Origin: Prevotella sp. | GTDB lineage: Bacteria > Bacteroidota > Bacteroidia > Bacteroidales > Bacteroidaceae | Reading direction: 5' to 3' | NCBI GenBank assembly: GCA_017619375.1 | Contig: JAFZSL010000067.1 | Location: 1-64,000, forward strand | Length of the DNA: 64,000 nt | Shown here: in pieces, positions 1-64,000 of the stretch | Position numbering within the stretch: position 1 is the first letter of the stretch | Layout of the letters: each line of letters starts with the position of its first letter | Notes under the pieces: model-generated | What the model was told of the DNA's origin: nothing | Seen by the model: only the letters and a program-made list of their open reading frames with translations | Database searches by the model: none | Made by a program: the position numbers and the translations under genes

Positions 1-742
1 CTTCCACCTGTTTGGCATTCATCCGTCGAAGTGCAATCTTGGCAAGGCTGCTCTGGACGATGTATGCCATATGGACATCTTCTCCAGGCTCAATCTGTCG
101 ATAGACCGTTTCTGCCGAATCGAGCATGTTGAGGCTGAGATAACTGCGAGCGAGAACCTGTAACGTACCAGGTCGCAGGTGGTCTGTTGCCATGGTTTCC
201 GCATGACGGGCATGGTCGACAGCCAGACGATAGTCTTCTTTTGCCCATGCTATGTTCGCAAGACTGGTGAGCGTCTGGCACATCAGGTCGGTCATCTGGT
301 TTTTCTCAGCTATGGCGTATGCTTTGTTGATGAACCCGAGTGCTTCATCGAAGGTTCCCTCTTTAATGAAAGCCACTTGTGCTGCGTATGTACCGGCATA
401 ATCCATCAGAATGACATGGTTTCGCTCATCGTCAGGATGCTGCTCGTAAATGGTCAGGGCTTTCATCATTTGTCTCAATGCCTCCTCCGGATTGCTCTGC
501 GACAATGATTCCGCCAACCGCTGGTATGCGATATAACAGGTGTGCCAATCCTCAGACGCTTCTGCCAGATGGATGGTTTTCCGAAGCAAGGTCTCACCCA
601 AGCGGATGCTGTCGTTGTTCAAAGCTGTCTCTGCCTCCTCCAGACAACTTTTTGCCGTCTGTGAATCTGCCTCCTTATGAGACGGACCACAAGCAATCAT
701 CAGAATGCCTATAATAAATATGTATATTGACTTCGAATGCAT
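1..742 (-). CDS. TPR-repeat lipoprotein, 3' end outside the window
   Basis: The start codon is at 742 and the frame stays open to base 1, so only the first 247 or so residues are visible. The N-terminus is a lipoprotein signal (hydrophobic stretch ending in IGILMIAC, Cys 18). After it come helical pairs with TPR character, such as the segments around CYIAYQRLAESL, EALGFINKAYAIAEK and QVLARSYLSLNMLDSAETVYRQ. Bacteroidota have many exported TPR proteins of this kind; longer ones continue into a transmembrane helix and a LuxR-type DNA-binding domain, but that part is not in view. A TAACTTTG -7 element (minus strand, 762-769) lies 20 bp before the start, without a good -33 partner. TPR lipoprotein is secure; the exact role is unknown. 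Confidence 0.7.
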   Translation of the reverse strand, partial: MHSKSIYIFIIGILMIACGPSHKEADSQTAKSCLEEAETALNNDSIRLGETLLRKTIHLAEASEDWHTCYIAYQRLAESLSQSNPEEALRQMMKALTIYEQHPDDERNHVILMDYAGTYAAQVAFIKEGTFDEALGFINKAYAIAEKNQMTDLMCQTLTSLANIAWAKEDYRLAVDHARHAETMATDHLRPGTLQVLARSYLSLNMLDSAETVYRQIEPGEDVHMAYIVQSSLAKIALRRMNAKQVE

Positions 743-769
743 AATGAATAATTCTCGGTTGCAAAGTTA

Positions 770-1260
770 CGTTGTTTTTTCGATAGTTGTATCAGTTTCC
801 TATGGAAAATAAGCAAATAAGGATAAACTGTAAATTTCTAAAAACCAAAGCATTATAAAAAGTAGAGCGTCATAGCCTATGGAAAATTACCCTTCGTCAG
901 GTGTGTTAGGCATTGGAAGTGGGCATGGATGCCAGCTCCCGTGTGAGCAGAAGAATCAAACCTGTCCTTGCGATTCTGAATTGCCTTACAGTTGAACAAC
1001 AGCAAAAATAGAGTTTGAATTATGAGTTCTCATTCTTCATAGTTGTTTTTTAATCACGGGACGGAGTTGCAGGCTGCGAGGATGATAATGACGACGATGA
1101 TATGAATCGCGGGGACGGAGATTTTAATATGGTTTATGGGGACGGACTGACCACCAGGGAAGAAACATGATTCGATATCGCTTTTCTAGCAACACCAATC
1201 CTAGGTTATCTGTTGGCATAGTAAAATACGAAACCACCCTCAGCAAAAAAATTATTTCGT
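770..1260. other. Intergenic stretch with degenerate GGGACGGA repeats
   Basis: No gene is supported here. The stretch is AT-rich and has stops in all frames apart from short runs. Three copies of a GGGACGGA core occur, at about 1058, 1112 and 1137, the first two preceded by a similar AATCACG / AATCGCG. The sequence looks like spacer or decayed DNA bordering the mobile module to the right. Confidence 0.4.
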
Positions 1261-1270
1261 ATATTACCCC

Positions 1271-1491
1271 TGTGGCATTTGTGGCATCTGTGGCAATGAG
1301 TATAAATGATTGATAATCAATGACAATATCTTTTTCTTTATCTTGTAGATATATATAAAATGCCACACTAATGCAACATAATCACTCTCCCTGTCGGTGA
1401 GATGCCACAAAGTGCCACATACATGCCACAACGGAAATGCGATTTATCTCGCTGATTATCAGCGATGCCACACGATGCCACAAATGCCACA
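1271..1491. repeat. Iteron-like cluster of ten TGCCACA/TGTGGCA heptamers
   Basis: Three TGTGGCA copies start at 1271, 1280 and 1289, exactly 9 bp apart. Seven copies in the opposite orientation (TGCCACA) start at 1361, 1403, 1413, 1424, 1466, 1476 and 1485, mostly 9 to 11 bp apart. The oppositely oriented groups flank about 65 bp of very AT-rich DNA (1297-1360) that contains the small palindrome ATTGATAATCAAT. Evenly phased repeats beside an AT-rich segment are the layout of an iteron-type replication origin or of a multi-site operator. It lies just downstream of the primase-like ORF and the ParA gene, consistent with a replication or partition module. What binds it is unknown. Confidence 0.6.
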
Positions 1492-1572
1492 CCACTTTTT
1501 TCGGATTTCGTGTTTTTTGAAAGCAAAGAGAAAAGGACAGCCGTCCATCGACAGCTGCCCTTTTCCATGATT

Positions 1573-1953
1573 TCAGAACGGTGCTTCTTCATCCTCCGCT
1601 TTTGGCATCCCCCCATCCACCTGCTCCTCCGTCAGGGAATCAAGGTTGATGTCATATTTCTCACATACCATCTCATAGTCGAAACAGAGGGGGCGGTCCT
1701 TCTGCCATAGGGTATGGTAACTCATCTTGCCGCCATCCGTCACCTGCTCCTGCACCGGCGTTCCGCTCGGGGTGAACTTCCGGAACCGTTCTGCCGCCGT
1801 GGCCTGGCCATAGTATTCAGGGGTTGCCTGCAAATAGTGCAGGATGGATTCGGAGGGCAACAGACGGGCCTTCAGGCTGATGCCATAGCCGGAAACCACC
1901 TCTGCCAGGTCGACCCTGTCCATGATGTCGTCTATGTATTGTTTGTCTATCAT
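1573..1953 (-). CDS. Short protein with primase-like N-terminus (probable remnant)
   Basis: A 126-residue protein. The first 28 residues (IDDIMDRVDLAEVVSGYGIS) resemble the beginning of CHC2-type DNA primases, but the zinc-binding cysteines and histidine that should follow are absent. The remainder (about 30-126) has a different character and recalls the small C-terminal domains of Bacteroidota mobile-element helicase/VirE-like proteins. One reading is an internal deletion that fused the two ends of a larger replication protein; another is an uncharacterised small protein. It is the last gene of the ParA module, 57 bp after the DUF3408 gene and directly before the TGCCACA cluster. Coding is plausible; the function is not established. 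Confidence 0.45.
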   Translation of the reverse strand: MIDKQYIDDIMDRVDLAEVVSGYGISLKARLLPSESILHYLQATPEYYGQATAAERFRKFTPSGTPVQEQVTDGGKMSYHTLWQKDRPLCFDYEMVCEKYDINLDSLTEEQVDGGMPKAEDEEAPF

Positions 1954-2010
1954 AATTTCAAAATTATAGAATTGAACAAATATATTATATACTTATATAC
2001 AGAGAATGAC

Positions 2011-2382
2011 CTAAATGGAACCAAGTTCCCTCTGGTGCTCTTCGATGAAGGCGACAATCATCGCGGCAGCGAGGGCACGGATGGGGATGTTTGCTCTTGC
2101 GTTGGCGCGTATCAGCTCAATCCGTTTCTTCACCTCAGTGGGAATCCACACGGCTGAGCCTTGTCCCTTCACTCCCGTAAACTCGTCAAGGCCATCGATG
2201 AACCTGCGCCATTCCCTGGAGGCGGTGGTGGGTGATGCCGTTGCTTCGGGGGAGTCTTCTTTTCCACCACTGGCTTGCCCTGTCGTCATCCCCGTCAATT
2301 CCTGCACATCATCGGCAAGGCTCTTCCCGTTTGCCGTCATGGCAAACAAGGGGTTCAAAATCTTGTCATGTTTCTTTTCCAT
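2011..2382 (-). CDS. DUF3408-type conjugative-element protein
   Basis: A 123-residue protein with a disordered, Ser/Thr/Ala-rich N-terminal half and a conserved-looking C-terminal part (about 60-123) containing VWIPTEVKKRIELIRANA and a terminal helix rich in Ala and Ile. This layout matches the DUF3408 family found next to the ParA-like TraA gene in Bacteroides conjugative transposons. It begins 3 bp after the ParA stop codon and is surely co-transcribed with it. The C-terminal part could be a small ribbon-helix-helix-like DNA-binding fold, by analogy only. The family assignment is from memory of the context and sequence style. Confidence 0.6.
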   Translation of the reverse strand: MEKKHDKILNPLFAMTANGKSLADDVQELTGMTTGQASGGKEDSPEATASPTTASREWRRFIDGLDEFTGVKGQGSAVWIPTEVKKRIELIRANARANIPIRALAAAMIVAFIEEHQRELGSI

Positions 2383-2385
2383 AAT

Positions 2386-3036
2386 CTACAGATGTTTGAT
2401 TTCGTCGATGATTCTGTCAAAAGCGTGCTCTACGGCAGCGTGCAGGTATTTGTCGAGAGGTTGGAGTGTGGAGTATCGCTTGATGACCACGCTCTGCTTG
2501 ATTCTGGGGGTGACTGTGCCGAGTCTGCCGAGAATGGAGATTGTCTCCTCCCTCATCTCCAACTCACGCGCCTTGCCTTCTGTCGTGTTGATGCGGTTGG
2601 GAAGGAACACCAGTCTGGCAGAAGTCATCTTCCTGATGACGGCAACGAAGAGCCCTGTGGCGTCGATGGTGTCCACGTCGTATGCCATTGGGATGACAAT
2701 CAGGTCGGCCATGGCGTAGATGACCGAGAGGTTGTTGTCGTTGAGGTTGCCCGGACAGTCGATGACTACGATGCCGTCCTTCCTGCGCAGTTCCTTCAGG
2801 TCTGCCTGCAGCATATCCCTGTCAAGCGTATTGAGCCTGACGATGTCCCATGGAACAGGGCGTTCTGGGGATTCCTGCAACTCACGCTCACGGTGTCTTG
2901 ACAAAGAAGCCTGGAGGTCTGCGTCCGCAGCGGTGACATGGAAGCCCTTCATCATGAGGTATTCACAGAAGTGTGCGCACAGGGTTGTCTTGCCCACACC
3001 ACCTTTTATGTTGGAGAACAGTATGATATGATTCAT
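2386..3036 (-). CDS. ParA/MinD-family ATPase of a conjugative or mobilizable element
   Basis: A 216-residue cytoplasmic ATPase. The deviant Walker A motif KGGVGKTT is at residues 11-18, with its signature lysine near the start. The Walker A' region (AADADLQASLSRHRERE) follows, and a Walker B-like IVVIDCPGNLND lies in the middle. The length fits the short ParA proteins that lack an N-terminal DNA-binding domain. In Bacteroides conjugative transposons such a protein (often called TraA) is encoded just before DUF3408 genes, as here. A plausible job is positioning or segregating the excised element. The gene follows the HTH gene after 85 bp and is probably driven from the promoter near 3534-3563. 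Confidence 0.8.
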   Translation of the reverse strand: MNHIILFSNIKGGVGKTTLCAHFCEYLMMKGFHVTAADADLQASLSRHRERELQESPERPVPWDIVRLNTLDRDMLQADLKELRRKDGIVVIDCPGNLNDNNLSVIYAMADLIVIPMAYDVDTIDATGLFVAVIRKMTSARLVFLPNRINTTEGKARELEMREETISILGRLGTVTPRIKQSVVIKRYSTLQPLDKYLHAAVEHAFDRIIDEIKHL

Positions 3037-3121
3037 CTTTATATAATGTTTTTATGTTATACTTTTATATAATGTATGTGAAGCGCATGGCCCGCACACG
3101 GATGCACGGGCGCATGCAATG

Positions 3122-3505
3122 CTACTTGCCCTCGCGGAGCTTGTTGATGTCGCCGAGACGGTAGAAGATTTTCCTTCCGATCTTGACGGGTAGAAGATAC
3201 CTGTCGTTTTTCCAGTTCCAGAGAGTGGTGGAACTGACTCCGAGTCTTACCATCACCTCCTTCTTCGTCAGAAGGACATCGTCATCCTTCTTGCCGGATT
3301 CCTTGGCGGCGTTTTCTGCGAGGATGCATTGAGAGATTTCGCGGGCGAAAGCGATGGCGCTCTTGTCCGTAAGGGTCAGGGAGATGTGCTTGTCTCCTCT
3401 CGCGATGGCGGCCACGAGTTGTTTTGCGAACAGCTTGCCGTCGTTGCTTGAATCAAAGTAGCCGTCTTGGCCGGCTGAACTTTGCGTTGAAACGAAATTT
3501 TTCAT
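3122..3505 (-). CDS. Helix-turn-helix (excisionase-like) DNA-binding protein
   Basis: A 127-residue protein. The C-terminal 50 residues form a winged-helix/excisionase-like domain: LTKKEVMVRLGVSSTTLWNW is the helix-turn-helix and VKIGRKIFYRLGDINKL the wing and last helix. Residues 20-70 form a separate small alpha/beta unit of unknown role. Proteins of this form act as excisionases or local regulators in Bacteroidota mobile elements. Upstream of the start are three ACGTGG repeats overlapping the -33 element, which suggests the protein controls its own transcription and that of the ParA genes behind it. Confidence 0.65.
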   Translation of the reverse strand: MKNFVSTQSSAGQDGYFDSSNDGKLFAKQLVAAIARGDKHISLTLTDKSAIAFAREISQCILAENAAKESGKKDDDVLLTKKEVMVRLGVSSTTLWNWKNDRYLLPVKIGRKIFYRLGDINKLREGK

Positions 3506-3533
3506 ATTGAATAAATTTAAATATTTCTGACGG

Positions 3534-3579
3534 CAAAGTTCGCCATTTCCCCACGTGGGTCAACGTGGTGCAAACGTGG
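3534..3579 (-). promoter_or_regulatory. Promoter with ACGTGG operator-like triplet
   Basis: On the minus strand a TTG-N19-GAACTTTG promoter is present (-7 at 3534-3541, -33 at 3561-3563). Three direct ACGTGG repeats start at 3553, 3563 and 3574, about one helical turn apart, and the first sits in the palindrome CCCACGTGGG (3550-3559). The repeats overlap the -33 element, an arrangement expected of an operator, possibly for the HTH protein encoded just downstream. Confidence 0.55.
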
Positions 3580-3599
3580 TTTTCTCACAAAAAATGTTA

Positions 3600-3634
3600 A
3601 GCCTCAAAATACTGATTGTCAGCACTTTGAGGCT
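3600..3634 (-). terminator. Possible terminator of the 3.7-4.7 kb gene pair
   Basis: A 9-bp inverted repeat AGCCTCAAA / TTTGAGGCT with a 17-nt loop. Reading the minus strand it is followed by TTAACATTTTTT, a weak U-rich tail. It lies between the end of the unknown gene pair (3698) and the promoter of the HTH-ParA genes. Confidence 0.4.
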
Positions 3635-3697
3635 CTAAATGTCTATTTCAAAAAATCTCGTTTGTGGTATTGACGTAATTTGGCGTGGTAAACAGCC

Positions 3698-4099
3698 TCA
3701 ATCATCATAATACTTGGCAGCGAGAATGGCTTCTTTCAATTCCTTGCAAAACAATTTGTTCATTTTCGCATCACTGCTTTCAGCGTCAAGATAATGAGAC
3801 TTGTAAAAGCCGATGCCTATGTTGCATATGCCCAGCATTTGCTCCTTCCATTCATTTGCCAGACAAACTTCACGAAGGTGGTCTGCAACCTTATGTATGA
3901 GATAGCAAACACGGGTCTTTTCCTTTTTGCGGACGATAATCGGCAAAGGGGCTCTGAGATTGAGAAAGTTGACGAAAGTTGATCCCTCCATGCTTTCGAA
4001 CTGTCTGCCGTTACACAACTTGTATAGTGTCAGGCATAGGCTAAGGCCAACCAAGTCCCTCTGTCTTTGTGTATTCCTAAGAATGGAAGAGCAGCTCAT
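3698..4099 (-). CDS. Unknown protein, partner of the upstream helical protein
   Basis: A 133-residue soluble protein that I do not recognise. It is mixed helical, with a basic, hydrophobic centre (APLPIIVRKKEKTRVCYLIH) and a helical, Lys/Glu-rich C-terminus ending KYYDD. No signal peptide or membrane segment is present. Its start codon overlaps the stop of the preceding gene (ATGA, 4096-4099), and a strong GGAGG lies inside that gene, so the two are translationally coupled and probably act together. Position next to a ParA module and a broken AlbA_2 gene indicates accessory, probably mobile DNA. Confidence 0.5.
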   Translation of the reverse strand: MSCSSILRNTQRQRDLVGLSLCLTLYKLCNGRQFESMEGSTFVNFLNLRAPLPIIVRKKEKTRVCYLIHKVADHLREVCLANEWKEQMLGICNIGIGFYKSHYLDAESSDAKMNKLFCKELKEAILAAKYYDD

Positions 4100-4740
4100 G
4101 CCTCACCTCCTTCCCTGAAGTCGGCAATGTCGGAAATGATGCAACGGGCAATCTCCGACAACCGGGATGTGAGGACATACAGGTATTCCATATCGAAATA
4201 GTACAATCCAGCCAGGGCTTTCTGCTCATTCCGGTATTTTTCAAACAGCTCGTTCACGCTGCTGTGTAGCTTGTTGTATTCAGCCCTAAGACTGTCGCAC
4301 TTCTCGTCCAGGGATTTGAATTCAGGGTCAGAAAAGGGCATATAGTCGAGGCGGTTGCTGATTCCCTGCAACTCCATCCACACCGCATGTGCCATCTCCT
4401 TCATCTCTTCCCACGCCTCCTTGAACGGCTGAAGGTGTGCATTGCAGTCCGCTTTTGTGTCGAATGAGGAAAAGAGCGGTCCTGAGGACTTGTAAATCCC
4501 AATCAGTTCTTCCGCCTCCTTGAGCAGCTGTTGCGCATCCGACAAAAGCAGATTCAGGTCTTTGTCGGCCATGGCCACCGCACAGTCGATGAGGACGTTG
4601 GTGTCCTCGTGCTCCTTGTAGAAAAGCCACAGTTCACGCTTCTCCTCGTAGCTGAGCGCTCGTTCCAGGACATATTTGCCGAGTAAGCCGTTGACTCGCC
4701 TCAGTCCGTTGGTGGTTTTGAGAATCCTGTTTTCTGTCAT
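4096..4740 (-). CDS. Unknown helical, coiled-coil protein
   Basis: A protein of about 214 residues, almost entirely alpha-helical and charged, with heptad-like stretches (LNLLLSDAQQLLKEAEELIG, CDSLRAEYNKLHSSVNELFE). No known domain is recognised. An in-frame ATG lies at 4764, but the one at 4740 is preferred because it comes just after the stop codon of the AlbA_2 remnant and is preceded by GAGTGAGGG. It is coupled by a 4-bp overlap to the 133-residue gene behind it. A scaffold or regulatory partner is possible, but nothing in the sequence fixes a role. Confidence 0.5.
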   Translation of the reverse strand: MTENRILKTTNGLRRVNGLLGKYVLERALSYEEKRELWLFYKEHEDTNVLIDCAVAMADKDLNLLLSDAQQLLKEAEELIGIYKSSGPLFSSFDTKADCNAHLQPFKEAWEEMKEMAHAVWMELQGISNRLDYMPFSDPEFKSLDEKCDSLRAEYNKLHSSVNELFEKYRNEQKALAGLYYFDMEYLYVLTSRLSEIARCIISDIADFREGGEA

Positions 4741-4745
4741 ATCCC

Positions 4746-6230
4746 TCACTCGATGATTTCCCAATAGCCACCTTTAGCAGGGCCGACTCTTCGAAGAACA
4801 CCCTGTTGCCTTAATCTTATAATAATTTTCTGAACACCACTCCGTGACAGCCCCGTTATAGGACACATATCTGTTATGGAAAGTGTTGGGTTGGAGCGAA
4901 TGGCAGAAATAATGGTCTTTTCATTTTTTGTACTACTTTTCATACTACTTTTCGTATTACTTTTCGTATTACTTTTCTGACCACTTTTCTGACCACCTTT
5001 CTGACCACCTTTCTGACCACCTTTAGGCAAGTGGTACGTTATTGAGGAGTACAATATGCTTGTCTCGAAGTCCACAGCTTGTTTTGTCAGCTTTTCCCAA
5101 CGAAGAATTTTATCTATACCATAGCCAGCACTTTCTGAGAGTTTGACATATCGGAACAGATTGATGATGGTTGGATTGCGAGGGAACGATGCGTTCTTGG
5201 TTTTCACCACATCGATACCTACAATGAAACTCCCAGGGTTCTGAAACTCAATACGGTCGTCGAATTTGCGTATCGTCGGATGCATGGGACTGAAATAATC
5301 GGCGTGGGCGCAAAAGTTGACAAGACCCTCAGCAGACAGTACAACTGCGAGTTGTCGTCAGGAGCAAAACCATCTGGCCCGGCTGTGAAAGGATTGTCAA
5401 CATACAATCTTAGTCTCTGATAAATGGCTTGATAGGATTCCCAAATGTTCTCCTGCTCTTGCATCCTGAATGTGTATCGCTCTTCTGCATCTGCGTATGA
5501 TGTGCCTGGAATCTCAATATAGTCTATCCAAAAGTTGCGCACATGTTCCTTCACCACATTGCCCTTGCCAAACATGAGCAACCCACCATAGGTCAGATAA
5601 CCGTTAGAGGTGATGCCTGTTTTTCGGCAGAACATGTCGTCAGGGAGTTCATTATTGGGAGAACTCTCATTGAACTGGCGCATTCTCCTTCTAAACGTAT
5701 CAAGTGAACCTCTATTCAAGTCATCAATGCTTGTTCTTGGGACTTCTATCTCAGAACGGCTGCCGAAAGCCTGGTCACACTGGATGGCCGCAATCTCACC
5801 ATCCGTCGCACGTTGGTCCCCACTTCCGCAACGGATGAATGTGTTTTGTATGTTGTTGTTGAAATAGACAGGCTTAATGCTCGAAGACGGAATCCAAAAG
5901 GCCAACACCTTGTGGCCGTCAATATCATACATCTGTGCTTTGAAGAAGATGACGGTGTTGAATTTCGTCTTTGACCGGAGAGTGCTGATAAAGTCCTGTT
6001 CCATCTTCTCAGGATTGTTGACACCTGTTACAGTAAAGACACTGCCTGTTTTCTTCTTTGTTTCCTTTATGCCAAGCACCACCCATCCACCTGCAGTATT
6101 ACTGAAAGCACTTACAGAATCCCAGACATTCTTTGGCAGTTCGTCAAGGGCTTCTTTGCATTCAAAGTCCTCCCACTCTCAATAACAGCGTTTACTATTA
6201 AAAACTTCGTCGCATCATCATGAAGAAACT
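4746..6230 (-). pseudogene. Broken AlbA_2 (Schlafen-type) putative transcriptional regulator
   Basis: Homology runs through three frames. The AlbA_2 domain (…FECKEALDELPKNVWDSVSAF, then NTAGGWVVLGIK) lies at about 5990-6178 but is opened by a stop codon at 6179-6181, with no ATG before it; the next frame upstream (6182-6232) reads FLIVNAVIES and would join if 4 bases (a GAGT-like unit) were restored. The middle part continues to about 5330, where a 1-base shift moves the reading to a second frame: …GLVNFCAHADYFSPMHPT, the ATPase-like LREALVN region of this family. The C-terminus has eight 4-residue repeats and a winged helix (about 4750-4890). Intact relatives are about 450-500 residues. At least two disabling lesions make this a decaying gene. 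Confidence 0.75.
4926..5021 (-). repeat. Twelve-nucleotide tandem repeat, eight units
   Basis: Eight consecutive 12-nt units encode GGQK (three times), SGQK, SNTK (twice), SSMK and SSTK in the linker before the winged helix of the AlbA_2 remnant. The units drift in sequence from one end to the other, so the array grew by local duplication and then diverged. Such Lys/Gln-rich linkers are common before the C-terminal helix-turn-helix in this family. Confidence 0.85.
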
Positions 6231-6406
6231 ACCTTAAGGGTAAGAATATCATTTTTTCAGACCACTTCCATTATAATCATCATGCCCATTCCCAACTTCC
6301 CATTACTGGATGCATCGGAAGATGATTCATTCAGGTGGATGCTATTGGTAATAATCATAATAGAGCGAACAGAGAAGCCGACCCCACGGAAGTTGTAATC
6401 CAAGAC

Positions 6407-9400
6407 TCAACGCGAGACCTTGAGTTGATAGGCACCGTCGATGCCCTTGAATTCGGGTGCATATGCACATTGTGCGACACACGTTCCCGAGGTATATTCT
6501 CCCTCTCGGTCCACATAGTACTCCTCCTCGAGCACGACCTCTCCCTTTCCGAGTCGTTCGAAGTAATAGGTCGTGGCATTGTCTCTCTTCGCGCTGTAAT
6601 ATCCCCAATGGTAATGACTGAGTGCATTGACAGGTTCGAGACATGCAGGACGACGGTCGCACACTTGCACGAAGTCATAATTACGGTCCGCCCTGATGGT
6701 GATGCGCACCGTAATCTTGTCACCCACGCGCAAGGGACGGTCGGGCAACACCAATTTGCGCGTAACGGTGAGCCCTTGGGCATCGTCTGCCACCTTTTCA
6801 ACTGCTTGTAAAGACTGTCCATAGATGGCGCCCCATGCCATTGCGTCGGAGTTCTTTTCTAAGCGACACTGCAGAAGGTCGCCATGGTCTATCACCGTCC
6901 TCACATACCCCACACCGGCAGTGGCATCATCGAAGGCTATCGGCGTGCCATCGACGGTGAACGACAGTTCGGAGGCGTCGAAAGGAGTGAGCAATGGTTG
7001 GGTATCATTGAAAAGCGCATGAATGGCTTCCACTGTCGCCACATTGCTCTCCCACGACTGTGTGCGTTTCTGCATCAACAGCCATTGCCGCATCATCGCC
7101 ACGCTTGTCGTATCCTCCGGCGTGAGCAACTGTGTGGCCTCTATGGCCATCGCCACCGTAGGTATCTCATAGTTGAACCATGAGCGTTGTGCCTTGGGAG
7201 TATCGAAATACATACCCATCTCCTCCGAGGTGACGGCATATTCCTTGAGGCTCTTCAGGTATTCCTGTGCCATTTCCCCATCACCCTCTCGTGCCATTAC
7301 CACAGCGCACACCGCCTTGCCATAGATGGTAAGGTCCACTTTCCTTTGTTTGAGGAAGGAGAGCAGGTATGCATAGTCGTCGTCGGGCTTTTTGTCCTGT
7401 GGAGGAACGAGGGCGCGGATATGGAGGTAGTGCATCAGCCATTCGCTGGGTAAGACCTGACGACCTTTCACCGTTTCAGCCTGCATCTCTTCCACCTCTT
7501 TTCGTACCTTCGCCTGAAGGAACGTCATCCCCTTATCCAAGAGCCTGGCACAGTCCTTCGAAGGTTTCAGGGTCTGGATGCGTGCCAACATCTCCATCAC
7601 CATAATCGAGGTATAGACCGAACTGCCCATCCCCTGACACCATGGCCATCCTCCATCGGCATTCTGTAGTTTCCCGAGTTGTTCCAGGGCATTTTCGCAT
7701 TTCTTGTCCATTGCCTTGGTGTCGAAGAATGTCGCCATATTGCGTTTCATCGCACGTTCACCATCGGCATCGGACGTCCAAGGTGTTTCTGAAAGCAACA
7801 TCTCTTTCAGGCCGGCATTTTTCTGCAAGGCACTATTGAGAGGCGACTGCAACGTGGTGTCGTTCTGCCATTCCATAACCATCTGACGGATGGCTGGCGA
7901 ACGGTCGGTGACCAACCTGCCAAGTTGATTGGCATAATAGACGGCGGCTTGAGAGACGGCATCATCGTCGGTGGTTGCCGACAGGACAGGAAGGGCTCCA
8001 ACCGCCAACCATTCCGGATGGGCGGTGTATTCGAAGGTGAGCCGACGCTGGTCGGCATCCACCGGGAGGAGACGGTCGAGGGGGAGTTCCAGTTTCTGCC
8101 TTCCCTTCATGGCAAAGGGATAGGTACTGGTTACCAGCTCACGGGCGGGAACCACAGGCACCATCTGCTGTTCACCGTCGCTGAAGCCGTCGCCACTGAC
8201 CACGGTGCGGCAGACCAGTGCAGCGGTCTCCTTGAACGCAGGAACAGTGAAATCGACACCTCCGGTCGTTCCCGCCTCGACACGGAAAGGCTGTTGGCCC
8301 GACCACACCACCGCTCCTGTCGTAATGTCGGAGAGAATGAGTTCTGCCACGCCCTTTCTCACCTCGTCGGAAAGATTAGCGACCCTTGCCGTGAATACAG
8401 CCTCGTCACCCACCCTGATGAAACGTGGCAGGTTGGGTTGCACCATCACCTCTTTCTGTGCCACAGCCAATGCCTCGGCAAAGGCATAGTTCATCTTACG
8501 GTCGTGAGCCAGTCCAAGGAAGTGCCACGAGGTGACACTCTCGGGCAAGGTGAAGCGAATGGTGAACACCCCCTTGTCATCGGTCATGAGCCGTGGATGG
8601 AAGAATGCCGTCTCCTCGAAATTCTCACGCACGGAATAAACGGGCTGTGCCACAGATGCATTGAGATTAGCCTCGGGTACGACAGCTACTCCTGGTATTA
8701 CTTGCACGGACGCCGTCATTAATTCTTTCTTCATCGTTCCATAGCCTACGACGACCACCTCTTGGAGCGCATTGTAATCGGGTTCGAGACGCACCTCCAG
8801 AAAGTTACCGGAGGAAGCGCGTACGACCTGTGGCGCATACCCGACGTAATTGACGACGATGGAACCACCGCCGTTGGAAGGCAGGAAGAATTCCCCATTG
8901 ATGTTGGTCACCGTACCTTCTTTAGTACCTTTCAGCATCACCGACGCACCAATGACGGGTTCACCATTCTCATCACGCACCATCCCCATGATCATTCCAG
9001 CCCGACCCTGCGTCATGCCTCCATAAGAGAGGGCCTTTGTGGAAGAGAGAATGCGGCGAAGCACTGTGCTGTCACTCCTAAGAATCATCAGTTTGTCGTC
9101 AAATCCGTTCAGTGACAGCGGATAGGTGGTCTTGGTCTCATGATAGGCAGAGGTGGAAGCCGAGAGATTCCTTGTCGTAATGCTCCAACGGTTTTGAGGC
9201 AGATAGGTTGAAGTCAGGGGAGAGAAACTCCACCTGTGTTGTTCCAACGGGTCGAGCGAAGCATCATAGAGCGTGGCAAGCAACTGCGCCTTGGCAGGAG
9301 AACCATCAGGATTTTGAACCCGGAGAGTCCATGTCTCTTCTTTTCCTGGATGGAGTTTGTCGCGGAACGTCGTCCACTGCATCTTCAGCAACTTGTCATA

Positions 9401-12220
9401 CAGAGGTGCCTGGATGGTGGTGCTGTGTTGATACAACCGCCCGTCTTTCATAAAGGCATAGCTTAAGGTCAGTCCCTTGCCATAGGCTTTCTTATAGGTG
9501 AACGAACGGTTGTGGATGGCATCCGACAAATCGAAAGACCCGTTCTCAATGATCTTGTCCTCTGCCAGGATGGAATACAACACATGGACACTGTCGAGAG
9601 ACGACCCCAACTGCACATGAACCTTCCCTCCGTCGGAGGGGAAGTATGAGTCACTCTGAGCAAAGAAGTCCTTGGTTTCGACACCCAACTTGGTAGCGGT
9701 GAAATCAGCCACAGTCAGTTCAACATCCTTAATCTCATCGGAAAAGCCAACATAGATACGATGGATACCGGGTAGTGCCAACGACCCTGTCACGGGTAGC
9801 TCGATTTGTTGGTTGGACTTATAAAAAATAGCGTCGGCAGACAGGTCGGTCCACACTGACAGCAACGTATCGACGGGAAGTCCCCAACGGTCGGTCAACT
9901 GAGGCGTGAATTGAAGCATCTGCCCCACCTCCACCAGTGTGGAAAATGATAGCAAAGACAACGAATAAGGCCTTAGGCGGCATTCCACCCAGGCAGCATC
10001 CTCATGGGTCTCCCCCGCCTTGTCGGTCACTGCTGCATTGATACGGTATGTCCACCTTGACTTCAGCGAGTCTTCAGGGGTGAGCACGACATCGGGCACC
10101 TTCGAAGGGATGTGTATCATAAAAGTCCCTTGACTGTCGGTGAAGATGGTGTCGGTCACAATTTGTTTGTCGCTATACTCCGAGATGTAGGTTCTGGCAT
10201 ACAAGGAGCGCTTCACGTCCACCGCCACCATGGCACCAGAGACAGGGGCTCCTGAGAACGCTTTCGCCTTGCCGCGAACCACCACCTCGTCGTCGTGCAC
10301 ATCGTCAGCTTCCAGCGGCAAAAGTTCCACCTCGAAAGTGGGACGTTTGTATTCCTCCACTTGGAACGTATGATAAGCCACATCTTCATCATCCACCGAC
10401 ACTTCCACGGAATATTCGCCAAGCGGGCCGTTCTCGGGAAGGACGAAGGAAATGAAGGCCGTCCCATATTCATCTGTCACCAATACGGTGTCCACGACTT
10501 CATCGACATCATCATCTTCCACATATACCTCCACCTCGCCTTTATAGGGTTTGAACTTCTTGTTCTTGATGTTGGTCATCGCAATGATGGCAAGGTTCAC
10601 AGTCTGCCCGGGTCGGTAGATGGCCCTGTCGGTGTAACACGATGCCTTCATCGTTACCTCGTCGTCATCTCCAGCCGAAGACCAACGGTAATATGGACTG
10701 GTGGGAACCGAGGCCTTGTCGGTCTCGGTATAGGCTTCAAATCGGCTGATGCTATGGTCTTTCAGTTTGTCCGATCGGAATGTCACCTTTCCTAGTTTGT
10801 TGGTCTTCAACGTGGTGCACTGGCCATCGTCGTCCACCACGTCGATATTGGCATGGGCGACAGGCTGCCCCGATGTCGCATTCACCACGGCCAAGCGGAG
10901 TTGGTAATCGGGCAACATCAAATCGAGCAACCGCACATCGCTCACGTGGACAATCTCATACAACGGATCCAACAGCGGACTGTCGGATGACACCTCCACA
11001 AGATAAATGCCAATTGGGAGAGTGCCTACAACACAGGTGGTGTCATAGAACTCGTAAGGCTGCACGTCGCGAGGATAGACCTTCAAGGTCTTCACATCAC
11101 TTGCAACCACATGTTCGCGAAGCTCTTCATAAGAAATTTTATTTTTTATGACATTCTGCCCCACATCCAACCTCGAGGCACGTACTGTACAGATTCCCGG
11201 ATTGCGGACCTTTGACAACTTCAGTGTCAGGGGTTGGGACGGTGTGCGGCACACTTCTCCGAAATCCACCTGCATGTGAGGGGCTATGAGCTGTTCGCGT
11301 TTCTCTTCCAACGCCACGGCATTTTTCCAACCACCCCATTTCTCCAAGGCCTCATCGATAAATTCCATTTGTTGCCGTACCGTGTAATTGCCTGATGCCT
11401 GCATCAGCAACACCTTGCGGAGCGCCAACTCGCCACATTCGGGCAAGTCGGCATAACATACCATTAGCGAGTCGAGTTTTAGAATGCATTCGTTGCGCCA
11501 ATTATCAACATTCTGGTATGAACGATGCGAATCATCGTTGCCTAACATCATGAAAGCTGAAACAAGCTGCGCCTTGCGGTTGTCGGTACCCATATAGTAT
11601 TCATGCACGGCACCGGCATTGCCCGTGGCAAACCCTACGACAGAGAGGAGGTCATCGTTGAAGATGGAACCGTCGCTGCCTCTTATCAGGAAAGGTTGCC
11701 ATCCGAGGGCGCTTGATGTTGCCAATTTTTCGGGGTTTTCCATCGCGTTCTTGGCATAGAGGGCAGCCCCCTCGGCGTCGAAGTGGCGAATCTGTAGCAG
11801 ACGGCTCAAGACCGTGCGATAGACCGCAGCGAGAGCCGTGTTCACAGTGGCGGCACGTTTCTCCTCATCCTTGATTTTCCGCACCACCACTGCAAAGGAG
11901 TCGGGCGATAGACTGACGGCCAACGATGCATCCATCAGTTGGGCGGTCAGCAGTTGTCCGTAATTGTCCTCCTGTCTGGCTTTCTCCATGATGCGCTGCA
12001 ACACCTGCATCTGCGACCTCGGCAAGTCGGCACGGGCATGTTGATACACCTCGTCCCACAGGGACTGATAGCCGTCGTCCGTTCCATCATTACGAACGGT
12101 TCCCGAGATATTGCTATTCGGATTTTCATAGTTTGTCACTTGGGCTGGCGCGGCAACAGCCATGGATAGGAGAGCCATTACCAACAGCGCAAGGAAGAAA
12201 GGACGAAACGTTTTGTACAT
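6407..12220 (-). CDS. Giant alpha-2-macroglobulin-like protein with inserted SusC-type domain
   Basis: A 1937-residue exported protein (signal peptide about 1-27, ending AAPAQ). Residues about 300-1060 hold macroglobulin-like beta domains, including the typical CYTDRAIYRPGQTVNLAIIA bait-side segment. Residues about 1070-1165 are a carboxypeptidase-regulatory-like domain (VRDENGEPVIGASVMLKGTK) ending in VVVGYGTMKK, the hallmark of SusC N-termini. The A2M core domain follows (about 1190-1290, LPESVTSWHFLGLAHDRK), then an alpha/alpha toroid with QNADGGWPWC (about 1510) and a final beta domain. The thioester motif CxEQ is missing: the expected site reads AAVYYANQLGRL. Family members are thought to trap proteases in the periplasm. 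It lies 26 bp behind the TonB_C lipoprotein gene and probably shares its transcript; pbpC, its frequent partner elsewhere, is absent. Confidence 0.85.
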   Translation of the reverse strand: MYKTFRPFFLALLVMALLSMAVAAPAQVTNYENPNSNISGTVRNDGTDDGYQSLWDEVYQHARADLPRSQMQVLQRIMEKARQEDNYGQLLTAQLMDASLAVSLSPDSFAVVVRKIKDEEKRAATVNTALAAVYRTVLSRLLQIRHFDAEGAALYAKNAMENPEKLATSSALGWQPFLIRGSDGSIFNDDLLSVVGFATGNAGAVHEYYMGTDNRKAQLVSAFMMLGNDDSHRSYQNVDNWRNECILKLDSLMVCYADLPECGELALRKVLLMQASGNYTVRQQMEFIDEALEKWGGWKNAVALEEKREQLIAPHMQVDFGEVCRTPSQPLTLKLSKVRNPGICTVRASRLDVGQNVIKNKISYEELREHVVASDVKTLKVYPRDVQPYEFYDTTCVVGTLPIGIYLVEVSSDSPLLDPLYEIVHVSDVRLLDLMLPDYQLRLAVVNATSGQPVAHANIDVVDDDGQCTTLKTNKLGKVTFRSDKLKDHSISRFEAYTETDKASVPTSPYYRWSSAGDDDEVTMKASCYTDRAIYRPGQTVNLAIIAMTNIKNKKFKPYKGEVEVYVEDDDVDEVVDTVLVTDEYGTAFISFVLPENGPLGEYSVEVSVDDEDVAYHTFQVEEYKRPTFEVELLPLEADDVHDDEVVVRGKAKAFSGAPVSGAMVAVDVKRSLYARTYISEYSDKQIVTDTIFTDSQGTFMIHIPSKVPDVVLTPEDSLKSRWTYRINAAVTDKAGETHEDAAWVECRLRPYSLSLLSFSTLVEVGQMLQFTPQLTDRWGLPVDTLLSVWTDLSADAIFYKSNQQIELPVTGSLALPGIHRIYVGFSDEIKDVELTVADFTATKLGVETKDFFAQSDSYFPSDGGKVHVQLGSSLDSVHVLYSILAEDKIIENGSFDLSDAIHNRSFTYKKAYGKGLTLSYAFMKDGRLYQHSTTIQAPLYDKLLKMQWTTFRDKLHPGKEETWTLRVQNPDGSPAKAQLLATLYDASLDPLEQHRWSFSPLTSTYLPQNRWSITTRNLSASTSAYHETKTTYPLSLNGFDDKLMILRSDSTVLRRILSSTKALSYGGMTQGRAGMIMGMVRDENGEPVIGASVMLKGTKEGTVTNINGEFFLPSNGGGSIVVNYVGYAPQVVRASSGNFLEVRLEPDYNALQEVVVVGYGTMKKELMTASVQVIPGVAVVPEANLNASVAQPVYSVRENFEETAFFHPRLMTDDKGVFTIRFTLPESVTSWHFLGLAHDRKMNYAFAEALAVAQKEVMVQPNLPRFIRVGDEAVFTARVANLSDEVRKGVAELILSDITTGAVVWSGQQPFRVEAGTTGGVDFTVPAFKETAALVCRTVVSGDGFSDGEQQMVPVVPARELVTSTYPFAMKGRQKLELPLDRLLPVDADQRRLTFEYTAHPEWLAVGALPVLSATTDDDAVSQAAVYYANQLGRLVTDRSPAIRQMVMEWQNDTTLQSPLNSALQKNAGLKEMLLSETPWTSDADGERAMKRNMATFFDTKAMDKKCENALEQLGKLQNADGGWPWCQGMGSSVYTSIMVMEMLARIQTLKPSKDCARLLDKGMTFLQAKVRKEVEEMQAETVKGRQVLPSEWLMHYLHIRALVPPQDKKPDDDYAYLLSFLKQRKVDLTIYGKAVCAVVMAREGDGEMAQEYLKSLKEYAVTSEEMGMYFDTPKAQRSWFNYEIPTVAMAIEATQLLTPEDTTSVAMMRQWLLMQKRTQSWESNVATVEAIHALFNDTQPLLTPFDASELSFTVDGTPIAFDDATAGVGYVRTVIDHGDLLQCRLEKNSDAMAWGAIYGQSLQAVEKVADDAQGLTVTRKLVLPDRPLRVGDKITVRITIRADRNYDFVQVCDRRPACLEPVNALSHYHWGYYSAKRDNATTYYFERLGKGEVVLEEEYYVDREGEYTSGTCVAQCAYAPEFKGIDGAYQLKVSR

Positions 12221-12246
12221 AATATGGTCAACCTTTAATCAGTTTA

Positions 12247-12693
12247 TCATCTCAATTTAAAAATGACGGATATGGTATGTAATGCTTTAATGTTTTTACC
12301 ATTTTCTTTCGCCGGGACCCATTTGGGCATAAGCCCTACCACGCGTATCGCCTCCCTGTCAAGCTCATAGCAGACACTTTTCTCCACCTTCGGTTCAATG
12401 ATGCTACCATCGACATCAACAGTGAAACTGACAATGACCCGACCTGAAGCACAGCCTTCAAAGTCCTCGGGATAGCTCACATTTTTGTCCAGGAACTCCA
12501 AAAGGGCTTCATCCCCGCCAGGAAAACAGGGTGGCGCATCTTCATCCACAATAGCTTTGCTATCAACAACCCGGTTCACCGTTGCAGGGGTGGCAGTGGC
12601 ATCCAAATCAATCAATTGGCTCTTACAAGCCGTGAAAACGGTAATGCACACATAACAACAAATGTAATGAAATAATATCTGTCTCATATACAT
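12247..12693 (-). CDS. Small lipoprotein with TonB C-terminal domain
   Basis: About 148 residues. The N-terminus is a lipoprotein signal ending VFTAC (Cys 23 from the ATG at 12693); a TTG at 12714 is less likely because GGAAAG precedes the ATG. Residues about 60-148 are a TonB_C fold: FPGGDEALLEFLDKNVSYPE, GRVIVSFTVDVDGSI and LMPKWVPAKENGKNIK are the usual landmarks. True TonB has an inner-membrane anchor and a long Pro-rich spacer; both are missing, so this is a lipid-anchored TonB_C protein of unknown partner. It closely follows a second lipoprotein gene (12711) and precedes the macroglobulin gene by 26 bp. Confidence 0.75.
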   Translation of the reverse strand: MYMRQILFHYICCYVCITVFTACKSQLIDLDATATPATVNRVVDSKAIVDEDAPPCFPGGDEALLEFLDKNVSYPEDFEGCASGRVIVSFTVDVDGSIIEPKVEKSVCYELDREAIRVVGLMPKWVPAKENGKNIKALHTISVIFKLR

Positions 12694-12710
12694 TGATTTT
12701 TCTTTCCAAC

Positions 12711-13253
12711 TCAATATAAGCGATAGCCATATCCCGCCGTAATGGCTTTTATGGGTTCGGTGATGTTATAGTTAAATACATATCTTTGATATTTCATGCG
12801 TATGAAGAAATCTTTTCTGATTTTCTTCAATATTTTATTCGGAAGATAGCATTCCTCCCAGTTTTGTTTGTTCCAACGCTCATCCCCTTTTTTGCCAAAT
12901 AATTCTCGAGGTGCACCTATCTTGTCTATAACAAGATGGGTTATTCCTACAGAATCGATTCTCTCATGTTGGTTGGTATTGTTGGCATCCCTTCCAAATA
13001 CAACATACCCCATTACCGAGACTCGATAATGAGACAAGGTGTCATATTTGATGTCGTAATCAAAAAGAGGAGAAGAAATGGTGCCCGCTTCGACAACATG
13101 GTAATCAAGATAATCTGTCTTATATGAAATGGTGTTTTCGGGCACATCAGGTAAGTCTTTTGTACTTATCGTACAGAAGAACTTCTCCTGTGGCATCAAT
13201 GTGCTACAACCCATCAATAAGCAACCTGCCAGAAGGATGAACAAATACTTCAT
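12711..13253 (-). CDS. Lipoprotein of unknown function
   Basis: A 180-residue protein with a clear lipobox (LLMGC, Cys 16). The mature part is rich in Tyr, Asp and Lys, of mixed beta character, with no recognised domain. The gene is AT-rich compared with the macroglobulin gene. It starts 3 bp after the stop of the 42-residue gene and is followed directly by the TonB_C lipoprotein gene, so the three form one operon driven from the promoter at 13433-13463. Confidence 0.65.
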   Translation of the reverse strand: MKYLFILLAGCLLMGCSTLMPQEKFFCTISTKDLPDVPENTISYKTDYLDYHVVEAGTISSPLFDYDIKYDTLSHYRVSVMGYVVFGRDANNTNQHERIDSVGITHLVIDKIGAPRELFGKKGDERWNKQNWEECYLPNKILKKIRKDFFIRMKYQRYVFNYNITEPIKAITAGYGYRLY

Positions 13254-13256
13254 TTT

Positions 13257-13385
13257 CTAAGATTTATAGGTAAAGAGAGAGGTGATGTCAATCCATCTTG
13301 AAGGTGCATATTTTATGTCGTTGACCTTCGCCGCCAACATGCGAACCTCCTTGAGGGTTTTGCATATCCTTTTTCCTCTTTTCAT
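13257..13385 (-). CDS. 42-residue basic protein at the head of the lipoprotein operon
   Basis: ATG at 13385, stop TAG at 13257-13259. The N-terminus MKRGKRICKTLKEVR, followed by AKVNDIKY, resembles a small Bacteroidota protein whose members begin with ICKTLKEVR-type residues and continue in a Cys-rich ECTYxGEC segment. That Cys-rich half is missing here, and the last 15 residues look unrelated, so this may be a truncated member. It sits 47 bp behind an excellent promoter and 3 bp before the lipoprotein gene, which supports translation. Confidence 0.5.
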   Translation of the reverse strand: MKRGKRICKTLKEVRMLAAKVNDIKYAPSRWIDITSLFTYKS

Positions 13386-13432
13386 TGGTTATTCATGACA
13401 TTGTTATTTCAGCAAAAAAATGCTTAGCTGGA

Positions 13433-13463
13433 CAAAGTTAAAAAAATAAATCTACGTTCCAAA
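13433..13463 (-). promoter_or_regulatory. Promoter of the small protein/lipoprotein/TonB_C operon
   Basis: On the minus strand TTTG (13460-13463), 19 bp, then TAACTTTG (13433-13440): a perfect Bacteroidota vegetative promoter. The first start codon lies 47 bp downstream at 13385. Confidence 0.8.
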
Positions 13464-13468
13464 CAAAT

Positions 13469-13618
13469 CTAGTATGACACCCATGAGTTCATTGACAGTC
13501 CGAGGTCGATGGCATGCGGGTGGTTGTCATCAGGACAAGACAAGACGTTATCATCCTGTGCCATGGATGTCGCTGATGTCATAAGCGACAACAATATGAT
13601 AATCAGTTTTCCTTTCAT
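13469..13618 (-). pseudogene. Truncated exported protein, FISUMP-like start
   Basis: From the ATG at 13618 a 49-residue product has a signal peptide (MKGKLIIILLSLMTSATSMA, cleavage near AQD) and then HPHAIDLGLSMNSW. The phrase HxAVDLGLSxxWA is typical of the opening of Fibrobacter succinogenes major-domain (FISUMP) proteins in Bacteroidota, which are several hundred residues long; here a stop follows within five residues. It has its own promoter but no body, so it is best read as the stub of a larger gene. Confidence 0.5.
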
Positions 13619-13650
13619 GGTCTTTGGGTTTGAAAGTGTTTTTTTGTTGT

Positions 13651-13682
13651 CAAAGTTAAGAATAATCTCGTTATGTTCCAAA
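13651..13682 (-). promoter_or_regulatory. Promoter before the truncated exported protein
   Basis: On the minus strand TTTG (13679-13682), 20 bp, then TAACTTTG (13651-13658). Both this and the promoter at 13433-13463 carry TTTGGAACnTA at the -33 side, so one is probably a duplicate of the other. Confidence 0.65.
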
Positions 13683-13766
13683 TAAATCAATTTCACATTT
13701 TACACAAAATCACAGTAGACTGATTATAAGAAACATACAAGACTCTCTCCCTCTGCTTGACGTGAT

Positions 13767-14261
13767 TCAGATGATTTTCTGATAGGCCAGCCTTTCGTCT
13801 CCCGATGCAAGAAGGATGATGCCGCAGTAGGTGAAGCCATGCTTCTTGATGTTGTGCTGCATGATATGGTTGTCGCAGTGTGTGTCTATGCGGATGTTGC
13901 CATCTTTGGAGAAAGCGTATTCCATGATGTCGTGGAACACGTGGTGGACATCGGGGAAACTGGCAATGCGGTGGATGACATGATAGGGCAGTTTGTCATC
14001 CACCCATCGCCCGTCGTATATCTTCGCGTATGTGGGTTCGGGAGAGGCAAGGAATGCGAAGTATGCCACCACGCACCCTTCTTCTTCCATGACAAGGCCG
14101 CCGCCTCTCTCCATGTCCGAAGTGATGATTTCCTCAGAGGGGTAGCTGTCGCCCCATTGGTGCAGGTTGCCCGATGCGCGCATCGTTTGCCTGGCGGCAT
14201 CCATGACCTTCAAGATGCCGGTCATGTCGGCCGGTGTTGCTTGTCTGATGATTCTGTTCAT
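13767..14261 (-). CDS. GNAT-family N-acetyltransferase
   Basis: A 164-residue cytoplasmic protein with the GNAT outline: an N-terminal IRQATPADMTGILKVMDAAR segment (strand 1 and helix 1), a central GLVMEEEGCVVAYFAFL strand pair, the PYHVIHRIASFPDVHHVFHDI region in the acetyl-CoA binding core, and a C-terminal HNIKKHGFTYCGIILL strand. Members of this outline acetylate small amines or protein N-termini; the substrate cannot be told. It stands alone between the truncated gene and DUF4421. Confidence 0.8.
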   Translation of the reverse strand: MNRIIRQATPADMTGILKVMDAARQTMRASGNLHQWGDSYPSEEIITSDMERGGGLVMEEEGCVVAYFAFLASPEPTYAKIYDGRWVDDKLPYHVIHRIASFPDVHHVFHDIMEYAFSKDGNIRIDTHCDNHIMQHNIKKHGFTYCGIILLASGDERLAYQKII

Positions 14262-14378
14262 ATGTTAAGGGAAGGTGATGACACTTTTTGAAATCTCCTG
14301 CCTGTGGTTCAGAAAGCCACGGGTCTTCTTATCATCTCTCACTTCCTACTAAAGCCTTCCAGGGTTCATGGTAGTGCA

Positions 14379-15467
14379 CTATAGTCTCAATCCCACGAAG
14401 GCGCGGGCGTGCCATTTGTTCTGGTTGACAATCACCACGTCATCATCGAAGACAGAGTTGTTCATCACCAATGTGGCACCGGCGAAAAAGCGGGAGGAGA
14501 AGTTGTGGACGATGGCCAAGCGCTCGTTGAAGATCATGTTGAAGCGCATGCGTTTCGCCAACTTGCGCTCGCCGTTCACGGTGAAATTGTTGTGGTTATA
14601 GACCACGAAGGTGGGTATCATGGAGAAGTGTATCAGCCATTTCTTCCCGAGCACCCAGTTGTAGCCATAACCGCCGCCAATGCCTACATGGGCAATGCCG
14701 ATGTGCACGTCAGGAGCATTGGGATTCCTCGCTTTCAGTTCATCGCTCGTATCGATGTTGCCACCCTGATAGCTGATGCCCGCCAGCCATGAGCCAGCCG
14801 AACGGTGTTGGATATAACTTTGGTTGAAGGCGGCAGGGAGTGAGAATCGGCGATGGTTGAAGATATAATAGCCCACAAAATTGACATTTTTCATGGTGAG
14901 GTCTCCCGACTCCAATCGTTGATCAATGTCACCACGTTCGATGTCGCCTGCCAGTGATTCCGACCGTTGGTAGTTGAAGTCGAGGCTGATGCTGCTGCTG
15001 TAGTAACTGAAATTTAACTCATAGTCCTTGTAGGCTCCACTCATCTTTGCAGGATTGATGGCAAAAGAGGCTGATATTCCACGATATGAAGCACCGATGC
15101 TCACCGTGGTCTTGTGGCTTGTGCTAAGGTCGGCTTCCGAGTAAATGTCGTTCACTGTTCCCCTCGCATTGATATCGTTGCCCGTTTGGTTCAACCTGAC
15201 TTTCAGCGTAAGGCTTCCTTCAGGGCGAACCACGTAGTTCGTATCGTAGGATATGCGATAATAGCGGGCTGTAAGCGCACTATCCATCCGCTCCCTCCTT
15301 TGTTGATGGGTAAGTTTCTGAGCCTTGATATCCATCACTGGTAATCCTGTCAACAAAACGATGAGCAAGGATATGGCAAGTGCCATCCGAACTTGCCCGA
15401 AGGTGGTTGGATAATGAGGGATGTCACAGCCAGATGTGAGAATTCCGATACTCTTGATTTTGCTCAT
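14379..15467 (-). CDS. DUF4421 exported protein, outer-membrane beta-barrel type
   Basis: A 362-residue protein. A signal peptide is formed by the hydrophobic stretch ALAISLLIVLLTGLPVMDIKA; the preceding 27 residues suggest the ATG at 15386 may be the real start. The mature part opens with YYRISYDTNYVVRPEGSLTL, typical of DUF4421, and consists of alternating beta strands with aromatic ends and a C-terminal GLRL, as in outer-membrane barrels. It follows the permease genes by 43 bp and may belong to the same export operon, or be an unrelated surface protein. Confidence 0.7.
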   Translation of the reverse strand: MSKIKSIGILTSGCDIPHYPTTFGQVRMALAISLLIVLLTGLPVMDIKAQKLTHQQRRERMDSALTARYYRISYDTNYVVRPEGSLTLKVRLNQTGNDINARGTVNDIYSEADLSTSHKTTVSIGASYRGISASFAINPAKMSGAYKDYELNFSYYSSSISLDFNYQRSESLAGDIERGDIDQRLESGDLTMKNVNFVGYYIFNHRRFSLPAAFNQSYIQHRSAGSWLAGISYQGGNIDTSDELKARNPNAPDVHIGIAHVGIGGGYGYNWVLGKKWLIHFSMIPTFVVYNHNNFTVNGERKLAKRMRFNMIFNERLAIVHNFSSRFFAGATLVMNNSVFDDDVVIVNQNKWHARAFVGLRL

Positions 15468-15510
15468 GGTGAAAATGATTATTGTGTTATGATATCACCG
15501 ATGCGATGGG

Positions 15511-16734
15511 TTATTGCGAGACAGATGGCTGTGCCGAATTTCCATATTTCTTCGCCAGTCGGAATTGGTGGCGATAGACGAGGCAGGCGAGACCGAGGTA
15601 GGCGGCGGCCTGTATCCACAAGATGCGCACCTCGGGCAGCACTTGGTCGATGGTGGCGCCCATGGAGTTGATACGGATGTAGGCCCTGACGCCGAAAGTG
15701 CTGGGGAATAGCCACGACACACCCTGCCAGGCTCTGGGGATGTTGGACTCCGGCCATGATACTCCGGTGAGGAAGAGTAGCGGCACGGAGACGAAGACCA
15801 TCAGCAGCATCACGTTCTCACGGTAGCGTACGAGGCAGCTGACAGCCATCCCGAAGAAGATGCAGGCCAGGATGTAGGGAATCATCATCCACAACAAGTC
15901 CCATTGGTTGGCGAGATGTGGGAAGGAGAACATCCTGGGTATGACCAGGGCGAGGTAAGCGCTTGTGACGGCGCATACCATGGCGTAGCACAAGGCCTTG
16001 CCCCATACGATGCGGTAGGCTCCCCGGTAGTGCGGGTCGTCGTCGGGAATGAGGTGCCCGTTCCTGTTGCGCTCACGAGAGGTGCCTGCCGACATGCCGA
16101 TGCCGAGTGCGAGCGTCTGCTGCAGGATCAGCATAAGCACGGCGGGCAGCACACAACTGCCATAGCCGCCCGAGGGATTGAACATCGCCACGTCTTCCAC
16201 AGCTAAGGGTTGCACGGTGATGGCATCCTCCCTCTTGGTGTAGTTGCCCGACCTCTTGATGCTCAGTCCCGCACCGAGGCGTCCTGCCTCGACCATCGCC
16301 GTCTGATAGATGCACTTGTAGGTGAGCATGAGCGACATGTCGCAATAGACGCTGACAGAGCCCTGCTCTCCACGGATGATGCGTTTGGCGAAATCGGATG
16401 GGATGAGGTAAATGCCTTTCACCAGTTGGCGGCTGATGAGCGACTTGGCTTCGTCAAGGTCTTCGGCATGGTAGGCCACGTGGACATCGGGCGAGGCATC
16501 GCAGTCACGGATGAACTGACGCGACAGTTGCGAGAATGACTGGTCGACCACGACCACGGGCACTTCGTGCACTGCCTCATTGTTGTAAATCCACGAGTAG
16601 AGCAGCGGATAACCCAGCGGAACGATGACGAGGAACATCAGCACGCCCTCGTCGAGGAATACCTGACGCATCTCCTGCCACCAGATGTAGGCGACGTCGG
16701 TGAAATGTTCCTTGAGTTTATGGAATATAGACAT
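15511..16734 (-). CDS. ABC-2 type permease (YbhS/YhhJ-like), second copy
   Basis: A 407-residue inner-membrane protein with one N-terminal transmembrane helix (about 32-50), a large periplasmic domain (about 55-175, with VPVVVVDQSFSQLSRQFIRD, the usual opening) and five C-terminal helices (about 190-390). This is the architecture of the permeases that work with an HlyD adaptor and TolC to export drugs or other small molecules. Its start overlaps the end of the preceding permease gene by 17 bp, so the two are coupled and likely form a heterodimer. No ATP-binding domain is present in either. Confidence 0.85.
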   Translation of the reverse strand: MSIFHKLKEHFTDVAYIWWQEMRQVFLDEGVLMFLVIVPLGYPLLYSWIYNNEAVHEVPVVVVDQSFSQLSRQFIRDCDASPDVHVAYHAEDLDEAKSLISRQLVKGIYLIPSDFAKRIIRGEQGSVSVYCDMSLMLTYKCIYQTAMVEAGRLGAGLSIKRSGNYTKREDAITVQPLAVEDVAMFNPSGGYGSCVLPAVLMLILQQTLALGIGMSAGTSRERNRNGHLIPDDDPHYRGAYRIVWGKALCYAMVCAVTSAYLALVIPRMFSFPHLANQWDLLWMMIPYILACIFFGMAVSCLVRYRENVMLLMVFVSVPLLFLTGVSWPESNIPRAWQGVSWLFPSTFGVRAYIRINSMGATIDQVLPEVRILWIQAAAYLGLACLVYRHQFRLAKKYGNSAQPSVSQ

Positions 16735-17890
16735 AATGGAGTATTGCGTTTTTGACTTTGTGTAGGACGAACCACGGCAGCAGGGTGAAACCCACGAGCG
16801 CCACGAGGTGGAACCAGGCGTCGATGACCGGGTATCCGTTGAACACCGTCACTTGGTAGAGCATGAAATAGTGACGCAGGGGGAAGAGCCACGACATGGC
16901 CTGCAGCGGTGGGTCCATGCCCATGACGGGGAAGGCAGAGCCGCACATCGAGATGCTGAGCACCGACCACAGGGAGCAGATGCTCATTGACATGCGGAGC
17001 GACGGCATCAACCCGAATGCGAAGATGCCGAAGCCGAGCGAGGCGATGACTTGTAGGAAACATAGCTGCACGATGCTCCATACGTTTCCTAATCTCGGGA
17101 AGTGTAGCACATGGTAGATGTAATATTGGAAAAAGCACACGACGGCAAGGAAAATGAGAATGTGGACGAGATATTTGCCGATGATGGCCACGACGATGTT
17201 GCCGTCGGCCTTGGCAATCCATTCTTTTCCCGTGTCGAACTTCAACTCCATTCCGAGCGCGTAGGCCGAGAGCAGTGACATGAAGAGCATCATGATGCCG
17301 GGCACGAGGGCCGTTGTCAAATAGACGTTGTAATTGCCCTCCGGGTTGGCTATCTGGTGTGCGTCTATGGTCACGGGTTGCAGGGCGGCCTTGATTTGCT
17401 GTGGCGTTGCTCCTTTTGCGCTCAGCACGGCTTGCCCCACAGCCGCCGAGCCGAGTGTTCCGATGGTCTTCAGGTCCTTCATCGCCATCGAGCCTGCCGT
17501 CATGCAAGTCATCGTGTAGTAGTATGAGATTTTCGGCTGGCGTCCTGCGAGGAGTTTCGCCGCCGTGCCTTCCGGTATGTAAAGGTAGGCGTAGATCTTG
17601 TTTTCCTGCATGGCACAGCGGGCCTCGGTGATTGATGCGAAGCGGTACTTCACGTGCGAATTCTGCATGGCGTCGAGGTTGCGTATGAGACCACGTGATG
17701 TCGAACTGTCATCCATGTCCACCACCCCGATGGGCAGGTCTTGCGGCAAACCTTCGTCGAGCATTGTGGTGAAGAAAAACATCGTCATCAGCGGAAACAC
17801 CACCATGCAAAAGCCGTAGATGGGATTCTTCCTCAGGATGATGTTGAGCTCACGTAGTGTGATATGCCAGATTTGCTTGAGGTATTTCAT
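16718..17890 (-). CDS. ABC-2 type permease (YbhR/YhhJ-like), first copy
   Basis: About 390 residues from the ATG at 17890 (MKYLKQIWHITLRELN); an upstream in-frame ATG at 17935 would add 15 atypical residues. The topology equals that of the following permease: one N-terminal helix (FCMVVFPLMTMFFFTTM), a periplasmic domain with LPIGVVDMDDSSTSRGLIRN, then five helices. It lies 145 bp behind the HlyD gene. The partner ATPase must be encoded elsewhere, as none lies in this window. Confidence 0.85.
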   Translation of the reverse strand: MKYLKQIWHITLRELNIILRKNPIYGFCMVVFPLMTMFFFTTMLDEGLPQDLPIGVVDMDDSSTSRGLIRNLDAMQNSHVKYRFASITEARCAMQENKIYAYLYIPEGTAAKLLAGRQPKISYYYTMTCMTAGSMAMKDLKTIGTLGSAAVGQAVLSAKGATPQQIKAALQPVTIDAHQIANPEGNYNVYLTTALVPGIMMLFMSLLSAYALGMELKFDTGKEWIAKADGNIVVAIIGKYLVHILIFLAVVCFFQYYIYHVLHFPRLGNVWSIVQLCFLQVIASLGFGIFAFGLMPSLRMSMSICSLWSVLSISMCGSAFPVMGMDPPLQAMSWLFPLRHYFMLYQVTVFNGYPVIDAWFHLVALVGFTLLPWFVLHKVKNAILHYVYIP

Positions 17891-18035
17891 TGGCAATACT
17901 TTGTCAATTTTCAATGGTCTGCTATAAGCAAGCAAGATAGGTCAAGTTAATGGAGTTAGCGATTGTCACGGCCATTGGCATTGTCGCTCGCCATGGTATT
18001 GACTATAACTCCTATAACTTCTATTTTTTATTCTA

Positions 18036-19028
18036 TTACTTTTTAAGAATCACCGACATGCCGGGACGCATACCTTTGACTTTCTCCAAAGGACGAGCCT
18101 TCACTTCGAAAGTCTTCTGGTCGTACTGTCCGCTGGCCTTCGTGGCCTTCCACACGGCAAACGAACCTTTGTCTTTCATGTGGAACACCTTCACCTTCAA
18201 TTCTTTTTCAAGTGCAGGGACGTAGACGGTCGCCTCCGTTCCCACGGTCAGCCCTTTCAATTGGTCTTCGCGGATGTTGAACGTCACCCATGGGTCGTCC
18301 ATCAGGGAGATGGTCATGATGGGAGTGCCGGTGCCCACCAGTTCGCCCACTTTGGGATATACGTCGCTCACTTCGCCGTCCATCTGTGCCACCTGCTTGG
18401 TCTCGTTGATGTAGGAGTTCACTTCCATCACGGCTCCGTTGGCCTGGTTCACCTGTGCCGAACTTGCCTTTTTCTCTTCCTGGCGTGCACCGTTGCGAGC
18501 CATGTCATATTGGCTTTGGGCAGCCTTGACCTGTGCTTCAGTGGCATCAACGGCGGCCTGTGCCTCGTCGCGCCTTTGAGCGGTCACCACGCCCTCGTTG
18601 TAGAGGTTGTTGATGCGCTCGAAGGTCTTGCGGGCGATGTCGTTGGCGGCCTTCGCCTGTTGCAAGAGTTCAAAGGCGCCGCGTATCGTTTCCTCGCGTG
18701 CACCGTTGTCGGCCATCTCGTGGATGGCTGATGCGGCATTGCGCGCACTTTCCGCCTGCACTTTCTTGGCATGCACCTCGGGTGCGTCGATGAGGGCGAG
18801 AACGTCGCCCTTGTGCACGATGTCACCCTCTTTCACATAGAGGTCGAGTATGCGTCCGGGCACTTTGCTCGACACTCTGTATTCGTCGACCTCCACTTGG
18901 CCTTGAATCACATCCGGGTCACGGTCGAGGGCGAGGTAACCGATAAGGGCCACGATGGCCACTACTATTGCAAATCCTGCAATGGCGAGCAGGATGTTGT
19001 TGTGTTGTTTTTTTGCTTGGTTTGACAT
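18036..19028 (-). CDS. HlyD/EmrA-type membrane fusion protein
   Basis: A 330-residue periplasmic adaptor anchored by one N-terminal transmembrane helix (about 11-34). It has the split biotinyl-lipoyl domain (VSSKVPGRILDLYVKEGDIV and the later GEVSDVYPKVGELVGTGTPI), a long helical hairpin rich in Ala and Gln between them (about 75-200), and a beta-barrel domain (WVTFNIREDQLKGLTVG). It would join the two permeases to the TolC protein encoded 9 bp upstream. Such pumps export drugs, dyes or lipidic compounds; the substrate is not evident. Confidence 0.9.
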   Translation of the reverse strand: MSNQAKKQHNNILLAIAGFAIVVAIVALIGYLALDRDPDVIQGQVEVDEYRVSSKVPGRILDLYVKEGDIVHKGDVLALIDAPEVHAKKVQAESARNAASAIHEMADNGAREETIRGAFELLQQAKAANDIARKTFERINNLYNEGVVTAQRRDEAQAAVDATEAQVKAAQSQYDMARNGARQEEKKASSAQVNQANGAVMEVNSYINETKQVAQMDGEVSDVYPKVGELVGTGTPIMTISLMDDPWVTFNIREDQLKGLTVGTEATVYVPALEKELKVKVFHMKDKGSFAVWKATKASGQYDQKTFEVKARPLEKVKGMRPGMSVILKK

Positions 19029-19037
19029 TTTTCTTGA

Positions 19038-20549
19038 TTATAATTGTCCCAATGCTTTGCGCAAGCCTACAAGGGAGAGTTGTACTTCTATTTCTGCATC
19101 TATTTTCTGTGTGTGGGCGGACTCCCATGCGGTCTGGGCGGTCATCACCTCTGAGAGATTCATCACCCCCTCGCGGAAGCCGAGAGATGCGCAACGCAGG
19201 TTCTCCTCTGCGCTGGCCACATGTTTGGTCGACAGTTCCAGACGGCGATAGGCCTCGCGCACCTTGAAACGCTCCTGCTCCACCTGGAGGTTGATTTTTT
19301 CCATCAAATCGCTGTGTTCAAGTTTGGCCATCGTCGTGGCGGCTCGTGAGGCGGCGAGTTTGTAACGGCCATCTTGCCAGTCCCACAAGGGCATGCGGAC
19401 GATGACGCCCACGTTCCATACTCCGGCGAATTTACGCTCGAAGCCATTGAAGTTGTTCGGGTTGGATATCAGGTATCCGCCTGTCAGTGCCACCTGTGGC
19501 CTGAAATGGGTGGCGGTGATGATGCGCTGCGCCTGCTCGGTGATGCCTACAGTGGTCAGGAGCATCCGCAGTTCGGGACGGTCTACTTCCGCGGCGTTGT
19601 TGGTGGGCATCGGCTCCGTGGTGGTGCCGAGGTCTCGCCCCTCGTCGTAGAGCGTGAATTCCGTGTTCATCGGTAGTCCGCAGAGTTGGCAGAGGAGCAT
19701 CTTGGCCAGGGTGAGGTTGTCGTCGACACGCATCTTGGCCATCTCCGCTTCATTCACCCTGACGTCCACGTTCAATCCATCGGCGCGGATGGCGACACCC
19801 TCTTTGATCATCTTGTAGACATCGTCATGGAGTTTGGTCACCAATTCGAGGTAGCTCTCGGCCAATTTCTGCTTCTGGCGGAGAGACACCACCAGCCAAT
19901 AGGTGGCATCGATTTCGTAGAGGACGTTCTGCTGCAGCATGTCGTAGTTGTTGTCGGCCAGGGTGGAGGTGAGTTCGGCTATGCGGTTCATCGCTTTGAT
20001 GCTGCCGCCCATGTACAAGGGCTGTGTCAGCATCACCGACCCTGCCATCATGCTGTGGGTGTTGGTGCGGAAAGCCTTGCGGATGGTGGAGCCCAGGTCG
20101 TCGCCCATGGCGGCAAGCGAAGAGGAGAGGGCTCCCATCTGTTGTCCGAGATGCTGTGCCATCTGTGGGGTGATGGTGCCGTCCTGCACCATTCCGTTGA
20201 TGATGTCTGAGACGTTGTTTCCCATCCTGGACATGGCATTGGTGCCGAGATGGTTGAGTGCATCCTTCTGTGAGTTGTTCAATATCGACACCTCTTTGCT
20301 CATCAGTTCATAGCCTGCCATGGCATCCACATGGGGCAGGTACTTGGTCCTGGCAGACATCACATTGTAGGATGCAGCCTCCTTTTGCGTGCGGGCCACG
20401 CCAAGTTGCTTGTTGTTGGTGATGGCCAGTTGGCGGCATGAGTCAAGTGTGAGCACTCGTTGTGCCATTCCCGTCGCAGGCAAAAGCACCAACAGCACAA
20501 GTGTCGCCACCTGTGCCATTGCGGTTTTTTTCTTCTTGGTCTTGCTCAT
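19038..20549 (-). CDS. TolC-family outer-membrane efflux protein
   Basis: A 503-residue protein with a signal peptide (about 1-29) and two OEP repeats. LTLDSCRQLAITNNKQLGVA opens the first long helix pair; the second begins near the GVNLS-like segment REGVMNLSEVMTAQTAWESA. An insertion of about 90 residues (MSKEVSILNNSQ through to SMMAGSVMLTQPLY), rich in Met, Gln and Ser, is longer than in E. coli TolC. It forms the outer-membrane channel for the HlyD/permease pump encoded behind it; the patatin gene in front ends 21 bp away. Confidence 0.9.
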   Translation of the reverse strand: MSKTKKKKTAMAQVATLVLLVLLPATGMAQRVLTLDSCRQLAITNNKQLGVARTQKEAASYNVMSARTKYLPHVDAMAGYELMSKEVSILNNSQKDALNHLGTNAMSRMGNNVSDIINGMVQDGTITPQMAQHLGQQMGALSSSLAAMGDDLGSTIRKAFRTNTHSMMAGSVMLTQPLYMGGSIKAMNRIAELTSTLADNNYDMLQQNVLYEIDATYWLVVSLRQKQKLAESYLELVTKLHDDVYKMIKEGVAIRADGLNVDVRVNEAEMAKMRVDDNLTLAKMLLCQLCGLPMNTEFTLYDEGRDLGTTTEPMPTNNAAEVDRPELRMLLTTVGITEQAQRIITATHFRPQVALTGGYLISNPNNFNGFERKFAGVWNVGVIVRMPLWDWQDGRYKLAASRAATTMAKLEHSDLMEKINLQVEQERFKVREAYRRLELSTKHVASAEENLRCASLGFREGVMNLSEVMTAQTAWESAHTQKIDAEIEVQLSLVGLRKALGQL

Positions 20550-20570
20550 ATTGTTTTTGTATGTTCTTTT

Positions 20571-22904
20571 TTAGAATTCAAACCCCAGGTTGACGAAGAT
20601 GTACGGTTTCTTGGTGCGGTTGCTGTAGCCAATGGAGCCACCGACAGGTCCGAACATCGTGTTGAGGTAATAGGCGGCCTGGCAGCCGAAAAGCGTCTTG
20701 TGGTCGAAAAGTTCCCTCAACCGGCCAGCCTGTTGTCCGCCGGTAAAGCGGAGCAGCGCGTAGTGGTTGGTGCCCATGCGTTGTTGTAGTTGCAGTTGGG
20801 CGGCGACGAAGTGGTGGTCGACAGACTCTATGTTGCCGATGCCGGCAAAGGGCATTTGCTGCTCCACGTAGTGTCCGAACCAGTCGCCGCCGATGGTGTT
20901 TCCGAAGACGGGTGGCGTGATGGAGCCGAAGAGCAGTCTGCCATAGACCATCGGTTGGATGGTGAAGCGGCTGCCGAAGGTGAAGGACTTCCGCCAGTTG
21001 GCACGCACGTCACTCATCCCCATCTTGTCGTCAAGTTTGGCGAAATTGTCTGTGAGGTAGGAGTACTCCGCACTGAAGCGTGCACCGCGTGTGGGGAAAT
21101 ACCAGTTGTCTTCGCTATTATAGTCCAAGCGGGCGCGGTAACTGAAGAAGTGCTCGTTTTTGAGGTCCACCGCCCTGGTGTGTTCCGCCTCCAAGGCGTT
21201 GCGATAGTGGAGGTAGTCCCACCTCAGTCCCATTTGCAGGTTGAAATGCCTGAAGTTGAGGTTGATGGGAATTATATCTGCTTGGAACTGGTTGTAGAGG
21301 ACATTGTAATCCAGGTCGCCCTCGACATAGATGTCCACGTCGTTGCGGCGGAAGGTGTAGCTGACTATGGGGCAGGTGAAACTGCGAAGGTGCGTGGTGA
21401 GTTCGCCTCGTGCCATCATGCGTTTGCCTAATCTCAAAGTGACGTCAACATTCATCGGCACGTCCGCCTTGATGGGGAAGTCGGCACCCAGTTGCACGGC
21501 GGCATGCTCCTCGGTGTCATAGCGCAGTCCCACATGGGCTTGGTTGGTCTTTCGGTTGCCTGCGGTGAGGATGACGCGCACGTCGTCGCCATCTCCATCA
21601 GGTTCCAGCTGGCACTCTGCGGTCTGGTAGAACAGGTCCATGCGCAAGGTGGTGGTGAGTTGCTGCTGGAGGTTGGCGTCTATGCTGTCGTTCTTGAGCG
21701 GGGAGGACAAATCGGTCATATGGTAACTCTGGATGATCCCTTCCTTGTTGATGTTGTCGCCCGTGTCGACCTTTTTTTTGCGAATGCGGAATTTCTGGCA
21801 GAGGAAGCGTATGTCTTGTGGTGTCATGTTCTCGAAGACATATTCCGTGACATGGTGCTTGTCCGTCATCACCGTCGGGTTCTTGGGATGGCGGAGGGGG
21901 GGCTGGAAGGAATCATCGATGCCGATGCGTTGCTTGAGGGCCTTCAGTTCGTCCCAATGCTTCATAGCTTCTTCCTCGCCTCGGCGGATGAGCGTGTCGA
22001 TGGCGTTGTACGAAAAACTTGCGGCGTTGTAGCCTTTCGTGTCCACTTGGACGTGCACGTCGGTGATGGCCAGGTTTTCGTCATACTTGTTCTTACAGTT
22101 GACGTCGATGATTTGGCTGAGGATGCTCATGGTGCGCCCCATGTCGTCGGCAATCTTCGGTTCGCCCTGCACGGTGACGCCGATGATGATGTCGGCGCCC
22201 ATTTCGCGGGCGATGTCTGCCGGGTAGTTGTTGCGCAGGCCTCCGTCCACCAGCACCATGCCGCCGATTCTCACGGGCGAGAAGGCCGCCGGAATGGCCA
22301 TCGAAGCGCGCATGGCTTGTGGCAGCCGTCCGCTGTGGAAATCATATTCCGAGTTGTCGAGGACATTCGTGGCGACACAGGCGAAAGGGATGGGCAGGTC
22401 GCTGGAGAAGTCGAGCGAGTCGGTATAGCCCACGCACAGTTGTTGGAACAACTCGGCCAGGTTCTTGCCCTGGATGATGCCGCCGTCGTTGTAGTTGAGT
22501 TTGCCCACGGTGATGCCTCGATTGAAGAAGTAGGTGTTTTGTTTCTTGCGGTCGGCCAGGCTTTGTTTTGACAAGTCTTCCTTGTCGGTGATGACATAGC
22601 TCCAGTCCTGCACCCTCACCATCGAGTCGAGAGAGTTGGCATTGTAGCCGATGGCGTAAAGACCTCCGATGATGCTGCCCATCGACGTGCCGGTGACGAT
22701 GTCGATGGGGATGCCGGCGCGCTCCAGCACTTTCAGCGCTCCGATGTGGGCCATGCCCTTCGCACCGCCGCCGCTCAACACGACAGCCACTTTTTTCCTT
22801 TCAGTGGAAGGTGGAGTGTTGCCCGACGGCACGCTGTCCAACTGTGCGCTTGCAGTGCTGGTCAAGATGGCGACAGCAAACAGGATGAGTATCTTTTTCA
22901 TCAT
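20571..22904 (-). CDS. Patatin-like phospholipase with C-terminal outer-membrane barrel
   Basis: A 777-residue exported protein (signal peptide about 1-20). The patatin domain (about 38-330) has the oxyanion loop SGGGAKG (44-50), the nucleophile Ser 74 in GTSMG and the catalytic Asp 220 in DGG. Residues about 350-440 look like a POTRA-type domain, and about 450-777 form a BamA-like beta-barrel ending in FVNLGFEF. This is the PlpD-type layout, in which the lipase is tethered to or secreted through its own barrel. It is the first gene of the TolC-HlyD-permease operon, and its promoter is at 22934-22963. A close paralogue lies at 44030. Confidence 0.9.
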   Translation of the reverse strand: MMKKILILFAVAILTSTASAQLDSVPSGNTPPSTERKKVAVVLSGGGAKGMAHIGALKVLERAGIPIDIVTGTSMGSIIGGLYAIGYNANSLDSMVRVQDWSYVITDKEDLSKQSLADRKKQNTYFFNRGITVGKLNYNDGGIIQGKNLAELFQQLCVGYTDSLDFSSDLPIPFACVATNVLDNSEYDFHSGRLPQAMRASMAIPAAFSPVRIGGMVLVDGGLRNNYPADIAREMGADIIIGVTVQGEPKIADDMGRTMSILSQIIDVNCKNKYDENLAITDVHVQVDTKGYNAASFSYNAIDTLIRRGEEEAMKHWDELKALKQRIGIDDSFQPPLRHPKNPTVMTDKHHVTEYVFENMTPQDIRFLCQKFRIRKKKVDTGDNINKEGIIQSYHMTDLSSPLKNDSIDANLQQQLTTTLRMDLFYQTAECQLEPDGDGDDVRVILTAGNRKTNQAHVGLRYDTEEHAAVQLGADFPIKADVPMNVDVTLRLGKRMMARGELTTHLRSFTCPIVSYTFRRNDVDIYVEGDLDYNVLYNQFQADIIPINLNFRHFNLQMGLRWDYLHYRNALEAEHTRAVDLKNEHFFSYRARLDYNSEDNWYFPTRGARFSAEYSYLTDNFAKLDDKMGMSDVRANWRKSFTFGSRFTIQPMVYGRLLFGSITPPVFGNTIGGDWFGHYVEQQMPFAGIGNIESVDHHFVAAQLQLQQRMGTNHYALLRFTGGQQAGRLRELFDHKTLFGCQAAYYLNTMFGPVGGSIGYSNRTKKPYIFVNLGFEF

Positions 22905-22933
22905 TTCTGGTGTTTCATATGGTGTTTTGCTTG

Positions 22934-22963
22934 CAAAGTTCGCTAAAAATATTAATATTACAA
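22934..22963 (-). promoter_or_regulatory. Promoter of the patatin-TolC-HlyD-permease operon
   Basis: On the minus strand TTG (22961-22963), 19 bp, then GAACTTTG (22934-22941). The start codon follows 30 bp downstream. It faces away from the fasciclin/SusCD promoter at 23144-23174; the two operons are divergent. Confidence 0.7.
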
Positions 22964-23143
22964 GGTATTCGATATGAAAAAATTTGCGTATTTTGGTTTA
23001 GAAATGGTTGGTAGGGCGTAAAAGGACGAATTATTGTGAATTATGGAACAATCAGCGCGCTGCTCCTTTTGCGCTCCGTGTTTCATGTCACCTATGATTT
23101 TTGAGAAAAAACGATGCTTATTTGTCATTATCTCCCCAAAAAG

Positions 23144-23174
23144 TTGAAGGAATGAAAAAATTGCATTATCTTTG
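23144..23174 (+). promoter_or_regulatory. Promoter of the fasciclin-SusCD operon
   Basis: TTG (23144-23146) with a TATCTTTG -7 element at 23167-23174, spacing 20. A leader of about 105 bases lies between it and the ATG at 23287. The leader is moderately structured (AAGGACTT-free, with TGCCATATGGCGGGC) but resembles no riboswitch I know. Confidence 0.7.
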
Positions 23175-23286
23175 CTTCGAAAAAAAAGAATCTACTAATG
23201 ACAATGTGCACCGTCATGCCATATGGCGGGCGATATAGGCTGTGAAGCCCTTTATTTGTAAAAACATAAAACCAATAATAACCTAA

Positions 23287-25569
23287 ATGACAAACAAGAA
23301 CTCACTAAGGACAATGCTCTGCATCTTGCTTGCAAGCATCCTTGCCATGTCGTGCCACGACATCGCCGACGACGACCATTACAAGTCGCCCGACTGGCTG
23401 AAAGGCAACGCGTGGGAAGTGCTGGAAAGCGAGGGCAACCACTCGATGTTCCTCAAGGCCATTGAGTTGTCGGGCTACAAGCCCATTGTCAACGGACAGA
23501 GTGTGATGACTGTGATGGCGCCCGACGATGGCGCCTGGCAGAGTTTCCTCCAGCGCAGGGGCTACTCATCCGTGGAAGACATGCAAGCCAAGGCGCCACA
23601 AGAACTGAGAAAGACCGTGGGCTACCATCTGATGTACTATGCCTACGACTGGCAGAAGATGGTCAACTTCCGTCCCACCGAGGGTGATGGCGCCACCGAG
23701 GAACAGAAGCAGGTGAACGCCGGCCTCTATTACAAGCACCGCACCCGCAGTGCCGACGACATGGAGCAGGTGCGTGGCAGGCTCAATGGTGTCGACACCA
23801 CCGTCACCGTCTATCATTTTGAGCGCTACCTACCCGTGCTCAGCCACATGATGTTCGCCACCAAGGGTATCGATGCCAAGAGCAACTACGAGTATTTCTT
23901 CCCCGGCAGCGAATGGGGCGGCGGCACACGCGGCTTCAACGTATCGAATGCCAGCGTGCTCGACGAAGATGCCGTGGTGACCGACAACGGCTATCTCTAC
24001 CATGTCAACCAGGTGGTCTCGCCGTTGGAAACCATCCATGCCACGTTGAAGGACAATCCCAACTACAGCGACTTCATCAGTCTTTACGACACCTACGCCG
24101 AGTTGACGCCCGCCTCTGAGGACATCAACACCTCCGTGGGCAAGGTGGTGTATACCATCAGCCATGGTGCACTGCCCGACATCGCCTGCGAGTGGCCGGT
24201 GAGCAGTTGGAGTGCCATGGAACAACTTGACCGCGTGGCCTACAACATCTTCGCACCGTCCAACCAAGCCATCAGCCGCTTCTTCACCAATTATTGGAAG
24301 CCAGAGAGCGGCTACCGCTCCTTGGCCGACCTCGACCCCCTCATCCTGCAATATTTCATCATGCAGTCATTCGCCGACGAGACGACACCCGTCTTCCCCG
24401 AGGAGATAGAGAAAGGGTTGGTGCAGACCGCCTATGGCACCCCCGTCAACATCAATCCCGCCAATGTGGACGACCGCCTCTTCTGTGAGAACGGCATCGT
24501 CTATGGCATGAACGACATGGAGGCTCCCGCCATCTTCTCCTCCGTCGTGGGACCCGCCTTCCGCGACACCACCTACCAATGCTTCATGTATGCCTTGGAC
24601 AAGAGCGAACTCGTCCTCTCGCTGGCATCCGACAAGTCGCAATTCGTCACCCTCGTGCCATCCAACTACCAGTTCAACCACAACGAGCCGCAGATGCGCC
24701 TGAACACAACCACGGCGGGACGTTTCCTCGAGGTGTACAGCGATGTCGATGGCAATTTCGCCAACATGGGTTCCGGGCAGGCGCGCAGCATCGTCAACAT
24801 GCACACCGCCTCCAACCTCTCCGAACTGCGCACCACCGGTGTGCAGGTGGTGGAGACCAACACCGCCTTCAACTACTGGTATGTGGTGGACGGGCGCATC
24901 ACCACCAGCGCCTTGTTCAATGAGCAACTCAACCCGTCATACCAAGGAAATCCCTTCGTGGGATTCCACGAGGTGTCCAACAACGGGATGCCATGGAGCA
25001 ACGGACGAGCCTATGCCTACGACTACGACAAACTCTTCGCCGAGGCATCCGGCGACGGACTGACCCACCGCCTCGCCGTGGGCAACGACCGCAACTACGA
25101 ATACTACCTCTTCGCACAACTGCTGCAGAAGGCCGGTCTCGTGCAGAACGGAGGCCTCCCCTCCATCACCAGCGACGACACCCGATACATCGTCTTCGTC
25201 CCCACCAACGAGGCCATCAAGAACAGCATCGCCAGCATACCGGGATGTGGCTCATTGCAAGTTGCAGACGACTACACTCTCAGCGGAACTCTCTCTACGA
25301 CCAACAAGACCCTGCTGGCCAACTACCTGCGCAACTATTTCGTTTCCTCCTTGATGAACACCATCACCAGTTATCCCTATCCCGGGTCGGCCTGCAAGGG
25401 CACCTTCAACACCATGGGTACGGAGAAGATGGTCATCAGCGAAAGCGCGGGACGCATCTACGCCGCCTTTGGCGACAACCAGCCGGTGGGTGTCACCGAG
25501 AAATACCATTGCCTGCCCTTCGCCTTCTCCGACGGGTGCATGCAACTCATCGACGGCATCATCCCATAA
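23287..25569 (+). CDS. Fasciclin (FAS1) repeat surface lipoprotein A
   Basis: A 760-residue lipoprotein; the lipobox is LAMSC (Cys 23), followed by HDIADDD, an acidic stretch of the kind that marks lipoproteins for export to the cell surface in this phylum. About four FAS1-like units follow, each with the H1-type motif: VMTVMAPDDGAWQSFL (about 75-90), NIFAPSNQAISRFF (about 320), FVTLVPSNYQFN (about 455) and IVFVPTNEAIKN (about 640). The H2-like YH motif is in LRKTVGYHLMYY. FAS1 domains bind other cell-surface polymers or proteins. It is the first gene of the array and ends 12 bp before SusC. Confidence 0.85.
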   Translation: MTNKNSLRTMLCILLASILAMSCHDIADDDHYKSPDWLKGNAWEVLESEGNHSMFLKAIELSGYKPIVNGQSVMTVMAPDDGAWQSFLQRRGYSSVEDMQAKAPQELRKTVGYHLMYYAYDWQKMVNFRPTEGDGATEEQKQVNAGLYYKHRTRSADDMEQVRGRLNGVDTTVTVYHFERYLPVLSHMMFATKGIDAKSNYEYFFPGSEWGGGTRGFNVSNASVLDEDAVVTDNGYLYHVNQVVSPLETIHATLKDNPNYSDFISLYDTYAELTPASEDINTSVGKVVYTISHGALPDIACEWPVSSWSAMEQLDRVAYNIFAPSNQAISRFFTNYWKPESGYRSLADLDPLILQYFIMQSFADETTPVFPEEIEKGLVQTAYGTPVNINPANVDDRLFCENGIVYGMNDMEAPAIFSSVVGPAFRDTTYQCFMYALDKSELVLSLASDKSQFVTLVPSNYQFNHNEPQMRLNTTTAGRFLEVYSDVDGNFANMGSGQARSIVNMHTASNLSELRTTGVQVVETNTAFNYWYVVDGRITTSALFNEQLNPSYQGNPFVGFHEVSNNGMPWSNGRAYAYDYDKLFAEASGDGLTHRLAVGNDRNYEYYLFAQLLQKAGLVQNGGLPSITSDDTRYIVFVPTNEAIKNSIASIPGCGSLQVADDYTLSGTLSTTNKTLLANYLRNYFVSSLMNTITSYPYPGSACKGTFNTMGTEKMVISESAGRIYAAFGDNQPVGVTEKYHCLPFAFSDGCMQLIDGIIP

Positions 25570-25581
25570 ACACTGAACGCC

Positions 25582-28500
25582 ATGAAACAGAAAAAGACAT
25601 ACATCATCCTGCTCATGCTGTTGTGCTCCATCGGCATGATGGCGCAAGAGAGAGTGCTCACGGGAAAGGTGACAGAGAAACTCGACAACGGCACACAGGA
25701 CCCCATCATCGGGGCCAACGTGTTGCTCGTCAACAATCAGAACCGATACATCAAGGGTGCCGTCACCGACATCGACGGCAACTACATGCTCCAAGTGCCG
25801 GCCGATGCGAAGAACCTCAAGGTCAGGGTCACCTACATCGGCATGAAGACCGTCACCGTCAACTACAACGGACAGACCGAACTCGATTTCACCATGCAGA
25901 GCGAGGCGATGCTCGAGGAGGTCACCGTCACCGGTACGCGAGGCGGTCGCGACGGCATGGGTATCTCCAGGTTGGAACAGACCTCCGCCGTGCAGAGGGT
26001 GGACCTCGCCTCCATTGTCGAGACAGCCCCCGTCACCTCCGTGGAGGAAGCCTTGCAGGGACAGATAGCAGGCCTCGACATCAACCTCGGTGGCGACCCG
26101 GGAGCAAGGAGCAGCATACGCATCCGCGGAACCAGTTCGCTCAGCGCATCCAACGAACCGCTCATCATCATCGACGGTGTGCCGCAGGACGTGGACATCA
26201 CCGACGACTTCAACTTCTCCACCGCCAACGAGGAGGACTTCGGAGCACTCCTCAACATCGCTCCCGCCAACATCGAGAGCATCGAGGTGCTCAAGGATGC
26301 CTCCGCCACCGCCATCTACGGCACGAAGGGCGCCAACGGCGTGCTCCTCATCAACACCAAGAGAGGCTCCATGGGAAAGACCAAGTTCTCTTTCTCTTCC
26401 AAGTTCACCGCGAAGAAGGAGCCTGAGAGCATCCCCCTTCTCAACGGCGCACAGTATGTGTCGCTCATGCAGGACGCCATCTGGAACGCCGCCAATGCCA
26501 AGGGCATCAGTAACGCCCGCAACGAGATGGACATGCTCTTCAACAACCCCGAAATCAACTACGACCCCAACTACCGCTACTACGACGAATACAACGTGGA
26601 CACCGACTGGTTGGAGGCCGTCAAGCAGGATGCCATCATCACCGACAACAACTTCTCCATGACCGGTGGTGGCGAGAAGGCCGTCTATAAACTCAACCTC
26701 GGCTACTACGACGAGCAAGGCACCACCAAGGGCACCGGCGTGCAGCGACTCTCCGCCGGCATGAAGATCACCTACAACTTCAGCGACCGGCTCCGCGTGC
26801 GCACCGACTTCTCCTTCTCCAACACCAACAAGGACGCCAACGCCCTCTCTTCAGTCAGAAGCATCGCCATGCAGAAGATGCCCAACCTCAGTCCCTACTG
26901 GATAGACGATGCCACGAAGAAGCCCACCGATGTCTATTTCTCACGCGACGAGGATTTCCAAGGCTCCTTCACCAGTTCGGGCAGTTCCAGTGTGGGCAGC
27001 GCCAACTACAACCCTGTGGCAATGGTCAATGAAGGCTACAACAAAACCACCCAGCGTGATGAGAAGATGACCATCACGCTGCAGTACGACTTCCCCTTCA
27101 ACCTGCAATACCAGGGGTGGGTGTCGCTCAACATGCGCACCACCAAGAACAAGCAGTTCCTCCCGCAGGAGGCCACCGGCGTGCTCTGGACCAGCAATTT
27201 CGCCAACCGGAGCGTGGACGCCTCCACCGACGCCTTCTCCCTCCAGACGGAAAACAAGCTCATCTACAACAATACTTTCGCTGAGAAGCACAAACTCATC
27301 GCCACGGCCCTCGTCAAGACCGCCGACAACGAGAGTTTCAGCTACACCAGCGGCACCTACGGCAACGCCTCCGCCAACCTCAGCGACCCCGTCGTGGGCA
27401 GCGTGGTGGCATCGTCGGGCTCTGGCAACTCCGAGAGGCGCTCCATCTCCATGATCGGACAGGCCGTCTATTCCTATGACAACCGATACATCATCCGAGG
27501 CACCATCAACCATGAGGGCAACTCCACCATGGGCAAGGAGAAGCGATGGGGCACCTTCCCCGCCTTCGGTGCTTCCTGGAACATCGAGCAAGAGCATTTC
27601 TGGAGCGACAGTTTCAAGAAATGGTTCAACGAAGGCAAGGTGCGTTTCGGCTACGGATGGTCGGGCACTTCCCCCTCTGGAGCCTCCATCTACCTCGGCG
27701 CCTACAAGAGCCTTGGGCAGTACATGGACATGGCCGCCATCACACCCGACCGCATGCAACTCGACAACCTCAAGTGGGAGACCACAAGGGAGATGGACCT
27801 CGGCATCGACCTGAGGCTCTTCAACCGTTTCTCCTTCACTTTCGACTACTACGACAAGCAGACCTCCGACATGTTGCTCAAGGACACCAAGTTGCCGGCA
27901 TCCACAGGTTACAATTCCGTGAAATACATCAACTCCGGCAAGATGAGCAACAAGGGAGTGGAGTTGAGGTTTGAATACCAAGTGCTAAGGAACAAGGTCT
28001 GGACCATCTCCGTCAATGCCAATGTCAGCCGCAATATCAACAAGGTGAAGGAGTTGCCCAGCACGTGGGTGATGGACAACTACTCCTTCGGCAACGGCAA
28101 CTATGCCCTCCGCATCGTGGAGAACGCCCCCGTCGGTTCCTTCTACGGATACCGCTACCTCGGCGTCTATCAGAACACGGCCGAGACCTTCGCCCGTGAC
28201 GCATCAGGCAACGTGATGTACGACTGGCAGGGCAACATCATCACCATGAAGAACGGGACGGTGCAGACCTACCCAGGAGACGCCAAGTATGAGGACATCA
28301 ACCACGACGGCGTCATCAATGAGAACGACATCGTCTATCTGGGCAACGCCAATCCCAAGTTCTTCGGCGGTGGCGGCTTCCAGATAAGATGGAAGGACCT
28401 CACCCTCACCACCTTCTTCTATGGACGCTACGGACAGAAGGTCATCAACGGCGCCCGCATCTCGCTGGAGAACATGTATGGCAAGAACAACCAAAGCACC

Positions 28501-28845
28501 GCCGTGCTGCACAGATGGCGCGCCGAAGGTGACCAGACCGACATTCCCCGTGCGCTCTATGGCATGGGCTACAACTACCTTGGCAGCGACCGCTTCGTGG
28601 AGAACGCCTCGTTCATCCGACTGAAGACCCTCTCGCTGAGTTACAACTTCCCCAAGAAATGGTTGAAAAATTGGGGAGTGAGCAAACTCAACGTCTTCGC
28701 CACCGCCTACGACCTCTTCACATGGACCAAGTACAAGGGGCAGGACCCGGAGGTCTCCATGCCTTCGGCCACCAGCCTCGTCAGAGACAACGCCACCACG
28801 CCTGTCTCACGACGTTTCTCCATCGGTGTCAACCTCGACTTTTAA
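25582..28845 (+). CDS. SusC/RagA-type TonB-linked outer-membrane transporter 1
   Basis: A 1087-residue protein with a signal peptide (about 1-22), a carboxypeptidase-regulatory-like domain (about 26-110, VTDIDGNYMLQVPADAKNLK), a TonB-box-like segment (LEEVTVTG), the plug (about 125-255 with IRIRGTSSLSASNEPLIIID) and a 22-strand-type barrel ending VNLDF. Length and order are those of SusC transporters, which form a pedal-bin complex with the SusD lipoprotein encoded immediately behind (11 bp). The imported ligand is unknown. It has no N-terminal STN domain, so it is not expected to signal to an anti-sigma factor. Confidence 0.95.
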   Translation: MKQKKTYIILLMLLCSIGMMAQERVLTGKVTEKLDNGTQDPIIGANVLLVNNQNRYIKGAVTDIDGNYMLQVPADAKNLKVRVTYIGMKTVTVNYNGQTELDFTMQSEAMLEEVTVTGTRGGRDGMGISRLEQTSAVQRVDLASIVETAPVTSVEEALQGQIAGLDINLGGDPGARSSIRIRGTSSLSASNEPLIIIDGVPQDVDITDDFNFSTANEEDFGALLNIAPANIESIEVLKDASATAIYGTKGANGVLLINTKRGSMGKTKFSFSSKFTAKKEPESIPLLNGAQYVSLMQDAIWNAANAKGISNARNEMDMLFNNPEINYDPNYRYYDEYNVDTDWLEAVKQDAIITDNNFSMTGGGEKAVYKLNLGYYDEQGTTKGTGVQRLSAGMKITYNFSDRLRVRTDFSFSNTNKDANALSSVRSIAMQKMPNLSPYWIDDATKKPTDVYFSRDEDFQGSFTSSGSSSVGSANYNPVAMVNEGYNKTTQRDEKMTITLQYDFPFNLQYQGWVSLNMRTTKNKQFLPQEATGVLWTSNFANRSVDASTDAFSLQTENKLIYNNTFAEKHKLIATALVKTADNESFSYTSGTYGNASANLSDPVVGSVVASSGSGNSERRSISMIGQAVYSYDNRYIIRGTINHEGNSTMGKEKRWGTFPAFGASWNIEQEHFWSDSFKKWFNEGKVRFGYGWSGTSPSGASIYLGAYKSLGQYMDMAAITPDRMQLDNLKWETTREMDLGIDLRLFNRFSFTFDYYDKQTSDMLLKDTKLPASTGYNSVKYINSGKMSNKGVELRFEYQVLRNKVWTISVNANVSRNINKVKELPSTWVMDNYSFGNGNYALRIVENAPVGSFYGYRYLGVYQNTAETFARDASGNVMYDWQGNIITMKNGTVQTYPGDAKYEDINHDGVINENDIVYLGNANPKFFGGGGFQIRWKDLTLTTFFYGRYGQKVINGARISLENMYGKNNQSTAVLHRWRAEGDQTDIPRALYGMGYNYLGSDRFVENASFIRLKTLSLSYNFPKKWLKNWGVSKLNVFATAYDLFTWTKYKGQDPEVSMPSATSLVRDNATTPVSRRFSIGVNLDF

Positions 28846-28856
28846 TCAGAAAGACA

Positions 28857-30437
28857 ATGAAGAAGAACCTATTATACATGCTGATGTGCGGAGCACTCAC
28901 GCTCGCCACAGCCACCTCCTGCAACGACTGGCTTGACGTGCTGCCCAACAACGAGCAGGTGACCGACGACTACTGGAAGTCGAAGGAGGATGTCGAGGCG
29001 GTCATCGCCTCAGGATACTACTATATGAGACAGTGCGTGCCCACCTTCATCAAATGGGGTGAACTGCGTGGAGGGTCCTTGTACACCACCGCCACCGGCG
29101 ATGCCAAGTTGCAGGATTTCAACATGACGGCCAACCATTCGCTTTGCGACTGGTCGAATGTCTACAAGGTCATCGGAATGGCCAACTCCGTCATCCTCTA
29201 CGCACCTGGCGTGAAGGACGATACCTACTATGAGGCCATTCTCAACTCACACCTCTCCGAGGCCTATTTCCAAAGGGCATACTGCTATTTGCTCCTCGCC
29301 AAGAACTACAGGGAGGTGCCGCTCGTCATGCAGGCATACGTCAATGACAATGCCAGTTTCGACCTCGCCAAGTCCACCGAGACGCAAATCATCGCCCAGG
29401 TCAAGGAGGATGTCAGGACCGCCCTCGCCACCGATGCCGCCAAAGGAACCTTCGAGGAGGACTGGGCCACCAAGGGAAGGGCTACCAAATGGGCGCTCTA
29501 CGCCCTCATGGCCGACGCCTGCCTCTGGAGCGAGGATTACGACCAGTGCATCGAATACTGCGACAAGGTGCTGAATGCCAAGGACGCCTTCCGTCCCGTC
29601 TTCATGACCAACACCAACGACTGGTACACCATGTTCTATCCCGGCAACAGCAACGAGTCGATTTTCGAACTCAACTGGGATTACTCGGAAAACCAAACCA
29701 ACAATTTCAACTCCTTGTTCACCTTGACGGCATCCTCGCCCTTGAGACCCACCACGAGGGCCACGGAGCGGATGAAGGAGGAGACGCAGGTGCTCAAGGA
29801 CGAGGGGCTCACCGAGGACGGGCGCATGGGACGCATGCTGATGTCAACTTACGTGCCCGACAACGGACAAGCCATAGGATGGGCCTCCTCCAACCAATAT
29901 TACATCTGGAAATACTACGGCACCGACGTGCCTGACATCACCGGCGGGGCGCGCGCCCATCAGGATGCAAACTTCATCATCTACCGCGTGGCAGACCTCA
30001 TGCTGATGAAAGCCCTCGCGCTCACCATGAAAGGACAGGGAGGTTGGGCAGAGGCTGTCAGTCTCGTCAACAAGGTGCGCAACCGTGCCGCTTTGCCCAA
30101 TTTCAAGGACATCGACACCACGTCGCCTGATGCCGCGGCTCAAATCTCCCAACTCGACGAGATGACGCTCATCGAGGAGATTCTCGACCAGCGCGAGATG
30201 GAGTTCATGGCAGAGGCCAAGCGGTGGTATGACCTGCTCTGGCTCGGAAGAGTGGGAGGAGGGAAATACAAGACACAGTTCATCAACAAGGTGGTGGAAG
30301 GCAACCAGACCACCAACCAGCAGTGGATACGCTCGGTGCTCCAGGATGAGAACGCCTGGTACATGCCCATCCCGCAAGCCGACATCGAGCACAACAAACT
30401 GTTGGAGCAAAATCCATATTATTCATCATCCAAGTAA
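28857..30437 (+). CDS. SusD/RagB-type surface lipoprotein 1
   Basis: A 526-residue lipoprotein; the start is the ATG at 28857 because the lipobox ATATSC (Cys 22) follows directly, whereas longer in-frame versions run back into susC. After the Cys comes NDWLDVLPNNEQVTDDYWKS, the classic SusD opening. Four TPR-like helical pairs form the SusC-binding side (for example HLSEAYFQRAYCYLLLAKNY), and the C-terminus has the usual MEFMAEAKRWYDLLWLGRVG. It forms the lid over the SusC barrel and gives first contact with the ligand. Confidence 0.95.
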   Translation: MKKNLLYMLMCGALTLATATSCNDWLDVLPNNEQVTDDYWKSKEDVEAVIASGYYYMRQCVPTFIKWGELRGGSLYTTATGDAKLQDFNMTANHSLCDWSNVYKVIGMANSVILYAPGVKDDTYYEAILNSHLSEAYFQRAYCYLLLAKNYREVPLVMQAYVNDNASFDLAKSTETQIIAQVKEDVRTALATDAAKGTFEEDWATKGRATKWALYALMADACLWSEDYDQCIEYCDKVLNAKDAFRPVFMTNTNDWYTMFYPGNSNESIFELNWDYSENQTNNFNSLFTLTASSPLRPTTRATERMKEETQVLKDEGLTEDGRMGRMLMSTYVPDNGQAIGWASSNQYYIWKYYGTDVPDITGGARAHQDANFIIYRVADLMLMKALALTMKGQGGWAEAVSLVNKVRNRAALPNFKDIDTTSPDAAAQISQLDEMTLIEEILDQREMEFMAEAKRWYDLLWLGRVGGGKYKTQFINKVVEGNQTTNQQWIRSVLQDENAWYMPIPQADIEHNKLLEQNPYYSSSK

Positions 30438-30452
30438 GGAAAGGAACGAAGC

Positions 30453-32165
30453 ATGGACACAACCAGAAAAATCATACGCAACATCGTCTGTCTCGCAGCA
30501 GCGGCTTTTTTCTTCGCCGCCTGCGACAAGGATGTGTTCGACATCAATACCGACCCGTTCAAGAACGAGGTCTACAGCACCACGCTCATGTCGCCCATCT
30601 CCTCCTTCCTTGAAGAACAAGAGGGATATGGCGAATATGTGAAGATGCTACGCTACGCCAATATGTTCAACGCGCTTAACCAGTCGTCATCAGGAACCAG
30701 TTTCACCGCTTTCGTTCCCAACGACGACGCCATGCGCGAGTTCTACCGCCGCAGGGGGGTGGACAGCCTCGAGCAACTCTCCAAGGAATATGCCAAGGCC
30801 TTCGTCCTCTACCACACCGTCAAGGACTCCATCCTTCCCGAATCCTTCGTGCAGAAGAAGTCGGTGCAGAACCTCAGCGGCGATGTCATCAACATCACCA
30901 TCGACCCGCAGCACGCCGGACAGGCCATCCTCAACAACGAAGGCTGTGTGGTGGAGATGGGACTCAGCGCCTACAACGGCAAGGTGTATGTCCTCTCTTC
31001 GGCCATGACACCCCTGGTGGAGACCGTCTACGACAGGGTGGTGCAGGGTGGACGCTCCCGCATCATGGCCGAGGCGTTGCAAGCCACGGGATGGGCAGGC
31101 AAACTCAGCATCGTGGTGGATACCACCATCAATGAGGAAAGGCAGAAAGTCATCAACCATTACTATTACACCCTGCTCAACGTCTCCGACGCCACATTCG
31201 CCAAGGCAGGCGTCGCTTCGCTCGACCAACTCAGGCAAGTGTTGCGCAGCACCGACAAGGAAGGGTTGGCTGAGGACTCCCTGCTCCGCAAATACGTGGG
31301 CTATCACATTCTTCAGAACCAATACACCACCGACGAGATGGGAGCCATGGTGGGGTCGGAACCTACCCGCATTTGGAGTTCGTCGGCCAGCAACCAGGTG
31401 TTCACCGTCACCTACGACAGCCTCGCCACGAGTGAAGCCGACAAGTTCGTGCTCAACGGCTCCGGCGTGTCAGCCAGGTTCGTCCCGGAGGAGTCGAACG
31501 TGTTGTGCAAGAATGGCTACGTGCACGAACTCGATGGTTGGCTGCCCGTATGGGAGCCGGAGCAGGCCACCGTGCTGTGGGACCTGGCCGACTATACCGA
31601 AATCAAGAATCTTGTCGATCCCGAGTATTACCAGCCAGCCGAGCCGACGGCCTCCGAGCAGCGCTTCCGTGTGGCCTCCGCCGCCTGTTTCGAATATGAG
31701 ATGGGCGAGGCTGGCTCGAAGAACCGCAACTACAGCGACATCGACTATGTCACCTGCCGCAGCAATATGAAGGATGCCCACAACTACGACCGCATCGTCT
31801 TCAACCTAGGCTACATGGGCAAGGTGAGCATGCGCACCCCCACCATCGTCAGGGGAAAGTACAAGGTGGAACTCACCCTCGTCTTCATGACAGGCAACAA
31901 CTTCATGCGCCAGCAGACCGACGGTAATGGTGGAATGCTGAAGATGGCCTTTGATGAAAAGGACGAATACACCGTCTTCACCGCACCCTATACGAAGGTC
32001 ACCAGCGCACTCCCCGGCGTGTATACCAGTACCATCTACGAGGAGATTGAGTTTCCTGAAACCGCCTCTCACGATTTCAGTTTCATCGTACTCGACCCGG
32101 CGGCCAGCACCAACAGCAATTTCAGCCTTCAGTTCGACTACATCAAGTTCACACCCATCGAATAA
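30453..32165 (+). CDS. Fasciclin (FAS1) surface lipoprotein B
   Basis: A 570-residue lipoprotein, Cys 24 (FFFAAC) followed by DKDVFD. Two FAS1 domains: about 50-195 (H1 motif FTAFVPNDDAMREFYRRRGV, then FVLYHTVKDSIL) and about 200-345 (GVASLDQLRQVL, LRKYVGYHILQNQ). Residues about 400-570 are a separate beta-sandwich-like domain ending FDYIKFTPIE, as in many surface glycan-binding lipoproteins. It sits in the place of SusE/SusF in ordinary polysaccharide loci, so a ligand-binding role on the surface is the best guess. Confidence 0.8.
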   Translation: MDTTRKIIRNIVCLAAAAFFFAACDKDVFDINTDPFKNEVYSTTLMSPISSFLEEQEGYGEYVKMLRYANMFNALNQSSSGTSFTAFVPNDDAMREFYRRRGVDSLEQLSKEYAKAFVLYHTVKDSILPESFVQKKSVQNLSGDVINITIDPQHAGQAILNNEGCVVEMGLSAYNGKVYVLSSAMTPLVETVYDRVVQGGRSRIMAEALQATGWAGKLSIVVDTTINEERQKVINHYYYTLLNVSDATFAKAGVASLDQLRQVLRSTDKEGLAEDSLLRKYVGYHILQNQYTTDEMGAMVGSEPTRIWSSSASNQVFTVTYDSLATSEADKFVLNGSGVSARFVPEESNVLCKNGYVHELDGWLPVWEPEQATVLWDLADYTEIKNLVDPEYYQPAEPTASEQRFRVASAACFEYEMGEAGSKNRNYSDIDYVTCRSNMKDAHNYDRIVFNLGYMGKVSMRTPTIVRGKYKVELTLVFMTGNNFMRQQTDGNGGMLKMAFDEKDEYTVFTAPYTKVTSALPGVYTSTIYEEIEFPETASHDFSFIVLDPAASTNSNFSLQFDYIKFTPIE

Positions 32166-32182
32166 CCAAAGACCGACAAGAC

Positions 32183-33889
32183 ATGAGGACCATCTATAAA
32201 ACAACCATTTTCCTGCTCACCCTGTTCGTGGCGGCATCCTGCTCCGAACTGGAAGATGACGACCACTACGGCAACTCTGACACGGTCATCTCCAACAATG
32301 AGTTGAAGATTGTCAACACTTCTTCCGAGGAATACATCAAGGACAGGGCCGACCTCTCCAGCATGAGCCAACTGTTTCAGAGTCAGGGCATCTATGAGGA
32401 ACTGGCCAGGAAGGGCCAACTCAGCACCATGCTCGTGGTGACCAACGACCATTTCAAGGCCCCTGAGGAGAAGACGGAGTTTGTCACCAGGTCGCACGTG
32501 AGCGACATCTCCATCTCCCCCGCCAATCTGGAGGACGGCACCCGCCTCATGATGTGGCATGGGAAATATGTCAATGTCGTCATCGACTCCCTCGGACGGC
32601 AAGGCAACATCGTCGACCACATCCTCTTCAACAATGGCGCGGTGAAAGAAGTGGTGAAGACCACCACAGGCTACGTCTATGTCATCTCCGACATGATACA
32701 GACTCCCACCTCGCTCTATGACTTCATCAACGACCTCGACGACGAATACTCCATCTTCCGCGAGATGGTGCTCGCCTCGGGAGGAAAGGAGTTCGACAGG
32801 GCCAACAGCAAGGCCATCGGCATCAACGACCAAGGCAACACCGTCTATGACTCCGTCTTCATCTATCGAAACACGTTCTTCGAGAACGTCAACTTCGATA
32901 TGAACTCCGAGTCGCTCACCGCCACCATGCTCCTTCCCTCCAACGATGTCATCAATGCCGCTCTCGACGATGCCCACCAGCGACTTGCCGCATGGGAGAT
33001 GGAGCGGCCCGACAGCCTGATGAAGGACTGGATACTCAAAACGGCCTTCTTTGCCAAGAGATATGCGCCAGAGCAGATGCAGACCACGGAACAGCAAGAC
33101 CTCAAGAGTATTTTCAGCACACAATGGCGCACCAACGTGCAGCAGGTGGACACCTCCGAACCCATCGAACTCTCCAACGGCATTGTGTACAAGGTAAAGA
33201 AGATTCACCTGCCCAACAATCTGTTGATGTATCGCCTGAAGGACTATTTCTATTATTACGAGAACTGTACCGACGAGCAGAAGGCGAATTATTTCAAGGC
33301 GGTGAACCTCAATTTCAAGGAGTGCAACACCGAGGTGGCGGCATGGTCGCCGCTCCCTGGCGTATGGCCATTGCACGAGAACCGCATCATCCGCTTTGAC
33401 AAACCCTCCGACATCGCCGATGCCGACGGGTTCCAACTTGACTTCACGCCCATCAAACTCAATGCCGACGGCACGGTGAAGCCCTACCTCTTCCCGCCGG
33501 GTGCCTACCGCTTCGCCATGGGGTCCGTGCAGAACCAGGGCCTTGACATCGTCGTCACCGTCTTCGCCGAAGGACAGGAAATCGCCAAGTCGAGAGCCAT
33601 CACTTGGGGCACCACCACCGAATTCCACTACGACCGTGGCACCACACTCTCCAACACCCACCCCGAGGGTTATGACGCCACTTATGTGAGAGAGGTGGGA
33701 GGCAACAGCAAGGCCGCCAACTACGATACCGACGGAGGACAGATGATGGAGGAACTCGTCATCCCCGACGTCAAGGGCGACGGTTCTCCCGTGAGAATCA
33801 CCATGCGGCTCACTTGCGGTAGTTGGGAGGGGAAGACCAATGTGAAAATCCACCATTGGTGCCTGCGCCCCACCGCCAACAATTATTAA
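32183..33889 (+). CDS. Fasciclin-like surface lipoprotein C
   Basis: A 568-residue lipoprotein, lipobox VAASC (Cys 20), then SELEDDD. The N-terminal half is FAS1-like but divergent: STMLVVTNDHFKAPEE replaces the H1 motif (about 75-90), and a second weaker unit has LTATMLLPSNDVINAALDD (about 245). Residues about 390-568 form a beta-rich C-terminal domain (PPGAYRFAMGSVQNQGLDIV, ending HHWCLRP). It matches lipoprotein B in overall layout, so the two probably arose by duplication and divergence. It ends 22 bp before the second susC. Confidence 0.7.
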   Translation: MRTIYKTTIFLLTLFVAASCSELEDDDHYGNSDTVISNNELKIVNTSSEEYIKDRADLSSMSQLFQSQGIYEELARKGQLSTMLVVTNDHFKAPEEKTEFVTRSHVSDISISPANLEDGTRLMMWHGKYVNVVIDSLGRQGNIVDHILFNNGAVKEVVKTTTGYVYVISDMIQTPTSLYDFINDLDDEYSIFREMVLASGGKEFDRANSKAIGINDQGNTVYDSVFIYRNTFFENVNFDMNSESLTATMLLPSNDVINAALDDAHQRLAAWEMERPDSLMKDWILKTAFFAKRYAPEQMQTTEQQDLKSIFSTQWRTNVQQVDTSEPIELSNGIVYKVKKIHLPNNLLMYRLKDYFYYYENCTDEQKANYFKAVNLNFKECNTEVAAWSPLPGVWPLHENRIIRFDKPSDIADADGFQLDFTPIKLNADGTVKPYLFPPGAYRFAMGSVQNQGLDIVVTVFAEGQEIAKSRAITWGTTTEFHYDRGTTLSNTHPEGYDATYVREVGGNSKAANYDTDGGQMMEELVIPDVKGDGSPVRITMRLTCGSWEGKTNVKIHHWCLRPTANNY

Positions 33890-33911
33890 ACCATAGCATC
33901 ACACCTACGAT

Positions 33912-36900
33912 ATGAGCAATAACATGAAGAAACTGATGATATGCCTCGCCATGGCCATGGCATGGGTCTGGGGAGCGCAAGCGCAGACCATCAACGGACA
34001 TGTGTTCACCTCCACCAGCGAACCAGTGGTGGACGCCATCGTCACCAGTCCAGGATGCACAGCCGCAAGGACGGCGGCCGATGGCGGTTTCACCATTAAA
34101 GGGGTGGGGAAGGGCAATCCTCTCACCGTCTGGCACGATGGCTATTACCAGCGAACAGTCTATGTCAACGACCTGCAGGGGGATGACCTGAGCATCTTCC
34201 TTGTCGAGGAGGACAAGACCCGTTACAATGAAACCGTCATCACACCGTTCACCGTAAGTGGCGGTTCCGCCGCCACTACAAGCATGGCCAACATCAACCG
34301 CAAGGACTTCGCCTTGGGAGCCCTCTCCATCGACAACGCCCTCAAAGGCGAGGTGACGGGCCTGCAGGTGACCAACAAGAGCGGCATGACAGGAGAGGGA
34401 GCCTTCCTCCAACTCAGGGGCGTGCGCTCCCTCGTGGCGGAGAACACGCCGCTCATTGTCATCAACGGCGTGCCTTACATGCCCGACGCCAACCTCAGTC
34501 AAATCATCGGGGGCTACTCCAGGTCGCTCTTCCAGTCGCTCAACAGCCTTGACATCCGTAACATCACGGTGCTCAAGGGTGCGGAGGCTGCCGCCTATGG
34601 CTCTATGGGCTCCAACGGCGTAATCATGATTGAGACCGACCAGGCAAGCAGCACCGATATGAACACGCGCATCTCTTTCTCGGCCATTGCCGGCATGAAC
34701 TGGAACTCCAAGCGCGTACCCCTGATGAACGCATCTGAGTACAAGAACTACCTCAGCGACATCGGACTGACCTATTATCCCAACATGGAGGCCTTCTTCA
34801 CCGATTTCAACTTCCTCAGCGACCCCGATGCCAACAAGTCGTACCTCTATCAGTATGACACCGATTGGCAGGACGAAATCTACCGCAACAGCACCACCAT
34901 GGACTACCTCTTCCGCGTGGAGGGTGGTGACAACATCGCCAAGTACAACATCTCCCTCGGCTATCTGGGAGACCAAGGCACGCTGAAGAACACCAATAGC
35001 GACCGCTACAACGCACAAATCAACGCCTCCGTACTCGTCAGCAAGAATTTCGAGATTCGCGCCAACATCAACACCGCCTATCTCAAGGGACAATATCAGG
35101 AACAGGGCATGTCCTTGGAGACCAATCCCATGCTCGCCGCCTACCGCCGAGCACCACTGCTCAGCCCCTACAAGAGCGACATGTATGGAAATCTCATCAA
35201 CACCTACGCCAGTTATTGGTTCGGAGCCATCAACAACGAGGACTTCATCGTCAGCAATCCGCTTTCCCTCGTCAACACCATGACGGGCAAGAACAGGCAG
35301 TATGACATGAACCTAAAGATACAATTCATCTACAACCCCGTGAAGAACCTCACCCTCAACGGCATCGTGGGGATGTACTACAACTACAACCAGGAGGAAG
35401 CCTTCATCCCCGGCATCAACAACGAGGACGTCGTGCCACTCTTTGACCAATATGGACAGGCCGACAACACCATCAGGGTGGGTACCAACCATACGTTCAA
35501 CATGTACTACAACGTCAATGCCGCCTACCGGCTGAACATCGGCGAGCAGCATAAGTTCAACCTCAACGCCGGATGGCAGGCCGTCACCACCTCCTATGAG
35601 TACGACGCCGGATTCGGACGCAACTCCAACAACGACTTCTACCAGACCTTGGGCGATGCTCAGTCTTTAGGACGCTATTTCTCCGGCTACAACAACAAGT
35701 GGAACTGGATGAATGTCTACGCCCATGCTGACTGGACCTTCAACAACCTGGTGAAGGTGGGCGTGACCGGTGCATTCGACGGCGCATCGTCCATCGGAAA
35801 GGATGCCACGAGGATGACCTTCTATCCCGCCGCCGACGTGGTGTTCATGGCCAAGAACCTGCCTGCCCTCAGCACCAAGGACTGGGTGGACAAACTCAAC
35901 CTCTATGCCAACTACACCATCACCGGCAACAGCAGGTTCTCCTCCAAATACGGAAAATACTACTACACCTCCAACCCCTACCAGACCATCTCGGGCATCG
36001 TCAGGGCCAACGTCCCCAACACCGCCATCAAGGCTGAGAAGGACCAGACCATGAACGTCGGCCTCGAGGCTGCGTTATGGCACAACAGGGTGCAACTCGG
36101 CATCGGCTACTACAACACCAAGGCCACCGACGTGCTCATCTCCGGCGACCGTTCGCCCATCCTCGGTTCCAGCCTCTATTACAACAACGAGGCCGAACTG
36201 TCGTCAAAGGGTTTGGAACTCTCCCTCGCTATCTCGCCCATCTACACCAAGGACTTCAGATGGACCATCGGCGGGACGATGACCACCCTTGACAACGAGG
36301 TCAACTCTTTGGGTACGCTCAACGAGATGGTCACCACGCTCAGCGACGGCGCACAGGTCATCACAAGGGTGGGGGAGAACCCCTACGCCTTCTACGGACT
36401 CAAGTCGCTCGGTGTCTTCAAGACCACCGCAGAGGCAGAGGCTGCCAACCTCACCGCCAATGGAATGCCGTTCCAGGCAGGAGACGTCCACTACTACGAT
36501 GCCAACCACGACGGCATCATCGACAGCGACGACAGGGTGGTCATCGGCTCTGCTACTCCCGACCTCTTCGGCTCGCTCTTCACACGTTTCGAATACAAGA
36601 GTTTCGCACTCGACCTCACCTTCACCTATTCCTTCGGCAATGATGCATACAATGCCGTCAGGCGCGTCACAGAGTCGGAGAGCGACTTCTCCAACCAGGC
36701 CAAGTCGGTCAACCGCAGATGGCTCATGGAGGGTCAGGACACCGACATGCCAAGGGTGAGATACAATGACCGTGTGGGCAACAACGCCTTCAGCGACAGG
36801 TGGATAGAGGATGCCGGATATGTCAAGTTGCGCGATGTCACCTTCAGTTACACTTGGAACAAACCCCTTTGGAACTTCATCCAAGGCGGAACGGCCTTCG

Positions 36901-37049
36901 TCACGGGGCAGAACCTGCTCTGCTTCACCGATTACCTCGGTCTCGACCCGGAGTTTTCCTACTCCTACAGTTCGCTCATGCAGGGCACGGACTATGCCAA
37001 GGCCACCGCGCCCAGGGCGATAAAGTTTGGTGTCAATCTCAGATTCTAA
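33912..37049 (+). CDS. SusC/RagA-type TonB-linked outer-membrane transporter 2
   Basis: A 1045-residue protein with signal peptide (about 1-25), a short, divergent carboxypeptidase-regulatory-like domain (about 27-100, INGHVFTSTSEPVVDAIVTS), a plug (about 130-250, LQLRGVRSLVAENTPLIVIN) and a barrel ending FGVNLRF. It lacks the VVVGYG phrase at the plug boundary and is more diverged than transporter 1. It precedes the second SusD gene by 57 bp. The two SusCs are far from identical, so the locus probably handles two related ligands or two parts of one. Confidence 0.92.
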   Translation: MSNNMKKLMICLAMAMAWVWGAQAQTINGHVFTSTSEPVVDAIVTSPGCTAARTAADGGFTIKGVGKGNPLTVWHDGYYQRTVYVNDLQGDDLSIFLVEEDKTRYNETVITPFTVSGGSAATTSMANINRKDFALGALSIDNALKGEVTGLQVTNKSGMTGEGAFLQLRGVRSLVAENTPLIVINGVPYMPDANLSQIIGGYSRSLFQSLNSLDIRNITVLKGAEAAAYGSMGSNGVIMIETDQASSTDMNTRISFSAIAGMNWNSKRVPLMNASEYKNYLSDIGLTYYPNMEAFFTDFNFLSDPDANKSYLYQYDTDWQDEIYRNSTTMDYLFRVEGGDNIAKYNISLGYLGDQGTLKNTNSDRYNAQINASVLVSKNFEIRANINTAYLKGQYQEQGMSLETNPMLAAYRRAPLLSPYKSDMYGNLINTYASYWFGAINNEDFIVSNPLSLVNTMTGKNRQYDMNLKIQFIYNPVKNLTLNGIVGMYYNYNQEEAFIPGINNEDVVPLFDQYGQADNTIRVGTNHTFNMYYNVNAAYRLNIGEQHKFNLNAGWQAVTTSYEYDAGFGRNSNNDFYQTLGDAQSLGRYFSGYNNKWNWMNVYAHADWTFNNLVKVGVTGAFDGASSIGKDATRMTFYPAADVVFMAKNLPALSTKDWVDKLNLYANYTITGNSRFSSKYGKYYYTSNPYQTISGIVRANVPNTAIKAEKDQTMNVGLEAALWHNRVQLGIGYYNTKATDVLISGDRSPILGSSLYYNNEAELSSKGLELSLAISPIYTKDFRWTIGGTMTTLDNEVNSLGTLNEMVTTLSDGAQVITRVGENPYAFYGLKSLGVFKTTAEAEAANLTANGMPFQAGDVHYYDANHDGIIDSDDRVVIGSATPDLFGSLFTRFEYKSFALDLTFTYSFGNDAYNAVRRVTESESDFSNQAKSVNRRWLMEGQDTDMPRVRYNDRVGNNAFSDRWIEDAGYVKLRDVTFSYTWNKPLWNFIQGGTAFVTGQNLLCFTDYLGLDPEFSYSYSSLMQGTDYAKATAPRAIKFGVNLRF

Positions 37050-37106
37050 GCATAATATTCTTAGAATTTTTAGATCTTTCGAAAAATCTTCAATTACCAC
37101 AAGAAT

Positions 37107-38852
37107 ATGAAAAAAATGAAACAATTCATAGGCTTCGTCTTCATCCTTGGAGGACTCGCCACGCTCACCGCTTGCTCTGACTTCTGGGACCCGGAGACAG
37201 AGGATGAGTTCAACGGGGAGGATGGCTTCACCAGTAACACCGAGATGTACACCGGTTTCCTGGGCATCATGACCAAGATGCAGGCCATCGGCGACAAGGA
37301 AATCCTGCTCACAGAGACACGAGGCGAACTCATCGAGCCTACCGATGACTCGAGCAACGAACTCATCGCCCTCAATAATTACGAGCCTAACCTCCAGAAC
37401 AATGCCTATGCCAATCCGCAGGGGTACTACGAGGTCATCATCGCCTGCAACGACTACCTTTCCAACATGAGGGACTACAGGAAGAGGCCCAATGTGAACG
37501 AGGAGGCATGGGAGGCTCTCGTGGCTTCCGCCCTCCGCGTGAAGGTGTGGACTTACAAGACGCTGGCTGAAATCTACGGCAAGGCGGTGTGGTTTGACGA
37601 CCCCATCACCGAGGTGACCGAAATCAAGGAAGGCGACCGCTTCCATCTCCTCACACTCGAACCCTTGGTGGACAAATGCCTTGCGGTGATGGACCAGGGT
37701 TTCGAGGGCGTGGACTCTCAAAAAGACATCGACTGGTATGAATGGCTCGACCCCACCCACAGCGTCAGCCTTTCCAGCAGCCAGTATCGCAAGTGGAACT
37801 ATATGACGCCGCCTTACGCCGGACTCTATGCCGAACTCTGCCTGTGGAAGGGTGCCTTGCAAGATGCTGCCAACCAGGATGCCACCGCCGCTTACAAGAA
37901 GGCCGCCGACATCCTGCTCGCTGCTCTCGGAACACAAATCAACGTCACTTCCGACCCCGGTTCCAATGTCTATTGGCTTCCTTCCGGCGCCACCCCTGGA
38001 CATTACTCGCCCATTTGGAACAACAGTCAGCCTTATCCCTACGAGGCGGTGGCTGCCATCATCTACGACTATTCCAACAACCAGACCAACACCTTGCTCC
38101 AGCATTTCTCCAACGAGTATCCCAACAAATACCTGTTGAGACCGTCGGAAAATGGAAAGGCGAGGTTCACCGACACGACATTCAACCCTGGAGCCACCAC
38201 CTCCGACACCCGCTACAAATGTATGTTTGGCAACTCCTCCGGCCAGGACTATATCGCCAAGTACAGGCCCGTGGGTAGTACGGCTCGTGTCAATGCATAC
38301 CAGGACGACTGCCACATCTACATCTACCGCGCCACGCAATATCACATGATGCTTTGCGAGGCACTCAACCACCTCAAGCGCTTCATCGCACTGAACGCCG
38401 TTTTCAATTCGGGTGTGAAGGCTGGCGATGCAGACAACTGCTTCCATACCGGCATGGCGGAATGGGAGGGGTTCGCCAGTACCATAGACCCCACCAAGTG
38501 TGACTGGACGGGCACCGCCAACTGGGGAACCCGCAAATATCCGTCGCTCGGCATCAGGGGGTGCTTCACCGGACTCGTGCCGCGCACTATCAAGGACAAC
38601 ACACACGAACTCGGTGAGGTGGGCACATTCAAGTTCAACGACCTCCAACTCCTCGACGAGGCCATGCTGGAGTTCGCCGCCGAGGGCAAGGTGTATCCCA
38701 TGATGAACCGCATGGCGGTGAGATACAATGATGCCTCCATCGTGGCCGACAGGGTGTGTGGGAAATACCAGAACCCATCGCTGGCTGCCACCGTCAGGTC
38801 CAGGATCATGGAAGGAGCCTACTGGGTGCCTTTCGATTTGCAATTCAAGTAA
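37107..38852 (+). CDS. SusD/RagB-type surface lipoprotein 2
   Basis: A 581-residue lipoprotein, lipobox TLTAC (Cys 23), followed by SDFWDPETEDEFNGED, strongly acidic as expected for surface export. Typical SusD elements are ALRVKVWTYKTLAEIYGKAV (TPR region) and the terminal MEGAYWVPF. It is longer than SusD 1, mainly in the middle, where an insertion with YWLPSGATPGHYSPIW is seen. Partner of transporter 2. Confidence 0.9.
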   Translation: MKKMKQFIGFVFILGGLATLTACSDFWDPETEDEFNGEDGFTSNTEMYTGFLGIMTKMQAIGDKEILLTETRGELIEPTDDSSNELIALNNYEPNLQNNAYANPQGYYEVIIACNDYLSNMRDYRKRPNVNEEAWEALVASALRVKVWTYKTLAEIYGKAVWFDDPITEVTEIKEGDRFHLLTLEPLVDKCLAVMDQGFEGVDSQKDIDWYEWLDPTHSVSLSSSQYRKWNYMTPPYAGLYAELCLWKGALQDAANQDATAAYKKAADILLAALGTQINVTSDPGSNVYWLPSGATPGHYSPIWNNSQPYPYEAVAAIIYDYSNNQTNTLLQHFSNEYPNKYLLRPSENGKARFTDTTFNPGATTSDTRYKCMFGNSSGQDYIAKYRPVGSTARVNAYQDDCHIYIYRATQYHMMLCEALNHLKRFIALNAVFNSGVKAGDADNCFHTGMAEWEGFASTIDPTKCDWTGTANWGTRKYPSLGIRGCFTGLVPRTIKDNTHELGEVGTFKFNDLQLLDEAMLEFAAEGKVYPMMNRMAVRYNDASIVADRVCGKYQNPSLAATVRSRIMEGAYWVPFDLQFK

Positions 38853-38880
38853 GGGGGGAGGGTAGGTGGTCCCAGGTAGT

Positions 38881-38940
38881 CCTCGGTAATCCTAAAAAGA
38901 CCTATATCCACCTAAAACCTCCTAAAACCACCTATCTTAT
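38881..38940 (+). repeat. Ten-nucleotide periodic CCT repeat in the susD2 spacer
   Basis: Six consecutive 10-nt units each start with CCT (38881, 38891, 38901, 38911, 38921, 38931), with most of the rest being A and T. It lies in the 123-bp spacer between susD 2 and the large secreted protein gene. The period of one helical turn is striking; no hairpin is formed. Confidence 0.75.
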
Positions 38941-38975
38941 CTTATGATTATTCATCAACCTTTAATATTTTGATT

Positions 38976-41690
38976 ATGAGAAAAATTTTTACGCTAACCT
39001 TGCTGCTTGCGCTTGGCTTGAGTGCAAGCGCACAAGAGACTTACAGGAAGTCATGGGATTTCACCAAATGGAGTTCCAGAACTGTAGAGAACCTGAAAGC
39101 CGAGTCGGCCAAGGGTCCATCCACGGGTGCCTGGTCTGATGTGGAGAAGAAAGATGCCACAGAACCCACCGCAGCCTCCAAGGACAACTGCTTCTGGGAG
39201 GTGACCCACCAGGGAACGGCCGAGGGTGCCACCCTCCAGGCCAATGGCGAGCCGATCGCTGAGTTGGAAGGACTCCTCTACACCAACACCACCGACCGTT
39301 CGTTGGCCATCGCCGTGAACTACCCCGGCCCCGACCCCTCCAGCAGTTTCGGCCCCTATGCAGGAGCCTCCTACCTCTGGTTGGGCGGTTCTAAGAAGAA
39401 CTACTTCGTCATCCCCCACGTGGCTCCCGGAACCATCATCAAGATGGGTGTGGAGTCGCACAAGGTGACCGATGCCCGTGGTGTGAACCTCTATCTCGGT
39501 TTCGGCACTTCCGGCACACAGTTGAAGGACCCGGAGGGCAACAGCGTTGCTGCACCAGTAGCCTATACCGACCAGGAATGGATGGTGCCCACCGATGCTC
39601 CCGACACGCCCAATGACGATGGCACCTACAACATCCAGATCTATAACACCAATGGCTGCCACATCTATTACATCACCGTGGGCGATGGTGACGAACCGCC
39701 TGTGACCAATGCGAAGAAGATAGGCTACCTTTCTGCCAATCTGCATCACAGCGACGCGGCAGACTATGCATTTGCGTTCATCAGCGGCGACAGCCGTTTC
39801 GACGTCACTGAAATCGATGTGACCGTTACACAGCCCACCATGGCAGAGTTGCAGGAATACGACGCCATCGTCATTAGTCCCACCATCGGGGCCGACAACC
39901 CCTACTTGCCCGTCATCAAGCAGGCCATCGCCTTTGTGCCCATGCTCAACCTCAATCCCAACATCTATGAGGCATTGGGTTATGGCAAGGCAGTGAAGAC
40001 CGACGCCACCATGCTCACCGTCACCGATGCCAACAATGCGACGTTTGAGAACTTCGACGTGGCGGCAGGCATCGAATACCTCACCTCCGGCGGCATCACC
40101 GGTGTGGAACTGGGCGACTATTTCGCCAATGACGCCATCCTCGCCAAGGCCGGCGACGTGGTGGCCATGCACATGCACAACAAGACGCGCAACGCCTACA
40201 TGCTCCTCCCAATGCCTCTCGACGACATGCCGCTGATGGCTGAGGACGCACTTGTCAACCTGCCCTCGCAGGCGCTCGCCGTGGTGGCTGACACCAAGAA
40301 CACCGTGATTGCCGTGAGCAAGCCCAACATCCAGCAGAAGTATGAGGACGGACAGACCGTGGTCTCCATCACCGCCGCCAACTCCACTGCCATCTACTAC
40401 ACCACCGATGGTACCGAGCCCACCACTGCCAGCACACGTTATGTCGAACCGTTCGCTGTCACGCAGGCGTGCACCGTCAAGGCCTTCGGCGTGGGCGACG
40501 GATACCTTGATAGCGAGGTGGCCGAGGCTGCCGTAACTATCATGGCCAAGGCTGCTGCTCCTGCCATCGCCGTGGCACGCGAGGCAGGCAAGTCCTCTGT
40601 CTCCTTCACCTGCCCCACAGAGGGTGCAACTGTTTACTATAGTTTCCGCAACACCACCACGGTCACCGAGGCCAAGGCTTATGATGAGCCTGTGGAAATC
40701 ACCGAACCCACCACCATCTATGCCTTCGCCGCCAGCGACAACTTCCTCACCTCCGAGGTGACGAGCCAGTTCGTGGGAGTCGATGGTGTCGATGCCTCCA
40801 CCATCCGCTGGGATGTGCTGGCTCACTTCGACGCCAACGCCGACGACTGGAAGGGCAAAGGCCAGCAGACCAACGAGGCTGGTGAGATCATCAACGCCAA
40901 CTACCTCTTCACATGGGGAAAGAACGCGGGTGAATACTATGACTATGAGTCCATCAAGGAGGTCGTGACCGGTTCCGAGGGACAGGACTCCATCATCTAC
41001 AACCCACGTCAGCCAGAGACCCTCGTGGGTGGCGACTGGGTGGCCAAGTCCATCGGCCAGGTGATGGTATGGGAGAGTCTCAACCTGGGTTACAACATCG
41101 GTGACACCTCCATGCGCAATCCCGACGCCGTGGAGGACATGGTGGGTGTGAACGACGAGCAGGGCATCACAGTCAATGCCATGACCTTCGGCAAGCAGCC
41201 GAGCGACGGTCCGTTCAACGCCAGCCTGGAGACCGTCTCGAAGCAGCAGGCGCCGTTTGATGTCATCGTCTATGCCGGCAACGGCAACGAGGGACAGATT
41301 CCCACGATGCAGATCGAGGTGTCCGCCGACGGCGAGACATGGACGAAGTTGGGCGACATCAACTACTCCCTCATCAAGCGCAACTGGAAGCGCACGAAGG
41401 TGAGTTACGAGGGCACCGATGAAGTGTATGTCCGCGTGCTCCACACCGCCGCGAAGTCAAGCGGCCAGATTTACGACATCTACGTGATGAACAACGGCGA
41501 GAAGTCGAGCCAGTACTCCGAGGCCGCCCTCGACGGTATCGAGACCCTCCTCCCCGCCGGCGACATCGTCCGCACCGAGATCTACACGCTCAACGGCGCA
41601 CGTGTCACCACGATGGTCAAGGGTGTGAACATCATCCGTCGCACCTACGCCAACGGCGTGGTGAAGACCCACAAGGTTATTGTCAGATAA
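38976..41690 (+). CDS. Large secreted multi-domain protein with chitobiase-type repeats and sorting-like tail
   Basis: 904 residues from the ATG at 38976 (a TTG 6 bp upstream is less likely). Signal peptide about 1-20 (LGLSASAQ). Residues about 22-210 form a beta-sandwich opening SWDFTKWSS. Residues about 240-440 include IGYLSANLHHSDAADYAFAF, an alpha/beta segment I do not recognise. Two chitobiase C-terminal-like (CHB_HEX_C) repeats follow: AIYYTTDGTEPTTASTRYV (about 472) and the weaker VYYSFRNTTTVTEAKAYDEP (about 550). The last 35 residues (IYTLNGARV…KGVNIIRRTYANG…HKVIVR) look like a type IX secretion tail. It has no catalytic motif that I can identify. Last gene of the array. Confidence 0.75.
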   Translation: MRKIFTLTLLLALGLSASAQETYRKSWDFTKWSSRTVENLKAESAKGPSTGAWSDVEKKDATEPTAASKDNCFWEVTHQGTAEGATLQANGEPIAELEGLLYTNTTDRSLAIAVNYPGPDPSSSFGPYAGASYLWLGGSKKNYFVIPHVAPGTIIKMGVESHKVTDARGVNLYLGFGTSGTQLKDPEGNSVAAPVAYTDQEWMVPTDAPDTPNDDGTYNIQIYNTNGCHIYYITVGDGDEPPVTNAKKIGYLSANLHHSDAADYAFAFISGDSRFDVTEIDVTVTQPTMAELQEYDAIVISPTIGADNPYLPVIKQAIAFVPMLNLNPNIYEALGYGKAVKTDATMLTVTDANNATFENFDVAAGIEYLTSGGITGVELGDYFANDAILAKAGDVVAMHMHNKTRNAYMLLPMPLDDMPLMAEDALVNLPSQALAVVADTKNTVIAVSKPNIQQKYEDGQTVVSITAANSTAIYYTTDGTEPTTASTRYVEPFAVTQACTVKAFGVGDGYLDSEVAEAAVTIMAKAAAPAIAVAREAGKSSVSFTCPTEGATVYYSFRNTTTVTEAKAYDEPVEITEPTTIYAFAASDNFLTSEVTSQFVGVDGVDASTIRWDVLAHFDANADDWKGKGQQTNEAGEIINANYLFTWGKNAGEYYDYESIKEVVTGSEGQDSIIYNPRQPETLVGGDWVAKSIGQVMVWESLNLGYNIGDTSMRNPDAVEDMVGVNDEQGITVNAMTFGKQPSDGPFNASLETVSKQQAPFDVIVYAGNGNEGQIPTMQIEVSADGETWTKLGDINYSLIKRNWKRTKVSYEGTDEVYVRVLHTAAKSSGQIYDIYVMNNGEKSSQYSEAALDGIETLLPAGDIVRTEIYTLNGARVTTMVKGVNIIRRTYANGVVKTHKVIVR

Positions 41691-41710
41691 GGCTTTTGCA
41701 TATATCACTA

Positions 41711-41747
41711 TCAAAAAATCCTCCCCAGAGCGGGGAGGATTTTTTGA
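41711..41747 (+). terminator. Strong intrinsic terminator of the fasciclin-SusCD array
   Basis: A perfect inverted repeat: TCAAAAAATCCTCCCC (41711-41726), loop AGAGC, then GGGGAGGATTTTTTGA (41732-41747). The GC core followed by six T ends transcription 20 bp after the last gene of the array; the A-tract on the other side makes it potentially bidirectional. Confidence 0.9.
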
Positions 41748-41753
41748 TGATAC

Positions 41754-41795
41754 TCCGACCTCTCCGATCATTCCGATTCCTACATCCCCTCCGAT
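41754..41795. repeat. Nine-nucleotide periodic TCCGA spacer repeat, copy 1
   Basis: TCCGA occurs at 41754, 41763, 41772 and 41790, exactly on a 9-nt grid with one degenerate unit at 41781. The same pattern is found at 43764-43786 and 46283-46323, always just downstream of a gene in a spacer. Confidence 0.75.
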
Positions 41796-41828
41796 TTCTT
41801 GAAAAGACTTGCAACTTTTCTCTTTTTT

Positions 41829-41859
41829 TTTCATTTTGTCGATTTATTTTGTATCTTTG
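41829..41859 (+). promoter_or_regulatory. Promoter of the amidase/GH5 genes
   Basis: TATCTTTG at 41852-41859 with TTTC at 41829-41832 in the -33 position (19-bp spacing). The amidase start codon follows 28 bp downstream. Confidence 0.7.
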
Positions 41860-41887
41860 TCCTGTCAAACAGACAACCATTCATCTG

Positions 41888-42484
41888 ATGAGTTTAAAAA
41901 ATCTTTATTTCACCCTGCTTGCCACCTTCATGGTGGCAAGTGCCATGGCGCTCCAAATGTGTTTACCTGAAAAAAATCGCTATCCCGAGGTGTCCTATCC
42001 CACTCCCAACATCGAGCCCGACACGCGCAATGAGGTGCTTGGCGTCGTGCTGCATCACACGGCGGAGCCTACGGCGGAACGCTCATTGGAAATACTATCC
42101 TCACCAAAGCGCAAGGCGAGTACGCACGTGGTCATTGATTATGATGGCACACGCTACGTGATGGCCCCGCCCGACTCCGTGACATGGCACGCAGGAAAGT
42201 CAGTCCTCAACGGCAGGGAGGCTTGCAACTTCTTCACCGTAGGCATCGAGTTCCAAGGCAACACCGTGGAACGGCCGCTCACCAGCGACCAAGTGGACAG
42301 CGCCATCGAGTACCTCAAGCCCATCATCAAGAAATACGGCATTCCCTTGGAAAACATCGTCACCCATGAGATGGTGCGCAAGGCATACAAACGTCTGCAC
42401 CCGGATGAGAGAGTTTACGACAAGTGTGACATCACGCCTGCAGAGTACCAACGCTTCATGGATGCGCTGCGAGAAGCGCTTTGA
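41888..42484 (+). CDS. N-acetylmuramoyl-L-alanine amidase (Amidase_2 family)
   Basis: 198 residues from the ATG at 41888; the frame is open further upstream but that part crosses the promoter. An N-terminal hydrophobic segment (about 5-22) exports it, ending near ALQMC. Zinc-site candidates are His 56/57 in VVLHHTAE and His 160 in IVTHEMV; WHAG (100-103) and EFQG (121-124) are further family landmarks. The usual final KxDPG is replaced by KCDITP (179-184), a variation at the third metal ligand. Such enzymes cleave the bond between muramic acid and the stem peptide in recycling or remodelling; in Bacteroidota many are small lysozyme-like proteins of prophage style. Confidence 0.85.
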   Translation: MSLKNLYFTLLATFMVASAMALQMCLPEKNRYPEVSYPTPNIEPDTRNEVLGVVLHHTAEPTAERSLEILSSPKRKASTHVVIDYDGTRYVMAPPDSVTWHAGKSVLNGREACNFFTVGIEFQGNTVERPLTSDQVDSAIEYLKPIIKKYGIPLENIVTHEMVRKAYKRLHPDERVYDKCDITPAEYQRFMDALREAL

Positions 42485-42559
42485 TATGGCCTGCAGGACC
42501 ATCCTCTCACTCACTCACCCCCCAAAGAAACATTTATCAACCCTCAAACATACAAAACT

Positions 42560-43714
42560 ATGAAAAAAATCTTATCAGTACTGGCAATCGTTGCCGTGGC
42601 GTTGTGGACCATGACTGCCTGCAAGTCCACGCCAAAAACCGAGACCAAAGGTGAAGAGAACAGTTTCAAAATCAAGCGAGGCACCAACCTGAGCCATTGG
42701 CTCTCGCAGTCGAAAGAGAGAGGTGAGGAGCGGCGCCAGCACATCCAGGAGGATGACTTCCAGAGGCTGGAAGAACTGGGCTTCGATTTCGTGCGCATTC
42801 CCATCGACGAGGAGCAGTTCTGGGACGAGGAAGGCAACAAACTTCCCGAGGCATGGGACTTGTTGGACATGGCCCTCCACTTCTGTGGAAAGTATCATCT
42901 TCGCGCCATTGTGGACCTTCACATCATCCGTTCGCATTATTTCAACGCTGTCAACGAGGGTGGCAAGGATGCCAACACCCTTTTCACCTCCGAGGAGGCA
43001 CAGCAGCAACTCATCGACATGTGGTATCAGTTGTCGGACGTGCTGAAACCCTTCAGCACCGACTCCGTGGCTTATGAGTTCATGAACGAGCCGGTGGCCG
43101 ACGACCATGAGCAGTGGAACCAATTGGTGGCCAAGGTGCACAAGGCACTGCGCGAGCGCGAACCCCAGCGCACCCTCGTCATCGGTTCCAACATGTGGCA
43201 GAGCTACGGGACGATAAAATACCTGAAAGTGCCCGAGGGAGACAAGAACATCATCCTTTCCTTCCACTACTACAACCCCATGATCCTTACTCACTACGGA
43301 GCATGGTGGACACCGTTGGGCAAGTACAAGGGCAAGGTCAACTATCCTGGCATCCTCGTGTCGAAGGAAGACTTTGAGGCTGCTCCCGACTCGATAAAGA
43401 AAGATTTGGAACCCTTCACCACTCAGGAGTGGAACATCGACCAGATCCGCGAAGACTTCAAGGATGCCATCGCGGCGGCGAAGAAATACGACTTGCAACT
43501 CTTCTGTGGCGAATGGGGTGTCTATGAGCCGGTGGACAGGGAGTTGGCCTACAAGTGGTACAAGGACATGCTCAGCGTCTTTGATGAGTTCGACATCGCT
43601 TGGACCACATGGTGCTACGACGCCGACTTCGGCTTCTGGGATCAGAAAAAGAACGATTATAAGGACAAGCCGCTTGTCGACATCCTCATGTCGGGAAAGA
43701 AATTGGAAAAATAA
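42560..43714 (+). CDS. GH5-family glycoside hydrolase lipoprotein (endoglucanase-like)
   Basis: A 384-residue lipoprotein (lipobox TMTAC, Cys 21). The (beta/alpha)8 barrel begins with IKRGTNLSHWL and holds the GH5 acid/base Glu 177 in YEFMNEP and the nucleophile Glu 318 in FCGEWG; His 236 of SFHYYNP and the Arg in FVRIPI are the other conserved active-site residues. GH5 enzymes cut beta-1,4-glucans, mannans or related chains. The gene follows the amidase by 75 bp. It lies 1 kb past the SusCD array but behind a terminator, so a link to that array is possible but unproved. Confidence 0.9.
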   Translation: MKKILSVLAIVAVALWTMTACKSTPKTETKGEENSFKIKRGTNLSHWLSQSKERGEERRQHIQEDDFQRLEELGFDFVRIPIDEEQFWDEEGNKLPEAWDLLDMALHFCGKYHLRAIVDLHIIRSHYFNAVNEGGKDANTLFTSEEAQQQLIDMWYQLSDVLKPFSTDSVAYEFMNEPVADDHEQWNQLVAKVHKALREREPQRTLVIGSNMWQSYGTIKYLKVPEGDKNIILSFHYYNPMILTHYGAWWTPLGKYKGKVNYPGILVSKEDFEAAPDSIKKDLEPFTTQEWNIDQIREDFKDAIAAAKKYDLQLFCGEWGVYEPVDRELAYKWYKDMLSVFDEFDIAWTTWCYDADFGFWDQKKNDYKDKPLVDILMSGKKLEK

Positions 43715-43763
43715 CCAAAATTCCGAAACACCGATTTCTCTGAATCCAGATTATTCCTGATAT

Positions 43764-43786
43764 TCCGACCATTCCGGTTACTCCGA
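43764..43786. repeat. Nine-nucleotide TCCGA spacer repeat, copy 2
   Basis: TCCGA or TCCGG at 43764, 43773 and 43782 on a 9-nt grid, preceded by degenerate units back to 43722 (TCCGA, ACCGA, TCTGA, TCCTGA). It lies between the GH5 stop and the hairpin that follows. Confidence 0.65.
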
Positions 43787-43787
43787 A

Positions 43788-43824
43788 AACCATCCCCTGC
43801 AAATGCTGTTTGCAGGGGATGGTT
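43788..43824. terminator. Sixteen-base-pair perfect hairpin after the GH5 gene
   Basis: AACCATCCCCTGCAAA (43788-43803), a 5-nt loop TGCTG, and its exact complement (43809-43824). The U-run is weak on the plus strand (TTGCC) and slightly better on the minus strand (TTTTC). It may terminate the GH5 transcript, though without a proper poly-U tail an mRNA-stabilising 3' hairpin is equally likely. Confidence 0.6.
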
Positions 43825-43880
43825 GCCTATGGGCCATATTGCATCTCGGGCGAGAGGGGATAAGAGAAAAGAAAGTTTTT

Positions 43881-43911
43881 TTTGTAGATTGATGAAAAAG
43901 GATTATCTTTG
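43881..43911 (+). promoter_or_regulatory. Promoter of the second patatin gene
   Basis: A perfect match: TTTG at 43881-43884, 19 bp, TATCTTTG at 43904-43911. A leader of about 110 bases precedes the ATG at 44030. Confidence 0.85.
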
Positions 43912-44029
43912 CTATCGGTATTGAATGCATTAGGCATGGGCACATGCCTCAACTTGGGGAAAGCATGACGCACACCTGTGCAATCAACCGTAAACCAAGC
44001 TGCTGAAAGGCATTAAGCGAGAAAGAAAA

Positions 44030-46270
44030 ATGAAACGACTCCTCATTCTGGCGTTGCTCTTAGGACTCATGCTGCCGGCCATGAGCCAGGAGGAAACTCC
44101 CCGAAAGAAAGTGGCAGTGGTGCTCAGCGGCGGAGGAGCCAAGGGTGTGGCCCATATCGGCGTGCTGAAAGTGCTGGAGAAGGCCGGCGTCCCCATTGAC
44201 ATCATCACCGGCACCAGCATGGGAAGCATCATAGGTGGCTTGTATGCCTGCGGCAATGATGCCGCGCGCCTCGACTCCATCGTGCGGTCGCAGGACTGGT
44301 CGTTAGTGCTGTCCGACAAGGATGACTTGAGATATCAAAGCCTGAAAGAGCGTGAGCACCACAACACCTATGCCATCACCACCAGTTTGAGGTTGAAAAA
44401 GAGGAGAAACCGCATTGGTGGAGGTTTCATCATCGGCAAGAACGTCGGCAGGCTCTTGCGCACCTTCACCTATCCTTACAATGACTCCATCGATTTCAAC
44501 ACACTGCCCATCCCGTTCGCCTGTGTCGCGACAGATATCGTGGACAATAGCGAACAAGTCTTCCACAGCGGCGTACTCAGTGAAGCAATGAGGGCCAGCA
44601 TGTCGATTCCTGGTGCCTTCTCGCCGGTGAGGAAAGGCGGGCGGGTGCTTGTGGATGGTGGCTTGCGCAACAATTATCCTGCAGACATCGCCAAGGAGAT
44701 GGGCGCCGATTACATCATTGGCGTGTCGGTGGCCAGCAAGTTGAGGGGGCCTGAAAAGTTGAACTCCACTACAGACATTCTTATGCAGGTCGTTGATTTC
44801 AATACCAAGAACAAGTTAGATGAAAACATGGCCATCACCGACATCCCTATCATTGTGGATACGGAAGGTTACAGCACGGCCTCCTTCTCCTCCTCGGCCA
44901 TTGATACGCTGATTCAACGTGGCGAGGATGCCGCCATGGAACATTGGGATGAGATTGTCGCCCTCAAGGAGAAACTCTTTCCGATGCATGCGCAAGCCAA
45001 GCCAAGTCGCCAGGAGACGCTTGTCCCTTTGTCTGACAATCCCTCTTGCAGGATAGGCCAAATAGAATTCGAGAACATGACCCCTGGCGACGTATTGTTC
45101 ATCACGAGGAAATTCAGGTTGAAGGAGGCTGATAGCATCGACACCTATCGTGCCAATCTCATCACGACATCCATCCGGTTGGACTTGTTTTACGAAAGTG
45201 CTGATTTCCACATCGAACCCAATGCCATTGACATGCCCGACGGCACCAAGGCGGCGAGGGTCGTTTTTATTGCTGGTGAGAAGAAACCCAACAAGATGAG
45301 CGTGGGCATCAGGTTCGACAACGAGGAGATGATAGCGGTTCAGACCAACGTCGCCTTCCCTTTGCGGAAACGGCTACCCATGCAACTCGACCTCACCGTT
45401 CGCATGGGGAAGCGCATCTTGGCGGAAGCCGACTGGGAACTTCATCCCACCAATTTTCTCCACCCCACGGTCACCTTGACTTTCCGCCGCAATGACATCA
45501 ATCTCTACGAGTATGGCGTCAGGAGTTACAATGTCACTTATAACCGCCTGACCGCCGCGGCTGCACCCCTGACATTCAATGTCCGCAATTTTCACATCAG
45601 CATGGGAGCCGCCGTCGACTATTACTACAACTACAACCTGCTGCTCGACCAAGTGGTGGAACACCAGATGCATTTTCCCGACCATGAGCATTTCATCAGT
45701 TATTTCGGCAAGGTGGATTACAATAGCGAGAACGATTGGTATTTCCCCACGCAGGGGAGCAAGTTCAATGCCCGTTATGGCTATTACACCGACAATTTCG
45801 TCAAATTGAACGGCGACATCGGCTTGCACGAAGTGAGTGCGATGTGGCGCACCAACTTTCCCATCGGCAGGCATCTTGCCATCCAGCCCATGTTCTATGG
45901 ACGGCTCCTCCATTGTAAGGACACGCCTGTCATCCTTTGTAACGTCATGGGTGGGGAATGGTTTGGGCATTACTTCGAACAGCAGATGCCCTTTGCCGGT
46001 GTGGGACATGCCGAACTCCAATGGGACAAGTTCGTCGCTGCGCAGATGCAGGCGCAATATTCCCTGACGACGAACAACTTCCTAAAGTTCAGGTTGGCCA
46101 TAGCCAAGGATGGCGATGAATACGGCAAGGTCATGAAAGGTGAAACGATGCTTGGCGCTTCGATGAGTTATTATTACAATTCACCCTCAGGACCGATCGG
46201 CCTCTCTCTGGGATATAGCAACGTCTCCGAGAAACTACTTTTCTTTTTCAATCTCGGCTATGTGTTTTGA
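44030..46270 (+). CDS. Patatin-like phospholipase with outer-membrane barrel, paralogue 2
   Basis: A 746-residue exported protein (signal peptide about 1-19). Patatin signature: SGGGAKG (33-39), nucleophile Ser 63 in GTSMG and Asp 209 in DGG. About 340-430 is POTRA-like; about 440-746 is a barrel ending FFFNLGYVF. It matches the protein at 20571 along its whole length, including HFHS/ETQV-type barrel strands such as YNSENDWYFPTQGSKFNARY versus YNSEDNWYFPTRGARFSAEY. Here it is monocistronic with its own promoter, whereas the other leads an efflux operon. Both probably act on lipids at the outer membrane. Confidence 0.9.
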   Translation: MKRLLILALLLGLMLPAMSQEETPRKKVAVVLSGGGAKGVAHIGVLKVLEKAGVPIDIITGTSMGSIIGGLYACGNDAARLDSIVRSQDWSLVLSDKDDLRYQSLKEREHHNTYAITTSLRLKKRRNRIGGGFIIGKNVGRLLRTFTYPYNDSIDFNTLPIPFACVATDIVDNSEQVFHSGVLSEAMRASMSIPGAFSPVRKGGRVLVDGGLRNNYPADIAKEMGADYIIGVSVASKLRGPEKLNSTTDILMQVVDFNTKNKLDENMAITDIPIIVDTEGYSTASFSSSAIDTLIQRGEDAAMEHWDEIVALKEKLFPMHAQAKPSRQETLVPLSDNPSCRIGQIEFENMTPGDVLFITRKFRLKEADSIDTYRANLITTSIRLDLFYESADFHIEPNAIDMPDGTKAARVVFIAGEKKPNKMSVGIRFDNEEMIAVQTNVAFPLRKRLPMQLDLTVRMGKRILAEADWELHPTNFLHPTVTLTFRRNDINLYEYGVRSYNVTYNRLTAAAAPLTFNVRNFHISMGAAVDYYYNYNLLLDQVVEHQMHFPDHEHFISYFGKVDYNSENDWYFPTQGSKFNARYGYYTDNFVKLNGDIGLHEVSAMWRTNFPIGRHLAIQPMFYGRLLHCKDTPVILCNVMGGEWFGHYFEQQMPFAGVGHAELQWDKFVAAQMQAQYSLTTNNFLKFRLAIAKDGDEYGKVMKGETMLGASMSYYYNSPSGPIGLSLGYSNVSEKLLFFFNLGYVF

Positions 46271-46282
46271 GACAGTCATGTC

Positions 46283-46323
46283 TCCGATTCCTCCGACCAC
46301 TCCGTTTCTCACGAATCCTCCGA
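46283..46323. repeat. Nine-nucleotide TCCGA spacer repeat, copy 3
   Basis: Units at 46283, 46292, 46301, 46310 and 46319 keep an exact 9-nt grid (TCCGA, TCCGA, TCCGT, CACGA, TCCGA). It lies 12 bp after the patatin stop codon. Confidence 0.75.
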
Positions 46324-46347
46324 TTTTCATAAAAATCTTCCATTTTC

Positions 46348-46378
46348 TTGCGAGAGCGAAAGCAAATGTGTATCTTTG
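46348..46378 (+). promoter_or_regulatory. Promoter of the glucanotransferase/HAD genes
   Basis: TATCTTTG at 46371-46378 with TTG at 46348-46350, spacing 20. The ATG of the GH77 gene is 48 bp downstream. Confidence 0.7.
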
Positions 46379-46426
46379 CCTTTGCTTTGTGCTTCAAAAG
46401 CCAGGGCTTCACCCAATCTTCTGACT

Positions 46427-49195
46427 ATGAAACTGAAATTCACCATCAATTATGTCACGACGTGGGGACAAGGGTTGTATGTGTCAATCACCTTCAACAG
46501 CGAGGGAGGAAGGCCGAAGCACCACTTGATGCCCATGGTCACCGAGGACGGCGAGACCTGGACCTTGGAGACCGCCGCCGTGGAGTCGCGCCAGCGTCCC
46601 GTCACCTCCATCTGTTACCATTACCAGGTGATGGACGGCGATGGCCGTCTCCTGCGCCGAGAATGGGACAAGGTGCCGCGTCTTTATGCCTTCGACAGCA
46701 CTCGCGATTATGTCTTCCCCGACCAGTGGCGTGACACGCCGTTGCAGGCACATCTCTATACCGAGGCCTTCCATGTGGCGTCGGGCCATGCCCGCCATCA
46801 GCCTTTGGAGGTGTTCCGCCTTCCTCTCTTCCGTCGCACCGTGGTGTTCCGCGTGTCCGCCCCGCAGTTGCGCTCTGGCGAGTCGGTGGGCATCTGTGGC
46901 AGCCATCCCGCCATGGGCAGTTGGAGCCCCTCCCGCTTCCTTCGCATGAACCCCGTGGGCGATGGCGACTGGATGCTTTCAGTCAATATCGAGGGAATGC
47001 CGCTGCCGTTGGAATACAAATACGTGGTGGTGGATGACAAGACCAACCACCTCACCATGTGGGAAGAGGGAGACAACCGTTCCACCAACGATACGGAGAT
47101 GCGCGATGGTGAGGTCCTCGTCCTTTACGGTGACGCCTTGCGTGTGCGCGAGGACGAATGGAAGGCTGCCGGCGTCGCCGTCCCTGTCTTCTCCCTGCGC
47201 TCCGAACGTTCCTGCGGCGTGGGCGATTTCGGCGACCTCCCGGCACTTGTCGACTGGGCTGCCGCCGCTGGCCTCAAGATGGTGCAACTGCTCCCCGTGT
47301 CCGACACCACCACCATGCACTCCTGGACCGACTCCCATCCATATAATGTCATCTCCGCCTATGCGCTACACCCCCATTACCTCGCTCTCGACCTGTTGGA
47401 TGTCGTGGCGTCACCTGGGGAAGCCGGGAAGAATCCCCTCCCTGCAGTATGCATCGATGAGGAGCGCATCAAGGCTTTCCATCGGCAGCGGCGTGAACTC
47501 AACGCCCTCGACCACAGCGACTACATGGCGGTGGACAGGGTGAAGAGCGCCTATGTCGATGAGATTTTCGCCCAGGTGGGACTCGACACGCTCCGTAGCG
47601 ATGAGTTTGCCGCCTTTGTCGCCACCAACGAACATTGGCTCTTGCCCTACTGCGCCTTCTGCATCCTCCGTGACATGCACCACACCGCACGGACTTCCGA
47701 CTGGGGGGAATATGCTGATTATGACGAGGGACGTGTCAGGGCTTTCCTTGACCAGCACGCTGCCGAACGCGACAAGATAGCCTTCGTGCAATACCATCTT
47801 CACAGGCAGTTGAAGTCCGCTGCCGATTACGCCCAGAAGAAGGGGGTGGCCCTCATGGGCGACCTACCCATTGGCATCTATCGAGACAGTGTGGAGACCT
47901 GGCAGCACCCCGACTTCTTCCACCTCGACGCCCAGGTGGGTACGCCTCCCGACCAAGAGTCCTTCACCGGCCAGAACTGGGGGTTCCCGCCCTACCGCTG
48001 GACCGATGAGGAGGGGCATCACCACACGTCGGCATCCGATGGCATCTTCGGATGGTTCCGCCAGCGTTTCCAACATCTCGCACAGTATTTCGATGCCATA
48101 CGCATCGACCACGCCGTGGGCTATTTCCGCATTTGGGAAATCCCCGATCACGCCGTGCTCGCCACCATGGGGCATTTCGCCCCGGCGCTGCCTCTCAGCG
48201 AGGAGGAAATCACACGCTACGGCCTTCCCTTCCGCCGCGAACTTTACACACGACCCTTCGTCAACGACCGCATCCTCGACCGCATCTTCGGCATCCATGC
48301 CACATACGTCAGGGAGCATTTCCTCGTCAAGCAACACTACGGACTCTACGCCCTGCGCGAGGAGTATGACACACAGGTGAAGGTGCGCGACCATTTCGGA
48401 GCGCTCAGTGACGAGAACAGCCTGTGGATACGCGATGGGCTGTACCGCCTCATCGCCAACGTACTGTTCATGGAGGATCGGCACATGGCGGGGATGTACC
48501 ATCCGCGGTTCATGGTGTACAACGAACCTGTCTACGACACGCTCGGGGCGGAGGAGAAGGATGCTTTCATGCGCCTTTACAACAACTACTACTATGAACG
48601 ACACAACGACTTCTGGGCCTACGGCGCCGGACGCAAGTTGGGCGGCATCCTCGCCGACACCCGCATGCTCGTCTGCGCCGAGGACCTCGGCTTGCTCCCC
48701 GCCTGTGTGAGCGAGGTCTTCGATAGGCTACGCATCCTCACCACGGAAATACAGACCCTGCCCAAGCAGCCCGGGATGGAGTTCGCCCACCTGGAGGCCA
48801 ACCCCTACCGCAGCCTTTGCACCCTCTCCACCCACGACATGGCACCTTTGCGCCTCTGGTGGGAGGAGAACATCGGGCGCACCCAGCGCTATTACGCCAC
48901 CATGCTCCAGCGGCAAGGCAGGGCGCCACAGCAACTGCCGGCGCACATCGCCGAACAAATCATCGCTCGCCATATGTTCTCGCCATCCATGCTCTGCATC
49001 ATCGCTATCCAGGACTGGTTGGCCATGGACAACGACCTGAGGGAGCAGCATGCCTTCCACGAGCGCATCAACTCGCCATACGATGTCTACAACCAATGGA
49101 AATACCGCATGCCTGTCACGTTGGAACAACTGTCCAAGGCTGGCAAGTATAACAACAAGTTGCGAACGATGGCCACCCATAGCAAGAGAAACTGA
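46427..49195 (+). CDS. malQ: 4-alpha-glucanotransferase (GH77) with two N-terminal starch-binding domains
   Basis: 922 residues from the ATG at 46427, the first codon that gives the starch-binding start (MKLKFTINYVTTWGQGLYVS). Two CBM20-like domains (about 1-115 and 125-225, the second with VGICGSHPAMGSWSPSRFLR) precede the GH77 barrel. Catalytic residues: nucleophile Asp 561 in IRIDHAVG, acid/base Glu 752 in CAEDLG and Asp 804 in STHDM. The enzyme transfers maltosyl units between glucan chains in the cytoplasm during glycogen or maltodextrin use. It has no signal peptide. The HAD phosphatase gene starts 1 bp after its stop codon. Plant DPE2-like enzymes have the same two-CBM plan. Confidence 0.93.
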   Translation: MKLKFTINYVTTWGQGLYVSITFNSEGGRPKHHLMPMVTEDGETWTLETAAVESRQRPVTSICYHYQVMDGDGRLLRREWDKVPRLYAFDSTRDYVFPDQWRDTPLQAHLYTEAFHVASGHARHQPLEVFRLPLFRRTVVFRVSAPQLRSGESVGICGSHPAMGSWSPSRFLRMNPVGDGDWMLSVNIEGMPLPLEYKYVVVDDKTNHLTMWEEGDNRSTNDTEMRDGEVLVLYGDALRVREDEWKAAGVAVPVFSLRSERSCGVGDFGDLPALVDWAAAAGLKMVQLLPVSDTTTMHSWTDSHPYNVISAYALHPHYLALDLLDVVASPGEAGKNPLPAVCIDEERIKAFHRQRRELNALDHSDYMAVDRVKSAYVDEIFAQVGLDTLRSDEFAAFVATNEHWLLPYCAFCILRDMHHTARTSDWGEYADYDEGRVRAFLDQHAAERDKIAFVQYHLHRQLKSAADYAQKKGVALMGDLPIGIYRDSVETWQHPDFFHLDAQVGTPPDQESFTGQNWGFPPYRWTDEEGHHHTSASDGIFGWFRQRFQHLAQYFDAIRIDHAVGYFRIWEIPDHAVLATMGHFAPALPLSEEEITRYGLPFRRELYTRPFVNDRILDRIFGIHATYVREHFLVKQHYGLYALREEYDTQVKVRDHFGALSDENSLWIRDGLYRLIANVLFMEDRHMAGMYHPRFMVYNEPVYDTLGAEEKDAFMRLYNNYYYERHNDFWAYGAGRKLGGILADTRMLVCAEDLGLLPACVSEVFDRLRILTTEIQTLPKQPGMEFAHLEANPYRSLCTLSTHDMAPLRLWWEENIGRTQRYYATMLQRQGRAPQQLPAHIAEQIIARHMFSPSMLCIIAIQDWLAMDNDLREQHAFHERINSPYDVYNQWKYRMPVTLEQLSKAGKYNNKLRTMATHSKRN

Positions 49196-49196
49196 A

Positions 49197-49853
49197 ATGC
49201 ACCACGACTCATCTGGCATGGAATACCAAGCCTACATCTTCGACCTCGACGGCACGTTGCTCGACACATTGGGCGACCTCGCCGCCAGTACCAATCACGC
49301 TCTCCGTGTACACCATATGCCGGAGCACACCATCGACGACGTGCGCCGCTTTGTGGGCAACGGGGTGAGGAAACTGATGGAAAGGGCGGTGCCGGGAGGT
49401 GTGGCCAACCCGCTTTTCGAACAGGCGCTGGCTACCTTCCGGGAGCATTACACGCAACACAGTCTCGACACCACACAACCCTATCCTGGCATCATCGACC
49501 TGCTGCAGCGGCTGAAGGCTTCAAGCAAGATGGTGGCCGTGGTGAGCAACAAGTTTGATGCCGCCACCAAGAGCCTCTGCCAGCATTTTTTCGGCTCGTT
49601 GGTCGATGTGGCGATAGGGGAGAGCGAGAGTGTGAGGAAAAAGCCCGCACCCGACACTGTGATGGAGGCCTTGCGGCTGTTGGAAATAGAGAAAGAACAG
49701 GCTGTCTATATTGGAGACAGCGATGTGGACATCGACACCGCACGCAACAGCGGCATACCATGCATCAGTGTCACCTGGGGATTCCGCGACCGCAACTTCC
49801 TCCTCGATCACGGCGCCACCATCTTGGTGGAAAACCCGGAAGAAATAAGTTGA
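49197..49853 (+). CDS. gph: HAD-family phosphatase, phosphoglycolate phosphatase-like
   Basis: 218 residues from the ATG at 49197 (an ATG at 49218 is an alternative). Motif I is IFDLDGTLLDT (nucleophile Asp 16 and acid Asp 18), motif II lies in VAVVSNKFD, the Lys is in KKPAPDT, and motif IV is IGDSDVDIDTA. The alpha-helical cap (about 28-90) is that of the Gph/PGMB group. It dephosphorylates a small phosphorylated metabolite. Placement 1 bp behind malQ suggests co-translation, so a sugar phosphate such as beta-glucose 1-phosphate cannot be excluded. Confidence 0.8.
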   Translation: MHHDSSGMEYQAYIFDLDGTLLDTLGDLAASTNHALRVHHMPEHTIDDVRRFVGNGVRKLMERAVPGGVANPLFEQALATFREHYTQHSLDTTQPYPGIIDLLQRLKASSKMVAVVSNKFDAATKSLCQHFFGSLVDVAIGESESVRKKPAPDTVMEALRLLEIEKEQAVYIGDSDVDIDTARNSGIPCISVTWGFRDRNFLLDHGATILVENPEEIS

Positions 49854-49879
49854 TGTGTGTGCAATGTCTTCAAGCCGCA

Positions 49880-51004
49880 TTAAAAAGGATTGGTGTTGAC
49901 GGCCTTGAGCAGTTTCTTCGGGAGCGCATGACGGTTGAGGAACAGGTAGGTGGTGTTCAGTGCCATGTAGTCGCGTGACATATACCAGATGCCTTTGTAT
50001 TGCCCACTATTGCCCCATGAGTTCTTCACCAGATAGAACGGTTTTCCTTGTTCGTCGACGGCCTTGCCGAAGATGACCATCACATGGTCATAGGTGAACC
50101 GCCAGTCGTTCCACTGCTCCTGCCGCAACTGTTGAGTAGGCTTGACGCCATCCGGCAGCATCGCCAGTCCCGTGTAGGTGAAGTCACCTGTCGCGTCGCC
50201 GCCCCAAGCCACCGTGTAGCCTGCGTCCAACGCTTTGTCGAGCACATCCATCAACTGTTCGATGGGTATGTTGTAACTGGGTTTGAGCCGCCATTTGTAG
50301 GGAGCCTCGATGATGAACCACTTGTTGAACGGATGATGCGTGTAACTTGTTAGGCTCACGTAATCGTCGAGGTTGAGACCCAAGGTTTCCAAAAAGGATT
50401 TCGGCGTGTAGGTCTTCCCTTGGTATGTGAATGATTCCGGACAGCGGCCTATGTATTTTTCTATCACAGCCTGTACGCTGTCCTGCCAGTGGGGCAGGGG
50501 GGCTTCGGCATCTTTGACAACGATGCTGCTCACCTTGCGCTCCAGTTCGGGGAAGAACACCTTGAAGTTGGCCAACGAGTCACCCGTCAGAGAGCCGGGA
50601 GCCGGCATCGCGTTTTCCGGGCAGATGCCATGTGTGCGCATCACCTCCAGGACATCATCGCACGAGCCGCCTTCTGAAATCTGGCTATAGCCATGCATCC
50701 GGACATGATGTGTGGCGCAGTCCATGTAGTCCTTGTTGACCACGAACATCTCGCATAGGTCGTAAGTCTTCCCCGTAAGGCGCAGGATTTCGCTCTCGAA
50801 GTACCCTAATGTGGCATAGGCCCAGCAGGTGCCGCTGCGATGTTGGTTTTTTATGCTTGTTATAGGGTTCTCCTTCACTATCTGGAAAGTCTTTTTTGCA
50901 TTCGAGGCAACCGCTTTCCGCTGCAGATTCTCCTGTGCCGATGCTGTCGAAACCGTCAGTATCGCAATAATGGCAATTACTTTGTTCAGTATCATTCTTT
51001 TCAT
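49880..51004 (-). CDS. Exported papain-fold (C1/bleomycin hydrolase-like) cysteine peptidase
   Basis: 374 residues from the ATG at 51004, preferred over 51028 because GGAG lies 8 bp before it. Signal peptide about 1-24. The catalytic set is complete: Gln 54 (IKNQ), Cys 60 (SGTCWAYA), His 307 (YDHVMVI) and Asn 328 (KNSWG). The fold resembles aminopeptidase C/bleomycin hydrolase, which in Bacteroidota also occurs as exported forms. Expected to cleave peptides in the periplasm. It converges with the gph gene (26 bp apart) and lies 119 bp behind the TraB/GumN gene. Confidence 0.9.
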   Translation of the reverse strand: MKRMILNKVIAIIAILTVSTASAQENLQRKAVASNAKKTFQIVKENPITSIKNQHRSGTCWAYATLGYFESEILRLTGKTYDLCEMFVVNKDYMDCATHHVRMHGYSQISEGGSCDDVLEVMRTHGICPENAMPAPGSLTGDSLANFKVFFPELERKVSSIVVKDAEAPLPHWQDSVQAVIEKYIGRCPESFTYQGKTYTPKSFLETLGLNLDDYVSLTSYTHHPFNKWFIIEAPYKWRLKPSYNIPIEQLMDVLDKALDAGYTVAWGGDATGDFTYTGLAMLPDGVKPTQQLRQEQWNDWRFTYDHVMVIFGKAVDEQGKPFYLVKNSWGNSGQYKGIWYMSRDYMALNTTYLFLNRHALPKKLLKAVNTNPF

Positions 51005-51123
51005 TTGGATGTCTCCTTTCTTAAACATTTTTCATTTCCCCAAGGGATTCAGATATTGTATTGTACCCCTTATGCACAATGACGGGTAGCAGGAATATAA
51101 AAATCCTTTTTCCCGGGAATCTG

Positions 51124-52035
51124 CTACCGTTTCACCTGCTCAACCTCATACCCGGAGGCGCAGAGCATCTGAATGATGCCATGCTCCCCTATCAGATGGC
51201 CTGATCCAAATACAAACATCGTTGGCTTTTCACGCATGGCAGCAATCATTCTCGGAAGCCATTTCTCGTTGCGGTCTCTATACACTCCAGGGTATGGGGT
51301 CACTTTTTGAATATTATGACTGACAAAGCCTTCGTAATCACCTGTTCTCCAATAGTTGTATGTTGTCTCAAAGTCCTTAACCATCTGTTGTTTGCGTCCC
51401 TCATAGTCTTTCAGAAAGGTCATCAAGGAGTCTGCCTGTTCCTCTATGGTCTGTGGCAGTTTTTCCTGAGAATCCGCAAGGTCATTCAACTTCATCCTCT
51501 CATCGTCAAGTTGGCCCACGTTCCATCCACGTTCCTGAACTCTTTTCATTAGGTACATGTCCATAACCCCATTATTTCTATACTGGGTCAAAAAACGGGA
51601 AGTAAGAAGGTGCTGGAATGCGGCTGGAGTAATTTTCCACAAACTTTTCCATGTAGTGTCAGAAAGATTGACGTTCAAATACTCTTTGTATTTCTCTACT
51701 AGGATTGCAGCACTCTCTTCATCTATGACATCAAAGATGTTCTTGCCATCAGGATAATCCACCTCCTGTTGTACTTGTTTTCCATTCGGTTCACCTAAAC
51801 TGATAACCATGGTGGTAGCAGAGGGCTTCTGTTCCACATACATTTGTTGACATTGCGACTCCGCCTTCAGATATTCCGGAATGCTGTCGAGCAACGAACC
51901 AGAAAGATTGTGTATCGAGCCAAGTATGTAAGACGGCTCTTTCAGTCCATTACCGCTGATGCGGAACAAGAGTTGTGCATTGGATGTGATGACTGCAAAA
52001 AAGGAAATAACACAAATGATGATTTTCTTGTTCAT
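51124..52035 (-). CDS. TraB/GumN-family protein
   Basis: A 303-residue exported protein (signal peptide about 1-20). The family motifs are SYILGSIHNL (opening GxxH-type motif) and MFVFGSGHLIGEHGIIQML at the C-terminus. TraB/GumN proteins are related to the Tiki family and are considered putative metalloproteases whose metal site is formed by the two GxxH motifs; both histidines are present here. Substrates are unknown in bacteria. The gene is more AT-rich than those around malQ. Confidence 0.8.
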   Translation of the reverse strand: MNKKIIICVISFFAVITSNAQLLFRISGNGLKEPSYILGSIHNLSGSLLDSIPEYLKAESQCQQMYVEQKPSATTMVISLGEPNGKQVQQEVDYPDGKNIFDVIDEESAAILVEKYKEYLNVNLSDTTWKSLWKITPAAFQHLLTSRFLTQYRNNGVMDMYLMKRVQERGWNVGQLDDERMKLNDLADSQEKLPQTIEEQADSLMTFLKDYEGRKQQMVKDFETTYNYWRTGDYEGFVSHNIQKVTPYPGVYRDRNEKWLPRMIAAMREKPTMFVFGSGHLIGEHGIIQMLCASGYEVEQVKR

Positions 52036-52230
52036 GTTGTTCTATTTCAGTTATTCTGCAAAAGAATCAAAAACTCCGTCTCGGTGATTCATGCAAAAAT
52101 AAATAAAAAGGTCAATTTGATGCAAAAATACATAATAGAATTGAGAAACACAAATATCAACAGTTTAAGTTTTATGCAAATATATACATTATCCGTTAAA
52201 ACAAAGAAAGAATGACTGTTTTTCTTGATT

Positions 52231-52307
52231 CTATAAAATCCAAAAAGCTCCGAAGGATTTGAAAGCAAGCTTTCATCCTTCAGGACTTTTGGTCTTTTGT
52301 GATCCCG
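52231..52307. repeat. Duplicate copy of the tRNA-Arg 3' end and terminator
   Basis: A 77-bp segment that repeats at 52351-52427 with only three mismatches. It holds the same terminator hairpin (52241-52291) and ends in TGATCCCG, the last eight bases of the neighbouring tRNA. The spacer (43 bp) has the perfect palindrome GGCTGGCGCCAGCC at 52334-52347. It may be the relic of a second tRNA copy or of an integration event at the tRNA 3' end. Confidence 0.8.
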
Positions 52308-52360
52308 TTGGATTGATTTCATCTATCCCTGTAGGCTGGCGCCAGCCATCCTACAAAATC

Positions 52361-52411
52361 CAAAAAGCCCCGAAGGATTTGAAAGCAAGCTTTCATCCTT
52401 CAGGACTTTTT
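52361..52411 (-). terminator. Terminator of tRNA-Arg
   Basis: On the minus strand an inverted repeat CCTGAAGGAT…ATCCTTCGGGG with an inner GAAAGC/GCTTTC arm, flanked by A- and T-runs, follows the tRNA by a few bases. This is the proximal copy; the distal copy is in the repeat at 52231-52307. Confidence 0.75.
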
Positions 52412-52419
52412 GTCTTTTG

Positions 52420-52493
52420 TGATCCCGCAGGGATTCAAACCCTGGACCTTCAGAACCGGAATCTGACGCTCTATTCAGCTAAGCTACGGGACC
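52420..52493 (-). tRNA. tRNA-Arg, anticodon CCG
   Basis: Reads on the minus strand from 52493 (GGTCCCG) to 52420. All arms fold: acceptor GGTCCCG/CGGGATC with one G-T pair, D-arm GCTT/GAGC, anticodon stem TCAGA/TCTGA with loop TTCCGGT giving anticodon CCG for codon CGG, and T-arm CAGGG/CCCTG with loop TTTGAAT. The 3' CCA is not encoded. A terminator follows at once. Confidence 0.93.
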
Positions 52494-52876
52494 AATTTCA
52501 AAAGTGGATGCAAAAATAGTGATTTTTCGCGGAACCTACAAGTATTTCTTGGAAAAAAGCTAAATGGTTCAAATTTCACAAGTGAGTAAATGATGGAATA
52601 AGGAAGGGATAATGCCATAATAAATTGTGCAGAAGAAGTTTTAAAATGGTGCAGAAGTGGACATACGTCCCTTTAACTCCAAATAAATTGTCCGAATGCA
52701 TCACCTTTGAGCAATGGGGTAGGGAAAAAATAGGGAAAATCCCCCAACGAATAGGGAAAACCTTTTGACAGATTTCAGGTTTCTTCGCATTTTTGCAATT
52801 AAGATGGAGATATTGTCGAATGTAGGGTTGGTTTTATCTACAGGTTGTTCCCACGATATCAACAAAACACAAAAAT
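52494..52876. other. Intergenic region with one ACATACGTCC… motif
   Basis: No gene is seen. The 20-base phrase that starts ACATACGTCC and ends TTTAACTCC is at 52661-52680; the same phrase occurs three more times near 62.6-62.8 kb. The rest is AT-rich and has no clear TTTG-N19-TAnnTTTG promoter, although the TonB_C gene to the right needs one. Confidence 0.5.
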
Positions 52877-54097
52877 ATGAAAGAAAAAGACTTAGACAAG
52901 ACTACTTTACGATTGATGATGATGGTGGCGATGCTTTTTGTCACGGCTGTTTCGACCGCCCAATCTCCCTTGAACAAAAGACACTATCAAGTAGATTATG
53001 TGAACGAATCGCACCTGCTACGCAAGGGCCGTACGATCAATGTGGTCCACGTCAACTTTGAGTGGCCCAGGTTCCTCAGCGACAACCCGACCAATGCATT
53101 GCAGAAGTCTCTCTGCAAAATCTTTTTCAATAACGGGCACAATAATTTGGAGAAGGGTTTGAACTATTATCTCAAGAAGTGTGGCAATGAAATTCACCAA
53201 ATGCCCGACGAGGAAGGATTGGAGACAAATTATATCAACTTGGAGTTGCAGACCTTGGCATGGGAGAGAGACAAATACATATCCTTGAGAGTCATTAGAT
53301 CCTATCGCTCGGGCGATGAGGATACACCCTTTTTCCTGAACGAGTTGCTCACCTATGATGTGGTGGCAGACAAAGTGTTGCGGTTGGATGATATCTTCAA
53401 ATGGTCTAAGTGGGATAATTTTGATATCAGAGACCTCATAGCGGGGAACACACTTCAATCTATTGTCAACGACTCCTACGAATTAGGGAATTTATTTCAA
53501 TCTGTATTAACTGACTCCTATGATTTTTATGCGGGTGATTATCCCAACCAAGCATGCCTCGTGCCCAATGGAGTGCTGCTTAGTTTTCCCGGGACGGCAA
53601 ATGATGATGGTGTCGAAAACACCTCCATCGTTCCCTTGAATTGCTTGAATTCTTGGTTGACTCTCGCAGCGAAGAAAACGCTTAAGGGAAGCGGCAAGCG
53701 ACGGAAAGACAATACCAAGAGGACTGATCCCGTCGAGCATGACAATTTCACAATGGATACAACGCTTGTCTATGATTTTGCACCCACCATGCCCAAATAC
53801 AAAGGAGAAGAAAGGGATATGTTGAATTTCATCCATAGGCATGCCACCTACCCGGCCTATGAAAAGTTGAAGGGCATCCAAGGCAAGGTGTTGGTGTCGT
53901 TTATCGTTGAGCGTGACGGTTCTCTGTCTGCACCTTCGGTTATCAGCCCCGTCTCGCCAGGCATCGATCGCCAGGCCGTGAAGGCGGTCATGTCCATGCC
54001 TGGATGGAAACCGGGAATGAAAGATGGTGTTCCCGTCAGGGTCAGGATGACCGTTCCTGTCGTTTTCAAGATGGCCGATGGAGAGGGATGCACGTAG
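52877..54097 (+). CDS. Exported protein with DUF3298-like region and TonB C-terminal domain
   Basis: 406 residues. An N-terminal hydrophobic stretch (MMMVAMLFVTAVSTA) acts as signal peptide or anchor. About 45-260 resembles the RsiV/DUF3298 fold: FFLNELLTYDVVADKVLRLDDIFKW is its landmark. About 310-402 is TonB_C (MLNFIHRHATYPAYEKLKGI, GKVLVSFIVERDGSL, MSMPGWKPGMKDGVPV). There is no proline-rich spacer, so it is unlikely to serve as classical TonB. The gene is AT-rich compared with its neighbours. Confidence 0.7.
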   Translation: MKEKDLDKTTLRLMMMVAMLFVTAVSTAQSPLNKRHYQVDYVNESHLLRKGRTINVVHVNFEWPRFLSDNPTNALQKSLCKIFFNNGHNNLEKGLNYYLKKCGNEIHQMPDEEGLETNYINLELQTLAWERDKYISLRVIRSYRSGDEDTPFFLNELLTYDVVADKVLRLDDIFKWSKWDNFDIRDLIAGNTLQSIVNDSYELGNLFQSVLTDSYDFYAGDYPNQACLVPNGVLLSFPGTANDDGVENTSIVPLNCLNSWLTLAAKKTLKGSGKRRKDNTKRTDPVEHDNFTMDTTLVYDFAPTMPKYKGEERDMLNFIHRHATYPAYEKLKGIQGKVLVSFIVERDGSLSAPSVISPVSPGIDRQAVKAVMSMPGWKPGMKDGVPVRVRMTVPVVFKMADGEGCT

Positions 54098-54190
54098 GAA
54101 AGGAAAGATGTTTCAATCTTCAATTTTGGTCAAAATGTTATGAAAAATCCGCATTTTGTGTCTTTTTGCACATTTTTTCGGCATTTTTTC

Positions 54191-54219
54191 TTGCATCTTA
54201 ATAAAAATGTCTACCTTTG
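54191..54219 (+). promoter_or_regulatory. Promoter and leader of asnA
   Basis: TACCTTTG at 54212-54219 with TTG at 54191-54193. The 54-base leader contains a small stem GGCTC/GAGCC around 54236-54256, not matching a known riboswitch. Confidence 0.65.
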
Positions 54220-54273
54220 CAACGCAAAACAGAGCTGGCTCCCTGTAAGGTGAGCCTTTAATTATCGATATCA

Positions 54274-55311
54274 ATGACTAATTTCATCAAGCCGACGAAC
54301 TATAAGGCATTGCTTGACCGTCGCCAGACGGAGCAGGGCATCAAACTGATTAAGGACTTTTTCGAGCAGAACCTGAGCACCGAACTGCGTCTCCATCGTG
54401 TGACGGCACCTTTGTTTGTGTTGAAGGGATTGGGTATCAACGACGACCTCAACGGTGTGGAGCGCCCTGTAACGTTCCCCATCAAGGATCTTGACGATGC
54501 ACGTGCCGAAGTGGTGCACTCGTTGGCCAAATGGAAGAGACTGACGCTTGCCGAATATGAGATAGAGCCCGGTTATGGCGTTTATACCGACATGAACGCC
54601 ATCCGCGCCGACGAAGAGTTGGACAACATCCATTCGCTCTATGTCGACCAGTGGGACTGGGAGGCCGTCATCACCCGCAAGGACCGGACGGTGGCGTATC
54701 TCAAGGATGTGGTGCGCCGCATCTACCATGCCATCCGCCGCACTGAGTATCTCGTATGTGAGTCCTATCGTCAGATCAAGCCATTCCTTCCCTCTGACAT
54801 TCATTTCATCCATAGCGAGGAACTGTTGCAGATGTATCCGAATTTGACGGCCAAGGAGCGCGAGGATGAGATATGCAAGAAATACGGAGCGGTATTCCTC
54901 ATCGGCATCGGCGGCGACCTCTCCAACGGCGAGCCGCACGACGGTCGTGCACCCGATTATGACGACTGGTCCACGGTGGGTGACAACGGCTTGAAAGGTC
55001 TCAATGGCGACATCCTCGTGTGGTATCCTGTGTTGGGACGCTCGCTCGAACTGTCTTCCATGGGCATCCGTGTGGACAAGGAGGCGTTGCTGCGTCAACT
55101 CGAAATCGCGGGCAAGACGGAGCGCAAGGACCTCTTCTTCCACCAGCAACTGCTCAACGACCATCTCCCCCTCAGCATCGGCGGCGGCATCGGCCAGAGC
55201 AGATTGTGCCTCATGTTGTTGCATAAGGCACATATCGGTGAGATTCAGGCCAGCATCTGGCCCGAGGAGATGCGAGAAGAGTGCAAACGGCTGGGGATGC
55301 CGTTGATATAA
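54274..55311 (+). CDS. asnA: Aspartate--ammonia ligase (asparagine synthetase A)
   Basis: 345 residues, the normal length. It makes asparagine from aspartate, ammonia and ATP with release of AMP and pyrophosphate, in the cytoplasm. The sequence runs co-linear with the family: FIKPTNYKALLDRRQTEQGI at the N-terminus, LNGVERPVTFPIKDL, LYVDQWDWEAVI and, near the end, SIGGGIGQSRLCLMLLHKAH, which belongs to the class-II aminoacyl-tRNA-synthetase-like ATP site. It has its own promoter and converges with dnaX on one terminator. Confidence 0.97.
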   Translation: MTNFIKPTNYKALLDRRQTEQGIKLIKDFFEQNLSTELRLHRVTAPLFVLKGLGINDDLNGVERPVTFPIKDLDDARAEVVHSLAKWKRLTLAEYEIEPGYGVYTDMNAIRADEELDNIHSLYVDQWDWEAVITRKDRTVAYLKDVVRRIYHAIRRTEYLVCESYRQIKPFLPSDIHFIHSEELLQMYPNLTAKEREDEICKKYGAVFLIGIGGDLSNGEPHDGRAPDYDDWSTVGDNGLKGLNGDILVWYPVLGRSLELSSMGIRVDKEALLRQLEIAGKTERKDLFFHQQLLNDHLPLSIGGGIGQSRLCLMLLHKAHIGEIQASIWPEEMREECKRLGMPLI

Positions 55312-55351
55312 AAAAAGTCCTATAAGGCCTCAAGCCTTATAGGACTTTTTT
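55312..55351. terminator. Bidirectional terminator between asnA and dnaX
   Basis: AAAAAAGTCCTATAAGGC (55311-55328), loop CTCAA, and the exact complement ending TTTTTT (55334-55351). The stem fills the entire 40-bp space between the two convergent stop codons and has A and T runs on both flanks, so it serves both genes. Confidence 0.95.
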
Positions 55352-57166
55352 TTAGGACAGTTCCAGTTCCAATTGCTTGCGGAGCAGTTCGATGGCTTTC
55401 TTTTCCTTGCTCAGTTTATCCAACAATTCCCGTTTCGACAGCATCGGCTTGATTTCGTCGGCCTCTGCCAGTCTGATGTTGAAATTGATATTCCCGTTGT
55501 GCAGATAGATGGCCATCGTCTTGCGGATGCGGGCTTTGAATTGGGTGAGTTGCTCGAGCAATTGTTGGTTGTCCACCACAATCTCGATGTTGGGATATTG
55601 GGTGATGCGTGGGATGATGTTCTTCAGTCGGGGAGCGAGTCCCGGTAACGGTTTCATCATGCGGTTGCACATGCCCATCCATTCGCGGGCGAGGTCGTCT
55701 TGGCTGAACTGAGTGTCCTCTTCCTTGTTGGTGATTTCCACCTCTTCGGTCTTCTCCCCTTTCACCTCCTTTTCTGCTTCCATCTGCTTGAACATTCCCA
55801 AACCTTTGGGGCGCATGCCAGGTGTCGGGCGTCGGATGGTGGTGGAGGTTGAAGGTGACGGTTCCTGTGTGGTGGTGGAGGCTGTTGTCGGTTCTTGTCT
55901 TGTCCCAGACGTTGTCGCAGCAGCGGCAGGCGTTACCGTGGCCGTCTGGGAAGGCCTTTGGTTTTGCTGTCCGGTCGCGGCCACCTGTGCTGCCGCATTT
56001 TTCTGACCGGATGCTACGAGTTTCTTGAACAGGGATTTCAAAGTCTTGCGGGGGCGACCCGCCCCGGCGCCGTCTTCTTGTGTGGCTTGAGCGATTTCGA
56101 TGAGTGTCAGTTCCACCAGCAGTCGTTTGTTGCTGCTCTGGCGGTAGTTGATGTCGCACTCGTTGCAGAATCGCAGGGCTTGATAGAGGAATTTGGGCGG
56201 GCATTTCTTCGCCTGCTCTCCGTATCTTGCCCTCTGGCGGTCGCTCACCTCCAGCAGTGGCAGTGTGGCAGGGTCTTTCGCCATCATCACGTTGCGGATG
56301 TGGCTGGCGAGGCCGTTGATGAGTTGTCCTCCATCGAAGCCGTTGTTGATGATGGTGTTGAGCAGTACCATCACGTCGGCCACTTTGTTTTCCAAACTCA
56401 GGTCAACGATGTTGAAATAGTTGTCGCTCACCAGCACGTTGAGGTTGCTCACCACCTTGTCGTAGGTCAGCGTTCCTCCGCAGAAACTAACGCATTGGTC
56501 GAAGATGGAGAGGGCGTCGCGCATGCCACCGTCGGCTTTCTCGGCAATGAGTGCCAGCGACTCCTCGTCGTATCCGATGCCTTCCTTTCCCGCCACCATC
56601 TTGAGGTGGTCCACGATGTGTGGCACGTCCATCCTTTCGAAGTCATAGATTTGGCATCGTGAGATGATGGTGGGCAGGATTTTGTGTTTCTCCGTGGTGG
56701 CGAGGATGAAGATGACATACGAAGGCGGTTCTTCCAATGTCTTGAGGAAGGCGTTGAAGGCCTGCGTGGTAAGCATGTGCACCTCGTCGATGATGAACAC
56801 CTTGTAGCGTCCCAGTTGCGGTGGTATGCGTGTCTGCTCCATCAACCCCTTGATGTTCTCCACGGAGTTGTTGCTTGCCGCGTCGAGTTCGAAAATGTTG
56901 AGCGACCGCTGCTCGTTGAAGGCGAGGCAACTCTCGCATTCGTTGCAAGCCTCGCCGTCGGGGGTGACGTGCTCGCAGTTGATGGTCTTGGCGAAGATGC
57001 GAGCGCAGGTGGTCTTGCCCACGCCCCTTGGCCCGCAGAAAAGGAAGGCATGGGCGAGCTTGCCGCTCTTCACCGCATTCTTCAGCGTAGTGGTCAACGC
57101 CGACTGTCCCACGACGGATGCGAAGGTCATGGGGCGGTATTTCCGTGCTGATACGATATATTCCAT
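55352..57166 (-). CDS. dnaX: DNA polymerase III subunit gamma/tau
   Basis: 604 residues from the ATG at 57166 (MEYIVSARKYRP); in-frame codons further upstream overlap the promoter. The AAA+ clamp-loader domain has Walker A GPRGVGKT (45-52), zinc cysteines 64, 74, 77 and 80, Walker B FIIDEVH (125-130) and sensor LATTEK followed by the ISRC segment. About 390-470 is a Thr/Gln/Ala-rich linker, then a C-terminal tau-like domain with MCNRMMKPLPGLAPRL. It loads the sliding clamp at the replication fork. A -1 frameshift site producing gamma is not obvious. Confidence 0.96.
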   Translation of the reverse strand: MEYIVSARKYRPMTFASVVGQSALTTTLKNAVKSGKLAHAFLFCGPRGVGKTTCARIFAKTINCEHVTPDGEACNECESCLAFNEQRSLNIFELDAASNNSVENIKGLMEQTRIPPQLGRYKVFIIDEVHMLTTQAFNAFLKTLEEPPSYVIFILATTEKHKILPTIISRCQIYDFERMDVPHIVDHLKMVAGKEGIGYDEESLALIAEKADGGMRDALSIFDQCVSFCGGTLTYDKVVSNLNVLVSDNYFNIVDLSLENKVADVMVLLNTIINNGFDGGQLINGLASHIRNVMMAKDPATLPLLEVSDRQRARYGEQAKKCPPKFLYQALRFCNECDINYRQSSNKRLLVELTLIEIAQATQEDGAGAGRPRKTLKSLFKKLVASGQKNAAAQVAATGQQNQRPSQTATVTPAAAATTSGTRQEPTTASTTTQEPSPSTSTTIRRPTPGMRPKGLGMFKQMEAEKEVKGEKTEEVEITNKEEDTQFSQDDLAREWMGMCNRMMKPLPGLAPRLKNIIPRITQYPNIEIVVDNQQLLEQLTQFKARIRKTMAIYLHNGNINFNIRLAEADEIKPMLSKRELLDKLSKEKKAIELLRKQLELELS

Positions 57167-57200
57167 ATTTGTGTTTTTTGTTAGTTTCTCAATGCTTGTG

Positions 57201-57231
57201 CAAAAGTACAAATAAGCGAGCGGAAAGCAAA
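57201..57231 (-). promoter_or_regulatory. Promoter of dnaX
   Basis: On the minus strand TTTG (57228-57231), 19 bp, TACTTTTG (57201-57208). The start codon is 34 bp downstream. Confidence 0.8.
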
Positions 57232-57375
57232 ACAAACAACGAAGTTTTTGTTTTCTTTTCCGAGCAGGAGTGCTTTCGACGAAGTCAAAAGTAATAAAAA
57301 AATCGATTAAGCGAGAAAAAAATGAAATACATTTATTTTTTTCGAGCGTGAGAAATTCCGCATCCGTCCGTATAT

Positions 57376-57572
57376 GACGCAGAAAGCGTCACCTCTCAAT
57401 AACCGTAGTGTCCGTAGGACCTGCGGCATGTCTGAAGGGATTGCCTGCACTCTGAAAGAGTGCCCCATCATCAACGTTTGGGCGACCCCTTCAGGGTCGA
57501 TCCCCTCCATCGCATTTCCATCCAGGGGTGCTACGCACACCCCGGCTACCGAGAGGTGACCCTTTCAGGGTC
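57376..57572. repeat. Array of six short hairpins in the dnaX spacer
   Basis: Six small inverted repeats with 3- to 7-base loops lie in 200 bp: GACGC/GCGTC (57376-57390), GTCC/GGAC (57410-57420), GCACTCT/AGAGTGC (57447-57463), CGACCC/GGGTCG (57483-57499), GGGGTG/CACCCC (57525-57543) and GACCC/GGGTC (57558-57572). The 800-bp spacer 57167-57967 otherwise has no gene. Loops AGAAA, CTTCA and TTTCA recur. Confidence 0.7.
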
Positions 57573-57967
57573 TCGTGCCCTACGACTTCGGGGGACATTC
57601 CGCGGTGGAGGGTGTGTCAAAATGCAAAATAATGAGTTGGCCACTATCAATCAGTAAGCATACCACCCTCAAACTGCAAAGTTAAGGCCATTTCTTTGAC
57701 CCAAAATAGGGCTTTGAAATGGCCTTTTCTTGTTTGATAATTTCAAACTGTAAGATTTTCAAGAGGGAATTTACATTTTGCCCCCTACAAGTTAACCTAT
57801 ATGGGGCTTATAACTTGATGTGTTTCAAATAATATTAGAGCTCAAATGATTTGCTGGAACCTACGATACTGTTGAGACAATCAAGGCGTGCCCTTTGATA
57901 TCAAAAGGCACGCCTGGCGCGAAAATGATTGACACCCCAGCAGTTTCATCGGCTGGGAATCATCATC

Positions 57968-58390
57968 TTACAAGTCTTTTTGTTCTTGCAATTCTTCTAA
58001 AGGGATTTCCAAGAATGTGACGGCAGCATGGGTGGTTTCCCCTTCCATGGTCACCTTGAAGCCTTTGTTCTCTTCCTTGCATTTGGAGAGCAATGGCTTG
58101 ATGTCGCTTGAGTTGAAAAATTCCTCTTTCAACTGATCTGCCATTGATTTAAGCATTTGTTCCATAATGGGGTTGTCCAGTCTCATTTTATCTTCTGCCA
58201 TCGTCATGGTCAGTTCCAATGCATCGGCTTTGTTTTCAATGTTGGTCATTTTCATGCCACTACCACAATCTTTTGGCAAATCTTTTTTCATACTTTGCAC
58301 AGCTTCGTCCAATGACTGTGAGCAGCTGAACAATGCAAATGTCATGAAACAGAGGAGAAGATACGTCCCCATTTTTGTCATTTTTTTCAT
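57968..58390 (-). CDS. Lipoprotein of unknown function
   Basis: A 140-residue protein with lipobox ALFSC (Cys 23). The mature part is helical with many Met, Lys and Glu, including LDNPIMEQMLKSMADQLKEE, and a short beta end EGETTHAAVTFLEI. I recognise no family. It has its own strong promoter (58453-58483) of the same module type as the tandem promoters at 58680-58845, with which it is divergent. Confidence 0.65.
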   Translation of the reverse strand: MKKMTKMGTYLLLCFMTFALFSCSQSLDEAVQSMKKDLPKDCGSGMKMTNIENKADALELTMTMAEDKMRLDNPIMEQMLKSMADQLKEEFFNSSDIKPLLSKCKEENKGFKVTMEGETTHAAVTFLEIPLEELQEQKDL

Positions 58391-58452
58391 AGCATATACC
58401 CTTGGTTCGTGTCGGGTGCAACTTCTAATGAATAAAAAGGATTTCTATTTTG

Positions 58453-58483
58453 CAAAGGTGGTGCAAACCGAGCGAAGCGCAAA
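58453..58483 (-). promoter_or_regulatory. Promoter of the 140-residue lipoprotein
   Basis: On the minus strand TTTG (58480-58483), 19 bp containing CTTCGCTCGGTTTGCAC, then CACCTTTG (58453-58460). The inner sequence CTCGGnTTGCAC is shared with the promoter modules at 58680-58845. Confidence 0.75.
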
Positions 58484-58599
58484 ATAAATCATTTATTTAC
58501 GATTCCGATATGCAACCATTTTCACGCAGCAAAGATAGTAAATAATGAGACAAATGCAAAGAAAAATCTCCTGTTTTGCAACACATCATCCAGAAAAAT

Positions 58600-58666
58600 G
58601 GCGGCAAACAACGGCAATAATGTTCAGGCGGCAAACAATGCCAATAATGTTCAGGCGGCAAACATC
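58600..58666. repeat. Tandem 27-bp repeat, about 2.5 units
   Basis: Units start at 58600, 58627 and 58654 with GGCGGCAAACA; the first two are 27 bp long, end ATAATGTTCA and differ at only two positions; the third is partial. The array lies in the divergent spacer between the lipoprotein and the LysM gene, 14 bp before the first promoter module. Confidence 0.85.
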
Positions 58667-58679
58667 CATGTTTAGGGCT

Positions 58680-58845
58680 AAGATAGGCTGCGCCTCAACA
58701 ATAAAAATAAAAAATGGCTTTTTTGTTTTGTATTGTCTTCGGCTTGCACAACTTTGCCCTTCGGGCGAAGATAGGCTGCGCCTCGGAAAAGAAAATAAAA
58801 ACTTCGTTATTTATTTTGCTTTTCACTCGGCTTGCACTATCTTTG
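58680..58845 (+). promoter_or_regulatory. Duplicated promoter module before the LysM gene
   Basis: Two 78-bp copies (58680-58757 and 58768-58845) each start AAGATAGGCTGCGCCTC, have an A-rich then T-rich centre, and end in CGGCTTGCAC-nn-CTTTGC. The second contains a perfect promoter, TTTG at 58815-58818, 19 bp, TATCTTTG at 58838-58845, with the start codon 22 bp downstream. The first has a weaker one (TTTG 58727-58730, CAACTTTG 58749-58756). Confidence 0.85.
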
Positions 58846-58867
58846 CATTTGAAAAGAGAAGAAGTGT

Positions 58868-60232
58868 ATGAAGAGTATCAAATATTTTTTATTGTTGTTG
58901 TTTCTTGCAGTAGCATGGACAGCATATGCCCAAAGCTCTAAGATTCGCACCCAGCACAAGGTGGACAAGAACGAGTCGGTGTTCGGCATCGCCAACTCCT
59001 ATGGAATCACCATAGAAGATCTCATCAATGCCAATCCCGAGATGAAACAGCAGGGGTATGAACTCAAGCGTGGTACCATCCTCAACATCCCCTACGGCAA
59101 AGACGAACAGGGAAAAGCCACCACTACCACACCTTCCACCAACACCGCCAAGCCCGCATCGACAACAGTGGTGGGTAAGAACGAGGTGAAGGTGGGTGTG
59201 ATGCTGCCGTTGCACGACAACGATGGCGACGGGCGGCGCATGGTGGAATACTACCGTGGCTTGCTCCTCGGTGTGGACCGTGTGAAGAAGGATGGTGTCA
59301 CTGTTGACATGCATGCCTGGAACGTGCCCATCGATGCTGACATCACCCAGACGCTCAAGGAAAAGGATGCCGCCGAATGCGACATCATTTTCGGGCCGTT
59401 GTACACCAAGATGGTGAAGCCTCTCGCTGACTTTTGTGACAAGAATGGCATCATGATGGTCATCCCTTTCTCCATCAATGGCAATGATGTGGAGCAGCAT
59501 TCCAACATCTTCCAAGTATATCAGGCGCCAGAGGAGTTCGACCAGCAAACCATCAAGAACTTCATACAGTGGTTCAACAACTACCACGTGGTCATCATCG
59601 ATTGCGAGGATGAGAAGAGTGGCAAGGCCGATTTCATGAAGAAACTCCGGGCGGAGTTGGAGAACTACGACATTCACTACTCGCTCACCGCCTTGAAGAC
59701 CCCGGACAAGAATTTCGCCAAGGCCTTCAGCCTCTCCCAGCCGAATGTCGTGGTGGTCAACACCGAGCACTCTCCTTCGCTCAACAACACGCTGGCCAAA
59801 CTCAACATCCTCACGCAGAAGAACACCGACCTGCAAGTGTCGCTCTTCGGTTACAAGGAATGGTTGATGTATACCAAGGTGTATCTTGACTATTTCTTCA
59901 AGTACGATGCATACATCCCATCCTATTTCTATTACAACGATGTCTCCCTGGACACGAAATGGGTGGAGCGCAACTACCAGAAATGGTTTGAACGCGAGAT
60001 GAATGCCGAGGCATTGCCAAGATTTGCTCTCACCGGATTCGACCACGCCTGCTTCTTCATCGGCGGATTCTCCCAGTTTGGGAAGAACTTCAACGGCGGG
60101 AAAGGCCAGATGACCTACAAGCCCGTGCAGTCGCCATTGAAGTTCAAACAAGTGGGCAAGGGATATAAGAACACCAATTTCATGTTCGTCCATTACAAAA
60201 CCGACCGTACCATCGAGTCGGTGAACTATTAG
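58868..60232 (+). CDS. LysM protein fused to a type-1 periplasmic-binding domain
   Basis: 454 residues. Signal peptide about 1-20. A LysM domain (about 27-74: HKVDKNESVFGIANSYGITI, then GTILNIPYG) binds peptidoglycan. A Thr/Ala/Lys-rich linker leads to a type-1 periplasmic-binding fold (about 100-400) with VKVGVMLPLHDND, CDIIFGPLYTKMVKPLADFC and NVVVVNTEHSPSLNNTLAKL, the outline of the LpoA-like and amino-acid-binding proteins. No ABC partner is next to it. It precedes an outer-membrane barrel gene by 5 bp, so a peptidoglycan-to-outer-membrane link or cell-wall sensor is plausible. Confidence 0.85.
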   Translation: MKSIKYFLLLLFLAVAWTAYAQSSKIRTQHKVDKNESVFGIANSYGITIEDLINANPEMKQQGYELKRGTILNIPYGKDEQGKATTTTPSTNTAKPASTTVVGKNEVKVGVMLPLHDNDGDGRRMVEYYRGLLLGVDRVKKDGVTVDMHAWNVPIDADITQTLKEKDAAECDIIFGPLYTKMVKPLADFCDKNGIMMVIPFSINGNDVEQHSNIFQVYQAPEEFDQQTIKNFIQWFNNYHVVIIDCEDEKSGKADFMKKLRAELENYDIHYSLTALKTPDKNFAKAFSLSQPNVVVVNTEHSPSLNNTLAKLNILTQKNTDLQVSLFGYKEWLMYTKVYLDYFFKYDAYIPSYFYYNDVSLDTKWVERNYQKWFEREMNAEALPRFALTGFDHACFFIGGFSQFGKNFNGGKGQMTYKPVQSPLKFKQVGKGYKNTNFMFVHYKTDRTIESVNY

Positions 60233-60237
60233 GAGTT

Positions 60238-61014
60238 ATGACAGAAAGAAGGAAAGACATCCTCTTCGTCTTCATCATGGCAGCATTTCTCTCATGGCTG
60301 CCAGGGAGGTCGTGTGCGCAAATTGGTGAGCACCGCGACGACTTGGCTGTCGGCGGTGGCGCCGGAGTCGTCTTCTCCTCGGTGGGGTTCAAGCCGAAAG
60401 TGCCACAGGGCATGCACATGGGGCCCACCTTTGGCGTCGTGGGGCGTTATGTGTGCGAGAAATATTACACCATGATATGCTCCGTCGTGGGCGAGGTCAA
60501 CTTCGCCTCCGTGGGTTGGAAGGAAGACATCCGCGACAAGCGTGACAACAAGGTGGTCAATGCCCTCACGGGAAAACCAGAGGAATATAGCCGCACCATC
60601 AGCTATGTGCAGGTGCCTGTCTTCGCACATCTGGCGTGGGGCAATGAGGTGAGCGGCTGCAATTTCTTTTTCCAGGCCGGTCCTCAGATTGGATTCTATC
60701 TGGGAGAGTCCACGTCGAAGAACTTCGACCTCGACAACATCAACATGACCGACCGCTCCAACAGTGTGACGCGGCAATACACCATGGATGTGGAGAAGAC
60801 CTTCGACTACGGCATTGCAGGAGGGTTGGGCGTGGAATACTCGCGGCCCCGGCTGGGCCATTTCCTCATAGAGGGACGCTACTATTATGGCTTGGGCAAC
60901 ATCTACGGGGCCACCAAGCGTGACTATTTCGGCGTTTCCAATTTCTCCAACATCTCCATCAGGCTGACCTACCTTTTCGACCTGAAGACTACGAAGGGAG
61001 TGGCGAGGAAATGA
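60238..61014 (+). CDS. Outer-membrane beta-barrel (PorT-type) protein
   Basis: 258 residues with signal peptide (about 1-28, ending RSCA-Q). The mature part (VGGGAGVVFSSVGFKPKVPQ and GVVGRYVCEKYYTMICSVVG, later NFFFQAGPQIGFYLG and a terminal ISIRLTYLFDL) is an eight-strand barrel of the OMP_b-brl_2/PorT-like family. It follows the LysM protein by 5 bp with GGAG before its start, so the two are co-translated and may act as one complex. Confidence 0.8.
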   Translation: MTERRKDILFVFIMAAFLSWLPGRSCAQIGEHRDDLAVGGGAGVVFSSVGFKPKVPQGMHMGPTFGVVGRYVCEKYYTMICSVVGEVNFASVGWKEDIRDKRDNKVVNALTGKPEEYSRTISYVQVPVFAHLAWGNEVSGCNFFFQAGPQIGFYLGESTSKNFDLDNINMTDRSNSVTRQYTMDVEKTFDYGIAGGLGVEYSRPRLGHFLIEGRYYYGLGNIYGATKRDYFGVSNFSNISIRLTYLFDLKTTKGVARK

Positions 61015-61088
61015 GGATGAATGCCGCACAAGTAGTGTTTTACCATTGATAATGCTTAATTTCATATCCATATTACAACAACTTCAAA

Positions 61089-62567
61089 ATGATGAAGATA
61101 GGTTTTGACAATGACAAGTATGTGCGTATCCAATCTGAGCACATCAGGGAGCGCATCTCCCAATTTGGTGGAAAATTGTATCTGGAGTTGGGTGGCAAGC
61201 TCTTTGACGACCATCATGCCTCCCGTGTGCTTCCAGGTTTCAAACCCGACAGCAAGTTGTACATGCTACAGCAACTCAGCGAGAGCATGGAGATTGTCAT
61301 CGTCATCAACGCCGAGGACATCGAGGCCAATAAAGTACGCGCCGACCTGGGCATCACCTACGACGAGGACGTGCTTCGTTTGAGGGAAGCGTTCATGGGA
61401 CGCGGATTCTTTGTCGGTTCGGTGGTCATCACCCATTACTCGGGGCAACGTGCCGCCGACACCTTCAAGCAGCGTCTGACGCGCCAAGGCATCAAGACCT
61501 ATTTCCATTACATCATAGAAGGCTATCCGCACGACGTGGCGAAAATCGCCTCCGACGAAGGGTTCGGCAAGAACGAATATGTGGAGACGGAGCGGCCGTT
61601 GATTGTCGTCACCGCACCGGGACCCGGCAGCGGCAAGATGGCCGTATGCCTCAGCCAGTTGTATGGCGAGCAGAAACGTGGCGTGAGGGCTGGATATGCC
61701 AAGTTTGAGACCTTCCCCGTATGGAACCTCCCCTTGAAGCATCCGGTGAACATCGCCTATGAGGCTGCAACTGCCGACCTGAACGATGTGAACGTCATCG
61801 ACCACTTCCACCTCGACGCCTATGGCAAGGTGGCCGTCAACTACAACCGCGACATGGAGATCTTCCCCGTGCTCAACGCGCTCTTCGAAGGCATCTATGG
61901 CGTCAATCCCTACAAGTCGCCCACCGACATGGGGGTGAACATGGTGGGATTCTGCATTTCCGACGATGCGGTGTGTCGCAAGGCCTCCGAGGACGAAATC
62001 ATTCGTCGGTACTATACCGCCACCAACAAATTGGCCGATGGCGCCTGCAACGACAACGAGGTGCACAAGATACAGTTGCTCTTCAACCAGATGAAGATTT
62101 CCACCGACAACCGCCGCACCACCGTGGCGGCCAACGAGCGGAAGGTGAGGAGCGGACACACCTCCGCTGCCATCGAGTTGGCCGACGGCACCATCATCAC
62201 CTCGCAGTCGAGTCCGCTGCTGGGATGTTGCGCCGCCCTTCTCCTCAATGTGACCAAGCATCTCGCAGGCATCGACCATGAGGTGAAACTGATACCTCAA
62301 AGCATGATCGAACCCATCCAGAAGACGAAGATTGAATACCTTGGTGCAAGGAATCCCCGTCTGCACACCGACGAGGTCCTTGTCGCCCTTTCCGTCCTTT
62401 CACCCCATGACTCCAACTGCCGTCGCGCCTTGGAACAACTCCCTCAGTTGAGAGGTTGTCAGATACATTGCACAGTGATGCTGAGCGAAATAGACCGCAA
62501 GATATTGAAAAAACTGGGCTGCGACCTCACCTGCGACCCTGTGAGGAAGTCGCCTTTCCAAGACTGA
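61089..62567 (+). CDS. DUF1846 family protein
   Basis: A 492-residue cytoplasmic protein, the family's usual length. Landmarks are GFDNDKYVRIQSEHIRERIS at the N-terminus, GGKLFDDHHASRVLPGF, and the central PLIVVTAPGPGSGKMAVCLS, a P-loop-like glycine-rich segment. DUF1846 proteins are widespread and conserved, with structures known but no agreed function; nucleotide handling is suspected. It is 74 bp behind the barrel gene, in the same direction. Confidence 0.9.
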   Translation: MMKIGFDNDKYVRIQSEHIRERISQFGGKLYLELGGKLFDDHHASRVLPGFKPDSKLYMLQQLSESMEIVIVINAEDIEANKVRADLGITYDEDVLRLREAFMGRGFFVGSVVITHYSGQRAADTFKQRLTRQGIKTYFHYIIEGYPHDVAKIASDEGFGKNEYVETERPLIVVTAPGPGSGKMAVCLSQLYGEQKRGVRAGYAKFETFPVWNLPLKHPVNIAYEAATADLNDVNVIDHFHLDAYGKVAVNYNRDMEIFPVLNALFEGIYGVNPYKSPTDMGVNMVGFCISDDAVCRKASEDEIIRRYYTATNKLADGACNDNEVHKIQLLFNQMKISTDNRRTTVAANERKVRSGHTSAAIELADGTIITSQSSPLLGCCAALLLNVTKHLAGIDHEVKLIPQSMIEPIQKTKIEYLGARNPRLHTDEVLVALSVLSPHDSNCRRALEQLPQLRGCQIHCTVMLSEIDRKILKKLGCDLTCDPVRKSPFQD

Positions 62568-62629
62568 GGAACTGCTATAAGACCCAACTGTCGCATATAA
62601 GGAAATATGAGGAAATGGCCGAAAAGTGA
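62568..62629. other. Short spacer after DUF1846
   Basis: Nothing is recognised in these 62 bases; no terminator hairpin with a T-run is seen before the hairpin repeats begin. Confidence 0.4.
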
Positions 62630-62841
62630 ACATATGTCCCTTTAACTCCTCCCCCTCTGCCCGAGAGGGGGTGGCCGCAGGCCGGGGGCGAGGGAGAAAC
62701 GAAGCAGACATACGTCCCTTTAACTCCCCTATAACTCCCCTTCAACTCCTCTTTGACTCTTCCCCCTCTGCCCGAGAGGGGGTGGCCGCAGGCCGGGGGC
62801 GAGGGAGAAACGAAGCAGACATACGTCCCTTTAACTCCCCT
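62630..62841. repeat. 81-bp direct repeat with two hairpins, two copies
   Basis: Copies at 62650-62730 and 62761-62841 are identical (period 111). Each has a stem CCCCCTCT/AGAGGGGG with loop GCCCG and a second GGCC/GGCC with loop GCA, then the motif beginning ACATACGTCC. A third motif copy (ACATATGTCC) precedes at 62630. No promoter is recognised in it. The GC-rich hairpins differ from the AT-rich spacers elsewhere. Confidence 0.85.
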
Positions 62842-62905
62842 TTAACTCCCCTATAACTCCTCTTTAACTCCTCTTTAACTCCCCTTCAACTCCCCTTTAA
62901 CTCCT
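62714..62905 (+). repeat. Eleven-nucleotide periodic CCTTTAACTCC array
   Basis: After each hairpin unit, runs of 11-nt units such as CCTTTAACTCC, CCTATAACTCC, CCTTCAACTCC and TCTTTAACTCC follow in register, reaching the first codons of mfd. Pyrimidine-rich on the plus strand; it may be a template-slippage array or a DNA spacer. Confidence 0.75.
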
Positions 62906-62911
62906 GAGCAA

Positions 62912-64000
62912 TTGACCATACAGGAACTACAACAACAATACGGCCGGCTCCCCCAATGTGGGGCGCTGGCCTCGGCTTTGTCAGAGGCAGGCACCAGTGT
63001 CCACTTGCAAGGATTGGTTGCCTCGTCGGCTTCCTTGTTCTTCGCCGGCTTTGCCACACGACGGCCATCCACGATCCTCTTCATCTTGCAAGACAACGAC
63101 GAAGCAGGATATTTCTACCATGACCTCACCCAGGTGATGGGGCACGACGACGTGCTTTTCTATCCATCCTCCTACCGTCGTGCTGTGAAATATGGGCAGC
63201 GGGATACCGCCAACGAGATCTTGCGCACGGAGGTGCTCACACGTCTCTCTGTGGTGGAAGAGGGCGCGAAGGAAACGGGCAGGGTCACATACGTCGTCAC
63301 CTGTCCTGAGGCACTCAGCGAACTGGTGGTGTCCAAGCACAAACTCGATGAGCGCACCCTCAGCCTGAGGATAGGGCAGACAGTGCCCGTTTCGGGGCTG
63401 GTGAAACAGTTGTGCGACCTGGGCTTCCAAATGCAAGAGTATGTCTATGAGCCGGGGCAGTTCGCACTGCGTGGCAGCATCCTCGACGTCTATTCGTTCA
63501 GCAGTGAATACCCCTTCCGTATCGACTTCTTCGGTGACGACATCGACACCATCCGCACCTTTGATGTACAGAGCCAACTCTCGCGTGACAAGAAGAAACA
63601 GGTGGAGATTGTACCTCAGGTGGCTCTGACGCAGGAAAAGACACCTTTCACCCATTTCCTCCCTTCCGACACCATCGTGGCCGTGCGCGACCTGCCCTAT
63701 GTCCTTGACACCATAGATGGCATCTACCAGGAGGGTTTCTCGAAACAAGTCGTCACGGAACGCCTGGAGGGAGCCACCGAGGTGGAGCGTGCTGAAATCA
63801 TGGAAGAACTGCGCAAGGAGAGCCAACTGGTGCGACCCACGCTTTTCAAAGAGGAAATCTCACGGTTCCAGCGCGTCGACTTCGGGTCAAAACCTTTTGG
63901 TACGCCGTCTGTCACCATCCGCTTCGACATCTCTCCTCAACCCATCTTCCACAAGAACTTCACCTTGCTTCGGGAGACCTTCGCCGACTACGTCAGTCGA
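62912..64000 (+). CDS. mfd: Transcription-repair coupling factor Mfd, N-terminal part
   Basis: The 3' end is beyond the window; 363 residues are visible. TTG at 62912 is the start because the first residues (TIQELQQQYG) match the Mfd start and an in-frame stop lies at 62876-62878. Visible is the UvrB-like N-terminal half: FALRGSILDVYSF and RIDFFGDDIDTIRTFD are the UvrB-homology landmarks. Mfd removes stalled RNA polymerase and recruits UvrA to lesions. The leader is formed by the 11-nt array directly in front of it, without a recognisable promoter. Confidence 0.93.
   Translation, partial: MTIQELQQQYGRLPQCGALASALSEAGTSVHLQGLVASSASLFFAGFATRRPSTILFILQDNDEAGYFYHDLTQVMGHDDVLFYPSSYRRAVKYGQRDTANEILRTEVLTRLSVVEEGAKETGRVTYVVTCPEALSELVVSKHKLDERTLSLRIGQTVPVSGLVKQLCDLGFQMQEYVYEPGQFALRGSILDVYSFSSEYPFRIDFFGDDIDTIRTFDVQSQLSRDKKKQVEIVPQVALTQEKTPFTHFLPSDTIVAVRDLPYVLDTIDGIYQEGFSKQVVTERLEGATEVERAEIMEELRKESQLVRPTLFKEEISRFQRVDFGSKPFGTPSVTIRFDISPQPIFHKNFTLLRETFADYVSR

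Follow-up and report, generated by a model that had tools for sequence, protein, structure and literature searches.

Gene content and limits of the array

The window analysed here, a stretch of 64,000 nucleotides, belongs to contig C7 of a 4.26 Mb genome assembled in 78 contigs. At 23287-41690 it carries eight plus-strand genes, all with intact open frames, that we refer to in order as F1, C1, D1, F2, F3, C2, D2 and X. The array is located 23 kb from one end of the contig and 37 kb from the other. Its genes and the signals that border it are listed below.

23167..23174, plus strand: TATCTTTG, a Bacteroidetes-type -7 box about 113 bp 5' of F1
23287..25569, plus strand: F1, lipoprotein of 760 aa with several FAS1 units (Pfam Fasciclin)
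25582..28845, plus strand: C1, SusC/RagA TonB-dependent transporter of 1087 aa (Pfam Plug and CarbopepD_reg_2)
28857..30437, plus strand: D1, SusD lipoprotein of 526 aa (Pfam SusD_RagB and SusD-like_3)
30453..32165, plus strand: F2, lipoprotein of 570 aa (Pfam Fasciclin, twice, and DUF5108)
32183..33889, plus strand: F3, lipoprotein of 568 aa (Pfam Fasciclin)
33912..37049, plus strand: C2, second SusC/RagA transporter, 1045 aa, distinct from C1 (Pfam Plug)
37107..38852, plus strand: D2, second, divergent SusD lipoprotein of 581 aa (weak Pfam match)
38976..41690, plus strand: X, secreted protein of 904 aa with two CHB_HEX_C_1/Fn3_assoc repeats
41719..41745, plus strand: stem-loop with T run 3' of X, likely terminator closing the unit (terminator scan)

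The intergenic gaps are, in order, 12, 11, 15, 17, 22, 57 and 123 bp, assuming that D1 starts at ATG 28857 and X at ATG 38976. Coordinates, Pfam and NCBIfam confirmed what the original prediction had described: eight co-directional genes with gaps of 11-123 bp, their order, the lipoboxes and the SusC/SusD signatures. That the unit is free of enzymes and regulators also held: Pfam and NCBIfam detected neither catalytic nor regulator families in any of the eight proteins, and none of the 16 flanking genes scanned (on the upstream side from 18036 onward) was recognised as a regulator. The TATCTTTG pattern had 34 matches within the window vs 19 expected, including one further plus-strand match inside the array, within D2 (38222); since a pattern match is by itself too common, the promoter call for F1 rests on the position of the box. 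The whole-window terminator scan found 18 candidates against a shuffle mean of 16.1, no more than chance. The evidence supports the array being one import unit between the -7 box and the likely terminator, without enzyme or regulator.

An amidase_2 gene with its own TATCTTTG box and a GH5 gene (42560-43714, about 870 bp downstream) are found 3' of the array. Both were considered as array members and rejected, given the likely terminator at 41719 and the new promoter box at 41852; the two genes (41696-43714) make up a separate unit past the likely terminator. GH77 and C1 peptidase genes farther downstream are also outside the unit. Upstream, on the opposite strand, there are a patatin-Omp85 protein and efflux genes. 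Two patatin-Omp85 fusions, at 20571-22904 (minus strand) and 44030-46270 (plus strand), flank the array together with the two downstream genes.

Domain architecture of the proteins

Lipobox-like cysteines were found close to the N-termini of F1, D1, F2, F3 and D2. F1 gave four FAS1 profile matches, two of which are possibly fragments of one domain, and its residues from about 420 to 600 received no domain assignment from profile matches. In the predicted model of F2, two FAS1 domains (45-189 and 190-366) precede a CBM35/CBM6-like sandwich (371-570) that overlaps DUF5108; F3 is likewise modelled as FAS1, FAS1 and a CBM-like sandwich (about 349-568). These C-terminal beta-sandwiches are of the CBM35/CBM6 type in the predicted models, where unrelated sandwiches score alike, so that they are evidence of fold only; the modules also carry conserved aromatics and aspartates. 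Marginal rows aside, the PDB sequence matches of F1, F2 and F3 were to FAS1 proteins only. The position of the FAS1 lipoproteins, proposed to be that of SusE/SusF, is supported. A further question raised beforehand was whether profile searches would disclose hidden domains: CBM-like folds did emerge, from the models of F2 and F3, and a catalytic domain was not found.

The NCBIfam SusC/RagA model scored 764 bits for C1 and 573 bits for C2 (cut-off 368). Pfam listed no STN domain for either, and SusC proteins without this domain fit HTCS rather than ECF control. D2 was assigned by Pfam alone, its one match being to SusD-like_3 (23.1 bits, under the 27-bit cut-off). X also matches F5/8 type C below cut-off, and its residues from about 247 to 430 may form a ThuA/glutamine-amidotransferase-like domain. 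It occupies the slot where some relatives have a lyase. The possibility that X is itself a hidden lyase was rejected at the profile and sequence level: no enzyme family was found with Pfam or NCBIfam, and no lyase match with Pfam, NCBIfam or PDB.

Five copies in one genome

A FAS1 search of the genome returned 12 matches in five places. Besides the window, these are four more arrays, on contigs C16, C53, C33 and C52, with the identical order F1-C1-D1-F2-F3-C2-D2. As the same seven genes recur in this order at four other places, the gene order in the window is more than chance. Each module gene matches its positional counterpart better than it does other positions: over all pairs among the five arrays, identities were 33-64% for C1 and 28-60% for C2, vs 24-28% between C1 and C2. 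BLAST recovered all pairs for six of the genes and 16 of the 20 F3-F3 pairs. The window array is the outlier, with a C1 only 33-36% identical to those of the other four, and a D2 that aligns with theirs at 27-33% identity over 29-43% of its length. Nine of the 27 SusD loci counted in the genome by SusD_RagB profile search belong to the five arrays; the window D2, missed by that profile, is additional to these 27.

The surroundings of the other copies include enzymes and a regulator. The C16 array adjoins GH2, PL11, a SusD gene preceded by a SusC-like gene, and GH43; the C33 array is followed by an HTCS; and the C53 array has an esterase upstream and a GH98 as the second gene after D2.

The seven-gene module across Bacteroidota

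Related loci were gathered in two sets. The first consisted of 40 loci around hand-picked FAS1 frames of >=500 aa in genomes of the same genus and order, and the second of the best 80 of 461 loci confirmed in a D1 alignment scan of named genome contigs. Two loci entered twice (L049/L093 and L063/L129) and both entries were kept in the trees and neighbour tallies. The full seven-gene order was present in 33 of the 40 loci of the first set and in 59 of the best 80 of the second, i.e. 92/120, or 90/118 after removing the doubled entries, with median gaps between module genes of 14-25 nt across relatives. A conserved FAS1-SusCD linkage, which the original prediction made a matter for a neighbourhood check, is therefore borne out. 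The exceptions in the first set comprised three loci that are cut or split (L050, L051, L068), L071 with an additional F2, L036 with F1 relocated to the end, the reshuffled L033, and L056, which has a lone F2. Over both sets, about two thirds of the incomplete loci are apparently due to contig-end cuts or split frames, and a few lack or move a gene. In L036 and L107 F1 lies at the 3' end of the array instead of the 5' end. The lone F2-like gene of L056 (G200:C1:11600-31500) has no SusC or SusD within the fetched stretch.

Among the matches listed, the closest D1 sequences (77-87% identity) came from Prevotella and Prevotellaceae assemblies, followed by Proteiniphilum, Paludibacter, Bacteroides finegoldii, Mangrovibacterium and B. 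nordii and, more distantly, by Prolixibacteraceae, Flavobacterium, Pedobacter, Niastella, Salegentibacter, Algibacter and others. The nearest Prevotellaceae relatives include RUG-named assemblies, presumably rumen uncultured genomes, and the host bacterium is probably of rumen origin. In a sample of the phylum, at least six of 295 other genomes encode full-length F2, a lower bound as at most four candidates per genome were scored; the protein is therefore scattered and not universal. DUF5108 was matched in 12 of 100 relatives. One genome of the genus sample, G158, had 20 FAS1 matches, the most among the matches listed, which suggests that it holds still more arrays.

Tree distances agreed for all seven genes (21 pairs, r 0.80-0.95, 98 sets), with the same range in the 96 sets without duplicates, and 200 permutations per pair never gave values above 0.10. 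The seven-gene set has therefore been inherited as a unit, a result that does not by itself show joint function.

In a tree of C1+D1+C2+D2 with 108 taxa, the window copy groups with L072, L073, L076 and L088. Next in the clade come ten complete-frame arrays from the genus of B. finegoldii together with L079, L054 and L077 (support 0.93); the clade plus three more taxa has support 1.0, and one step outward it is joined by the B. nordii array L086 (24 members, support 1.0). The other four arrays of the genome form a separate group. Within the B. finegoldii genus, 13 of 75 genomes matched DUF5108 (four weakly), and eleven loci from eight of these genomes read F1-C1-D1-F2-F3-C2-D2, unbroken in 10/11. 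Two Bacteroides arrays inside the clade of the window copy, L219 and L221, have as the next gene after D2 a rhamnogalacturonan lyase with a BT_4170-like C-terminal domain, which in L221 matches the solved lyase 5olq at 1e-262. In L225 the gene in this place is a PL11; those of L220, L223 and L228 were not recognised as lyases. L223, L224, L226 and L229 carry there a 703-aa lipoprotein-like gene with near-identical starts; that of L223, the one member scanned, had no Pfam match.

Neighbours of related arrays

Upstream of related arrays we tallied 73 of the 78 nearest genes on either strand (four module genes and one short gene were excluded). Histidine-kinase domains occurred in 13 of these and two-component propellers (HTCS) in 12; there were also four GH95 catalytic domains, three pectate lyases, one PL11 and one GH88. 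Downstream, 70 of 95 genes (excluding 21 on the opposite strand and four module genes) plus two from the own genome gave 72 neighbours, with FG-GAP repeats in 11, GDSL esterase in five and two-component propellers in five; four rhamnogalacturonan lyases of PL11 and one GH88 were also present. With HTCS or pectin enzymes beside the array in many relatives, the absence of enzymes and regulator is not supported for such arrays as a class.

For a sample independent of what lies nearby, ten arrays (of twenty) chosen by FAS1 only were examined with 8 kb of flank on either side, and each contig also supplied control sequence (ten regions in all) at a distance of at least 45 kb; one candidate array was swapped as its contig was too short to provide a control. 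The 78 flank genes included Pect-lyase_RHGA (4), GH28 (3), PL11 (2) and L-rhamnose isomerase (2), where the first two counts may overlap on the same proteins. None of these four was among the 25 families listed for 99 control genes, a listing in which a family present in a single control gene could stay hidden. Both totals exclude genes of FAS1 arrays, five of 104 in the control L201 and four of 82 in the flanks. L201 (G371:C6:200000-216000) holds at 5050-16001 a FAS1 array of another order: F3-like, F2-like, F1-like, SusC, SusD. Twenty other regions had been partly selected for nearby PL11 and were not used as a sample.

Individual genomes provided further detail. The B. finegoldii array is surrounded by a pectate lyase, GH88+SASA, two GH28 and a DUF4450 gene, with GH106 at about 27 kb and PL11 at about 16 kb from the array. 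The distance between the array and the start of PL11 is 416 bp in B. nordii and 890 bp in Flavobacterium alvei. In 15 genomes reached via named loci, PL11 was within 25 kb in four, absent in three and elsewhere or unplaced in eight; the 5/9 PL11 placement is not a rate, its four named genomes being those with PL11 near and its positions hand-entered.

A likely lyase separated from the array

Past the 3' end of a close same-genus array, on contig C4 of G009 (D1 85% and X 75% identical to the window), the opposite strand encodes a pectate-lyase-like protein of 1166 aa and a second X, which shares 53% identity with the window X. The genome of the window has counterparts of both: that of the lyase-like protein is 73% identical (C54:98225-101695) and that of the second X, less than 4 kb from it, is 74% identical to the one of G009. 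The region was catalogued as follows.

L176 (G000:C54), 10220-13711 and 17345-19900: pectate-lyase-like protein with beta-strand repeats, and second X nearby

Pfam matches to the lyase-like protein did not include a lyase family; it shows similarity to a solved pectate lyase (6.8e-28) and, under the model cut-off, to PelZ (2.5e-33). Because the counterpart is on a different contig, array and likely lyase are split here. An already processed ligand, as originally envisaged, fits for the same reason.

Function of the array

We propose, with a probability of roughly three in four, that the array serves a pectin (RG-I-type) system as its outer-membrane arm for transport and binding, the lyase of that system now being elsewhere in the genome. 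Lipid-anchored F2 and F3 would use their C-terminal carbohydrate-binding-like folds to hold pectic chains or lyase products, the FAS1 domains acting as spacers or assembly surfaces; F1 would be a FAS1 surface protein, possibly a scaffold. Both SusC-SusD pairs would import released oligosaccharides by a TonB-driven, lid-and-barrel mechanism and, because the pairs are different, two product classes are suggested. X may be a secreted accessory in the slot taken by a surface lyase in some relatives, and the array is probably regulated by an HTCS encoded elsewhere. The wider module family probably serves several plant glycans.

The relatives' link to pectin might not be transferable, and the array would then import a different glycan of the plant wall (xylan-type, arabinogalactan or beta-glucan), possibly together with the downstream GH5. 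The GH95 domains upstream of related arrays, and the GH98, esterase and GH43 that adjoin other arrays of this genome, are in line with such a role, as is the presence of the GH5 gene itself. However, the latter comes after an amidase with its own promoter box, past the likely terminator, the window array clusters with pectin-linked Bacteroides arrays and not with the other four of its genome, and the close same-genus array adjoins a pectate-lyase-like gene, all of which leave us regarding this alternative as unlikely. A different idea, that the array is an idle, decaying leftover after loss of its enzymes, would account for lyase and regulator not being adjacent and for the lyase counterpart lying on another contig. 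Decay is hard to reconcile with eight intact frames and with the full seven-gene order in L072, L073, L074, L076 and L088, where F1 is 64-77% identical for four of the five and D1 77-87%, and we give it very little credence.

The original prediction had named a peptide or host matrix component among the possible ligands; in such a system FAS1 would serve adhesion. No glycosidase is present inside the unit, and mammalian FAS1 proteins bind integrins and matrix components according to the accessible part of PMC6032426. Other evidence runs the opposite way: the neighbours of related arrays include pectin and rhamnose genes, and F2 and F3 of the window appear from their models to end in carbohydrate-binding-module-like folds. 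Moreover, full-order arrays are found in Flavobacterium, Pedobacter and Niastella, which are largely free-living genera. A peptide or host-matrix ligand is thus highly improbable.

Beyond the pectin-import reading, a broader one can be put forward in which two non-interchangeable SusCD transporters are joined at the cell surface by FAS1 lipoproteins, FAS1 is an assembly domain in bacterial glycan uptake, the five arrays of one genome have diversified for different complex plant glycans, and enzyme-free copies use the products of lyases of the own cell or of neighbours. Taken jointly, these four parts are a tentative and rather doubtful proposition.

For surface lipoproteins annotated as hypothetical or as DUF5108 in a pectin locus, the models offer an identity based on fold, together with a probable role. 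From Flavobacterium to Prevotella-like bacteria, two transporters and three FAS1 proteins have been passed on as a single set, which could serve as a marker for pectin-uptake genes located apart from their enzymes; locus calling by enzyme neighbourhood would miss such genes. We found no description of a FAS1-SusCD module in a literature search (fasciclin/FAS1 with SusC, SusD, TonB or pectin, and DUF5108) with subscription journals mostly outside its reach.

Comparison with known systems

Under strict criteria for polysaccharide utilisation loci, the window unit presents a SusC-SusD pair; its eight genes include no carbohydrate-active enzymes, and a linked HTCS, SusR or ECF/anti-sigma is absent from the 16 flanking genes. 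Because the unit has no enzymes, we do not class it as a complete locus of this kind.

The closest parallel is in B. thetaiotaomicron. According to the available text of PMC8002723, binding of RG-I there falls to BT4167 and its cleavage to BT4170, with BT4164/BT4165 and BT4168/BT4169 responsible for import. BT4164-BT4170 is the transport arm of the RG-I locus BT4145-BT4183, and a mutant in the HTCS of this locus, BT4178, grows on RG-I at 58.5% of wild type (PMC3243724, accessible portion). A DUF5108 protein is named within BT4164-69 in the part available of PMC10434189. As this is an iron-stimulon paper, we considered iron uptake and rejected it, BT4164-69 being there, within the same part, one of many SusC/SusD loci with changed transcription. 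BT4164-BT4170 has the same order as the window array (SusC, SusD, DUF5108 protein, surface binding protein, SusC, SusD, next gene), a likeness based on the gene order and annotation in the accessible published text, within which we infer the place of the DUF5108 protein. By gene order, F3 is the counterpart of the RG-I binding protein BT4167. Two SusCD pairs that enclose a DUF5108 protein and a second surface lipoprotein are thus common to both, on the same partly accessible sources, and the window SusC/SusD proteins group with those of lyase-linked Bacteroides arrays (support 0.93 and 1.0). Unlike the B. thetaiotaomicron locus, the window unit has no lyase, glycosidase or HTCS, and in place of a rhamnogalacturonan lyase directly after the second SusD there is X, with no lyase match. 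We therefore read the array as working like the BT4164-BT4170 arm and, for want of a lyase after D2, do not class it as a member.

As in Sus-like systems and the levan and dextran utilisomes (PMC7618045, in the text available), SusC-SusD are encoded with lipidated surface binding proteins. Unlike those utilisomes, the window has two dissimilar SusCD pairs and three FAS1 lipoproteins, and no surface enzyme in the unit. Its FAS1 proteins differ from periostin and TGFBIp in being bacterial lipoproteins with an added CBM-like domain that are encoded with transporters. The accessible parts of the published descriptions of the B. thetaiotaomicron RG-I locus make no mention of a FAS1 make-up. The function of that system is already known; the novelty lies in the make-up of FAS1 and CBM-like folds, the fixed unit of seven genes, its presence in five copies and the enzyme-free copy of the window.
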